From the NCBI RefSeq assembly GCF_026210795.1, contig NC_089448.1, positions 2,356,001 through 2,420,000 on the forward strand: 64,000 nt of DNA, given 5' to 3'. Position numbers and translations under genes: made by a program. Position 1 is the stretch's first letter, and each line of letters begins with the position of its first letter. The notes beneath the pieces are model-generated. The model was not told the DNA's origin, did no database searches, and saw only the letters and a program-made list of their open reading frames with translations. Positions 1-64,000 of this stretch are shown in pieces. Source of the DNA: Rhizophagus irregularis (taxonomy: Eukaryota > Glomeromycota > Glomeromycetes > Glomerales > Glomeraceae).

Positions 1-98
1 CTTTCAGAATACATAGACTTATAATAAAAAAAAAATATGTGAAAAATTATTGATTTAAATCTTATAAAAAGGTGTACATATATTCTAAAGAGAAATAC

Positions 99-187
99 CA
101 ACACTGTGATAGTAGGGAAATAGATTCTTGAGTATCGACAAGTTTATTGAGTTTAGAGATTAAAACATCCTCGGAGTAAGCTGACAT
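99..187 (-). CDS. Rtt103/RPRD1-like CID-domain protein, first exon (partial)
   Basis: The minus strand opens with an ATG at 187. Its 29 codons (MSAYSEDVLI..., then TQESISLLSQ) resemble the start of the RNA polymerase II CTD-interacting domain in yeast Rtt103 and animal RPRD1 (start, KL spacing, then a QxSI/V..LS helix). In that family the CID binds the phosphorylated CTD and acts in termination. A donor (GTATTT) follows at 98, after the second base of a codon that would be Trp if the next exon begins with G; the family has Trp there. The intron or next exon leaves the window. It is divergently paired with TDP1. Only about 30 residues are visible, so the family call is tentative. Confidence 0.6.
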
Positions 188-432
188 TTTTAAGTGATTA
201 ACTGTAGAAAATTTTTTAAAAGAAAGAAAAAAAATTCAGTATTATAATTAATATAAAAAAAAAGGTAAAACGAAAACCACTTTTTTTTCATTCGAGGAGT
301 GCTATTAAAAAAAGATCAGTTTAAATTTGAAGTAAATGATTGGCTGAATGTCAAAATTCTCACGTTGAAAAACATATATAAGATCTGAGATTTGTAAATT
401 ATCGTGTTATACTGTAATTTATCTAGCACGCG
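188..432. promoter_or_regulatory. Divergent promoter between CID gene and TDP1
   Basis: This is the 245-bp gap between two start codons on opposite strands, so it must hold both promoters. A TATA-like run (CATATATAAG) lies near 371, about 60 bp before the TDP1 ATG. A/T homopolymers typical of fungal promoters lie around 225-300. No specific factor site is claimed. Confidence 0.5.
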
Positions 433-2606
433 ATGTCTGAAAATTGTCCAGAAGGTAGAAGCAAACGCCAGAAAATAGAGGATTCGAGCAAATATTCTAT
501 CGAAGTCTCTAATAATCAGCCGAACGTAGCTTATGAAGATTCTGGCATTAAACTTACTACAGTTGAAGCTCTTCCAGCTTCCGAAAATATTGACTGTGTT
601 TCTTTAAGTTCTATTTTGTCTTCTGTATGGGACATTTTTATGAATTTTTTTATTGTATTTCAATATAATAGCAACCTTTCTGATTTATTCCTTAATTAGG
701 AGAATTTGATCGAAATGGTTCAATTTAATTATATGGTAGAACTTGAATTCCTAATGACTAATTTACCTAAGTCTAAACAGAAGATCATTCCTACGACTAT
801 TGTTCATGGACTTAGTGGAGAAAGTGAAAAATATTTAAAGGTAAAGTTAAATAGTAATCTAATCATTGAATGAATAGTTAATTACGAGAAATTTTGATGA
901 AATTATTAGGATGAGGCAAAACTTTTCAAAAATGTAAAACTGATTTCTCCACGACTACCTATTCCATATGGTCAGTTAATAGCGCTTATAATTGAATATT
1001 TTCATTTATTTTTTTACTTATAATTATTTTGTTAATTACTAGGAACACATCATACGAAAGTACATATATACATTATATATCTTACGTTATCGTTAAATAA
1101 TTCACTCAATGTTTCTTTTATTCACAGGCAATGTTGCTTTTTTATGCGAATTCCACAATGCGTCTGATTATTCATACTGCAAACGCGATCAGAAGAGACT
1201 GGGCGTATGTTTTTTATTCTTAAAAAAAAATCGTTTTATTTTCTACCAGAGGATTGATTAAATCGTTAAATATTTTGGATAGCAACAAAACTCAGGGGGT
1301 ATATATGTCACCATTTCTACTTAAGAAACGCAATATTGCTTCATCTTCAGAATTCGAATCAGATTTTATGGAATATTTAGAGAGTTATGGTGACAAATTA
1401 AATATCATTCGGAATAAAGTGAAGGAATATGACTTTTCGACTATAAAGGTAGAATTATGACACGGAAAGTTCCTGTTTATTTTGTTTATTTAATTTAGCG
1501 AACTATTTACTGATATTATAATAGGCAATATTAATTGCCTCAATACCAGGTTATCACGTCAATGAAAAACTAGAACTATTTGGGCACATGAGGCTTAGGA
1601 ACATTTTAAGCCGTGTCACCGTTCCATTATCGTGTAAGTTGGATAGTACTATTATATGTCAGTTTTCAAGCATTGGTTCACTCGGTAAAGATGAGAAATG
1701 GCTAATAGAAGAATTTGCAGAAAGTTTAAAGTATGCAAAAAACCAAAATCAATGCAGCGAACCGGATATTAAATTAGTTTATCCAACCGTTGAAAATGTC
1801 AGCAACAGGTATTGAAGTCTCGATAGATTTGCCAGTATATTAACGAGCTAGTTAATAATATCTTATTTTAATCAGTTTGGAAGGGTGGGCAGCTGGAAAC
1901 TCTTTACCATTTGATCATAAAAATTACTTAAAACAAAAACATTATATGCAGAAATATTTACACAAATGGAAGGCAATTGAAGCTGGAAGAGAACGTGCAA
2001 TGCCACATATTAAAGTAAATAATTTAAAACTCCTTAGTAATTATTTTTATCTTCCTAATTTTTTTTTTCGGATATTTTTAGACATATTCTCGGATGACAA
2101 TGATACCGAATTCAAATAATGATAATAATTTAGAATCAAAATCAAGTGCAGAAATTGCATGGTTATTGTTAACTAGTAGTAATTTGTCTAAAGCTGCATG
2201 GGGTGCTTTACAGAAGAAAGACAAACAGTTGATGATACGAAGCTATGAGTTGGGTATATTGACCTTTCCAGAGTTATTTCAAGTAAGTTTCATATAAATA
2301 ACTTTTTTTTACCCTAAATATTAACTTTTTTAATTATTTTCTCAGAATGATGAATATACTTCGGTTCATATGTTGAATTCTACTCCTCAAAATTTAAAAC
2401 CTCTATTACCATCTTTTAACTCACCTTCAAAGTCAACTTCATCTAAGAAGAGAAATCGACCTGAAGAAAAAAATACATTGATAATTCCTATCCGCTTACC
2501 TTACGATCTACCATTAACACCATATAATTTTAAGGATGGTGATGAATGCTGGACATGGAATATACCAAGGACTGAAACAGATTGTTTAGGATTAAAAAAA
2601 TTTTGA
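433..2606 (+). CDS. TDP1: Tyrosyl-DNA phosphodiesterase 1
   Basis: Ten exons join in frame to a 523-residue protein: 433-624, 700-840, 910-970, 1043-1059, 1128-1204, 1250-1448, 1525-1808, 1876-2014, 2082-2282, 2346-2606. It belongs to the phospholipase-D-like family that hydrolyses the 3'-phosphotyrosyl bond of stalled topoisomerase I in the nucleus. The first catalytic motif is GTHHTK (residues 132-137, catalytic His135/Lys137). The second is MPHIK (His368/Lys370), followed by [10 protein letters not shown] (Asn404). Other family landmarks are [21 protein letters not shown] and the C-terminal PYDLPLTPY...WNIP. Length is slightly below human TDP1 (about 600) because the N-terminal extension is short. 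Residues 45-64 ([13 protein letters not shown]) lead directly into the catalytic core. All introns are about 60-80 nt. No break is seen and the gene should be functional. Confidence 0.95.
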
Positions 2607-2796
2607 TTTTGTTATTATATTAATTTATAAATGAAAAGAAAATATTATACAATTTATAAATGTTTATATAAAGTATATTAATTATCAAAAAGAACATTAT
2701 TATAAATCAAATTAACATTAAAATCTGTTATTAGTCTTTCTTGTTTTGATTATCTCGCTGTTATGTTATAATTTTTTTGGTATAAATGTCGGTGAA

Positions 2797-3278
2797 TCAT
2801 GTATAATATAATTCAAGATTCACGCCATTACTAATTGAGTCTAAAAATTTTTATGATCCAAATTAATAATTACGGAATAAAAATATTAAAGAATTAGAAT
2901 TCTTAGACTTACAATCATCCAATGTGAGTTTATTATTAAGCGAATTGATGCCTCTTCATAAAATAAAATAAAAAAAGAATGAATGAATATCCATAGCAAA
3001 TTTTTAACTTATATTATTGAAAGCTTACCCATATCTCAGTTTAATTTTATTGTAAGGCGTACCAATATGAGCCGCAAGTAGTTTTTTAAATTCTAAAACG
3101 GAATCAGTTGGACTTTTTATTTTTTTTTTTGTATTCGAACGGTTCAAAAAAAAAACAAAAATGGTGAATAATAGAGTATAAACGGAAATATAAACAAAAA
3201 ATTTGGTTATTAAAATACTAACGAGCACTTGACTTGAACTTTTTTACCTAAACGGTCGTTGCAAGTGACCATTATCAT
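2797..3278 (-). CDS. HUB1: Hub1/UBL5-type ubiquitin-like modifier, divergent
   Basis: Four exons (3278-3223, 3112-3029, 2953-2913, 2840-2797) join with matching phases into a 74-residue protein. It starts MIMVTCNDRLGKKVQVKC and ends NLELYYT, covering the full length of Hub1/UBL5 (73 residues). The family is a non-conjugated ubiquitin fold that ends in Tyr-Tyr plus one residue and binds splicing factors such as Snu66 and Prp38. Asp22, which contacts the HIND helix in known Hub1, is at the right position (SPTDS). The stretch LLAAHIGTPYNKIKL matches the usual LIAAQTGT.WNKI.L. Odd: the normally near-invariant segment KKWYTIFKDHVSL is replaced by a RYGGINSLNNKLTL stretch, still followed by DY. A second ATG two codons on could also serve as start. 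The gene is convergent with TDP1 (190 bp between stops). Confidence 0.88.
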
Positions 3279-3767
3279 AGTATCGTTTGAATTTTTTGAA
3301 TCTTTTGATTCTCTTGATTTTTTTGAATCTTTTGAATCAGAAATGTCTTGATCCATGCTCAGTTCGATTGGAAACTTTAAAACCGATTTTAAAGGGTTTA
3401 AATTTGAGCAAATAAAAAACTCGTCGCTTATGGCAATGATAACAGATCATGTGATTATTTTTTTTATTTTGTTAATTATTACGTCAACAGGTATAATTAC
3501 AAGTTTTAAATAAAAACACTTTCAAATTCAATATGAAAATAATTTGCTAAAAGAAAATAATAAAGAATGGTATACACCTAACCCTTATCTATCATATTTT
3601 TGATTATAAATGTAAAATCTATAATAACAATAAATCACCGGATTAGTAAATAGTAACAATAAAATACAGATTAGTACAAGAATTTATATTAACAAAAAAG
3701 ACTTATTGGAAATACAATTCCCAAGCTCACTACTAATGAGCAAATAAAATACAAACTAACAATCTTT
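3279..3767. other. Intergenic, Hub1 promoter side
   Basis: No reading frame or RNA gene is recognised. It lies upstream of HUB1 and downstream of the membrane-protein gene that ends at 3768. A short run of GATTC/TTTTGAATC repeats sits at about 3285-3345. The HUB1 promoter should be within the first part. Confidence 0.4.
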
Positions 3768-5372
3768 TTATTTTGATTCAGACTCTGATGAAAGGCTAGC
3801 ACCATCTTTTCCTAGTTCATCACTTATATTACGAATCTCTACTTTAGTATGCCTTATTGAAATATTCTGTAAATCAGTTCCTTCTTCTGCAAGTTCTTTT
3901 TTCATTAATTCTTTCGCTTCTCTCCTCCGTAAACGTTCTTCCTGTGATAGATTAGTATCATCATCCTCATCATCTTCTGGTTTCCAATCTGGCTTTCGCA
4001 GTACTTTACGGAATGCATCTGAAAGAAGTGCAGCATCTGAAGCAGATATCGGTTGATTTTCGAAAGAAACTTTAGATTTCGGATTTAAGCGCATTTCATC
4101 TTTATTCGCAAGTGGAGTTGTGGAATGAATCGACTCCGCTTCCACAGGGGATTCAGAGTCACGATTATTACTTCCGAATTTGCCAATGGACAAAGGAGTA
4201 ATCATTGGAGTGCTTGAACTCATAGAAAGATTTGATAAACTTTGTTTAGTTTGATTATTGACACGTTTTCTATTCCTGATAGCAATAACAATCGCAATAA
4301 AGGCTAAAAATGCAGCAACACTAGCAACTGCTATAAACACATTAAACACATTTTTTTCGGATTTATCTTTTTTCTGATCTCCTGAATTAATTGGCGGTGT
4401 AACAGTATTCGTGGGAGCAGCTGCTTGAACAGTCTTAACAGATATTGAAGCAACTGGTTCTGATTTTAATGTTGGTTTCGATTCTAGGTTTGTTTTTACA
4501 AAAATAATGTTAAAATAAAAAACATTTTTTCAATAAAAATAAACAAATAAAATTTTCCAAAACAACAAACATACCTATAGCTATAAATTCTTTAGATTTG
4601 TAAATATCGAGATTGAGATTTTCATAATGTCCCTTTGGAATTACTCTAAATACAAAAGTGTGTTTACTATTTTCGTTCGGAATTGAATTATTATAATCAG
4701 GAAACCATCCAGATTCTACAGTAAAATCTATAGAGTTTTCTTCTATAGGTTCTAATAGATATGCTGTTGAAATTTTTGGATTTAATATAATCGTATCTTC
4801 AATTCCACTAGTATTTTGTTGCTGTCTAAGAAGATAAACTTCCACTTCCGTTTCAATAGCTAATGAAGGATTATAAGGATTCCAACTCAGATTGACGATT
4901 TGACCGACTTTATATTCACTGCCTTCTTCAGGACTACAAAACAATGTAGTGGGGGGAGTTTCTTCAGGAGATTTAGAAGTATTACACGTTGCTAAATAAA
5001 TAAATCGTATTTGGTTAATTTAATGTCTATTATTAATTTCTACTCTGAATACAAAATAAACTGTATCGCAAAAAATTTCGATAATTTGATAATTTTATAA
5101 TTTGGAACCGCTTAAGTTTCTCAAACTAACCTTTAAGTAAGATGTATGAATATGAACAAAAATAAAAACTGAATAATCATTTTATAAATTGAAAAAATAG
5201 GAGACTACTTACATGCTCTTTTTACGACGTGAGAACGAACGGGTATTAGTATTGATAATATAATTAATATGAAACATATAATTTTTGTCGTATGTAAATT
5301 ATAAGAATTGTTATTTCGAGGAAATGACGTCGTTGAACAACTATTTAGTAAAAAGTCCTTTTGGGTTAACAT
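3768..5372 (-). CDS. Single-pass membrane protein with extracellular beta-type domain
   Basis: Three exons (5372-5213, 4991-4575, 4483-3768) give 430 residues. Layout: a hydrophobic segment near residues 35-50 (IICFILIILSILIPV) that would act as signal peptide or anchor, with a long polar N-terminus before it; an extracellular domain of roughly residues 58-190 (FCSPEEGSEYKVGQIVNLSW..., HTFVFRVIPKG); a Thr/Pro/Lys-rich stalk; a transmembrane helix at about 239-261 followed by RNRKR; and an acidic, Ser-rich cytoplasmic tail with RLRRREAKELMKKEL. The G-x-VNLSW pattern recalls the Kre9/Knh1-type N-terminal fold of fungal cell-wall proteins, but that is only a resemblance. Topology (outside domain, inside tail) suggests a cell-surface or sensor role. 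Function is not known to me. The ATG at 5372 is the first in frame. Confidence 0.82.
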
Positions 5373-5846
5373 TATTATTTAAAAATTAACTATACGTATT
5401 TTATAAGGAAATATGAGATAAAAACATGGACGTAAGAAGACAATGTTAAAATAAAATGATAAAATGAAAAAAAAAGAAATGAAACGACACGACGACAAAA
5501 TAATATTAATTTAGGAGGGAGTTATTTATTTTAATAGTATTGTGTAATCATTTAATGTAAAAATTTGTGATATCATAATATCCTCGATCACATCCGAAAA
5601 AAGACAATTGCAATTAGTTAAGTATATATATTCCTATTACTTTTTTCCGACGATCCTCGCGATCCTCAAAATTCTTTGGTCAAAAAAGGAAAATACTGAA
5701 AATCATTTACATAAATTTAATTTTGAGTCCATTATATTTCTATTTTGATGTTCATTGTATGAAAAGTAGGGGTAGTTGAACCTATTTATAGTTGAATATT
5801 TATAACAATATTATATATAGTTTAAGCAAAAATTCTCGTAATTATC
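5373..5846. promoter_or_regulatory. Divergent intergenic region
   Basis: 474 bp between the ATG of the membrane-protein gene (-) and the ATG of the MNWTGG gene (+), so it holds both promoters. TATA-like runs occur near 5625-5635 and 5805-5820. No other feature is recognised. Confidence 0.45.
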
Positions 5847-7251
5847 ATGAATTGGACAGGTGGCAAAAGGTTTAATCAAAATTTTTTACTTTATTTCTTA
5901 GTATTTTCAAACGATTAAATATTAATAAAATTTACTTAGAAATAAGATTAAAGTAAAACTAGAACTCCAAAAGCAAAAAGAGTTCTTCAATCGCCAGCGT
6001 CTTAAAAATGTACATTCATTTCTCAATATTGAATCAAGGCGTACTCGTACATTGACCAGTATAGAAGTTGTGCGTCGTAACGAAACTTCTAAAAATAATT
6101 CTTTATTATTTGACAAAATCTGTAAAGATAGCATCATTCTTGGTATAAATAATGACGACCCAGGTTCAAAAATCCCCACAAAGTATATGATTTAATATTT
6201 AAAATTCACACTAACTGAATTGTTACTTTGCTTACAAAAATTAAGATTTCACGAAACGTAAACAATTTCTCTTACAAGATAATGATTGGGCATGTGTTGA
6301 ATTTACTGTATGCAATTTAAATTAATTAAAATGCTTTATCTTTATAAAAATTAAAAAGTTATTGGTATTACAAAAAGTATTTAATTAATTTTATATTAGA
6401 CTAAATCTGTCAAAAAAAATTTAGTGAATTTACGAAACAATGAATGTACAGCGAACATGAGCCACATGACTAGCCCAAGTTCAAGGTCGATATCTCCAAG
6501 TGTTAATAAATCGAACTCGTCGCCATTGACACAAAATACTACGTTTAAGCGATCTGTTGACGAAGAATCATTAGAATGGCATCAATTCTTGACAAATCAA
6601 AATGATATCAGCTCAAAACCAGAACACGAATGGCAAAACAAATCATCCATATCCTCAGACATGATAACAAAAACGGCATTGCATTGTGCCGCACCTAAAT
6701 CAGTGACTGCATCAAATATTGAATGGAACAAATTTATACAAGGTCCTGATGATAAAACCATAACTTTTGATTCAAATCATAGCCCTTATTTTAGTTCTGC
6801 GAGATATTTTAATGATGAGGTGACTAATCATAAAGACGATTCAGAATCATCAACGATTAAGTTCTCAGGTATTACAATGGCAAATTTTTCAAAAGCGACT
6901 CAAGGTAATAGTACAGGATTTCATATATTGATTATTCCACTATTTAAAAATATACATATTAAAGTAATTTATGTAAATTAAGACTATTCAATTGACAAAA
7001 AGGATTTAAAAGAACCTCTTAGAATAAGCTCAAAGATGACAATGAATCAGGTAAGAAAATCTTCATTTAAAGTGAAATTTATAAATAATTATACTACAAT
7101 GATAATATGTTTTTAGGATATAGTTAAACGCGTACATGATCTCGAACTTAAAAATGCTCGATTTCAAATAGAAATAAATTTTCTCAAAAATGATATTAAA
7201 TGGCTAATGAAATTATTAAAGAAAAAACATCAGATAGAAAGAGATAATTAA
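5847..7251 (+). CDS. MNWTGG-start fungal protein with C-terminal coiled coil
   Basis: The start MNWTGGKR followed by a basic QKQKEFFNRQRLKN helix matches the opening of a family of uncharacterised fungal proteins. Exons: 5847-5869 (23 nt), 5940 to about 6142, 6425-6904, 6983-7050, 7117-7251, giving roughly 295-310 residues. The end of exon 2 is uncertain: phase-compatible donors lie after 6121 (GTAAAG), 6142 (GTATAA) and in the CCAGGTTC stretch near 6163. Exon 3 is Ser/Thr-rich (SPSSRSISPSV, EEWHQF-like repeats SLEWHQF and NIEWNKF). The last two exons form a predicted coiled coil (VHDLELKNARFQIEINFLKND). The protein looks like a disordered adaptor with two short EW-F motifs. Function is unknown. 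Confidence 0.75.
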
Positions 7252-9582
7252 TCCAACAGATACTGTATTATCGTATGTCACCCGAAAAGAAAAAACGGCA
7301 AATAATACGTTATCTGTTGAGGCATTTAACTAACAACCATCAATTCTTGAATTTATTCATGGATGAAAGCTATCCGTGTTTCTCTTTGGGTTGCACTGCA
7401 GGACATGCAATATATTACTCGCAGGATTGACAGAAGTAATTGGGTGATGAAAAATAATTATATACATTAGTGTATTACAACGAACTAATTTCGATTAATT
7501 GGACTTAAATAAAATCATGTTGGCATGTGTTATTATAAATGTTAGAAAACAGTTTTACTATGTTCTAACCCCGTTGGTTTTTCATTTTGCTCATTTGTTA
7601 ACATAAGCGTGTGAAATAATAGATAAAATAAGAAGTTTTTTATTATGCGCGGGATAATTGTGACACGGGAATTCTCATTGAATTGACCCTGTGATATATT
7701 AGTTAAACAACCGCATGTAACACTGAAATACTCACGTTTTATGCGATGGAAAAAACTTTATAAAATATTTACATAACATTTCTTCACTCTATTAAATTTA
7801 AAATAAACAATACAATCGAATAATCAATAGGAATATTCTTTATAAGAAGGGTTGATATTTTAATTATTCTTTCAAGATTTAATAAATTTACACACTTGGA
7901 AATTTAATTACTACCATCTTAGTTCCTTAGGTTTGAAGGTAAGCATAAGTATGGTTGAGGCTCTAAGCACTTAAGAAATAATTCCAGTCGGATATCTGAA
8001 TATTACTAGAGTAGATGATATAATACATATAAACTACTTTGCGAATAAATTATTTTCAAAAAAAGGGATTCAGAATTAAATATAAAAAATTTGTGTAATA
8101 CAATGAACCTGTCCTATAGAATAAGCGCAATTTTTATATTGTGTAATACACAATATAAAAAATTGCTACACTAACGCAATGCGCAAGAAAAAGTCACATG
8201 CAATTTGCGGAAAATAAATTTTGCGTACAGATACGCAGTGCGCAGATTATAATTTGCGGAATCCAAAAATAGGATGCGCTCCGCAAATTCCCCAAATAAA
8301 TGTGTATATATGTATGTCTTATTTATTTATTGAATTTGAGATTTAATAGGTTTTCTTATCAAAAATTAATAATTATATAAAAATGAATAAGTACGATATA
8401 ACGAATATTTTAACATTTGAAAAATTCTCATACCAAATATCACTAATTAAATGTGGTATAACCGTTCAACGAAGTAATTTTGTAACCCGCATATACACAA
8501 TAACCCTTTTTATTCCATAAATTTCTTTTAAAATGAATTTTTTTTAGTATAACGAAGATTTTTGCTAAAATAAATTTTAACATAAGGGGAATTTGATGTT
8601 GATTTTCATGATTTTTCACCCATTTTTATCATAGATGATTTATGTTTCGCAGTTTTCTCTACCTCATGATCATGACGTTTTACAAATGCATACGATTGTA
8701 ATCATAATCAAACTTCTATATATATATATATATATAATGAAAATTTTTTACTATTTTTAAAGTTTTATTAATTTTACACACATATCACGTGACTTTAATT
8801 TCTGTAAAAAATTTTAACTTTGAAAGAAACATATATTATGTGTATTTTCGTCTGTTCTAAAGTGTCAAAAGTTGGGTTTAAATGTCAATATTTTGTTCAA
8901 CATTTAATGAAATTTATTTTTTTAAACCTATATTTAAAACTTCTACAAAAAAAACCAGTTTTTTTAAATTTAAGATACTAGTAATTGTAAAATAATGGAA
9001 TACTAGTTTATTACAAAATAAATTTAATTTAATAGGTCATTTATTTAAATAAAGTAATATTGAAAAAATTTATTATATTTTATATTTTATATATTATTTT
9101 ATAATTACTTATTACTAATAATAAAAAAATGGTAACATATTTGATATAATACAAAGTTAAAATGAATTATTATATTATAAAGCCAAAATACACTTTTTAT
9201 AATTATTATCATCTATTATATATATGTTGCCAAAATAATTTTTAATTTTAAACCAATTTTGGCTTTATAATATAACTTTATTAGTAATGTGTAAATGTAA
9301 TCATCTGAAATTTATTGAAATATTTCATTAAATTTTATAGAAATGTAAAGAAATTTTTAAATAATTTCATTTTAGATATATAAACTTAATTAATAAAATA
9401 AATTTAGCTGAAATTATTGCCAATAAGACTGAAATTATTTGAGAATTTCCTTATATTTTCTGAATTCTAGCAAAAATTTCTGCCAAGTCTCAGGTGACTA
9501 TCTACTTTTATGTATTTTAAAAGTTATACTATAAAATTAAAATTGGTCTAAAATTAAAAAAAATATTTTAGCAATATTAATT
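7252..9582. other. AT-rich intergenic DNA
   Basis: Beyond a 51-codon open frame at 7275-7430 (MSPEKKKRQIIRYLL..., no support beyond being open), no gene is recognised. A dinucleotide AT run lies at 8716-8737. From 8200 to 8290 there are scattered TTTGCG/CGCAAA words. The rest is low complexity. Confidence 0.4.
8128..8165. repeat. Near-perfect hairpin, 16-bp arms
   Basis: CAATTTTTATATTGTG at 8128-8143 is followed, after a 5-nt loop (TAATA), by its reverse complement with one extra A, ending at 8165. It could form a stem-loop or cruciform. It stands alone with no gene next to it. Confidence 0.75.
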
Positions 9583-11133
9583 TAGGACCCCGGATATCTA
9601 ATATATGGAATTTGGCCAAAAACACCCCTTTTTGCTAAAACTCAAAAAATCGTTTTTTGTAAATATCTCAGCATCTAGTAATTCAATTTTAATGAAATTT
9701 TTTTATTTTGTAGCCCTTATTTAGCTCTACAATTTAAAAAAAAGTTCATCAAAATTGGACCACTAGATGCTGAGATATTTACAAAAATCGATTTTTTGAA
9801 CTCCTGAAAAATGGGCCAATCTGCCGAAAGTGTGACTTAAGGATCATTGTACTTTCTCTCCCGTTGGGCTCTGCCCATTTTTTCCCAAGAAGACATGGAT
9901 GAAAAATATGAGGATTTTTTGCCTTGAGTAATAGTAAAAGGACTTTTCGATGTTATATGAAGTTATTACCAAGGTCTTTAATTTCGCCTGAACTCCTTAC
10001 GGCTTATATTGAGTTAGGACCATTATCATGAGTCTTAGAGTTACCAATAATAATGTAAGATGGCAGTTCTATATGAACGTTCCCCTGGGCTTTCTGAAAG
10101 GTTGAAAAGTAGTGTGTCTTGGTTCCTATGCCTTTAAAGTCTAACTGGCCAAGTGGTTCACAGGCTGGACCATTATTTTTTGGAAGGAGCTCTTGACTAA
10201 CATATTTCTTGCTAGTTGATGTTGTTAACAGGAATTTTAGTCTTCTAAAATAAGGTGACAGAGTTGAGGTGTATGTTTGGTATTTTTCTTTCAGGTTTTT
10301 CTTTTACTTGCTTGAGTTTTCCTGAGGTTTATGTTTTTATTTTTTGCTTTTTGTTTTTCTTGGTCACTTTTTTTGGTGTAACCTTATTTTCTTTGAGGTG
10401 AGGGATACTGGAAATTTTGATTGTCATTGTGGCTTGGTGTTACAATTTCAAAATCGATAATCACTCAGGTGATAAGGGGTGACAGGTTAGATACCGCAGT
10501 TTTTATAGTATGCTGATCAAGGTGGTCACATGTTAAACTATCATTAGATTGACTTATTTAGGTAGACCTTAGGCCAAAGGATCATTCGCAATGAGGTGGG
10601 TGTTCTCCGTTAGGGATCGTTCAAAATGAGGTGAGTGTCACTGTTAGGATTGTACGACACTAAAAAGTTCTTCTAGTGGCTGAACTGCATGACACTAAAA
10701 AGTTCCCTGCGGTCTTTGTGAAATAGGTTTGTTATTCATAGTATGTAGTTAAATAGGGGAAATTGAATTTTGTGTATTTTTGATAGCGCTAATGGTATTT
10801 GGCATTGGGATTCTTCGATCTTTAAATGTAACGGGGGTCTCGCTGGGTACGTATAGCATAGTCAATTCTACCAGGTTTGAGATATAATTCGGGGATAGCC
10901 ATAGTTATTTATATAGAGAGGATGTTGGGTTTATAATCTTAGCATTTCTTTTTATGTATTTCTGGAAGATTATTGTTCTTGCATTAGATTAGTTCTGCAC
11001 TTTGTTGCAGTTCTTTTTGAATCCTATATTATATCAAAAATGTGCAATTGGCAAAAATTAATAAAATTCAAGCGCAGCTTTGTTAAACCGAAAGTGTGAC
11101 TTATGACCTGTTTTGGAGATATCTGGGGTCCTA
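9583..11133. mobile_element. TA-flanked TIR element (split by a 1.25-kb insertion)
   Basis: The left end GGACCCCGGATATCT (about 9585-9599) is repeated inverted at the right end (AGATATCTGGGGTCC, about 11117-11131). Both are followed outward by TA, the duplication typical of Tc1/mariner-type elements. A long internal foldback is also seen: ATATCTCAGCATCTAGT (about 9663) and its inverse ACTAGATGCTGAGATAT (about 9763). Removing the insertion at 9840-11087 leaves a non-autonomous element of about 290 bp. It has no coding capacity. Confidence 0.7.
9840..11087. mobile_element. Retroposon-like insertion with 16-bp target duplication
   Basis: CCGAAAGTGTGACTTA occurs at 9824-9839 and again at 11088-11103, exactly bordering a 1248-bp segment that is more GC-rich than its surroundings. 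A 16-bp duplication with no inverted termini points to target-primed reverse transcription. The segment has many stops in all frames, and I recognise no protein. Internal near-duplicates (GACACTAAAAAGTTC twice near 10647 and 10690; the GATCATT/GATCGTT..AATGAGGTG pair near 10580-10635) suggest old internal repeats. The right end ends in TTAAA rather than a clear poly(A). Confidence 0.6.
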
Positions 11134-11626
11134 TTAATTTATACTATTATCAGTATAATTACTTCTGAATATAATAAATCTCTATATACCAAATTCTTAT
11201 TATATCAAATCTAAATTTACAAAACTAATTTTTTATAATTATTTGTATTGAATATACCAAACTTTTATAATAAAATCCTTTATATCTATAATAATCAATT
11301 CTAATACATTAATCTAAATAACTATGCTAATATTATTAATTTGTAGTGATTCTTCATCTGGTAATTATATTATCATTTTTTTTTATAATTTATTTATTTT
11401 ATGTGAAGTTAACAAGAACATCAAAGGAGTATGATTTACTTAACAGGTAGAAAAACTCCATTTTTTTTTATAATTATTACAATTATTTATTTATTTTGGA
11501 GGTATGCCAGAAATCACATGATTATGCTCAATTATAAACTTAACCCTCCTATCCACTATGTAATTGAATTCTAATTGGCTAAAAAAATACATATAATATA
11601 TACTATAATATATTATATTAATATAT

Positions 11627-11780
11627 GGGGTTTTTGCAATAGAAAGGTATGAAACTCAAAAAAAATTTAAATTTTACTTTATATGCTAATTATGTTTTTT
11701 TTATTGAAATAAATGCAAATTTAATATTAATTTAATTTTTAATATTTTTTGAGTTTCGTACCTTTTTATTGCAAAGACCC
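11627..11780. repeat. MITE family A, copy 1 (154 bp)
   Basis: Ends are GGGTTTTTGCAATAGAAAGG and, inverted, GGGTCTTTGCAATAAAAAGG; similarity runs about 35 bp inward to AAACTCAAAAA. Other copies are at 39766-39917 and at 22517-23073 (split). Flanking TA-rich DNA is compatible with a TA target. No coding. Confidence 0.8.
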
Positions 11781-11869
11781 ATATATATTATAATACAATT
11801 AGTTTGCTATCTAATAATCCAATTTGCATAAACTTTTTTTTTTATTTTGTAGCCCTATTATACTTTATA

Positions 11870-12830
11870 CAGTCAACTCTCTTTATAGTCACACATTTGG
11901 GACAGTCCATATTTGGTGATTATAAAGAGATGTGACTATATAAAAAATTTCTTATATTAGTATATTATAATTCCGGCCAAAAATTAACATAATTTTAGCC
12001 AAAATTATACTCAAAACTTTATTGTATCATAACTCCACCAATATTAATCTTAGAGAGATGATCTTACCGCCATTCGATTCGTCTTGATGAGACGGTTCTA
12101 ATGGTATAAAATACGTCGAAATCCAATCACTAGATTAATTTCCGAAATTAAAAAAATATTAATGGTTTTTGTGTAATAACTCTGCCAATATTGATCCTAG
12201 AGAGACAATCTTACTACCATTCGATTCGTCTTAATGCGGCGAATCTAATGATATAAAATACATTGAAATCCAATCACTAGATCAATTTCCGAAATTAAAA
12301 AATATTAAATGGGTTTTAAGTAGTAACTCCGTCAATATTGATCACAGAGAGATGAGTTTACCACCATTCGATTCGCCTTGATGAGGCGATTCCAACGAGC
12401 TATTAATCGTCTTTTTACAATCACTAGGTACCAAGAAATTTAGCAAAATGTTAAATGGCGCAGTAAACATAAATCAAGAAATATAATAATGCCGATGCTT
12501 AACATTTTGTTGAATAACTCATCAGCCAGTGATCGCAAAAGGATAAAACTACCACCATTCGATTCATCTCAGTGAGACGATTCTAACAAGCTATGATACA
12601 TCTTTGTACGATTATTAGATGCCAAGTTATTTAATATATTCTTTATATAACTGTGATTATAAATGGTTCTTTTTAATATAAGATTTTTGAGGATAGGTGT
12701 GATAGTGACTATAGATAGATTGTGACTATATAGGATAGTTTTTAATAATAAAGTGTTTTGAACATTCAATTGGTGTGACTATATAGTAGAATGTGACTAT
12801 AACGGGAGTGACTATAGAGGGAGTTGACTG
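11870..12830. mobile_element. Pogo-like non-autonomous element, 961 bp
   Basis: Left end CAGTCAACTCTCTTTATAG and inverted right end CAGTCAACTCCCTCTATAG are flanked on both sides by TA. The element sits in a foldback unit whose uninterrupted form (CTTTATAAAATAAA) is seen near 14449. TIR sequence and TA duplication match pogo/Tigger/Fot-type elements. Inside are four copies of the palindromic module (12061, 12208, 12352, 12546) in a tandem array of about 145 bp. No transposase is encoded. Other copies: 34866-35064 (short) and 58248 onward. Confidence 0.8.
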
Positions 12831-13194
12831 TAAAATAAAACAAAAACATATGGATGCATTTTTGGAATAGGCTTATTAGTCTGTTGTAGATCAAATTGAC
12901 CTATATTTTAAAATTAGTATATGGTCTAAATTATCAGTTTATATTAATAATATCTTAAAACTGTATAATTGATACTTTTCTTATATAATTAATCATGCTA
13001 ATTTGAGACATATGTTAATTTGGTTATAATAAATCTAACCAATTGATTCAGGTAAGACGTGTGTCAATAATATATTAAATTATTAAGTCTAACCAATTAT
13101 TCTATATAGAAGGGTGTGTTAAATTCCAAAAATGCGCCCATATGAATCATTGAAATTGGACTGCTAGATGGTAAAATAATTGCAAAAGCTTATT

Positions 13195-14150
13195 TTATTT
13201 TTTTTTTTTAACCACAATGCATTTGATAATTTATTAAATAGTTCACAGACTCGGAAAATACAATAAGTATCTAAAAACCTAATCTACCCTATCTAATATA
13301 ATTAACTACCAAACCACTCGTCATGCGTAAAGCACCCCACGTGTGCACTGTCGGGTGAAGTTTTTGCTCAGAGGGTATGATCATTTTGTAAATGGTCAAT
13401 CTTAGCGTAAACGCCCCTCTTTCTTCACAAGGCATTCACGGGACCTACTACATCGCGAATAAAAATAAAGAAAAAAAAGAAAATTTTTTTTTTGTTAAAT
13501 GCAGATAAAAAGTAAAAATTTATAAATCCATCCAGATCGTTCCTCCCACGAGCGTTCCATAAAATAGTGAGAGATAAGCATCCACCATCCAGGTCATAGA
13601 ATCCTAAGCGCACGACATAAGGGTAGGACTGAACAGCTGTAGTAAAAGCGAATCATTCCCAATACGTCAGGCTTGTCTGCATGGCGCCTCATTTACAAGT
13701 AGAAAGCGATTCATTATCAGTAAGGGTAAACATTAACATCGGATATCCATTGGCATGGCTTGATATCTTGAACACTGCTAATCGCCACCTTCTAATAACT
13801 CCAAGCCACCAACCATAGTAAGCTCTATCCATTTGTGTAATTATTATAGAAGATGTAAAACTAAAACACAAGTAACAGAAAAAAATATCATCTAAAACTG
13901 TAGAAAAAATTAAAAAAAAAATAAAACGATAAAAGTTGAACTAGACTTCGGGCGCCATAAAGTTGAACTTTGTCTCTATCCTTTTTCCTCCGAGGTGTGT
14001 AGGCATAGTCGAAGATAAGGCCCAAGGCTTTGATCGAAGGTTGTTTAAAGATAAACCATCAGCGGTTAGTTCCACAATATCAGAAAAAGGTCGGGCTGAG
14101 CGTTACGTCAATAAATCCATTAAAAATCCAAATTAAGTTATCCGTTCCGA
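13195..14150 (-). mobile_element. Poly(A) retroposon, minus orientation, 17-bp duplication
   Basis: AATTGCAAAAGCTTATT lies at 13178-13194 and 14151-14167. The insert starts on the plus strand with a poly(T) run (13195-13210), so its 3' end and poly(A) are on the left. Its 3' part (13215-13440: CCTAATCTACCCTATCTAATA..., TTCTTCACAAGGCATTCAC) is shared with 39025-39262 (+), 22390-22510 and 50397-50647 (+). The more 5' part (13440-14150) has no recognisable protein; open stretches on the minus strand are short. It may be a SINE or the 3' end of a LINE. Confidence 0.7.
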
Positions 14151-14540
14151 AATTGCAAAAGCTTATTAATAAATAAATTATTATATATTATATATATATT
14201 ATAATACAATTATTCTACTATCCAATAATCCAATTTGTATAAACTCCTTTTGTTTTGTAGACCTCTTTATGCTTTACAAAACAAAACAAAAATCATTAAA
14301 ATTGAACTGCTAGATAGTAAATTAATTGCAAAAAAGCTTTTTAATAAATAAATTACTATATATTACATATATATTATAATACAATTATTTTACTATCCAA
14401 TAATTCAATTTGCATAAACTTTTTTTTTATTTTCAGAGCTCTCTTTATACTTTATAAAATAAAAAAAAATTTATTGAAATTGACTTTTTAAATGGTAGCG
14501 TAATGCAAAAAAGCTTCTTAATAAATAAATTATATATTAT

Positions 14541-17327
14541 TTACTATGAAGTTATCAACTGCGAATGTTTCAATATTTCAACAAAGTGATGATCTGAGTA
14601 AACCAGCTCTATGAACATTAAAAAAAAATCAGATAAAAAAAGAGTTAGTAAATATAATTCAGATAATGAATGTATTATTTTATTACACATTTTTCCAATT
14701 TGATCTAATCAAATCCTATCAGTTGATTAGTAATCTTAACAATATTTAAATTTCAGAAAAATAATAAATTTATCACTATCATTTAAGCCTTTTTATTTCT
14801 TATTATAATTTTTGAATAAAATCAGTATTAAGAATTTTATTCAAGTTTCTAAGAGTTATAATATATAATTAATTTTTTTCATGATTTTGAATAATTTTGT
14901 AAGCTAAACATCATACTTTAAAAGAAAATAGCAATAATTGGATTAGATTATCAATAAAATATAAAATACTAGCATTAATAGATGTAGGTATATTTATTGA
15001 AATTGCCTAAACTCTCATGTTTTTTGCATTACTTTAAAGTTTAGAATGCTAGGAATCATCTTATAAGCAAACTTTCAAATAAAGCTGTACAGATTCTATC
15101 ATTCTAATATTTTAATATTCACTTATTAAGGTTAATTGATATAGTCACAGTTATATACTTCTTTTGCATTTTAATTTTTCATTACAATAACTTTACCTTA
15201 TTTTTACAAGAAGATCAAAATATCAACAATTTTACAGATACCTTTTTTGCTTATTAGTTGGTATTCTATCATAATTATTGATATATATTTTTCTAATACA
15301 TGTTTAAACTTCTTTATTTTTAACTGCTGCAATTTGTCTTTTGATGTACTACTTTTCTTAGAAGTAGGTTAAGTATTCCATTTAATTCCAGAAAGTGAGG
15401 AAGATGTAATACTACTGTCATCATCTTTTAGACAATTTTAGCATAAGTGATCCATTTATTTTTACCTTTTAAAGTAAATGGTTGGATTTGTACATCTAAA
15501 AATTTTATTTATATCACAGATAGTATAACTGATAATTGGCATTTTAGCTTTTCAATAATTTACATCTGTATCAATAGCTTATCTTATATAACTGGATTGC
15601 TATTGTTGTTGACATGTTCCAGATTAGTGACTTTTTTCTTATAACAACTTTAAATTGCTTTCAAAAACAGTTATTATAAATATTAATAACTTGGAAAATA
15701 ATATACAAAAAATATATGTAGTTATACTTATCAAAGTCCATATATTCTTTGAGCTCTATGCTATATACTTGAACAAAACTATTAAGACAGCTGTATATTT
15801 TTAGGTAAAACTTGCTTAAGGCTTGAAATATGCCAGTTTTGCTCTCTAAAATATCTGCGAAGGATTTTTCAGTAAAACTTTCCAGTAATATGCTGTATGA
15901 GGTTTGCAGCCTCTTGTGGTGTAAAAAAATATTATTATTATTTGCTATAAGACCTATATTTTTATTTTAATAAAAAATATTTCAGCTGAAATTTCATAAA
16001 AAATGGTCCATGTAATCAGTGATGAAAGGTCTCAAATTATTGAGTTATTATTATATTAATATGTATATATATATCAGATATTAATTTAGTTATTTTAAAT
16101 TTTTTTATGTTGTATTTCTGTTATTTTAATTTTTTTTTTAGATAAATAACTAATTAATAATAGTAATAAAATTGCATTTCTAGTATTAATATTAACCAAG
16201 TCATTATAAAAAAAGTACTTTATTATACATTATTTGTAAATTAAATACTAAGAGATGTTCAAAAGTCCTATTATACTAATTAAAAATTGGTAAAAAGTTA
16301 ATAAAAATTCAATCTCAATTTTTATTTTAACTAAACAATTTTTTGATATAAAATCCTAATCACTTTACAAATTTCAAAACTCGGAATTATATCTAACCAC
16401 GTGATTCGTATTTAGTGTTATTAAGCTAACGTGCGAACGTGCGGCGCAAATATTGTTCTGCAAGTTTTAATACTTGGATAACAAAATTTTATTTGGTAAA
16501 TATTAATACCAAATTTTGGCAAATCTAGTTTCTTATCATAGTTGTGTTAAAAGAAATTGTTGCGCCACAAATCTGGCACGAATATTTAAATCAACCATAC
16601 CATACTTTTTCTACGTTATTAATATTATTAATATTGTAGATGATTATTGGTTGAACGCCACCGAAGAGTGACTATAAATGATGTGTTTGATGTGTTAAAT
16701 ATACGAAATATTTTTTTCGAACATAAAATAGATTTAATATATAATTATTTTTTGTACATAAAATATGGATTAATAAATTATTATTATTACAATTATGACA
16801 ATTTTGTAAACTAAATTTAACTCTTCGTACTAAACAGGTAAATTAAAGAATAAAATAGTGTAAGCGTTAAATGCTTTCTATTGGATCGATGATTAATACT
16901 TTTATATCTCAGCAAATATTTATATAAATCCATAATAAAATTATAAAACAATCTCACTTCCCCACAAAATTAAACATAGTATTGTTAAAAATATATATCT
17001 ATTATTATAAAGATATCAGATATTTTGAGTGATAAAGAAATTTAAAAATATTTTAAAATACAGCCCAACAATAATAATAATTTTGAATGTTTACGATCCA
17101 AATACAATATCCATACTGCAATTCGTTCTTCAAATAGTAAATGCAAATAGTTTCAAAAATTGTGAAATGGATCGTAAGAATTTTGAAATAAGGATTAAGC
17201 TTGTGTCAATTGAGCAGTAGAAGAATCACCAGCTTGATTTGAATCCTATATATTACATAAACAATAACAATTCACGAGATGACAAAATATTACAAATAAA
17301 AATTATTAAAAATTTAAAATAACAGCA
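14541..17327. other. AT-rich intergenic DNA
   Basis: No gene, RNA or clear repeat boundary is recognised. Short open frames (for example 15447-15644 and 17029-17220) have no family signal. A locally GC-richer patch at 16395-16680 (GTGCGAACGTGCGGCGCAA) is unexplained. Confidence 0.35.
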
Positions 17328-18478
17328 TCAATTTATCACCTCATCAATCTGCATATACTCGCTCATCTCAGCATCCAATTCTTCTTGTGTTTTTTTGGGC
17401 CTATTATCAGATCTACGACCTCCTCGACCCCCTCGACCCCCTCTTGTGGGGGTGCCACGAGATCCTCCGGTACCACGTGTGGATGGGCGAGATCTTGAAG
17501 AACAAAATAACATTAAAAAATCAAAAATTAATTAGCAAGCATAAATTTCGACTTACTCATTGATTCCACCAATACGCTGAGTAATCGGACCAACGTTAGG
17601 AGCAACAACAATTTCAATCTTCATTTCACGGCCTAATTATAGTGAATAAAAAGAATTCTAGATAATATTTCTTAAATAAAAAGCCATGTAATTGAGTAAT
17701 ACATACCATCAAGAGTAATATTCCTAAGTTTTTCAACGGACCGTACGGCGTCATTTTTCCTTGCAAAAACAACGGATGCAGTACCTTTTGAGCGACCACT
17801 TTGATCAAAGTTAAGGTTAACTTGGCGTACAGGACCGATCATCGTTGAGAAAAGTTCCTGGTATTGTGAAAGGATAAAGGGAGTCGAAGTGTGTATGTGC
17901 ATGGAGAGTGTTTTGTTTGCGATCAGGTGGTTTGTTTTCAGTAGGAGCAACATGGTTGATCGGCTTGGAGAGCGTTGTAGAAAAGATTTCAGAATCTCCA
18001 GGTTCCAAAGCCATATGGCGAAGAAGGGCCGTTGACGATAATAAATTCGTACAAAGGTTGCCTTTTCGCTTCAGGTTTATTTGTTGACGGTCTAAACCTC
18101 AGCTTTGGCACCAAAGAAAGAAACTAATCACCTCTCTCTGATTTTTTTCTGCTGTCTCTCTGTTGCACAACCGTCAACGGCTTGCAAAGTATTGGACATT
18201 TTATAAATAGTTACCCAAAGATCTGCCTCTGTGACTTTATAGGCGAGGTTTGAAACAAGAATTTTTCCTTCTGGTGATGCGTTGAGATTTGATGATGCCG
18301 TAGCAGCAGTATTACTGTAAGGTCGAGGTCTAACTTGTGAAGATCGAGGATTTCTGACAGGACCGCCAGAACGCTTAGCGATGCCACCTGTACGGGTAGG
18401 ACCTCCGGTCCTAGCTCCTCTTGATGGCCTTTTTTTCGCAATAATTTCATCAAGAGACATGTCTAAACCTGCGGACAT
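17328..18478 (-). CDS. ALY/REF mRNA-export adaptor (Yra1 family)
   Basis: Four exons (18478-18215, 17857-17707, 17632-17557, 17493-17328) give 218 residues. Order: the N-terminal UAP56-binding motif LDMSLDEII (5-13), an RG-rich linker, an RRM at about 71-150 with RNP2 ILVSNLAY (73-80) and RNP1 RSKGTASVVF (110-119), a C-terminal RGG-type region (RGGRGGRGGRR) and a second UAP56 motif LDAEMSEYM (203-211). This layout is diagnostic for ALY/REF, which the TREX complex loads on spliced mRNA and which hands mRNA to the Mex67/NXF1 receptor in the nucleus. Introns 2 and 3 are 74 and 63 nt, but intron 1 is 357 nt and falls inside the RRM. Confidence 0.93.
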
Positions 18479-20084
18479 GATGAAAACTTGAGAAAAGTTT
18501 ATTTAGAGTATGAACTTGGAACTGAGATTTAAGTAATGAGAAACGGGTGTAAGGAAATAACCGCACGGTATATGAAGAAATTTGTTTTTAAGATGGTATA
18601 CCCAACGTATTGTACGTACTATATGACTGAAACAAAGAAAATCCTTCATATTGACGCATCCTAGACCCCAATTTTTGAGATAGCCCCCAAATTTTGACCA
18701 ATCATAGTGACGTTAATTTTTAACCTAATAAATGAAGTTGTAATAATACTTATTTTAATTTACAATATAAATAATTTTTTAATAAATAGTAAAAACTTTT
18801 AGAAAAAATAAAATTTCAATATATTTGGTTTTATTAATTAATTATATACTTCTGAAAATAAGATTTTTTTGGATAAAATTTCAGATATCTAATATATAAT
18901 TTATAATTGATTCAAAATAAAAATCCAGAAGTTATTTTTAAAGGAAAAAAAAATAAAAAAGGAATGTTAATAACATTTTATAATAAAAAAATTATTAAAG
19001 CTCCTCTTTTAACTATACATGCTACCCAAATTATTTTAAAATACCATAATTAGAATGCTATAATTCATTTAGTTCATATATAATTTACTATGTAAAATGC
19101 CAAAATAATTTGGGATGTCATATTAAATTTGGGATTTTACTTATAATTAAAGCAATTCAAAATAATTTAAATATTTAATAACCCTACTATTCCAAAGTTT
19201 CAGTTCAAAAATCAAAGTTTAAAAACCATTTTAAGGGAAAAAAAATAAAAAGAAAAGTTAGCAATATTATTATAATAAAAAATTACCAAAGTTTCTCTTC
19301 AATTTATCATTTTGAATTCAAAAGCTATTTCTAAAAAAGAAAAATAAAAAAACATTAATAATATTTTTATAATAAAAGATTACTTTTAATTTACTTTTTT
19401 AAAATTTTAAGTTAAAATTTAAATCCAAAAAGAAAAAAAAAAAATTTTTTTTTTTGTATTTTTTGTTATTTATTTAAGAATTAATTTTATATTCACCTCT
19501 AGTAAATTTTACTTTAATCTGCTGCAATGCATTAAAATTTTAAATTTACTCTGTTGAAATTTACCAGGTGATTTCATATTATACAAATATATAGCACATA
19601 TTTTGTTTTTTACTTTTAGAAGGTTGTAAAATTGCAACTATTACAACATACATATAACACTTTTGTTGTAATTACAATACAATATTATAATTATTATATA
19701 CTATAATTACTACTAGTATTGTAATTATTATATAGTGTTGTAATTATTTTCAATTATACAAATATATATTATAATATATTAATCATTTCTTTTCATAATG
19801 ATATTTGTTCTATAAAAACTTATTTTTGTAATTTTTATTTTTCAAAAAGGAAATTTTTAAGTGTTATAATATTACAACACTTTAACTTTAAAAGTAGTAA
19901 TAGGTTGCAACTCTTACTGTTACAACACAAGGTAGTAATTATTAATTACATATTACATCTTTAGTTTAATGTTTTTTTTCTCTTATGTTAACTTGTTAAT
20001 TTATTTTTCAAAAAATAATAATTTTAATAACTTTAAGGAGTTTAAAGTGAGACTTACTTTTATTACTAGTATTTTGCTATTTTA
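18479..20084. other. ALY/REF promoter and AT-rich intergenic DNA
   Basis: The first 200 bp upstream of 18478 should contain the ALY/REF promoter. Beyond about 18700 the DNA is low-complexity A/T with repeated words (AAAAATAAAAAG near 18950, 19240 and 19340; a TTGTAATTATTATA run near 19670-19760). TGTTACAAC/GTTGTAAT words at 19620-19930 hint at a degenerate inverted repeat. No gene seen. Confidence 0.35.
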
Positions 20085-20511
20085 TTGTTTTTTTTATTAA
20101 AAATGATATTAACAGTTTTTTTTATTTTCTATCATTCACTTTATTTCTTTTTTATTTTTTATATCCATTTTACTTCCTTTTTATTTATTTTCCATTATTT
20201 TTTTTTGCTTTTTTTGTTTTTTATTATTTCATTATTCCCTTTGCCACCATTTTATTTTTTATTATTCCCTTTGCTTTCATTTTATTTTTAATTATCCTTT
20301 TCATTTATTATCATTCCTTTCACTTTCATATTATTTTTTATCAATCCATATCACTTTATATCATTTTTCATTACTTCATATCACTTCATATTGATTTTCA
20401 TCAATCCATATCGCTTTATATCATTTTTTATCACTCTATCATATCACTCCATGTTATTTTTTATCACTCCATATTGTTCTATATCATTTTTCATTACTTC
20501 ATATCACTTTA
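20085..20511. repeat. Pyrimidine-rich tract, left half
   Basis: A long low-complexity tract built from TTTTATTTTTCATTA and ATCACTCCATATC words. It continues after a TIR element at 21609-21975, so it was one tract of about 800 bp before the insertion. Open frames in it encode only F/Y/L/I/H runs and are not genes. Confidence 0.8.
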
Positions 20512-21608
20512 CACATGCTGATCAAAATTATCCAGCCACTTTGTTTTACCAAAATTATGCAGATCATCACGTGCTAATGTGACAAAAATATTATATGATT
20601 TTATATTTATAATTACAATAAACAAATTTCCATGCTTTACATTTTTCATATTTTTCAGAATTTTTCAGAAATATAAACCATTTACTGAGTAAATTTATGA
20701 TTTACGTAATGATAAATTAAAAGATTTAAAAAATCCCGTAACTTTGTCAATATTAATCTAATAAACATATATTTACCACCATTTGAATCGCCTCGATGAG
20801 ACGAATCTAATAAGCTAAAAATTATGGTTAGGGGAGTTACACATATCACGTAATATTCATTTTCTTATAAACCTTACCCCCCCCCCTCCCCCCCCCCCCC
20901 CCCGTTAGATTTCATAACCAATCAAATTATAATATTTATAAATCATATGATTTAAATAAGTGTAACGTAAAATTTTAACTACCCCCCTCCCCCCCTATAA
21001 TAATTACATAATATGTGTAAGCTCCCTTATACGATCACTGAATCAAAACTTATTATAAAATTTATTTAAATCTTTAAAGTGCAATTACATATCAAATATC
21101 GATCCTACAAGAATGTAATTATTACTATTCGAATCCACTTAATGAGACGAATCTAACAAATCTTAATTCATGAAGATCAAATTACTGAGTAACGAAATAT
21201 TCTTGATATACGATTTTTAAATTTTAATCTATAATCTTACACAAATTTTCATAAACTTACATAATAATATATTTATGTAAGTAGTTATAGGTCAAGCTAT
21301 AATCTTATATAATATTATTTCATAATGGATAATACTTAACCTTATTAAATTTTGTAATAAAAATACTGAAAAGCATGTTAAGGACGCATGAATAAATATA
21401 TCTCCAGAATATTATTGATAGCATACTTTGTAGAATTGAAGAAGCTATTGCCACCAATGAAAATAGAATTCATTATTAAATTTTTATTTAAATTAACAAA
21501 CAATGGCACAATGAATATATATAACTTTAAAATTTAAATTTCACAATATTATGCATATATAAGTTTATCACTTTAAAAAAGTGGCCAGATAATTTTGATC
21601 GGCATGTG
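20512..21608. mobile_element. TIR element of 1.1 kb inserted in the pyrimidine tract
   Basis: CACATGCTGATCAAAATTAT at 20512 is repeated inverted at the end (rc CACATGCCGATCAAAATTAT, ending 21608); the TIR is about 31 bp and ends in CCACTTT. Both sides are TA and the same pyrimidine tract. Internally it holds two copies of the palindromic module (20771, 21121), a C27 tract with one T (20877-20903), a second C run near 20980-20996, and an inner foldback (GGGGAGTTACACATAT at 20831 against ATATGTGTAAGCTCCC near 21010). Non-coding. Confidence 0.8.
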
Positions 21609-21975
21609 TATATTATTTTTCATCACTTTATATCATTCCATATTATTTTTCATTATTCTATTTCATTTTATTTTATTTTTGTCATTTTATTTCATTTACA
21701 TCATCCCATTTCATTTCTATTTTATTTTTATTATTCTATTTTACTTTTATTTTATTTTTTATTATTTCCTTCACTTCTATTTCATTTTCTATTATTTTAT
21801 TTTATTTTACATCATTCCATTTTACTCCCATTTTGTTTTTATTATCCTATTTTATTTTTTATCATCCTTTCACTCCAATTTCATTTTTTACATTATCCTT
21901 TTAATTTTACTTTCCATTATTCATTATTCATTTTATCCCTTTTTTACATATTCATTTCTTTTTTATCATAAATAA
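21609..21975. repeat. Pyrimidine-rich tract, right half
   Basis: The continuation of the tract at 20085-20511, with the same word content (TTTTTCATCACTT, TTTTATTTTTATTAT). Long open frames here are artefacts of composition. Confidence 0.8.
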
Positions 21976-22054
21976 TTATTAATTTTTTTTTTTTTTTCTG
22001 CAGTACATTTGCAGTTTTATTAAAGTAAAAAAATAAAGAAAAGAATAAATGTAT

Positions 22055-22364
22055 TTGTAACGACCTGTTACATATCTTATTTGTAACATCATTTTTTTTT
22101 TTTTAATAATAAATTTAGTATGTAGTTTACAAATAAAATTTTTATATGCAAAATTTAATTTGGAAAACTTTTACTTAATGTACTTAAGACAGTTTCATAC
22201 AAAATTTCAAGTTATAAGCAGTTTCTTGAAATTTTTTAAAAAATTCTTTTATCTTGGTTACACGACTGATCTTTTTGTTTTTGTTTACATTTCGCCTGAT
22301 CTTAAATTTTAATTGGATAAAATTGGGGGTTGTTACAAATAAGACGCGTAACAGGCTGTTACAA
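22055..22364. repeat. MITE with 34-bp TIRs (310 bp)
   Basis: TTGTAACGACCTGTTACA at the left and, inverted, TTGTAACAGCCTGTTACG at the right; both continue into TCTTATTTGTAACA. No coding. The interior is AT-rich. Confidence 0.8.
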
Positions 22365-22389
22365 TTAGATTTATCCTAAAGAAAATATA

Positions 22390-22510
22390 TACAAAGTAAA
22401 ATTCCCTAATAACTACTCTAATATAATTAAACTACAAACCACTCGTCATACTGGTAGTATCTCACATATACACTGTCGAGTGATCGTTTGACTCTGTAGG
22501 TAAACTTTAT
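22390..22510 (-). mobile_element. Retroposon 3' fragment
   Basis: CTACTCTAATATAATTAA...AAACCACTCGTCATAC...CACTGTCGAGTGATC resembles 13285-13360 (same strand) and the reverse complement of 50450-50580. It is a short, diverged piece of the poly(A) retroposon family. Ends are not defined. Confidence 0.5.
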
Positions 22511-22516
22511 TTAGTA

Positions 22517-23073
22517 ACTTTGCAATAAAAAAGTATGAAACTCAAAAAATATCAAAAATTGAATTACCGTATAACACTGTCTAAGATCAAGAAACCGACG
22601 ATTCTGATTTCAATTATTTACCTCAGGAACATGTATCAAGATATACTAAACTTTCAACAACTTTCACTGAACTTTTCATTAACGATTTCGAATAATCAGA
22701 AGCTACCGAATCTAATACTGACATTAATGATAATTACAATTCGGCAAATAATGAATATTCTGAAATTTTTGAAAACTAACCTCCCTATCTGCGTACTCTG
22801 CCACTATAATATACCTGAGTATGATATGTGGTTAAAAAATCTTAATTCTGGTAAAAATTCGGCTAATTCTGGCTAATTTTTCCATATTCTATACAAGATA
22901 CTCCTAGGTATAATTCAATTTTTAAGTTAGTGAAATTGATATACCTGGAGTATTTTAGGCAGTATTATATGGTAATATTAAATTTGCATTTATTTCAGTA
23001 AAAAAAGCATAATTAGCATATAAAGTAAAATTAAATTTTTTTTGGAGTTTCATACCTTTTTACCACATATATC
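22517..23073. repeat. MITE family A, copy 2, split by a nested element
   Basis: Left part TTTGCAATAAAAAAGTATG... to GAATTA (22566) and right part TAATATTAAATTTGC (22973) to GAGTTTCATACC rejoin to the family A sequence seen at 39766-39917. The gap is exactly the 406-bp element below. The right terminus is less well preserved. Confidence 0.75.
22567..22972 (+). mobile_element. Tc1/mariner-like remnant nested in MITE A (406 bp)
   Basis: Ends CCGTATAACACTGTCTAAGA and, inverted, CCATATAATACTGCCTAAAA (16/20, all differences transitions), with TA on both sides. An open stretch at about 22597-22707 (DDSDFNYLPQEHVSRYTKL then TTFTELFINDFE) looks like the N-terminal fragment of a transposase whose remainder is lost. 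It is therefore probably an internal-deletion derivative of an autonomous element. Confidence 0.65.
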
Positions 23074-23339
23074 TCATATATTACTATAGTTTTAAATTAA
23101 TAAAAAACCCAAGTGATTGATACAGGTTTTTTGGAATATTTACTAGATAAGCATAAAGTATGTATCAAATCAATTTTTTATCATATTAACTAAAGAGAAA
23201 TTAAAGAAATTTAAGATATTTCAGTTCAAAATACTCAAAAATTCAAACATTTTATCTTTTTAATGAACAATTTAACCTATTTATGTTCATAACTAGTAAT
23301 AGTTATAAGAGGAATTATTTGCAAACTTATAATGTATAT

Positions 23340-23835
23340 ATATACAGCAATATTTTACATTCAACTTGTTGGACCAAGTTGGTATAAAAACTGAGACTTG
23401 GATGGAAAACATGAATCTTTTATATTTGCAGTTAAATTTTAAAATACTGAATTGTTAAAGCAACCAGAAATAAGTCAAGAAATTTTTTATTTAACGGCTT
23501 TAATACAAAATAATGTTAATAAATGAAAGCAGATAAGTAAATCTACATTAGATGAAAAACTTTTTTTTGAAAAGGTGATGGAAATGGCTAAAAAAGTTAC
23601 TCTTAAGGCGGTCAAAAAATGGGATGAATGAATTTTTAAGATTTTTCAACGCTATTTTGATAAACTTAATGATTTTGAAGATGAGCTTAATAGTGAAATA
23701 AATACCAATGATGAAACTAATGAAAATAATTTGCAGCTTTAAAATCCAATTAAGAAACCAAAAAAAGGTTGACTAAAAGGAACAATAAAAATTAAAAGTG
23801 CTACAGAGCCTCTAAAATCTAACAAAAGTTAACGG
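23340..23835 (+). pseudogene. FAR1/MULE-type transposase C-terminus, decayed
   Basis: Reading the plus strand gives EKVMEMAKKVTLKAVKKWDE, stop, IFKIFQRYFDKLNDFEDEL..., stop, NPIKKPKKG, stop, LKGTIKIKSATEPLKSN. The NP.K..GRPKGT..I basic tail is typical of FAR1/MULE transposases in glomeromycotinan genomes. Several in-frame stops show it is dead. The 5' extent is unclear; an upstream EIFYLTALIQNN stretch (about 23480) fits the same protein. Confidence 0.5.
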
Positions 23836-26780
23836 CATTGAAAATTTGTAAACAAGCCAGACATTATTTAAGCACGTGTACATAAAATTAACAATAACTT
23901 AGTAATTTTATATTTAGTTGCTAGTCTTTTGATAAATGTATATAAAAATAAATAAATCAATCTTTTATAAACCTTTTTTTATATTAGTTTTTATTGTTTA
24001 TTAAAGTTTTAAAAAAGAAAGCATAAAAATACACCAAAAGTTTTTTTTTAGATAATTGTATCTAATTAGTTACATCTGATTTTTTATTTATATTACAGAT
24101 GCACGTTATATTTGTCGATAAAAAGCATTTATATATAAAAAAAATGCATAACATTTTACCAACACTTATTAGATCTAAGGATTATAATTATGATAGATGA
24201 TAAAAATTTATTATTGCAGAACCCTTACCATATTAAAGATACAAACCCAAGAATTGCATAATATTTTATAGAAGAAAGATCACTGTTTATCCATAAAAAA
24301 TAGTTAAAAACAGCTCATAAAAATTTTCTGCTTACCTTTTTAGTTTACAAAAAAATATGTAAAAGAAAACATATGATAATCACTAATATTTATTAGGTTC
24401 AAAAGTCTGCTCATAAAAGTATGTTAACATTAAATATATAAAAAGAAATGCATATTCGCATACTACTACTAATACTTATTAAATCCAGAAATATGTTCAC
24501 AAGAAATTGAAAAACAAACTGAAGTATTAGTGATTAGTATGTAAAAGGAGAATTTATAATGACTTCATTAATACTTACTATCTGTTTAAAAAAAAGTTTT
24601 AGCGTTTAGTGTGTAAATAAAGAACTCATAATAATAAAATTAACACTTTATTGTCCATTAGTATATATAGTTTTTAAAAATTTATAAATATTTGATCAGC
24701 TATCAAACTTATTAAATTACGTCAATGCGAGGGCATATAAAAATTAAACCCATAATTTAAATATAATAAATAAATAATAGTATAATAATATAATTATAAA
24801 TAAATAAATAATAGTATAACAATGTCTAAATGTCCCCAAAAATTAGAGGGAGATTTTTTTGTATTTCATGATATCTCAATATAAATTATTGGGACAGTAT
24901 GCTTATATGGCATATAGTATATATGTAAACTTAAGGGGCATAAAAGTTGGTACAAATGGCTAAAATCGACAATTTTCGGATCTTAATTCTGGCCGAAATT
25001 TTCTTAATTCCGGCCAAATTCGTAATGCCGGCCCAAATTACATTAAAATCGAAATTTTCAGGTCAAAGGTAACACCATATTTATGCAATGTAACATTTTT
25101 TCCAACAATAGTAAACATGTTCGTTCAAGGTTTGAAAAATATTTTTAAACCTTTTAAAAGTCAAAAACTTCACTTTATTCAGTTGCATCTGGCCAAAAAA
25201 AGTAGTCAATTATATGGTTATTTTAATACAACAAACTAATAAAAATTAAGAAAATTTATTTAACCTTATTCTTTTGCTTATTTTTTTTAAATATTCAATA
25301 AATATCTTTTATTTTGACGCTACTTTGTATTACTATATAAAAAAATATTTTACTTATTCATATTATACTATTTGTATTTATGACTTAACAAAGTAAATAG
25401 ACCTAATAGTCAATAAGAATTTTTCTATGAATAAATAATTTTTGTTTTATTTTCTTGTTAAACGAACTAAAATTAAAAATTTTAAAGTTTTTTTTAATGT
25501 TATAATAATTTACATGATTACTATAATATTAAGAATTAAGCATTAAATGTCTAATTTAAATAAACAAATAAAAACATAATATTTAACTATTTTTGCGATT
25601 AAACCTCATTTATACCACCCAAATAGATCTAATAATATTATTCTAATAAAAAAAAATTTTTTTTATTAGCACTATAATTAAAAAATTTAACAAAATTTAT
25701 AAATGACAAAAAATCTAGCTTAATAATCACCATTCTAAGCTTAACAAAAGTTGTTCATTTCACCAAATTATACCTAAAAATGAAATAATTGCTGGTTAAG
25801 AAAGCTTTTGTTAAGAGTTTTATTGAAATCAAGAAAATTTTTTTTTATTATAAAAATTGGTTTTTTGCGGTTTACACAAAATCTCCCTAAATAACTGCCC
25901 TTTTTAACTTAATAAATCTTTTTCTTCTCGTAAAATTACATATATTTGCATTATTTAAATTGTATTTTATACCCACCTTTAAGTTGCATTTTAAGGAAAA
26001 CTTCATTTTTGAGACGAACTTTCTTGTAATATGTAAAGAAAAAAAAAATATTACTAAAGAGGAAATGATGACGAATATTTATAGTACACATGATGAACTA
26101 TTAATTTACTTAATTTGTATAAGCATTGTATTAAAAATTTCTTTTTTTAGCTACGTGGTGATATATTCAATTATGGTTACACAAAATTATTTTAATTAAT
26201 GATCGGCAAGAGAAATGACATTTCCACTGACTGATAATAATATAATATAATTATAAATAAATAAATAATAGTATAATAATATAATTATAAATAAATAATA
26301 ATTTTTATTTTTATTTTTATATTATAGCTATATTTACTTATATATTAAATATAACAATAAAAAAACAAAATACATATAAGAACTAAGTATTTATGAAATA
26401 TAATTATTTCTTTAAAGAAAAAATCAACCTGTTACCTATATAATTACATTATTATTAAAAATAATGATACAACTAAAATCTCTAGTCAGAACCCATATTT
26501 TTCTTTCTAATAAAAAGCTAACTATATATAAATACTGTTAGGTATAGAATGTTTAACTTAAGGTAAATTTTATTTAAAAAAATGATAATAAAAAATAAAA
26601 CAGAAAACTAAAAAACTATAAAATAAAAAGTTCTGTTTTTAATTTAACTAATTGCTAGGTAAACTAAGCTATTACTTATTATGCAACTTTGTTTTTTTCT
26701 TTTAAGCTTTCTATTTATATTTGGTAGTTTTAGTTTCTTTTAATTCTTTCATCCTTTTATTATATTATTTAACAGCATTG
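23836..26780. other. AT-rich DNA without genes
   Basis: No gene is recognised. Degenerate repeats of CTAATACTTATTARATC occur at 24155, 24390, 24470 and 24565. AAATAAATAATAGTATAATAAT repeats lie near 24770-24830 and 26240-26300. A patch of GGCCGAAATT/GGCCAAATT words lies at 24990-25035. Short frames such as 25960-26199 are unsupported. Confidence 0.35.
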
Positions 26781-26782
26781 AC

Positions 26783-27115
26783 TAAGCGACCCAAATGACC
26801 AAATAACTAAATGAACTCAACACTGTCATTATTCATTTGGGTCCATTTTAACATTAAATGACAAATGACTTAGTCATTTAAAAATTACATTATAATTCTG
26901 GCCAGAACTATTCATACAATTTCACTATTTCATGGATAAAATTTTCACATGATATTAGAAGTTCATAATTTTGGCCGGCATCATTAACTTAACCTGAATT
27001 ATAAAGCATTAATTTTAAATGACTCAAATGACAAATGACCTAAATGACTAGGTCATTTGAAGGTCATTCAGAAGTCATCTCAAAATAGGCAAATGACCTA
27101 GTCATTTGCCATCAC
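26783..27115. repeat. Cluster of AAATGAC/GTCATTT heptamers
   Basis: The words AAATGAC or GTCATTT (and CAAATGA) occur more than a dozen times, partly as inverted pairs (AAATGACTAGGTCATTT at about 27043; AAATGACCTAGTCATTT near 27094). Spacing is irregular. It may be the remnant of a foldback element. No gene. Confidence 0.6.
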
Positions 27116-27125
27116 TGCCATTTAA

Positions 27126-27290
27126 TGTTGCTGCCCAAAACTCATTTAATGATAAAATTCAAAAATCTGAAACTTAAAAACTTTATTTTTAATGAAAAAA
27201 TTGGTAAATCCAAAACTTTCCTAAATTATAATAGTTTCAGATTGAATTTTGACTAAACTAAAATTTTGAAAAAATAGTTTTGGCAAGCAT
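27126..27290. repeat. MITE family B, copy 1
   Basis: Starts TGTTGCTGCCCAAAACTC and ends AGTTTTGGCAAGCAT, an imperfect inverted pair. It shares most of its length with 36330-36545. About 165 bp, non-coding. Confidence 0.65.
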
Positions 27291-27950
27291 CTTTAATACT
27301 ATTGGTTGATAATATTCATATTAAAAATTAGATTATAACTAATTTTCACCTGGAGTGATATCTCTCGGGTGATATCACCCATCGATTTTATTATAATTTA
27401 ATAAGTTTAAATAGGTGATTTAATCTAGGTGATTTCGCCTATTAATTTTATTAATAAATTTTATTTTAATATAAGTGATATCACCTGAAAAACGAAATTA
27501 AATATTTTGCGATGATATAATGTTTACATTGATCGTGGTACTATTGTTATACTGCATTGTTATCGTTATTGTATTTACGAACTATTTCAAAAATTCTCAC
27601 TCTGATTTCGTTAAAAAAAACTTTTATCTTGTTTCGCTTCTCTAAAGAATTAGTTTTCGAATAAAATTAATAAAATTAGTATCACTTTTGTTTCTATTTG
27701 CTGATATCACTTACATAAAACTGCAATACGGAACTTTAAAGTCACTTACAATGGAAAATATCGTTTTAAATACAAACTTTTCTTATAATAATTTGTACGA
27801 TAGTTCCGACCCACTATTTAACTCTTATTATGACTCTTCATATAATGATTCTGATCTTTTATCAAACTTCGCCATAATTCTTGGCCGATACTTTTAACGC
27901 TATTTAATTTCTTATACGATTTTTCTGACTTGTTTCTTGAAAATGATGAG

Positions 27951-28362
27951 ATAGCTAATGAAATTCAAATAGGAAATGAAAGTTTAGTAGATTTTTTAAA
28001 AGATCATATGAAGAGCCAGTCAGAAAGATAGTGAGTATTATGATCAACGAATCTAACCTGTTATTGAATTTTTCAATACTTAATTTCTTACATGATTTTC
28101 TGATCCGTTTCTCAAAATCATGAACAGATAACGAAATTCAACTAGGAAACGATATTATAGGAAATTATTTGGATGATCATCAGGAAGAAAATAGTGAGTA
28201 CTACGATCAAAAATTTTAACCTGTTATTCTGTTCTTATTATTTGATTTTTCCGATCTGATACTTGATTTCTCATATGATTCTTTTAATCTATTCCTTAAA
28301 AATTATGAACAGATAACGAAAATCAAACAGGAAATGAAAGTATAAATACTGTAAGAAATCAT
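27951..28362 (+). repeat. Tandemly repeated exon in the MULE 5' region
   Basis: Three units about 180 bp apart contain a 3' splice site, a short acidic exon and (in the first two) a GTGAGT donor. Copy 2 is 28128-28193 (NEIQLGNDIIGNYLDDHQEEN) with phase-1 borders on both sides. Copy 3 opens at 28313 (NENQTGNESINTVRNHLENY) and runs into the FAR1 exon. Copy 1 (about 27955-28030, NEIQIGNESLVDFLKDH) has lost phase by one base. Flanking intron sequence is repeated as well. Confidence 0.7.
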
Positions 28363-28902
28363 TTGGAAAATTATCATCATGAAGAAGAATATGACGATAG
28401 TGAATATGAGAGTGAGTATGAGAGTGAAGAAGAAAACGGATTAGAATTAAATCAAGGAAAAGAATTTAGTTCATGGGAACTTGCTGAGTCATACCTTAAT
28501 GAATATGCAAAACAACAAGGATTCTGCCTTCGTAAAAAAAGGCGTATACCAGATCCAAATGATAAAACGATTACTAAACGCAGAACGTATGAATGCTTTC
28601 GCATCAAACAGCATGAAACTCAAAAGACTATCTTAGTGGAAAATAGGAGGGATAGAGATTCTGAAATGATTGGATGCTCTTGGCATATTAATCTTGCATT
28701 TCTTAAATCTTCAAATGGTGTTCGGATTAACAGTATAATTGGTAAACACAATCATGATATGAACCTACTTGTTGGTGAAATAGCACCAAAATATCGAAAA
28801 TTAACTAACAAAATGATTGAAAAAGTTAAATTTTAGATGATTCAAGGGAAAATGGGCATATCAACTCAATACAATCTCCTGGTGGCCTTGTTTCCAAATA
28901 AA

Positions 28903-29328
28903 GAGTCCCGTTAAAGCGGGGTAGAATCATGTGATTTAAAATTATAATGATTTGATAAATTTTTTATAAACTAAAATTAAAGTGAACTTGAAAATCATTA
29001 AATAAGTGTATTTCAGCCTGCTTCACAAGTTTACTTAGGGAGAAAAAGTGGATTTTGAACAATGTTTTTGACTTTACATATGAGCAACGAATTTTGCTGA
29101 TCATACCCAAAAAAAGATAGATCAATTTTAACGAAATTGAAAAAGTTGAATAAATTGAAAACGGTGTTCTAAACCTCATTTTGTGCTCTAAGTAAACTTT
29201 TAGCGCAACGAGGTCAAAATGCACTTAATATATGTTTATTTGGAAGGTTTTATATATAATAAAGAGTTTTATTTAAAAAAAAGAAAAATTTTGAAAGTCA
29301 CGTGATTCTACCCTGCTTTAACGGTCTC
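28903..29328. mobile_element. MULE-like MITE inside the transposase gene (426 bp)
   Basis: Target duplication CCAAATAAA (28894-28902) / CCAGATAAA (29329-29337), 8 of 9 matching. TIRs GAGTCCCGTTAAAGC and, inverted, GAGACCGTTAAAGC continue into GGGTAGAATCAYGTGA. Removing it restores the reading LFPNK-VINKKDLSN in frame. Non-coding. Confidence 0.85.
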
Positions 29329-30321
29329 CCAGATAAAGTAATTAACAAAAAGGATTTAAGTAACGCTATTCAGCAATTTAAAAAACAAGCAAAACCTAAT
29401 AAAAATGATGCATGTCAAATGCTTACCGATCTATATTTGAAGAAAGAAATTGATCCAAGATGGATTATAAAGCTGCGTTTTGACCTTGACGAAAGAAGGT
29501 TAAATTCATTATTTTGGATGTCTCCTGACCAAGTAAATGCTTATGGAAGATATCATGATATTGTAATTATTAATACAACATCAAAAACTAATCAATTTGA
29601 TATGTTGTTGATGCTAATTATAGTGGTTGATAATAACTTCAAAAGTTTAATAGTAGCAGCAGCTGTTTTGGAAGATGAGACTGAAGCTACTTTTTCGTGG
29701 GTTTTACAAAAATTAAAAAATTCATGTGACGTAACACCAACAGCCCTATATTCTGATGCTGATCCGGCCTTAATAACGGCTGTAAAAAAAAATTATTCAG
29801 TAACACAGCATTTTCATTGTATTTTTCATATAGATTTGAATTTAAGAAAAAAACTTAAAGGAAAATTACACGATCAATTTGAACTTTTTCGTGCTAAATT
29901 TTTAGCAATGCGTAATTCTTTATGCCATAAAAAGTTTGAAATAGAATGGAAAGCACTTACTGACAAATTTCCAGCTTGTGAACAATATCTTACAAGAGTT
30001 TTATATCCTTGTAAACGTAGTTGGGCAAGTTACGCTATCAACCAAAATTTCACTGCAGGGATTCAAAGCACACAACGGGTAGAAGTAATGAACAAAATAA
30101 TTAAAGATAAATTGAATAGATCTTCATGTTTAACTGATGTTGTTAAAGAAGTTCAAAAAACATTTGATCAACAATCAAAAAAAGCAATACTAAGTGAATG
30201 TAAAAATGAAATTCCAACAAAAGGAATACCATCTATAATGGATGAATATTTTCCAGAACTTGATAAGATTTTGCGAGAGTATTTGACACCACAAATTCTT
30301 CAAAAACAACGTGATCAAATT

Positions 30322-30475
30322 ATACTTCTCCGCTAATTAATTACGTCGTATTTCGGCGAACGGACCAATTCACTATTTATTATAAAATTACTATGAATTA
30401 ATTACGTCTGTCAAAATACATTACGTCTGTCAAAATAAATTTAATTAGTATTTTGTCATTTTGACGAAAAGTATA
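30322..30475. mobile_element. MULE-like MITE inside the transposase gene (154 bp)
   Basis: Exact 9-bp duplication GATCAAATT at 30313-30321 and 30476-30484. Short TIRs ATACTTCTCCGC and, inverted, TATACTTTTCGTC. Removing it rejoins QKQRDQI with AQSLCYNTIL. A diverged relative lies at about 52435-52561 (ATTACTATAAATTAATTA..., ending ACACAAAGTATA). Confidence 0.8.
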
Positions 30476-31589
30476 GATCAAATTGCTCAATCATTATGCT
30501 ATAATACAATATTGATTAAAGATTGGTTACCACTTTTGGACGTAAGTTACTAATAGTTAATTAAAGTGAGAACTTAATGTTAGTATTAATAATAGTAATA
30601 ACAGTTACTAACAACTAAAAAATATTTTTTTTTTTTAGATTGGAGATGATTTTTATCAACAAAAAATGGCTAGAAAAGATGATTATGACCAACCTCAATC
30701 TCTATTTTCTTCATTAATTGAAAATATATCACACAATAGTATTCAGCAAGTATGGAAAGTAACTAGACATCGTGGACAAAAATCAGAACCACAATATGTT
30801 ATTCTTCTTAATGATAGTTCACATTTATGTACTTGTCTTTGGCTTATTAATAGAGGAATTATATGCAGGCACTTTTTTCGGGTTATGTCTTATTCAACTA
30901 CTGCACAGTTTCATATATCACTTGTTCCTCAATGATGGTATAATAATAGTAAATATAATGAACATGAGAAAAATGTAATGCCAATATATCATATTGGAGA
31001 AAATAAGTTGAGTGAGTTAGAACAGCCCATACCTCAATTATCATTTCAACATCTCGCAAATTTTAGGCAAACTCCTAATATTGTATAACTGCAGGGTCCT
31101 AAACAAAAGTATGGATTTGGTATGGGATATGCTAAAAAAGCTCTTGATTTGGCTATTCGAACTGATAAAGTTGATGAATTTGTTAATCAAGTAAAATGTT
31201 TTATTGAAAATACAAAAGTAGAATTATCCGAACATCAGGAAAATATAGTTTCTATGCATATTGGTGATCCATTAAGAGTACAACATAAAGGTAGACAACC
31301 TAATAGGTACAGATCATGTGGTGAACCCCAAAAAAAGAAAGCAAGGCATATGCGAAATATAACTAATATCATTAATAATGAAAATGAAGAGAGAGTTGTA
31401 GCAACTCAAGCTGGTAAAACAAGAGAAAGACATTGTAAAAAATGCCATCAAACTGGTCATTATGCCCCACAATGTCCAAATGTTTAATAATTTTTTTGAG
31501 ATGTATGGGTCATTTTATTAAATATCATATAATAATAACAGATAATAAAATTTTTTATATGAGTGAATTACCGACTATTTTTTTTTTCA

Positions 31590-31762
31590 AGTGAAATCAT
31601 CTGATTTACAATTAAATTTTTATAGGACGTGAAATCACCTGATTTTTTTAATTAAATTTTTATAGGACGTGAAATCACCTGATTTTTTCAATTAAATTTT
31701 TATAGGACGTGAAATCACCTGATTTTTTCAATTAAATTTTTATAGGACGTGAAATTACCTGG
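31590..31762. repeat. 40-bp subterminal tandem array of the MULE
   Basis: TATAGGACGT starts at 31621, 31661, 31701 and 31741, an exact 40-bp period. Each unit carries GTGAAATCACCTG, itself related to the element terminus. Such subterminal arrays are commonly transposase-binding sites, but that role is inferred. Confidence 0.85.
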
Positions 31763-32051
31763 GTGAAATCACCCTAGGTGATCTTCACCCGGAGAGAAAG
31801 TTAGCAATAGTCTAAAAATTATATCATTATTCACTAAATATTTCAGTCTTATTTATTTTATTTTATTAATTAAAAGGTAATTTTTTGTATATAGGTATTT
31901 TATATGTTTATAATTTGCTTTAGTTGCTGATTTTCTTTTAAAAAATCTTTTTTATGTAAATTTATATATTATATAAAAATTATCTTTATCATATATATGG
32001 TTAAAGATAATTTTTTAATTTAAACTATTAAATATGCACTGATTTGAGACT

Positions 32052-33437
32052 AAAGTTCTGTATAAACCAGCTTGAGCTGAGCTACAGTCTGGCTTAGCTC
32101 AGGTTGAAAAAAAAAATTCTGGCTGAGCAAAATAAATAATTAACGTAAAAATTTCAGTTCAAGCTAAAATGAATTGAACTGAGTCATGAAAACCATAGTT
32201 CGAGCCAAGCCAGATTTGAGCTTTATCTTCAGTAAAACGTTTTGCAACATTTTTTATTAAAATATTAAAAAAAATGTTGCAAAACATTTTTTTTTAATAT
32301 AATATTACAAAAAAAACATTTTCACAACATTTTTTATTAAACAATTAAAAAAAATGTTTTTACAATATTTTTTATTAGACAATTAAAAAAATGTTTTTGC
32401 AATATTTTTTATTAAACAATTAAAAAAAATGTTTTCACAACATTTTTTATTAAATAACTAAAAAAACATTACAAAACATTTTTTTTAATATACACTACTT
32501 AGACAAAAGTAGCGAAAATTCATATTTTATTAATTACTTGAAAATGTACATAATAATAATACCTGAAATTTTAATATGTGATAACGTAAACAATACAGAA
32601 TATATATTCAAAATTTTATTGTTATAGCATTTATACAACTACATTAATTAAAGAAAACCCAGAAAGAAATTTTAACAATTATCTATATATTATATAATAA
32701 AAATAGTCTGATACTGTCAGTTTATTAGGAATTATACATAATAATAATGATACCAGTAATTTTAATATGTAGTAGTACAGGTTCTTTAATTAATATATAT
32801 ACATCAAATATCTTTTTTCTAGTTTTTGTTTTTATATGAATTATAAAAAAAATTGAAAGAAAATTAAATTATAAAAACAATAGTACAGTATGTACTGTTG
32901 CTAATTACCAAATTTTATTTTTTAATTAATATAGTTGTATGAAGGCTAGAACTATGAAATTTTGAATATATATTCTTTATTATCTATGTTATTATATATT
33001 AAAATTTCAAGTATTATTAATATGTATGTTTTTGAGTAATTAATAAAATATGATGAATTCCTGCTACTTTTGTCCAAGTAGTGTATTATGCAAAGAATAT
33101 TTTTGCAACGTTTTATTAAAATATTAAAAAAAAACGTTGCAAAACATTTTTTTTTAAATATATTATTATAAAAAAAATGTTGCAAAACATTTTTTTAAAA
33201 TATACTATTATACAAAAAATGGTTTATAATATTTTTTGTATGACAACTCAAGCCAGTTTGAGCTTTTTAAGCTAAACTTATTACTGGCTTGAACTTTTTG
33301 AGTCAAGCCTATTACTGGCTCAAACTCTTTTCAAGTTAGCTCACAAGTCACTAAACCAATTTAATCATGGCTCAGCTCAACTTAGATTGAAAAGTTTAAG
33401 CCAACTTGTAAGATAGCTTGATTTATGCAAAACTTTA
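32052..33437. mobile_element. MULE-like non-autonomous element with 9-bp duplication
   Basis: Duplication TTTGAGACT (32043-32051) / CTTGAGACT (33438-33446). Ends AAAGTTCTGTATAAACCAG and, inverted, TAAAGTTTTGCATAAATCA. Inside are AGCTTGAGC/GCTCAAGC-type inverted words, a tandem array of AACATTTTTTATTAAA units (32230-32490, about 40 bp each; also 33100-33200) and a nested Tc1-like element. Same family as 33720-34111. Confidence 0.75.
32493..33083. mobile_element. Tc1/mariner-type element, 591 bp, long TIRs
   Basis: CACTACTTAGACAAAAGTAG at the left and, inverted, CACTACTTGGACAAAAGTAG at the right, flanked by TA on both sides. Similarity of the two arms extends about 130 bp inward. No transposase. 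A decayed half-copy starts at 55744. Confidence 0.85.
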
Positions 33438-33719
33438 CTTGAGACTTTGTTAAATAAAAATGCTTGGTTATTTAACTTAGTAAACTGCTCTTTGAGTATT
33501 GATTTTTTATTTTAATAAATAATGGGAAGAGTAAGAAACTACCAGTATATTACTATTACTAAGTAGTCTTCACTTTTTCATATTATTGTTTATACCTTTA
33601 AATCATCTCTTTATAAATAAATCTTTTTTTTTTATATTAGAATTTAATTCTTCTTTTTTATATTCTAAGTAAATTATTCAATACTGTATCAGCCTATTAT
33701 CTTCATGTCTTTTATAGGT

Positions 33720-34111
33720 AAAGCTCTACATAAGCCAGCTTGAGCCAAGAACCAAGGCAGCTCAGCTTGGCTCATTATTGCTCTTAAAAGCTCACAAACT
33801 ATTTCATTTTCAAAATCATATAAAATTTATTATAACTAAAATTTCAAAACATGATAACTTCACCAATATTGCTCTCCAAATTTAATGATTTTACTACCAT
33901 TAGATTCATCTTATCAAGAGGAATCGAATGGTAGTAAATTTATTAAATTTGGAGCAATATTGGCGAAGTTATCACGTTTTGAAACTTTAGTTTTAATTTT
34001 CAATAAATTAAGCCAAGCCAGCACCAAGTCAAACTATAACTGCAGCTTGGTTTGATTTGGCTTGGCTTAGCTTAAAAGCTCACAAGCTGGCTTGACTCAT
34101 GTAGAGCACTA
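33720..34111. mobile_element. MULE-like MITE, 392 bp, exact 9-bp duplication
   Basis: TTTATAGGT at 33711-33719 and 34112-34120. Ends AAAGCTCTACATAAGCCAGC and, inverted, GTGCTCTACATGAGTCAAGC. In its centre, 33849-33985 is a palindrome built around a copy of the shared module (ACCATTAGATTCATCTTATC then its inverse). Non-coding. Confidence 0.85.
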
Positions 34112-34527
34112 TTTATAGGTTTTTTTCCTTTATATACAAGTTGTTTTATATAACTAATACCTTTATGCTTTAAATAAATCTTTTTTTACTTGCTATATAT
34201 ATCTTCATTAAATATAGCTTTTACTAATGAAACCTTAAGTAGGGTTAAATGGTCTGTTTCTTACATTTTCAACAAACTTTTTTATTGTTTAATAGTATAA
34301 TAACATATAATTGTAAATGCAAGTTATATGATAATTTAAAACTAAAATACCATATAATGTATCTGATACTGAAGTTAATCGTTTAATTAATAATTAATAT
34401 TTTTCTAATAATAAAAACTAAAGTCTGTTAAAGTATATAATTTTCATTTCCTTTGATATTAGTAATATAAGTATTACTATTATACTTGTGTTTTAGTATT
34501 ATAAAAATACATAATTATATAAGGGTT

Positions 34528-34812
34528 TAAAATTTGTGTGCACATACGCATATGCGCACTCCCATGGATATATTATATATAAAAGTCAAAAATGACATTC
34601 TAAACCCTTCATGGTTCATTAAGTAAAGTTGTAGAATGGGCAAAAATACACATAATAAATAAATTTTAAGGCTCTACAATATGTACGTAAGAGTTGCAGC
34701 ATGAATATTTAAAAAAATCGGGATTTTACTAAAGTCATGATCAACAAATTTACTATATAAAAATTACCAAAAATGGAAGGGTGCGCACATGCGCAGGTGC
34801 GCACAAATTTTA
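34528..34812. repeat. MITE with alternating purine-pyrimidine TIRs (285 bp)
   Basis: TAAAATTTGTGTGCACATAC at the left and, inverted, TAAAATTTGTGCGCACCTGC at the right. The next bases are CGCATATGCGCAC and GCATGTGCGCAC. The long runs of alternating purine and pyrimidine could adopt Z-form. No gene. Confidence 0.8.
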
Positions 34813-34865
34813 TTTCTATTATATAATTCTATAATTATTAAGTAATTTATTAGAAAAACTCTATA

Positions 34866-35064
34866 CAGTCGACCTCCTATATAGTCACCTTTTGTATAAT
34901 CACAACATATAAAATTCCCCTTTATAAGCACACCATATTTTAGCCCCAATGTACTAATAAATATATTAGAAAAACCTTCTCTATAATCACAACATATGAC
35001 TTTTTTTATAATCACACCCTTTTTTTTTGGTTCCAAGGAGTGTGACTATAAAGGAGGCTGACTG
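34866..35064. mobile_element. Pogo-like MITE, short copy (199 bp)
   Basis: CAGTCGACCTCCTATATAG and, inverted, CAGTCAGCCTCCTTTATAG, with TA on both sides. Internal ATAATCACA words mimic the termini. No coding; frames on the minus strand are by chance. Confidence 0.8.
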
Positions 35065-35817
35065 TATTCTATAATTAATTTTAGACTTCATAATTAATTT
35101 CATATTATGAAAATATTTAGCCAGAATTAGCCTTAATTTTAACCAATTTATATATAAAAACTTTAATAAATAATAACTCAACATTTAAAAATCTGTTTGG
35201 GATAATCTTACTACCATTTAATTTATCTTGATAAGGCAATTTTAATAGTAGTAAGATCATTTAAATCCAATTACTAGATCATACTCTAATACTAATAACT
35301 TTTAAATATTTATAGCATAAATTGTCTCTATCATTATAATGAATTGAATAGTGTAAATTCATTTAAATTCAATCACTAAATCATGTTCTAACATCAAAAA
35401 TCATTAAATAATTATAGTAATTTAACTCCATTAATATTAATATTATAGAAAAAGAATACATATTATTAGATTTAACTCAATAGAACAAATCGAATAGTAA
35501 TAAAATCATTAAAATCTGATTACTAGATCCTGCAAAATTCACAATTTTGCACTATTATGCAAATTTTAGAATTTCAGAATACGTAATTAATTTTATAATA
35601 TATAATTAATTAAATTAATTACAATTTTATAATTCAGATTTTGGATTTGCCAATTGAATTTTAGAAATAACTATAATTATCATAGTCAAATAGTTGGATA
35701 TACAAAATTTAATATTATTTACATGCTTCTTATTACTAATAATATTATATAGGAGTTTATATTTCTTCATTAATATTCATTTGTTATTTATGAATATTTG
35801 TAATTATATGTTATTTT
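35065..35817. other. AT-rich DNA with diverged palindromic modules
   Basis: Holds decayed copies of the shared module at about 35207-35250 and 35461-35500, in the same order and flanks (AATATTAAT..., AATCACTAGATC) as inside the pogo-like elements. No gene. Confidence 0.5.
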
Positions 35818-36095
35818 GGCCGTTCCAAATTAATAATTAGTTTAACGTCCTTTCCGGCCAAAAATTTTGAGGGGGACGGAGGGAATAATTTAAACAAACA
35901 TGAAAATTAAACATATTAAAAATTTTGGAAATTTTTGGTAAAATCAAAAATTCTCGGTACTATTAAATTTTAGTAAAGAAGGGGGTGTTTTAAGCATATT
36001 TAAACATATCAAACATATATGTTTAAATCACCCTTGAATTTTTCAAAAATAGAGGGGGGGGAGGACGTTAAACTAAAGATTAAATTGGAACGGCC
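35818..36095. repeat. MITE with 34-bp TIRs (278 bp)
   Basis: GGCCGTTCCAAATTAATAA and, inverted, GGCCGTTCCAATTTAATCT; both continue into AGTTTAACGTCCT. Poly-G stretches (GAGGGGGACGG, GAGGGGGGGGAGG) lie just inside each TIR. Non-coding. Confidence 0.85.
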
Positions 36096-36329
36096 TTTTT
36101 CTTAAAAAATCAAATTCTATAAGGGCATAAGAATTGCCTTTTTTGATATTATATAATATATTTGTATCAGTCATATATGTAAGTGGTTCAGTTTCAAGAT
36201 ATATAATATTGATGGATAATCTAAAATTCTTATTAATTTTTTGGATGAAAATACCATACCAAAATGAAGAAAATAAAAAATATATATATAGTGAAGTGAA
36301 ATAAAATGTTATTAAAAATTATTAATAAA

Positions 36330-36545
36330 TGTTGCTGTCTAAAACTCATTTAATCATAAAATTCAAAAATCTGAAATTCAAAAACTTTATTTTTAATAAA
36401 AAATTGGTAAATCTGAAATTTTCCTAAATTATAATTAATTTCAGAAAAGCATAAAAACAGTTTAGGCAATTAAATTTATTATAAAAATAGTTTCAGATTG
36501 AATTTGACAAAATTAAAATTTTTAAAAAATAGTTTTGGCAAGCAT
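36330..36545. repeat. MITE family B, copy 2
   Basis: TGTTGCTGTCTAAAACTC... to AGTTTTGGCAAGCAT, as in copy 1 (27126-27290), with about 45 extra bp in the middle. Non-coding. Confidence 0.65.
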
Positions 36546-37497
36546 TCTTACTATTAATAAACAGTTTCTCCTATGTTTATAGAATTTATTCATCTATTTA
36601 TTGTTATTTTGCCTATCTGTTATGTAAAGTAGTATACGTTTAGTTTAGTGAATTTAATACTATTACTGAACACTAGTTTTAAAAGTAAAAAAGTCAATAT
36701 TTTCTTAAAAAATCTAAGTTTTTTTTATAAATATTATTAATAAAGGGGCAAAAGTTTTATTTTTGTGAAAATATATATTTTTTAAATAGTTTAGTAAAAT
36801 AAAGGCACCTTATAAAATTAACAAACCATTTAAAAATATGAGTGTAGGATTAACTGAAAAGAATTTTTGATAAATAAATAATGTTTTAATATATAATTAT
36901 AAAATAAATAAATAGAGTGATATTAACGTTTACTAGTGGTGAAATTCACTAGAGGTAAATTCATCAGTGGTAAAATTCACCCAAGGTAAAGTTTATCTAT
37001 ATCACATAATTTATTAAAATTTAAATTATTTGTTTTGAAAAAACTAATAATTTTATTAATAAAAGTATTTATATAAAGTATATAATTTAATTACAAGTAT
37101 TAAGTAGATTTTATACTACTAAACAACTTTCAATTAATAAAGGAAGTAAATTTCATTTGATTAAAGTGGTAAAATTACGCTTTAAAGTTAGTAAATAGAA
37201 AAAAGAAAAATTCAAAAGTTAGTACTATTATAGGATTCTGAATAATACTAATATAACTTACAAGTAAACTTTAAGTACCAAAGTAAAAATATATTTTATG
37301 ACATAACTCTGTCAATATTAAAGCTAGAAATTCGATTTTACTATCATTAGAATCCTCTCATCGAGACGAATCCAATTATATAAATTTTATTAAAATCGAA
37401 TTACTGGTTATGTTAAAAACAGGAGTATGTAGGATAACGAAATTTTAAAAATACCTCTATAATACGCAACTTTTGAAAAATTTTAATATAAACTCAA

Positions 37498-38694
37498 AGC
37501 TCTGAATGGTTTGGGCTAAACCGGGGAACCGATCTGAAACTGGCTCAAAATTTGGTTCAGATCGGTTCAGGTATTAGAACTGAAAAACTGGCAGTTCAGT
37601 TCAGTTTAATCTGATTTTTTATAAAAATGTGAAAAATCAAATAGTCATCCATCTAGTGATCGTACAAAGTCAAGCCATATATCATTAGATTCGTCTCAAC
37701 ACGACGCGTCGAATGGTGGTAAGATCATGTCTTTAGCATCGATAGATCACACGTTAACTCACGCTAAAAGATTTGTAAATAATTGGAATTAGCAAGCTAT
37801 CTATCGGTGCTAAAGACATGATCTTAGTACCATTCGACGCGTCTCAGTGAGACGAATCCAATGAATATAAATTCGTCTGTGTACGACCACTGGATGGCCA
37901 ATAATGTCAAGTTTCACATTTTTTTAAAATTTTTGAGCGTTAAAAATTAAAAATTCCGATATATGAATTTATTCATCATCCAATGGTCCTACAAATATGA
38001 ATCAGGACTCATTGGATTTGTCTCAATGAGATGAGTCGAATGGTGGTAAGATCACGTCTCTAGCATCGATAGATAGCTTGCTAATGCCAATTTTTTATAA
38101 ATAATTTAGCATGGATTAACTTACGATCTATTGATGCTAGAGACATGATCTCACCACCATTCAACGCGTCTCGTCGAGACGAATCTAATGAGTTTTAATT
38201 TATATTTGTACGACCATTGGATGACGAATAAATTCATGTATCGGAATTTTAATTTTTAATGCTCAAAAATTTTAAAAAATGTGAAACTTGACATCATTCG
38301 CCATCCAGTGATCGTACACGGACGAATTTATATTCATTGGATTCATCTCACTGAGACGCATCGAATGGTGCTAAGATCATATCTCTAGCACTGATAGAAA
38401 GCTTGCTAATTCCAATTATTGATAAATCATTTAGCGTAGATTAACTTGTGATCTATCAATGCTAAAGACATGATTTTACCACCATTCGACGCGTCTCGTC
38501 GAGACGAATCCAATGATATGTGGTTCGACTTTGTACGATCACTAGATGGATGGCTATTCGATTTTTGCATTTTTATAAAAATCAGATTAAACTGAATTGA
38601 ACTGCCAGTTTTTCAGTTCGGTTCTTACAGATTTCAGCTCTAATCTGAACCGTCTATAATCTGGACCAAACCGACCCGTTTGGAGCTTTAACGC
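37498..38694. mobile_element. Nested foldback element, 1197 bp, 9-bp duplication
   Basis: AAACTCAAA at 37489-37497 and 38695-38703. Outer arms: CTGGCAGTTCAGTTCAGTTT (about 37590) against GAACTGCCAGTTTTTCAG (38598). Within lie six copies of the palindromic module (37676, 37821, 38005, 38150, 38330, 38470), arranged head-to-head around AT-rich centres, so sub-palindromes sit inside larger ones (for example 37930-38290 folds around about 38105). Non-coding. The 9-bp duplication fits MULE-type mobilisation. Confidence 0.8.
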
Positions 38695-39024
38695 AAACTC
38701 AAATGTTGAGTTGTATCAGTATTGTTCAGGGTCTTACTATTATAAAAAAAACGTGATTTCTCTATATGTATTATATCTATACCCATGAAAATTAATATAT
38801 ACTGTAAGTAGTTTTGACCTTGCTAAATAATTTTCAATTAATTTAGAAAGTCAATTTCATTTGACTAAAATGGTAAAATTACGTGCTAAAGTTAATAAAC
38901 AGAAAAAAAAATTCAAAAGTTAGTACCATTATGAAAAATGTAAATTTCTCTATATATATTATATACATACCCATGAAAATTAATATGCAAGTAGTTTCGA
39001 TCTTGCTGAATAATTTCAATTAAT

Positions 39025-39262
39025 TTGGGTTCTGTGAATGCCTTGTGAAGAAAAAGGAGCATTTATGTTAAGAATGGCTATTTCTAAGCAAAGCATTATT
39101 ACAGCAAAAACCTGACTTGCGTGAGATGCTACAGCATGACAAGTGGTTTGATAGTTAATAATATTAGATAGTGTAGATTAGTTTTTATTTACTTTATGTA
39201 ATTTACGAGTCTTTTCTTGCTGGTTAATAAACTATCAAATGCATTGCAGAAAAAAAAAAAAA
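39025..39262 (+). mobile_element. Poly(A) retroposon fragment
   Basis: AATTTCAATTAAT is duplicated at 39012-39024 and 39263-39275. The insert ends in a poly(A) run of about 15 (39249-39262). Its body (GTGGTTTGATAGTTAATAATA, reverse complement of 13230-13440) is the 3' end of the family at 13195-14150. It is heavily 5'-truncated. Confidence 0.8.
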
Positions 39263-39765
39263 AATTTCAATTAATAATTAATTTAGAAAGTCAATTTCAT
39301 TTAACTAAAGTAGTAAAATTACACGCTAAAGTTAATAAACAGAAAAAAAATTCAAAAGTTAGTATTATTATGAAAAATGTAGATTTCACTATAATATTAT
39401 ATATTATATTTATTTATCTATGAAAATTAATATACAAGTCATTTTAACTTTGCTGAACAATTATCAATTAATTTAGAAAGTTGATTTCATTTGACTAAAG
39501 TAGTAAAATTATACATTAAAGTTAGTAAATAGAAAAAAAAATTTAAAAGTTAGTATTGTAATGAAAAATATTGGTTTCTCCATATGTATTATATTTACAC
39601 CTATGGAAATTAATATACAAATAGTTTTGACTTTGCTGAACAATTTCAATGAATTTAAAAAGTTAATTTCATTTGATTAAAGTGGTGAAATTATACTCTG
39701 AATTTAACAAATAAAAAAAAATTTGAAAGTTAGTACTATTATGAAAAATATGGGTTTCTTTATAT

Positions 39766-39917
39766 GAGATTTTTGCAATAGAAAGGTATGAAACTCAAAA
39801 AAAATTTTAATTTTACTTTATATACTAATTATGTTTTTTTACTGAAATAAATGCAAATTTAATATTAATTCAATTTTTGATATTTTTTGAGTTTTGTATC
39901 TTTCTATTGTAAAGACC
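39766..39917. repeat. MITE family A, copy 3 (152 bp)
   Basis: GAGATTTTTGCAATAGAAAGG to CTTTCTATTGTAAAGACC inverted, very close to copy 1 at 11627-11780. It sits within a tandem-array unit. Confidence 0.85.
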
Positions 39918-40135
39918 TTATAGTATGTATTATACCTATACTTATAAAAATTAATATACAAGTAGATTGATTCTGTTAAACAACTTTTAATTAATAAAAG
40001 AAGTTGATTTCATTTGATTAAATTGGTGAAATTACATTCTAAAATTATTAAATAAAAAAATATAAAACTTTAGAAGTTAGACAGTTAGTAGTATTATAAA
40101 AAACACAAATTTCTCTATAAATTTCATTTCTAATT

Positions 40136-41212
40136 TATGAAATTGAGTTGTATGGATTAATAGTATGTTTGAAAAAAAAGTTACAATTTAAAAAATTTTT
40201 ATTTACATGTATAAAATTGTAAAATGTAATACAAACAAAATTAATATAAAACTAAAATTATATTACTGGCAGTGTTGTTATGAGATAATATCCAAAATAT
40301 ATTACATAAAAAAAAAATAATAACTCTTAAAATTTTATTATGATAACCTTGTTCAATACTTAGTAAAAATGTTTAGCATCCAATTATACATAAATACAGT
40401 ATATATAATTTTTGTAGAGTTTTTTAAGTTATAGAAAAGTACAGATAGAGTGTGAACATGTTCAGAACAATCAAAAAAAGCTGCAGACATCAAAAATATA
40501 CAATACTGATTACTGGTGAATTTTACCAGAAGTAAAATTTACCTTTTGATAGATTAATTTTAAATTAACCATTAGTGAATATAAAATTAATCCAAATAAA
40601 TAATAAGAAAAATTCAGATTTTAATATAGTGAATCTACATCTGATCATAAATAGATTGATAAGATTAAGAAAAATATTATATTGCTAAAATTCTTTTAAT
40701 ATTTATATTACATATATTTTTTATATTTTAATCTAAAAGTTATATAATTAAAACTTGATCTGTAACACTAAGAATTAGTCACAAATCAGGCAAATCAATC
40801 AGTTACTATTTAGGTTAAAATTAAAAATATATAATAGAACTATCAAATATATAAAATTTGTTTAATAATCCTTTATTTAACCAGTAATTTTAGCAAATTA
40901 ACTTTTTTTAAAAATTAAAAAAACCATTTTTGCAATCTTTTTAGTATCTAGTAATTCAATTTTAATAAACATTTTTTTAATTTGTAACTAATATTAGGCT
41001 TTATAAAATAAAAAAAAGTTTATTAAAATTGAATTACTAAAGCTGAAATAATTGAATAAATTGAAATAGATATCATTTTACTATATTTTAAAACTAAAAG
41101 AAATTATTTTGAAAGAACAGTTTATTAAATTAAGTGATTTTGCTTATCTATATAATGAAGTTACAAGTCTGTTAAGTTAGCTTGTATTCAACATTTTAAA
41201 TCAAATAAATTG
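40136..41212. other. AT-rich DNA without genes
   Basis: No gene recognised. GGTGAATTTTACCAGAAGTAAA at about 40517 is an inverted counterpart of GGTGAAATTCACTAGAGGTAA at 36937, so the whole 36.9-40.6 kb block might be one larger element. Another such word is at 52248. Confidence 0.35.
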
Positions 41213-41358
41213 GGTGCTTTGCAGTAAAAAGGGACAAAACTACTAAAAAAAATAAAAAAATGAGTTAATATAAAATCTGAACATTTAGAATATTTTTGGC
41301 ATATAAAAGAAAATTTAAATTTTTCAGTAGTTTTATCCTTTTTTACTGCAAAGCATCC
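41213..41358. repeat. MITE family C (146 bp)
   Basis: GGTGCTTTGCAGTAAAAAGG at the left and, inverted, GGATGCTTTGCAGTAAAAAA at the right, continuing to AAAACTACT. It resembles family A in outline but differs in sequence. Confidence 0.75.
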
Positions 41359-41792
41359 AATTATTCTAATTATATTTATAACAAAAATTTTTTATATGAT
41401 CCGTTAATTTAAAGAAGAAACACTTTTTAAAAGAAAACTAGTAATAGAAGTAAATTACAAACTTATAAATTATTTATATACAAAAAGTTGCCTTTCTATT
41501 AACAATTAAAAGAAAATAAAATAATAGTTTAATTTTATCCAGCTATTAATTAGATAGAAACAGAACTTTTGGTTCTTTAATTCTTTTATTTTTTCTGTTA
41601 AGTTGTATTTTTTTTTAATCTTTTTAGATAAAATTTCCCTTAAATTAAACATTTTACACCTGATAGTATTTACATGTAGCTAGTTTTTAGTTAAAAAGAA
41701 AAATACTATTTCTAGCTAGAGATACCTTAACAACTAGTCATCTAGAGATTTTTGGTTATATCATTGTTTTTAATAATGATATAACTATATAT

Positions 41793-41984
41793 CACACGTC
41801 AAATGACCAAAAACAGGCAAAAAAAATGGCTAGAATTGCATAAACTATTCGCAAATTTATATAAACTATTTACAAATAGTATAGGTTAATTTGCAAATAG
41901 CCAAAAACAGCCAAGAATAGCCAAGAATAGCCAAGAATAGCCACTGCTTTTCGCGCCATTTTTTTTGCCGATTTTTAGCATTTC
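41793..41984. repeat. Dispersed repeat D, copy 1 (192 bp)
   Basis: CACACGTCAAATGACC... to TTTTTAGCATTTC is almost identical to 57846-58017 over the first 125 bp. AATAGCCA-type words are tandemly repeated (more here than in copy 2). GGCAAAAAAAATGGC (left) and GCCATTTTTTTTGCC (right) are inverted. Unclassified. Confidence 0.8.
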
Positions 41985-42468
41985 AACCTGTGATAGATAA
42001 CAGGTCAACTTTTTTTTCAAAGTAGTAGTCATGTTTCATAATGCTGAATTTTAATTCTTATATATATTTTATTTCTCTTATTTTATACTATAAGTTAAAT
42101 GTATGCAAGTAAGCAATGTTATAAACTTATAATATATCAAGGTTGCATCTATAATAAAATAATAATATATATATATATATATTATAAAATAGCTATAGAG
42201 CTTCTTTTATAACTACCAAATATACAATTATATAAATCTTCATCAAAAGAAAATAAACTAGTCTAAGAATATCATTATAGTAATCTATATATCCAGATTT
42301 TTAAAGTGCCATGTAACTTAATTTAAATCTATAATTCTATAACATTACAAAATGCAAAAATGAAGAAAATGTTAATTTCTATAATATATAAATTTTACTT
42401 TAAAATTGGAGTCAAACTAATATAGAAAAAATTGTAACAGTTTATTATAAATACAATAAATAATTATT

Positions 42469-45400
42469 TTAATTTATGGTTAGATCATTAAACTGATTTT
42501 CATTAATACTTCCGTTGATGTTTCCACGATGATTATTAATGAATTCAGAAGTGTTATTAGCTTTAATAGTATCAACAAATTTTTTTACTCTATTTTCACT
42601 ATTTTCAGCGTCTTGTCGGCACATTTCAATTATCATTAAAAGCTTTTTGATTCCAATATTTAACTCAACTCCTTCCAATTCACTTTTTGCTTGCTTTCTT
42701 TCATCATCATTAAATAATTTCAATTCTTCAAGTACATGATTCACAGAATCTAACTCACTAACATTAGGAACATAAATTTTTGAATTAAAACAATCTGACA
42801 TACTCAAATCCTTAAGTTCTGATTGTCCAAAATTTGTTGTTGCTAATATTAGAAGCCGACGATCCTTTAAATTTCAAAAATAAACAATAATAAATAACAA
42901 ATTCTTATATTATTTAAAATGAAAAGTCAGTCTTACTTTTGGTGGTCTCTTTTTAAACAAAACCAATAATGTTTGTAAAATAGGATTTGAAAACCTAGGC
43001 CCCAATTCAACCCAGTCTACACGATAAACAAATAATTTATTACTAAAATATGAAAATAACAATAATAAGTTTAAACATACGTACTGAGAAGCCGTTCAAT
43101 ATTATCTACAACGATAACACTTAAGGGTGATTTGTATGAGTCATTGAATACCTAAAAATAATGACATTGGTAATAAATATACAATTCAAATAAGACTAAA
43201 ATTCAATACCAATTGTTAATAATATCTCTAATACTTTATGAATCATGCTCATCTTAGCTGTTTCCGAATATCCCACCATATTTTCTGGTGAAATCAATTT
43301 AATAAATGGAAACTCGGATGACATTGCCATGGTAGCTGCCAAAGCTGTTTTTCCACTACCGGGAGGTCCTTAAGGAAAAGAAAGGATTTGAAACAATATA
43401 CAAACAATTGACGTATATTATTGTATTCCAAATATAAAATGACAGTACCATGTAAAAGCACACTAACGAGTGGAGTCCTGGAACTTTGTTTAACTTGATC
43501 GACTAAAAGTTTTCCATCCGATATTATTTTCTAAAATTAATAAATTATGAATCTCGGTTAATTTCATAATAATAAATTAATAAAGATATTTCTTGCAATA
43601 CTTACTCCAATATTATCAGAAAATTTGATAATTTCATTATGTACGCACTGATTCAATTCTTCTTCACTGATACCAAATGCAGGGTGCACTTCTTTTAATG
43701 CCTCCACAAAGTCATCCCTAATAACTCGCACATCTTTCACATCTGGAGTTACACTAGCAAGTTCTTCTACTTTAACATGTCTGTTAAATGCAAACGAACT
43801 GGCACTTTTGACAAGCCCATTAATTTCAGCACCACTAAAATTCTTCGTCAATTCAGCAAGTTCTTCCAAATCAACGTCAGAGTCCATGATATCATTTTGT
43901 CTCATCTTAAGTATTGAATTAATCATATTTAATTTATCATAATGAATTGCAAATAAGAACCTACAATAGATTACCTTAGATGTATGAATTTTTAATATCT
44001 GAAGTCTACCATTTTTATCAGGAAGATCAATTTCCATATGTACTTCTAAACGACCTGTTCAGTATAAAAATAAATACTTGAAAGATAAGTCATAAGTGTA
44101 TGGCTGTCAACATAATAACTAATAATAAATAAATTTCATAAATGGTTAACCTGGGCGTAATAATGCCTCATCAATCATATCTAATCGATTAGTCATACCA
44201 ATGATCAAAATATTGTTTAGCTGTTCTACACCATCCAACTAACATAATGTATAAGATGAATTCAAAAGTGATATTTTATTTATAGTGAACAAAAAACAAA
44301 TGTAACTTTTTGTAAATACAAACCTTAGCTAATAACTGATTTACAACGCTGTCACCAACTCCCGTTCCATCATTTTTGCTTCCGCGCTGCTTACATATAG
44401 CATCTAATTCATCAAAAATGATAATATGAAGCCCAGAATCATCTCCCTTCTCTTTATACTCTTTTTCAGCATCAGCAAATAATTTACGTATATTTTCTTC
44501 GGATTGTCCAACATACTTGTTTAAAATCTCCGGTCCATTAACAATCTTGGGTTCACGGGCGTTAAGCATTTTGCCAATTTGTCGTGCTATTAACGTCTTG
44601 CCCGTTCCAGGAGGTCCATGTAGAAGAACACCTACAATTAAGATTCGATTATAAAAACGATCTTATAGAATTTAACAACAATAAGTAAAATTCCGTTACC
44701 CCTAACATGTTCAATTCCAAACTTTTCTGCCAAATCTGGAGGAAATATTCTTGACGCAAAAGCACGTCTAAATATGGCACCAATTTCCGAGTCTAAACCA
44801 CCAATTCCCATATTCTCAAATTTGAAATTCGGTTGAATAATTGCATGAGAAGTTTTGCTAAAAAATGAATTTGCATTCTAGAGTTTAAAATTTTTATGCT
44901 AATCATGCCCTTCTCACACAAATAAATTAATTTACCTTTTCAAAGAACCCTCTAATTTGATTGAAGAATTTGCAGCTTTCGTCCAATGAATACTTGTTTG
45001 CCGAGTTAAAATACCGCGCGTTCCTGCGCGTTGTTCTAAGTAACAGAATTTGGCTTAGAACTTTATACTTACGATCAAAGTTTAGATAAAACCATCTAAC
45101 AATATTTGTTCTAGAACGAAACATATAAACCCAATATAATTTGCCAAATGTTATCTTGTTTATTACCTTGGCTTATATCAAAACTTTGTAATTCTGAAAA
45201 ATCAATTACGTGGTTTATCTGTCTTATAGTAACCGCCAGGTTAATACCATGAAAATCAAATACAAGTTGCTATAATAGAAATAATAATGTAAATAAATAA
45301 CTTAATTAATTGGTTAAAAAGATAACAATTGAAAGTTTACATACTTGCCCAATGCTGAAAATTTGGTCACTAAAACTCTAGAGTAAAATAAATATCATTG

Positions 45401-46047
45401 GTAAGACTGATAAAAAAATGTCTTTAAAAGTGTAAATGTATGTAATAATAACAACCTGGCAAAATATATTTGACATCTCGTCTGTATTAAATTGTTCATT
45501 ATAATCTTGAATTTTCTGAAGATATCCAACTTCCAATTCTATATCCCCTAAATAATGATATTGACTCTCGAAAGAAAGATCATATGGTGCAACTGAAACC
45601 TCTTGATTTAAAGATAAATAAGCCCATCGACGATGAATATTGGCCATTCCTAATTGACGGGTGGGCTGATTTTCTTCTGACCTAAAAAAAATTTAAATAA
45701 TATTTGTTGAACAATTATTCAGAAAAACGCGTAAAATAAATTTACAGAAAAATTATAATGGAATTCAAATATTTCAACGGAATAAAATAGTTTAATGTAG
45801 CAATAAGAATTCCTTACTTAATGCTAAACACAAATTGATCGTTAACTATAACATAGCGAACACTAGGGTGGAAATCTCTTGGACAAACGAACACATAATT
45901 TGTCAGAGCTTGAGTTTCGCTCGAGCTCTTCCCTACTTTCATAGTGATTGAAGGTTGATTGAGTGGATTGGGCACTGGAGAAGGTGTCTGACGAGGAGGA
46001 TTATGCGGCGGAGAGTAATGTGGACGAGAACGATTATGCAGATCCAT
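42469..46047 (-). CDS. SEC18: N-ethylmaleimide-sensitive factor, Sec18 (AAA ATPase)
   Basis: Fifteen exons join in phase to 794 residues: 46047-45818, 45681-45456, 45377-45345, 45269-45167, 45035-44936, 44857-44700, 44631-44324, 44238-44151, 44054-43975, 43905-43606, 43530-43449, 43368-43235, 43151-43085, 43016-42937, 42864-42469. NSF disassembles SNARE complexes after fusion, with alpha-SNAP, as a hexamer. N-domain 40-230; D1 Walker A GPPGTGKT (289-296) and Walker B IIIFDELD (353-360); D2 Walker A GPPGSGKT (570-577) with [28 protein letters not shown] and LLRPGRLEV match NSF almost word for word. The D1 second region of homology reads TNRLD where NSF has TNRPD. The first 40 residues are Pro-rich and disordered. 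Exon 3 is only 33 nt. Exon 5 is the least conserved. Confidence 0.95.
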
Positions 46048-46478
46048 GTTATTAGAATGTACTATTTTTTTGTAGAGAAAATTGTTAATTTATATTCACA
46101 GACCCACTCTCACGCGTGAATAAATGAATAATGTCGGCCGAAATGAGTAAAAAAAGTACCTATATTTTTAATTTTCTTTTTATAAATATTTTAATTTTTC
46201 TAATAGATAATGAAACTTGGTTTTTCTTTAGTTTCTATAAATGATTTTAATTGTTTCTTTTTTTTACTTTTAAAGAACCGATGGTATATCGTCACGTGCA
46301 GGACGAACATCCGGACGTTCGTATCACCTTGTTACCGACTTGAATCGGAGATCGGGTCGCGCATCCGAAGGTATGAATGTTTATCTAACTCATCTATTTG
46401 AACGCCGAAAGTTTGACAATAACGTTCCAAGTTTCTTTTTGCTTTTAATAATTCTTGTTTATATTATAATTCTCTAGA
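46048..46478. promoter_or_regulatory. Divergent NSF-cofilin promoter and cofilin leader
   Basis: 431 bp between the NSF start and the cofilin ATG. A GC-richer patch at 46275-46370 (GTCACGTGCAGGACGAAC, CGGGTCGCGCATCCGAAG) looks like transcribed 5' leader. It ends in a good donor (GTATGA at 46371), with an acceptor at 46476-46477, so a leader intron is likely. No stronger regulatory site is claimed. Confidence 0.5.
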
Positions 46479-47290
46479 ATGGTATGTTAAAAAGAGTTTA
46501 TTCTATACCGAATTAGTAAGTCATACGGTTTTTACATGCTTCATATATCTTTTGTAGTCTAGTTCTAGTGGTGTCGACCTCAGCGAGGAATGCTTGGAGT
46601 TTTTTCAAGATCTCAAGTTAAAAAAAAAATATAAGTATATCCTGTATAAGCTTGATGATAGCTATAAATCAATCGTCCTTGAAAAGGCGGTTGAAGAAGC
46701 TACTTATGATGACTTTGTAAGTGAGCTTACTTCAAGTGGTCCTCGTTACGCTGTTTATGATTTCGACTATGAAAAGCCCGGTGAAGGTCAACGTAGCAAG
46801 ATCGCATTCTACTCTTGGTATGTTTTTTCTTTATTCCAAGTTTTAGTAAATAACCTTATTATGTGAGAGTTCAGATAGCACCTCTATAACTATTAAACTA
46901 ATACAAATTCCCAGTTTTTTTAACATAAAACTCAAAATAAAGACACATGGTTTTGATTTTAGAATTCATGGAAAACGTTAATAATTTGTTAATAGTGTTA
47001 AGGGCCGAGTCTTATGACGTTAAATTTATTATAAAATGCAATCTATTAGTTACAATCTTATTAGAGAATGAAATTTACGCAAATAATTAATAATTTAAAT
47101 TTATTAATAATTGTAATTTATTAATTGTAGGATACCTGATGATTCCAAAGTCAAGGACAAAATGCTTTACGCTTCAAGCAAGGACGCCATTCGCAAGAGA
47201 CTTGTAGGCGTTGCCATCGAAATACAAGGCACAGATTTATCCGAGGTTTCTTATGAAGCTGTACTTGAAAAAGCTTCTCGTTCGAACTGA
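46479..47290 (+). CDS. COF1: ADF/cofilin
   Basis: Exons 46479-46481 (ATG only), 46558-46817 and 47131-47290 give 140 residues, the normal size. [72 protein letters not shown] and the closing [16 protein letters not shown] are canonical. Cofilin severs and depolymerises ADP-actin filaments; Ser2-4 region, [10 protein letters not shown] long helix and the DLSEV segment are its actin-binding parts. The start exon is inferred: ATG followed by GTATGT at 46479, spliced to TCTAGT at 46558. An alternative ATG|GTATAT at 46281 would give the same protein. A one-codon first exon is also known in other fungal cofilin genes. Confidence 0.92.
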
Positions 47291-50200
47291 AGTTCATTGC
47301 AATTTATCATTATTAATATTTTTTACGTTATTTTGTTGTTTAAATAAAATTTCTGTATTTTTTTCATTTTCACTTCCAAATGAAGTTAACTTCGTAAATT
47401 TTATAAGTGAACTGACTAATTTATTTATTAAGAGGATCTAATTAGAAATATAAATTTTTTTAGATATCACATTTCGGCCATATAAATACATATATGTTTA
47501 GGAGCAAAAAAGATTTAGCTTGGATTCTTCAATGAAGACATTATACAAAAAAAGTTTATATATATTATGTTCGAAAATTCAGAATGATTAAAAAAAATTT
47601 GTATAGTTCTTCTGACTTTATTGAGAATTTAGGATTGTATTATTGCCTAATTTGTTCATGGTTCGTTTATACTTATTTCTGACCAAATGATTCACAATTA
47701 AATAATATAAATAATTATAAATTAAGATTTGTAAAAATTTTGATACTCTATTCAGAAAGAATATAATGAATGCATTTAAAGCCATTGATCCACTATACTA
47801 AAAAATTATTCCAACTATCCAGCATTTTATTTTTTTTTCAAAAAAAAAATAAATACAAAAAAAAATAAATACTCATTATGTTTATTATATTTTAATTTAT
47901 GCTTAAGGAATATAAGCTTATAAAAAATAAAATAAATTTTTTTGTATATTATTTCAGCCTAATATAATATAATTTTTGGTGTTACTTTACTTAATTATTA
48001 TTTATAAATTTTTTATTTTTTATTACAATTTTTTTAATTTTAAAAGTAAAGAATTTTTCTAATAAAAATCACTTATAGTAAATGTTTAAAAAATAATTTT
48101 TGTATAATACTAATTTCTGTAAGAATTTTGATTTATTTTCTGGATTAAATAACCTAAGCTAAATCACTCCCTTAAAATTTATATTTAACATCAATCATTA
48201 TTTTGAACTCCACTTTAAAGGTATATTTTTTATATCCTTCAAAATTTTTTTTATTAGTATTAACTAATATTTGTTTTTATTTTATAAATCCAAAATGTTA
48301 AAACTTCTTGGGACCATATGTATAATTTTCAAAATAATACATTTAAAGAAGGTATGCATTTATAGAAGTAAAATAATTAGAAATTATATAAACTAAAAGG
48401 TGCATTTAGAAAGGATATATATAATAAATACAATTATAAAAAGTGCTATTATAGAGGTTTAACTGTATTTTGAATTTAATTTTAAAGATAAATAACTTTA
48501 AATATTTTAACATTAGGTTTTTTTAAATATTTTTTAATCCTTCTAAATAAAATAAATTTTAAAGGTATTTTTTTAAAATTAACTTTAAATATTTTAATTT
48601 CTCTTTTGTCAGTAGGTTTTCAGTATTTTAGAATCCTTCTAAATAAAATAAATTTTAAAGGTATTTTTTTAAAATTCTTTTATTCTTTTTTTTTATTTAA
48701 ATAATATTTTAATTTTTTTTTATAGTAACTTTTCTGAATAAAATTTTAAAAATATTTATTTAAATAAATTATTGATTAATATTTCAATTTCTTTTTTTAT
48801 AGATTTACTAGTGTAATAGTGTTTTATATAGATCAAATTGAATAATTGAATTATTCAATTCAATTCAGTTCAATTTAATTCAAATTTGATTTAAATAATT
48901 CAAATTAAATTTAATTTAATTTAATTTGATTTAATAATTCAATTCAAATTTGATTTGATTTGAATTTATTTAGATTTGAATTTAATTCAATTTGATTGAT
49001 TTGATTTAATTTGATTTAATTCAAATTTAATTTAATTCAATTTGGATTTGATTCAACCAAATTAAATTTTTAAATTTAAAATTTAGATTTAATTTATAAA
49101 TTAAAAATTATTAAATTAAATTAAATCAAATCTAAATTAAATCTAAATTAATTAAATTATTTAAAAAACATTAAGGTTTTTAGCTTTTTAAGTAGCATTT
49201 CAAAAGTAAAACTTCAAAAATTTTTATTTTTATTTAACAAATATTAACCAATATTTGTTTCATTTTTTGTAATTCTAAAATATAAAAGTTTCAATTTTAT
49301 TTTAAAAGTAACCTTAAAAAACACATCTTTTTATTTTATTTTTAATTAATATTTATTCTTATTTTTTTTTAAAAAATTTAATTACTAATATTTATTTCTT
49401 TTTTAAAAATAAAAAGCTGAAGAGTTTCTTATTTTAAAAATAAAAATTCAATTTTTTTTTCTTCTATTTAAATAAAACATTTATAGATAATGTTGATTTT
49501 TATCTTTATATACAGTATATATATAAGACTAAAATATCAAAAAATTAAATTTTAAAAGTAAACTTTAATTTTTTTTTAGCAAAATATTATTAATATTTTA
49601 ACTTTTTTTTGAATTTTAATTCTTTTAAATTTTTCTGAATTTTTTTGAACAGAAATTTCAAAGGTATTTCTTTAAAATTAATTAATTTATTTATTTTTTA
49701 TTTGGAATTTACTAGTAGTCATTACTAATATTACATGATTTTTTAATTTTAACTAAAATTAAATGATCAATATAAAATTTTCTTTTTGGAAATTTTATAT
49801 AATATATATTTTACTTTTTTGGATTATATAACATTAGCATTTAGTAAAATCATCTTCAGTGATTTATAATAACTTTTATTTAAATAAAATATTAATTTAT
49901 GCTTTAATTTTTTCTTTTTATAAATCTATAATTTTTAAGCTGCAATTTAAAGGTAAAATTTTAAAATCTATTTTTTATATTTATTTGACAACCTTTCTTT
50001 TGATGAATATGCTATATTAATTTTTTTCTTTTTTAGATTTTAAGATACTAGATTTTAAAGATATTTATTTACTTTTAATATTTTAAAACTTTAATTATAT
50101 TTATTGTTAAAATTAAATAATAATCAATTAAAAATAAATTTACAATAATTTTTAAAAAGAAATTCTAAATAAATAAGCCTAAAGATAAAGTTACTAATAA

Positions 50201-50380
50201 TATGAAAAATTAGTAAATTATCATTTGAAATTGAAAGATGAAATGCTTAGATTTTTTAATTATAATAATTATTTATAAAATTATTATATTTAAATTTATA
50301 TTAAAGTATAATACTTTTTAAAGAAATTTATAAAACTATTATATATACTATATAATTTTATATATTTTTATAATAAAGTT
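47291..50380. other. AT-rich DNA without genes
   Basis: No coding or structured feature is recognised except the AATTCAAATTTGATTT low-complexity tract at 48838-49150. Composition is almost pure A/T, with poly(T) runs. Confidence 0.4.
48838..49150. repeat. AATTYAAATTTGATTT low-complexity tract
   Basis: About 310 bp made of the words AATTCAAT, AAATTTGATT and TTAATTCAA in both orientations, so it can pair with itself in many registers. Related words recur near 52025-52065 (AAATCCAAATTAAATC). Confidence 0.7.
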
Positions 50381-50396
50381 ATAATTTTATATAATT

Positions 50397-50647
50397 GTGA
50401 GTTCTGTAATCATCTGATGTTGAAAATAGAGCTTTATGACTAAGATGCTCTATTTCTAAATAAAGTTTATCTGCAAAGTCAAATGATCACTTGATAATAC
50501 ATACGTAAGGTACTATATGTATAATAAGTAGTTTGTAGTTTAATTATATTAGAGTAAATATTATTAGAACTTTATTTTGTATATAGATTCTTTTAATTTA
50601 TTTTTTTTTACTTTAATAAACTGCAAATGTGCTGTAATAAAAAAAAA
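50397..50647 (+). mobile_element. Poly(A) retroposon, 16-bp duplication
   Basis: ATAATTTTATATAATT at 50381-50396 and again at 50648-50663, immediately after a poly(A) run. The body (GTAGTTTGTAGTTTAATTA, AATAAACTGCAAATG) is the same family as 39025-39262 and 13195-14150 but more diverged. 5'-truncated. Confidence 0.8.
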
Positions 50648-50786
50648 ATAATTTTATATAATTAAAATTACAAAAAAAGTTTAGCCAAATATTACTAGTT
50701 ATTATTTTAATTTATTAGGAAATAGAAATATTTTATTAATTGAGTGAAGTATTTTAAAAGTTTATGTTTATGAATATATAGACTAA

Positions 50787-50956
50787 GAGCAATGACAGAT
50801 ATTACCTAATATCAGTTTATTATAAAAGCTTACCCCCTCTCCTCCAGATAAGATATAATTATTATATATGTAATTTCTTATATAGTATATATGTAACCTA
50901 AGATTTTTAATTACCCCCTCTCCCTTTAGAATATTAGGTAATATCTGTCACTGCCC
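50787..50956. repeat. PIF/Harbinger-type MITE (170 bp)
   Basis: GAGCAATGACAGATATTACC and, inverted, GGGCAGTGACAGATATTACC, with TAA on both sides (50784-50786, 50957-50959). The 3-bp TAA duplication and the GGGCA start are typical of PIF/Harbinger elements. CCCCCTCTCC runs lie inside both arms. Confidence 0.85.
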
Positions 50957-50959
50957 TAA

Positions 50960-53690
50960 TTATTATAAATAAAATATTGATCTCTATAAAATAAATAAAA
51001 AAAAAGTAAATTAGGTATTATATATATATTTAGTATATAATAATTTTATATCACTAGTTAAAAAAGAAATATTCAATTTTAATAAAATTTGGCTTATATT
51101 TGATTAAAATTAAAAATTTGACTTTAATTAGTAATAATATTAATAATTAAATATCATATATTACATATCTTAAAAATTTTTAAAAAAAAACTACTAAAAG
51201 TATTTTTTAAACTTTATTAACTTTTTTTTTTTCTTTTTTTTGTTTTTTTGTTTTTTTTTATTCTTTAACTTTATGAACATAGAAAAAAAACTTTTTTTTT
51301 AAATTATAATGCAATTCAATATTTCTTAATTAAAAATAACTTGTTATATATTTAAATAAAATATATTTTCACATAAAATCCATTATATTTATTTAAAAAA
51401 ATAATAAATTTATTGAAATAAATATTATACATTATTCTGGTATAGTATATAAAATCTGAAAAAAATTATATGTATATATATACATATAAAGTATTTTTTT
51501 TATACACAATCAAAAAATTTTTATGTACAATAGTGCATATTTTTATTAATTTTATTAATATTTTTTTTTAAGAAATTTTATAATAGTACACATTAAATTT
51601 CAAAAATTGTGCATATTATACATATAAATTTTATATACTGTCCTGATTTATTATGTAATATTACATATAATTACAATTAATAAAAATTAAAATTAGTTAC
51701 TAGTATATATTAACACTAATTTATATATATTTAATGATTATCTAATTTATTATTTAATATTACTATAAATATTGTAATTTTTGTTATACATTCTCTTTGC
51801 TAGGACACTTAGGAGTACTATAATGGTAATATTCTGCACAAATTGATTTATGACATGGTATGACTCTGATTGATCTTAAAAGATAAAAACATATTTTGCA
51901 AATAACTTTTAATTTAGTGGTTTGATTTTGATTTTTTTTTTATTTTATTAAGACAATGAGAGCTATTGACTAAAAAAATCATTAAATTTAGATTACTAGA
52001 TCCTAAGATAATATTTTTTGGAGGTCAAATCAAATCCAAATTAAATCTGAATTAAATTAAATTTCAGAAGAAAAATTTGATTTATACAGATATTATATAA
52101 TAACCTATTTTATAATATAAACTACATTTACATTCACCTACATTATTTTTTATTTTTTTATAATTAACATTAATTTGTTTTACTAGTATATTTATATATA
52201 AAAGATTATATGTAAATTACTATTATTAATAAATTATAAGGTATTGTTAAATTTTACCAGTAGTAATTATTATTACCAATGATTAGTGCTTTTAACATAT
52301 CGATCTGATTAGATTGGTAATATGATACAAGTGGATTGATATTTAATTATAATAATTAGTTTATATAATTATAAATATTAACCTTTAAAATACCCACTTA
52401 ATCAGAAAATATTTTTAATAAACTAATTATATTATATTTCAGCAAATAGATTAATTTATTACTATTATAAAATTACTATAAATTAATTATATCTGACAAA
52501 ATACATTATGTTTATTAAAATACAATTTAATTAGTAATTTATCAATTTGACACAAAGTATAATCTTATAAAATTTAAAAAATCAAACTGGTAAAATCTAA
52601 AATTAAAAAAATTAAAAATAATCAAAATAGTTAATCTAGTTCCAACAAAAAAATTTTTAAGTGACCAAATTTTTATATTATGTAATACTTAATACTGTAT
52701 ATAATTCTTAATTCTAGCCAGAATTATACATAATTTTAGTCAGATTTACATGTAATTCTAATCAGAATAAAATATCCAAATATTTAATTTAATAGTAAAA
52801 TATTTCAACTTTAAATTACTATTACTTTATTAAAAATACTTTACAGGAAATTTAAAAACATAGTTTTATTAAGCTTAATCTAGTTTATCATTATATGTTC
52901 ATACTTTATATTTATCTTTTTTTTTTTGAATGAATAGTAGTAATTTAAATTTTATCAAATTTAATTGCTGGAACTAAATTGTATGTATTGTAGTTAATTT
53001 AAAATTTTTTAAAAGTTAAATAGCTGAAATTATACTAAAGTTATAATTTTTATAGTAAAAAAAAATATTAAAATTTAAAATTAATTATTTTTATTATATT
53101 TTTAAATTTTTGCAATTATATTAATTTTATAAAGGTAAAAATATTTTTGAGCAAATTTAATACTTTTTAAAATTTACATTTTATTTAAAGTAAGTTGATT
53201 AGAATACTAAAATATTATATTACAAAAATATTTCAAATAAATTTAAATTTAATATATAAATAAATAAAGTAATAAAATTTTTAAATAAACCTTTTTTATC
53301 CTTTAACAACCTATTTTCAATTTAAAGAAAATTATTGAAAACTCCAAAAGGTAAAAACTGAACTTTTTGCATAATTTGAAAAAATTAAAAATTACAAATA
53401 TTGAAAATGCATATACTTGCGCAGTAAGTCTATTGATCTTAACACGTGATTGATTTGTTCCGAAAACTAATTTTAAAATATATTATTCATCCAATATCTG
53501 ATAAGTCTAATATTAATTTATTCCGCCGGGGCAACGCCTAATACATATTATCTTTCATCTAATATCAGTTTACTATCGGCCTTTCTGCCGTACTCCCTAA
53601 CATCTTCAAACTTCTGTCTGCTGTTTTGTGGCAACTTGTCCATTCATCATCATATTCAACAGTTTCTTCTACTACATTTTTCTATACATT
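50960..53690. other. AT-rich DNA and RHO1 upstream region
   Basis: No gene. A relative of the 154-bp MITE lies at about 52435-52561. A TATATGTATATATATACATATA palindrome lies near 51467-51488 in a possible foldback. From 53420 on composition is richer in GC (CCGCCGGGGCAACGCC at 53523), probably promoter and leader of RHO1. Confidence 0.4.
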
Positions 53691-53695
53691 ATAAC

Positions 53696-53793
53696 TGTAA
53701 GGCTTTACATTTTTAAAGTTACAATATTACTTTCTTAAATAAATTACGTTTAATAGTTGTTTACAAATTTGAATTAATCTTATTTACTTCTAG
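53696..53793 (+). other. Probable 5'-leader intron of RHO1
   Basis: GTAAGG at 53696 and TTCTAG ending at 53793, one base before the start ATG (53795). Both borders are good splice sites. Inferred only from sequence. Confidence 0.5.
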
Positions 53794-53794
53794 G

Positions 53795-55010
<1,216 letters not shown>

Positions 55011-55743
55011 ATTTGGTAATTCGAGTGAGCAAGTTTAAAATACAAAAAGACGGGTCAAAAGAAATCGTTTAATCTGGTTGTCCTACTTTTTTATTACCCC
55101 TTCTTTTCTCCTTAATTTTTTTCATTTCATTTGTTTATTTTATTTTATTTTATTTTTGGACTAAATTATATGTTCTATCATTACTAGTTTTATTTTATGA
55201 AATTTTATAATGTGGAATAAGTACACAAATTATTATATTTCTTTTTAACTGTATCTTTGATTTTGATTATTGTAAGATTTAAATCGATGATTTTCATTTA
55301 CATATCTCTCGCGCGTATATATAACAATTTACGATGCTCTACTTGGAAATTCATTTACCGATATATTGTACTCAATAGGAAATTTCAATAACATGTTACA
55401 ATCATAATTTTAGTCACGCGCAGGTAGCGGCTTGAGTTCCTACCAAATCTTATAAACGCAGTACATCTGATCAACAATATATGATGTGTTTATTTTCAGT
55501 CAATCACTTATGGTAACTAACTTTTTCCATTTACAATAAATATTTCAACTTTTTAGTTGGTAATACTGTAATTATGGTATTTGGCAGATAATTATATTTT
55601 ATAGAATTATAATATTATATTGCTTATTAATTTTATTAAAATATAAATATATAAATTATCCAATATTATATATTTTCAACTGTTGTATGTTAAATAAAAA
55701 AAAAACAATATTTTTTTTTTTAAATGGAGTATTGATATTTATA

Positions 55744-56052
55744 CCACTTAGACAAAAGTAGTGGGAATTCATAATTCATTAATTATTCAAAACATACATA
55801 TTAAAATTTTAACATGTAATAACATAGATAATACAGAATATATATCCTTCATATAACTATGTTAATTAAAAAAGAAATTTAGTAATTGCTACATTACTTA
55901 TATAAAAATAGTGATCCTTCTTCTATATTTGCTGATTACTAAAATTACATATAATAATAATGCTTGAAATTTTAATGTAACAATATAGATTTTAAAGAAT
56001 ATAAAGTCAAATTGTCATGCTTTTAACTTTTATACAGCTGTATTAATTAAAA
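55744..56052. mobile_element. Tc1-like element remnant
   Basis: CACTTAGACAAAAGTAGTGGG and the following 110 bp resemble the left arm of 32493-33083. Later words (TTATACAGCTGTATTAATTAA) match its interior. The right arm is missing; a LINE has inserted at 56053-56069. Confidence 0.65.
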
Positions 56053-56069
56053 AATTTCTGATGATTATT

Positions 56070-57395
56070 TTTTTTTTTTTAAATGTTGAATCATGTATCA
56101 TTTTATTAGAATATATTTGGACTACATAATAATCACAGCTATTCTGTAAATGATACTTTCAGCACCTGGCCAGTCCAATCAAACATTAACTATTATATCA
56201 CAAATAAATTAAGAATAAAATTAAATAGTAAAAGTAAACCAAAATAATTAAACCAAAATACTATACTATAAACCAAAATTAAACTAAGAAGAAAAATAAA
56301 AGAAAAAGTAAAGTGAAATAAAATTTTTTTTTTTTTTTTTAAAAAAAAAATTTTACTCCAGTAATTTTTTGCTTATATATAATGTAACCTTATCAAACTT
56401 CTTCTTTATTGGGATCCAATCCTCACATATGTGTTTTTTTATAAAGGTATCCATTGATTTCTTTACCATAGGAATTGACTTTTATACTTGATCTGCTTTT
56501 TTTGTTTGTATATCTTTGCTTTATCTGAAGGTTGATTTAAGTTGTTTTTTATTTTGGGTTCTAAAGTAATTTTATCTGTTCAAGTAATGCCTTTTCTTTT
56601 TTCTCATAAAATAACTTGTTCACATCTTGGTTTTCATAATAATTCTTTAAATGTTAAAATGAACCATATTAAAATATTGGCCATAAGTATCTGTGCCTCA
56701 TTAAGAGTTATTTTAAAATCTTTTTGTAATTTTGTTGTTAAATAAGTTTCAACTTTCACTTCCAATGCCAAGTGTTGGAACTTTTGGAATTTTCTGATCT
56801 TGCTGTAACTTCTAATATATCTTGTAATACATTTCTAATAAAATTTTCACCTTAGCATTTAATTTGCTTTTGTTTTAAGCATATAATTATAAATTCTTCT
56901 GTTGTAATCTCCAAAATTTTTTGCCAAATCAATTCATATACTTGGCATTCAAATAAGTGATTCCAATTTTCCTTCTTGTTACAGTTCATAAAACATTTCA
57001 TCTCCTTATAAAGTTTTAGCTTTCTTAATGCTAGAATGGATCCTAAAGGAAGAATTTTATGAAATAGTTTTGCTATAAAAGTTCACAAATAGTTAGTTTG
57101 CATACTAGTGCAATGAAACCCTTTGCAATAATAGAAAATAAGCCAAGTAATTTTCCAGTCTATCTGATTAATATTTGTATAACATAATTCCTGATTATTT
57201 TTTAGTAGTGACTATTCAGTAGCTTCATATGTAGCTAATATTTTCAAAATAAATCGCCTAATATTAACTTTAATAGGATTATCTATAAAAACAGGAAAAT
57301 AAGATAGTATATTATCAATAAAATCTACATTATTTCTAAAAAGATTATTTTCACATTGTCCTTTTTTTGCCAATTTGTCAGCTATATCATTGCCT
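56070..57395 (-). pseudogene. 5'-truncated LINE (RNase H and C-terminal tail), decayed
   Basis: AATTTCTGATGATTATT is repeated at 56053-56069 and 57396-57412 (17 bp). On the minus strand the insert opens inside an RNase H domain (GNDIADKLAKKG), passes stops, and shows the LINE tail CNKKENWNHLFEC (a C-x2-C..H-x4-C knuckle, near 56950) with LRKLKLYKEMKC before it. The 3' end is a poly(A) (poly-T at 56070-56079 on the plus strand). A run of T then A at 56324-56350 splits the 3' UTR. It is an old 5'-truncated insertion with several stops. Confidence 0.75.
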
Positions 57396-57412
57396 AATTT
57401 CTGATGATTATT

Positions 57413-57845
57413 AAATTAATGATATTTCATTTTTTAAATATATACTAATTTTATTCATATATTACATTGCTGAAACTTAAGAATTTAATACTGCTAAGTC
57501 ACCTACTAATTATCTAAATACCATCTATTAGTAGATATAAATTTAAGTTTAAATAATACAATTAGGTTACTTTTAAGGTAACTTAACTTTTTTTAATAAG
57601 CAACTTTTAGGTAAAAGTTTGTAAAAGTTATAGGTAGCTTAAAAAATTATAAATAAGTAACTTGTAAATTACCTATAGATAATTTAATAATTTACTAATT
57701 AGCAGCTTTTATAATACTTATAGATTACTAAGTATTTATGTGATTAGGCTATTATTAATCAATTTATAAATAGTATTTTAGGTGATCTAAATATTACTAT
57801 ATTAAAGTAAATATATATTAAATTACTAAACCACCTAGTAGCAAC
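57413..57845. other. AT-rich DNA without genes
   Basis: AAGTTACCTTTAA/AGGTAACTT-like words repeat in both orientations (57560-57680). No gene. Confidence 0.35.
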
Positions 57846-58017
57846 CACACGTCAAATGACCAAAAACAGGCAAAAAAAATGGCTAGAATTGCATAAACTA
57901 TTCGCAAATTTATATAAACTATTTACAAATAGTATAGGTTAATTCGCAAATAGCCAAAAATAGCCAAAAATAGCCACTGCTTTTCGCGCTTATTTTTTGC
58001 CGATTTTTAGCATTTCG
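57846..58017. repeat. Dispersed repeat D, copy 2 (172 bp)
   Basis: Near-identical to 41793-41984 from CACACGTCAAATGACC onward, but with fewer AATAGCCA-type units. Its high identity, compared with the decay seen in other repeats, implies recent copying. Confidence 0.8.
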
Positions 58018-58247
58018 ATTGCAATGAACCAGTATGTAACTATAACTATATTATAGTAATAATATAATAAATATAGTAAGTAATAAACTAAATAGCTGTA
58101 GAAATGAGTAACATAAAAAATTAGTTCAAAGTGAAATTCAGAATAATACTGACTTGGAGTGAGTGAGTAACTTAATGCAATAAAAAAATCATATTTAATA
58201 TATATAAAACTTTTCTGAAAGCTTTACTTAAAACATCTATGCATATA

Positions 58248-58773
58248 CAGTCAACTTTCTTTATAGTCACACATTTGTGATAGTCCATATTTGGTAATTA
58301 TAAAGAGATGTAACTATATAAAAAATTTCTTATATTAGTATATTATAATTCCGGCCAAAATTATACTTAAAACTTTATTGTATCGTAACTCTTCCAATAT
58401 TAATCATAGAAAGATGATCTTACCGCCATTCGATTCATCTTGATGAGACGGTTTTAATGGTATAAATTACATTGAAATCCAATCACTAGATTAATTTCCG
58501 AAATTAAAAAATATTAATGGTTTTTGTGTAATAACTTTGCTAATATTGATCCTAGAAAGACGATCTTACTACCATTTGATTCGTCTTGATGCGACAAATC
58601 TAATGGTATAAATTACATTGAAATCCAATCACTAAATCAATTTCCAAAATTAAAAAATATTAAATAGTTTTTAAGTAGTAACTCCGTCAATATTAATCAC
58701 AGAGAGATGAGCTTACCACCATTCGATTCATCTTAATGAGGCGATTCCAACGAGCTATTAATCGTCCTTTTAC
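58248..58773. mobile_element. Pogo-like element, copy 3, left part
   Basis: CAGTCAACTTTCTTTATAG start, preceded by TA, then three palindromic modules (58420, 58562, 58712) colinear with 11870-12425. It is broken at 58773 by a retroposon and continues at 62185-62332. Confidence 0.8.
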
Positions 58774-59699
58774 TTTGCTAGTGTTTACGGCCAAGCCTCC
58801 CTCTACCTCTTTTTGAGGCATTCTCGGGCTAGTATCCTATCATCTTTATTGGGCAACTATTATACCGAGTACTTAATTCCTCAGGCAACAGCACCACTAC
58901 AGAAGACGATTACATCGCCACTTTTAAGGCAGATCTAAAGCTAGAAATACACCGCCTACTCATCCTATACCCATTGCATGATACTGGTACTCAATTTATT
59001 TTACGACCTTTAGAGAGCACTTACTTTTATGGAGGACTTTTGACAGGTAACATCAACTATCTAAGCACCCTTCCATACCACCATTTTAGGTATCAAGTCA
59101 CTCCAAAGCGCCACTACAGCACGATTACCTAGCACGATAGTACAGCTTGTTTTACCCCAAATGGTATACTTTGTAGTGACCACTCAGACAGGAAGTAGCT
59201 GGCATTTGTCCATGATCATCCTTTATGGTAGGTATCATCGGCCACGGGGATCGCAATGGGGCCGGGCCCAAAAGTAGGGAATCGAGCCTAGTATGCTATC
59301 TATTCTGCGCACGAACACCTTAAATTTCCGGCCTAATACCTAACAGAAGGTCAAACTACCACTAAGATATTGCACTCTTAGCTTTACCATCTAGGATGAC
59401 TATCTAGGCCAATTACTGGACTCAAGTGGTATCGTAGAGTGACCACCCGGACAGGAAGTCCTCCCAAGGTATAGTAGTGACCTCAAGGACAGGACTGTGC
59501 ACATACCAATGGCCTCGATAGGGAATGTTAGAAGGACATGCGCCTACTTAGTTGAAATGTGCGGCCTAACCGTATACGCTAATTCATTATAATGCAGTGT
59601 TCTTGCAATTCCTGTACCCCACGCTATTGGTTGTAGCGTCGCAGTAAAATTCGTTTAATTTCCGTAATCGGTGGAATGAACCTGCGACCTCACCATACT
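58774..59699 (-). mobile_element. tRNA-headed retroposon, body
   Basis: A minus-strand retroposon (58774-59699 plus 62127-62184) flanked by TTAATCGTCCTTTTAC (58758-58773) and TTAATCGTCTTTTTAC (62185-62200). Read on the minus strand, the 5' head at 62184-62127 has an A-box-like TTTCTCAGTGGTAAG, and 59682-59673 has a B-box-like GGTTCATTCC with GGTCGCA before it, as in a tRNA gene. About 925 bp of unrelated body follow, with a thrice-repeated CCTGTC/GACAGGA-containing motif (59190, 59450, 59490). No protein is recognised. It resembles a very long SINE. Confidence 0.65.
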
Positions 59700-62126
59700 C
59701 GGTGACGACGATTTTGATGCATCACATAATATCACATTAAACGCATAATTATGCAATAAATGCATAATTTAAGTTGATCGCGTCATAAAATCACATAATT
59801 TAATTTATCACATATCAGAATGCATAATCTGCAGTTATCCGCAGTATAAAATTTACTACGGATTATCATTTCGATAATTCGATCTTTTTTTCTTTCGCAA
59901 TGTCAAAAAAACCAAAAACTGCATCAGTTCATACCAGATGTAATGAATATAAAGATATTTTCCGAGTTGATGACAGCATTCTTTTTTGCAATTATTGCAA
60001 CATTTCTGTAGATTGGAAGCGTAAATCTACTGTAGATAATCATTGTAAAAGCCAGAAACACATTTCTAACGTAAAAAGTCAAGAAAAAACCCAAAATAAT
60101 ACACAACTTACTCTTTCATCTACTCAGGCAGCTGCTGAAGCAAAAAAGCAACTTATTGAAGACCTTATAGAGGCATTTGCAACAGCAGACATTCCTCTTG
60201 AAAAGGTCAATTCTTTACTTTCATTTTTTAAAAAATACATTAAAAACGGAGGGTCTATTCCTCAAGCTCCTACCCCTTAGACAAAATTATTTGCCTAACG
60301 TTTTTGACAAACACTTTCAGTCACTTAAACTACTTTTTGATTCAAAACCAGTGGCTATAATTATGGATGAAACCACTGATGACTGTGCTCGAAGTGTTGT
60401 CAACACCATTTTTTGTTATCGCAATGAAACAAAACTAGTTTCGGTTGACTTTCTTGAACGTGCGAATAATACCACAATGGGGCAAGTTCTCACTACTATT
60501 CTTGCTCATTTTAATATATCCTTCAACTTGCCTCGCCTATTTCTTACGGACTCAGCAGCATACATGAAAAAATGCCATCGTGAAGTCCTATCTCCACTAA
60601 TGCCTCAATTAACGCATGTGCCATGTTGTGCACATATTATAAATCTTATCGGGTACGTATAATTTATTTCTATTTATAAAGAGGGGGCAAATTTCACGGC
60701 ATAGCATTTAATATTTTTGTATTTTTTTTTTCTTTTTTCAATTATTTTGTATTTTAATTTTCATGTTCCAAGTATTTATATAATCTAATATGAAAAAGTT
60801 TTAATTAATAAAAACAAATTGGTTTTCCTCTACTATATATTAAAAATTAAAGGGATATGTGGAGAACATTACCTCAGTTTAATATTTTAAAGTCTTTTTT
60901 GGATAAAATTAAAGAGGTTTTCGTTAATTCTCCTGCCCGAAGAGGTAGATATTTGGCTTATTTGAAAATGCATGGAATTTTCTCACCATGCAAAATTCCT
61001 TTGTATAACAAAACACGATGGAACTCTTGGTTTCGGATGGTTTCATATGCAAAGGATCATATTGTCTATTGGCTTTCTTTTTTTAAAGAAGAATTCAATA
61101 ATGATAAAAAACACAACACTTTGGCTGCTATTAATTCTTGCTTGGAAAATGAACAAGAATTAGGAATAATCACAATCTACCTTAATTTCATTACTTCCTA
61201 TGCTAAAGAATTTGTTCAGGATCTTGATTTTTTCCAACAATTAAAAAAACCAGTTTTTCCTTTTGTAGAATTACGCCTTCAACAGCTTACTGCATATATT
61301 GAAACATATAGGAATTCAGATGATTTTGGTCTTTCTTTAGAAAACTTGATTAATAGTCTCCGATTTAATACACATGAATTCTATTCCATTTTTCGAGCAG
61401 CATTTGAGGCAGCTTATGCCAAGTTTGCTGCACACATTCCTAATCACCCAGCTCGGCTACTTTTCCATGCATGCCAAGTATTTGACCTCAAATTTATTCA
61501 TTCTGGAGATGTTTTACGAAAAAATATTCGGCAATATAACAAAATTAAAGAATTTGATAATCCATCAGATGAATTAATACGAGAATGGGGAATTTATTGT
61601 GGATTAGACAATGAACTTTTGGGCGAAATGGAATTGGATCAATATTGGGTAGATAAGGCAACACAACTGCCAATCCTTTCTAATATCGCAATGGATTACA
61701 TCTGGTTGCCGATTTCAAGTTGTACCGTTGAACGAAGCTTTTCTACGTATAATTCTCTATTAGACAGTGATCGTCAAAACTTGTCTCAAGATTCTCTTAA
61801 AAGATTAAATATGATATATTTTAATGGTGTTAAAATTTAGGAATTAAGACTTAGGGAACGGGAATTTAGATTTATGCAATATCACTTTTAAATAAAATAA
61901 ATGAAATTTTAATTCAATTTACTAATATTTTTATTTATAATAACTTAATTTACACGATTTATTTTCAGTTTTTACTATAATAAAACTGCGCATAATTTTA
62001 CATAATTACAAATTTTGGCGCATAATTTATGCATAATTGTAAAAAATACGCATTCCTTAAAATGCATATTTGGCTTTTGTTGCATACATAATTCATGATT
62101 TATTACCGCATAAAATCATCGTCCCT
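59700..62126 (+). mobile_element. hAT transposon inserted in the tRNA-like head
   Basis: Left TIR CGGTGACGACGATTTTGATGC, and inverted right end CAGGGACGATGATTTTATGC (a CAGGG-type hAT terminus). Subterminal zones are full of GCATAATT/AATTATGC words (59730-59835; 61985-62110). The 8-bp target duplication is not clear (GAGT is shared), so the insertion is old or the ends have drifted. It encodes the transposase described separately. Confidence 0.8.
59900..61840 (+). pseudogene. hAT transposase, one-base frameshift
   Basis: Frame starts MSKKPKTASVHTRC. N-terminal zinc finger CNYC...HCKSQKH (about residues 34-55, CGGBP1/BED-like), then a catalytic core with IIMDETTDD (first Asp), LFLTDSAAYMKK (second Asp), TRWNSW, and the C-terminal dimerisation block WLPISSCTVERSFSTYNSLL with catalytic Glu in ERSFS. 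An intron (60653-60852) joins NLIG to DMWRTLPQ. One extra C in the CCCC run near 60270 shifts frame between GSIPQAPT and LRQNYLPNVF; otherwise about 580 residues are open. It could only be active if read without that shift. Confidence 0.85.
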
Positions 62127-62184
62127 GACTCAGGCTTAATGAGGGTCTCAGTCACTTACCACTGAGAAAGGGTGATCAACCCTT
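62127..62184 (-). mobile_element. tRNA-headed retroposon, 5' head
   Basis: The part of the retroposon on the far side of the hAT insertion. On the minus strand it opens AAGGGTTGATCACCC then TTTCTCAGTGGTAAG (A-box-like). Joined to 59699 leftward it reconstructs the spacing of a tRNA-derived promoter. Confidence 0.6.
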
Positions 62185-62332
62185 TTAATCGTCTTTTTAC
62201 AATCACTAGGTACCGAGATATTTAGCAAAATGTTAAATGGCGCAGTAAACGTAAATCAAGGAATATAATAATGCCAATGCTTAACATTTTGTTAAATAAC
62301 TCATCAGCCAGTGATCGTAAAAGGATAAAACT
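62185..62332. mobile_element. Pogo-like element, copy 3, continued
   Basis: Resumes the sequence of copy 1 at 12404-12549 (TCACTAGGTACC..., AGCAAAATGTTAAATGGCGC, ending GGATAAAACT) and is then broken again by the next element. The right end lies beyond the window. Confidence 0.8.
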
Positions 62333-62430
62333 CTCCCGTTGCCCTCACGACAATTTTTACATAAAAATAAAATAATTTTTTTCAAAGTTTTTTATTAATT
62401 TTTCTTTTATTTTTATCCTTCCTCTGGCCT

Positions 62431-63297
62431 ATGGCCTCTTCTCATGACTTCTCAACTTTGAGTTGGGATGAAGTTCTTTCTAAACTTCGCGAAGTTGAGG
62501 ACCTTTGCGCTAAGTGCGCCCTTAAACAAGAAACTCTTTTTGCTCGTTACAACTCTCTTTCTGATAACTCTTCCGCCAAGTCACGTGCTTACCTCGCTTT
62601 TGGCCCCCTTCGCCTACTAGACGACTCTCTTTCTGAACAAAAACGCCTTTTACACTTGCGCTTGGACTCTCTTTTCGTCTACTGCGGATTCAAAAAAGGA
62701 TTTCGCTATCCCCCTGTTGACGATCATCCATCACATGATGATCCAATGAATGATGATCCACCTCCTCTTCCATTAGCTATTTGGGCTTCTAAACACGAGG
62801 CTGATCCTAATATCATCTTAGATTTATGTACCCCTTCTATGCGATACACCAATCGTTTACGCCCTTCACGGCGTACTCCTAAATTTCTTTGTAAACGCGT
62901 ATCCTCTATGATTTCCCCTGCATCCTTTAAGCGCGCACAGAAAATTAAAACTAAATTGTCTTTTGCGCGTTTGGTTTTATCCCCTTCTACAATACGTTTA
63001 TTGGTTCCACCTTTACCACGTCCTTCCGAGCCTAAGAATTCTTTTCAAAACAATTTTCCGGATTCCTCTCTTATTACTTCCCAAATTTCAGCTTTAGTAG
63101 ATACCGCTGATTATGACAATATCGTTCCTCCTCTAGCTTCTCCGGTCCTTTCTTTAAATAGTATTCCTGCGGAAATTTTTCCTGCGACTTCTGCTTCAGC
63201 CTTCCCTCATGATCACACACAGTGTTCACCTTACACTTTCACAATACGTACCATCCTGGATGGACGGATACGTCCTACTCGAAATGTTCGGCTCTAA
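62431..63297 (+). CDS. Element-encoded protein of unknown family (288 codons)
   Basis: MASSHDFSTLSWDEVLSKLREVEDLC... is open to 63297. Residues 10-90 look helical with a Cys pair (DLCAKC) and an LDSLFVYCGFKKGF stretch. A Pro/Asp-rich linker (about 95-115) and a basic region (RLRPSRRTPKFLCKR, about 143-160) follow. It reads like a nucleic-acid-binding first protein of a retroelement, but I recognise no family. Sense-looking sequence shifts to frame +2 at about 63225 and on to 63650, and back to frame 1 (63700-64000). So either two overlapping frames or two frameshifts are present. Confidence 0.5.
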   Translation: MASSHDFSTLSWDEVLSKLREVEDLCAKCALKQETLFARYNSLSDNSSAKSRAYLAFGPLRLLDDSLSEQKRLLHLRLDSLFVYCGFKKGFRYPPVDDHPSHDDPMNDDPPPLPLAIWASKHEADPNIILDLCTPSMRYTNRLRPSRRTPKFLCKRVSSMISPASFKRAQKIKTKLSFARLVLSPSTIRLLVPPLPRPSEPKNSFQNNFPDSSLITSQISALVDTADYDNIVPPLASPVLSLNSIPAEIFPATSASAFPHDHTQCSPYTFTIRTILDGRIRPTRNVRL

Positions 63298-64000
63298 CTG
63301 TTTATATTCTATTCGACGAGGCAACTGTTACTTCCTTTTGGACCCCACTCCTGATTCGGATAATTGTTATTCGATTCATACCAATTCTCCTCTTCTTTCA
63401 ACTACTGATCCCTTTCAATTTACATCTGATCGTCCTTCTCCTAACTTAAAATTTATTTTATCAAAATTTTTAACCTTTTTCTTTTACCGACAAAACCGTA
63501 TTCCCTCTCATGCTCGACGTAAATATTTTAATAGATTACGCCAGCTTTTATTAACACAACGTGTTACCTCTCTTGCTCGTTGGTCATCTTCTCATCGTAA
63601 TAATAGACGTACTCGTACTTTTATTCAATTTCGATATCATCAATCTTGCTTTTACCTTGGCCTTTATTTTGGTTGTCCGTTTTGCAAGACTCTGCTGCCT
63701 ATGTTATGTCTCAATTTCGTCATGCTTGTCATATTCATGACAAAAAACTTGTTCACACTCCTTCCCCTCCTTCTTCCCCTCCTTTCAGTTTACCTTGTAA
63801 CCGTGTGTCTAAAAGACATGCTGATGGTTTTTATAAAGACGTAACTTCCCGACGCCTAGGAATTTCCTACCGCAAATCTTATGCTTTTCACCATGTTCTT
63901 GAGGACGACAATGGTTCACTTTCTGCACGAACTCTTATCTCATATTCTGCTCACCAATCCATCTCCCACTCTACGAAGAAACAACTTGCCCGTCAAGTAC
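63225..64000 (+). pseudogene. Continuation in shifted frames
   Basis: In frame 2: YVPSWMDGYVLLEMFGSN, then RRGNCYFLLDPTPDSDNC to KYFNRLRQLLLTQRVTSLA (about 63235-63590). Then frame 1 from about 63690: DSAAYVMSQFRHACHIHDKK, then SRRLGISYRKSYAFHHVLED to the window end. Both stretches share the composition of the frame before them and look like one protein broken twice. No motif is recognised. Confidence 0.45.

What the first reader, a model, noticed from the sequence alone, without database searches (positions are those of the whole stretch)
12061..58755. A palindromic module shared by unrelated transposon families
About 19 copies of one module occur in the window, at 12061, 12208, 12352, 12546, 20771, 21121, 33888, 35207, 35461, 37334, 37676, 37821, 38005, 38150, 38330, 38470, 58420, 58562 and 58712. 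Core arms are GATTCGTCTC and GAGACGAATC around a 3-nt loop. It is preceded by CAATATTGATC...GATCTTACCACCATTC and followed by AATG...AATCACTAGATC. The module lies in a pogo-like element (TA duplication), a CACATGC TIR element (TA) and two kinds of MULE-like foldback (9-bp duplication). Sharing across families that use different transposases suggests it is itself mobile, or a captured functional site such as a binding, replication or RNA-structure element.
Basis: seen in the sequence. Interest (0 to 1): 0.75.

Follow-up and report, generated by a model that had tools for sequence, protein, structure and literature searches.

The report
Shared palindrome inside unrelated fungal transposons
A roughly 115-letter imperfect palindrome sits, often in evenly spaced rows, inside several otherwise unrelated families of small transposons in a mycorrhizal fungus, and its centre stays unusually constant between families, which hints at a protein-binding site shared among transposons rather than a hairpin RNA or an independent jumping gene.

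Summary
In detail: all 19 modules are present, and no shuffle gives such cores. The genome, inferred to be Rhizophagus irregularis, has at least 1,939 sites near the core pattern.

The module is an imperfect 115-bp palindrome of two diverged 57-nt arms. It lies in at least seven short, apparently non-autonomous element families with read target duplications of TA, 9 bp or 8 bp. Two transposase-bearing pogo-like elements with similar termini lack it.

The RNA-structure reading fails: arms pair no better within modules than shuffled, and one core position is mismatched in 25 of 25 modules. I found no sign that the module moves alone. Two families share about two and a half modules plus some flank as one block.

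Within families the inner 16 nt of each arm diverge about as much as the rest (4.0% vs 4.9%); between eight families, half as much (20.3% vs 44.6%). I read this as constraint on source copies. Best explanation: a foldback-type building block traded between transposons, its core kept as a protein-binding site. Neutral chimerism is the main rival. The protein and the benefit are unknown.

The parts
11870..12830 (.). host F1: pogo-like element, CAGTCAACTC ends, TA duplication, four modules
   Evidence: ends and TA read by eye; about 519 similar left ends genome-wide
12030..12144 (.). module, dyad 12087
12177..12291 (.). module, dyad 12234 (147 bp from the previous)
12324..12438 (.). module, dyad 12381 (147 bp from the previous)
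12515..12629 (.). module, dyad 12572 (191 bp from the previous)
20512..21608 (.). host F5: CACATGC-ended element, TA duplication, two modules
   Evidence: relative L006
20739..20853 (.). module, dyad 20796; right arm diverged
21085..21199 (.). module, dyad 21142
33720..34111 (.). host F3: foldback, GCTCTACAT ends, 9-bp duplication TTTATAGGT, one module at the centre
33857..33971 (.). module, dyad 33914; both arms of one type; left arm carries a small insertion
34483..35673 (.). host F4: ends TACTTGTGT / TAGTTATTT, TA; decayed; two other elements inserted
   Evidence: limits by comparison with J18, J19, J10; approximate
35174..35288 (.). decayed module, dyad 35231
35423..35537 (.). decayed module, dyad 35480
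37304..37418 (.). module of host F6 (relative L009; ends not resolved), dyad 37361
37496..38689 (.). host F2: foldback with six modules in alternating orientation
37642..37756 (.). module, dyad 37699
37790..37904 (.). module, dyad 37847
37969..38083 (.). module, dyad 38026
38117..38231 (.). module, dyad 38174
38294..38408 (.). module, dyad 38351
38442..38556 (.). module, dyad 38499
58248..58775 (.). host F1, second copy, first part; F1-like sequence resumes at about 62128
58386..58500 (.). module, dyad 58443
58532..58646 (.). module, dyad 58589
58679..58775 (.). module, dyad 58736, cut by the insertion

Best explanation
The module is the internal building block of a group of short, apparently non-autonomous DNA transposons, several of them foldbacks. 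It is a 115-bp imperfect palindrome made of two diverged 57-nt arms. It multiplies inside elements as tandem or alternating-inverted arrays and has passed between elements with different ends; block sharing between F1 and F4 is shown. I infer that the passing happens by template switching or ectopic recombination between palindromic arrays during repair. The inner 16 nt of each arm stay constant in the source copies of each family because a protein binds there. That protein is probably encoded by the host genome, because the carriers use different transposases, and binding helps the element's expression, upkeep or transposition (inferred, not shown).
For: Sharing across end types: F1, F4 and F5 with TA, F2, F2b and F3 with 9 bp, F7 with 8 bp. 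F1 and F4 align as one block over 421 bp at 70%. Varying module number, and spacing of exactly 147 bp in 36 of 48 F1/F4 intervals. Core versus arms: 4.0% vs 4.9% within families, 20.3% vs 44.6% between eight families. Conservation peak 13-16 nt from the dyad (0.97 and 0.80 identity, chance 0.29), also in the 13 of 30 representatives that none of three core patterns would pick (0.93 and 0.77). CpG-rich core kept (3.0 CpG per 33 nt vs 0.5 expected in the window). No co-variation of arms, as expected for a conserved sequence.
Against: Modules were found with patterns and profiles that favour intact cores, and family comparisons are not independent. In single old copies the core can be worse than the arms (F1 vs L048: 0.66 vs 0.91-0.93). 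F4 arrays differ more between subfamilies than F4 ends do (0.207 vs 0.104, 8 pairs). The dyad is not a special breakpoint (A-arm vs B-arm correlation 0.35, inner vs outer 0.33 and 0.37). Two autonomous pogo-like elements do without the module. No binding protein was looked for.
Confidence: 0.45

Rival explanations
1. Neutral chimerism: the module is functionless internal filler of an old foldback family, moved into new element ends by nested insertion, deletion and abortive gap repair; palindromic repeats merely make it recombinogenic.
For: Block sharing of F1 and F4 with flank; variable module numbers; L015 looks like two outer half-modules joined at the core (0.88 identity per arm over 57 nt); no function shown.
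Against: Uneven conservation: the core diverges half as much as the arms between families but nearly as much within them, although the core is CpG-rich.
Confidence: 0.35
2. The module is, or was, itself a small mobile palindrome, with outer ends near TAACTCGG...CCGAGTTA and a TA duplication.
For: Between-family similarity drops beyond about 57-60 nt from the dyad, where TA is conserved.
Against: In F8, F7 and one F1 module the arm similarity runs on past TA. No module-only insertion or empty site was seen. Sharing is by array.
Confidence: 0.08
3. The core is a crossover site of a site-specific recombinase, two inverted half-sites around a short spacer, which adds and removes modules.
For: Half-site geometry; L015 as a possible core-to-core deletion; 14 module pairs with discordant arms.
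Against: No excess of exchange at the dyad overall. No recombinase was searched for.
Confidence: 0.06
4. A structured RNA or hairpin-derived small-RNA source.
For: Near-palindrome; weak miRNA-hairpin matches below Rfam thresholds.
Against: No co-variation on 25 modules or 30 (core 0.827 within vs 0.814 swapped); position 11 mismatched in 25 of 25; no Rfam match over threshold in the window.
Confidence: 0.04

Closest known systems
Foldback transposons with internally repetitive arms: Tetris (PMC4079207, abstract and passages seen), and Galileo as cited there
   Same: Non-autonomous, foldback structure, repeat arrays inside the arms, 8-10 bp duplications in Tetris; for Galileo the passage says internal tandem repeats hold extra transposase binding sites.
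   Different: Here one module occurs in elements with TA, 8-bp and 9-bp duplications, so a single transposase is an unlikely binder; the unit is itself an imperfect palindrome.
Satellite-like repeats carried by HINE elements of oysters (PMC7492417, passages) and satDNA-transposon networks in molluscs (PMC5139131, passages)
   Same: Short arrays of units of about 140-180 bp inside non-autonomous elements; repeats proposed to be shared and shuffled between elements; palindromes sometimes at junctions.
   Different: HINEs are Helentron-type with subterminal repeats and a 3' palindrome; the hosts here have terminal inverted repeats and target duplications.
Mutator-like and pogo/Tc1-type MITEs
   Same: Ends and duplications of the hosts (9 bp; TA).
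   Different: MITEs normally resemble one autonomous parent; the interior here is shared across end types and absent from the two transposase-bearing pogo-like elements examined.
CENP-B-box-like motifs in satellite repeats (mentioned in PMC5139131)
   Same: A short conserved motif in repeat units that may promote rearrangement.
   Different: By eye the core does not fit the CENP-B box consensus, which I recalled; not tested by a tool.

Membership tests
Mutator-like foldback element (F2, F2b, F3) | 9-bp target duplication | tested here: met
   ACACATAGT (L015), AATAATTAC (L065), ACTTCTAAC (L066), GATCTATGT (L067), TTTATAGGT (F3); not clean for the window copy of F2
Mutator-like foldback element (F2, F2b, F3) | long terminal inverted repeats | tested here: met
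Mutator-like foldback element (F2, F2b, F3) | mobilised by a MULE transposase with matching ends | tested here: inconclusive
   6 of the 150 listed MULE matches fetched; none shows F2, F3 or F8 ends within 1 mismatch in about 3.3 kb
pogo-type element (F1) | TA duplication and ends shared with DDE_1-bearing elements | tested here: met
   first 13 bases CAGTCAACTCTCT identical to L059 and L061; TA flanks
pogo-type element (F1) | interior derived from the autonomous parent | tested here: not met
   no module between the ends of L059 or L061; two elements only
HINE (non-autonomous Helentron) | no terminal inverted repeats or target duplications | tested here: not met
   inverted ends and duplications present in F1, F2b, F3, F4, F5, F7; the defining feature is recalled in part, passages
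Structured RNA family | compensatory changes in helices | tested here: not met
   424 of 500 shuffles reach the covariation score
Structured RNA family | match to an Rfam model over threshold | tested here: not met
Galileo-like internal transposase-binding repeats | repeat bound by the element's transposase | not testable with these tools
   needs binding assay
Self-mobile module | target duplication or empty site of the module alone | tested here: inconclusive
   similarity runs past the candidate TA border in F8 and others; no strain comparison available

The most novel reading that the evidence does not exclude
One DNA-binding protein of the host recognises a palindromic site that transposons of at least three duplication classes (TA, 8 bp, 9 bp) have acquired by exchange and kept, so that the site is a transposase-independent fitness module traded among mobile elements.
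Probability: 0.25. Interest if true: 0.75.

Novelty: new variant of a known kind. Interest (0 to 1): 0.5.

Why it matters
About two thirds of the transposable elements of R. irregularis are unclassified (abstract of PMC11075540). A module with at least 1,939 near-core sites ties several of these families into one network and supplies a concrete DNA bait for its binder. If the core is a host-factor site, it would be an unusual case of different transposon classes keeping the same accessory sequence, and a direct way to ask how non-autonomous elements gain from sequence other than their ends.

Tried and rejected
RNA structure: rejected on co-variation and Rfam (six matches below threshold only). 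tRNA-like: none in the window. Recombination at the dyad: 14 discordant pairs, but no special role of the dyad overall. A 113-bp MITE with TA border: suggested, weakened. Nucleosome or helical spacing: 147 bp in 36 of 48 F1/F4 intervals, but 148/179, about 172 and 182 bp in F2, F7 and F8, so not claimed. Indel test: one search was spoiled by alignment into unrelated flanks, on trimmed F4 copies, gives 4.5 gaps per 100 substitutions in arrays and 20.9 in flanks, but array and flank differ in divergence too, so I draw no conclusion. Other organisms: no exact match of a core pattern in viral or prokaryote contigs; other fungi could not be searched. F7: no open frame of 110 aa inside it. One of six MULE loci (L079) holds modules; their positions fit an adjoining F1 copy. 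Literature: listings (open-licence library) show no paper on this module; most listed papers were not read.

Full report
Setting. The window is G000:C20:2356001-2420000 of a 146.7-Mb, 32-contig genome. An elongation-factor primer used for R. irregularis (listing of PMC4153046) occurs once and exactly; with the AT-rich sequence and genome size I infer R. irregularis.

Observation. Genome-wide there are 1,939 sites within 3 mismatches of one core pattern and 1,146 within 1 of a second, overlapping one; reversed controls give 0. Only 6 of 19 window modules and 9 of 49 in loci L065-L076 match either pattern, so the true number is probably several-fold higher. Six 8-kb pieces taken at round coordinates (48 kb) hold none, so the window is rich in modules.

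Anatomy. Arms reach 57 nt from the dyad; the outward consensus is about YGAGACGAATCNAATGGTRGTAAGATCATCTTTCTASGATCACTAGATGCCGAGTTA. Of 191 modules, 184 had full arms; they form 56 clusters. I kept 30 representatives and set aside 15 clusters for indels, truncation or decay (among them F3 and several F4 copies) and 11 single-copy clusters that I had not printed (L009 and others). The kept ones align without gaps (25 of 30), but gap-free arms are therefore not a rule for every copy. Many modules join an arm with GAATGGTGGTAAGAT to one with YAATGAGCTAT; by a simple score, of 137 modules 83 are mixed, 52 like-like of the first type and 2 of the second.

Hosts, grouped by flanks and ends. F1: pogo-like, TA; 519 sites match its left 30 bp within 3 mismatches. 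F2 and F2b: foldbacks with 9-bp duplications in L015 and L065-L067. F3: foldback, 9 bp. F4: ends TACTTGTGTCC / TAGTTGTTTCC, TA. F5: CACATGC ends, TA. F6: ends unresolved. F7: ends AGGAYCCCGAAGAATACATATA, 8-bp duplications ACACGAAC and GGTAGCAT. F8: 182-bp units in arrays that reverse direction at the centre, duplication not read. No stop-to-stop frame of 100 aa lies inside the window hosts F1 (first copy), F2, F3 or F4; two frames overlap the edges of F5. F1 and F4 align at 70% over 421 bp, covering about two and a half modules and some 40 bp of flank. L059 and L061, DDE_1-bearing elements with both ends in the locus and the same first 13 bases as F1, hold no module. L059 has stops in its match.

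Structure test. On 25 of 30 representatives (left out when typing: the two decayed F4 window modules, two L048 modules, and L015), shuffles reach the observed value in 477 of 500 (cells paired), 460 (pairs changed on both sides), 329 (cells changed on both sides), 499 (pair types) and 424 (covariation score). Pairing exceeds that of slid partners (62.5% vs 32-39%), as any palindrome would. On all 30, core pairing is 0.827 within and 0.814 swapped; 16-25 nt gives 0.450 vs 0.412 (sd 0.015), the one region slightly above swapping, perhaps due to the self-palindromic L015 (not tested); the others are not above. Columns 46/70 are mismatched in 25 of 25; L015, left out, does pair there.

Constraint test. 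Between-family identity over 354 pairs of 29 representatives is 0.97 and 0.80 at 13-16 nt, 0.63-0.81 at 1-12 nt, 0.29 and 0.31 at 49-52 nt (chance 0.29), and about 0.5 at 57-60. The 13 of 30 representatives that none of three core patterns would pick show the same shape, though all were found with a profile. Within families (105 copies of 15 clusters; copies favoured by the patterns dropped, which removed clusters 4 and 10 entirely), core and arms differ by 4.0% (134/3360) and 4.9% (425/8610). Between eight families (21 modules) they differ by 20.3% and 44.6%. The core averages 3.0 CpG per 33 nt against 0.5 in the window; PMC8647823 (abstract and passages) reports DNA methylation at TE loci, so CpG loss would be expected. 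In one old copy the core is indeed worse than the arms (0.66 vs 0.91-0.93). Against the reading: detection bias, non-independence, and F4 arrays more diverged than F4 ends (0.207 vs 0.104 over 8 pairs).

Distribution. On contigs C1-C8, using listed rows only, 49 of 78 thinned module sites fall in the best quarter of each contig (uniform mean 38.5; 0 of 1000 as high), F1 ends 46 of 78 (5 of 1000), DDE_1 control 22 of 44 (971 of 1000). The module list is mostly F1, so this chiefly describes F1. Whether the dense regions are centromeric is unknown.

Mechanism. Shown: sharing across end types, block sharing, variable module number, uneven conservation. Inferred: spread by template switching or ectopic recombination; protein binding at the core. 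L015 fits two outer half-modules of an F2 array joined at the core (0.88 per arm over 57 nt).

Known relatives. Passages of PMC4079207, PMC7492417 and PMC5139131 show that repeat arrays inside foldbacks and repeats shared between elements and satellites are known. The same palindromic unit across TA, 8-bp and 9-bp classes with a conserved core makes this a new variant of that kind.

Noticed in passing
34866-35064: A pogo-like MITE (CAGTCGACC ends, TA) without the module, inserted in the decayed F4 element that carries modules.
   Followed up: partly
about 34525-34815: An element with GTGTGCACAT...GTGCGCACA-type inverted ends nested in the same F4 copy.
   Followed up: no
about 58776-62127: About 3.35 kb of other sequence splits an F1 copy inside its third module; it contains open frames (60851-61840, 329 aa). 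A related 1-kb stretch interrupts F1 copies in L001, L023 and L025.
   Followed up: partly
20867-20996: Runs of C (nine or more) inside the F5 element, giving strong GC skew there.
   Followed up: no
48001-52000: Two to four kb of extremely AT-rich DNA (13-15% GC).
   Followed up: no
L070-L076: F8: 182-bp palindromic units in arrays that reverse direction at the centre; L070 holds seven units with ends AAAGTTGCCTGCCGAAAC.
   Followed up: partly
L014:2113 and L010:931: Two diverged single modules outside the F4 copies in those loci, possibly further host families.
   Followed up: no
genome contigs C1-C8: F1 ends and modules cluster in about a quarter of each contig while DDE_1 matches do not.
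   Followed up: partly
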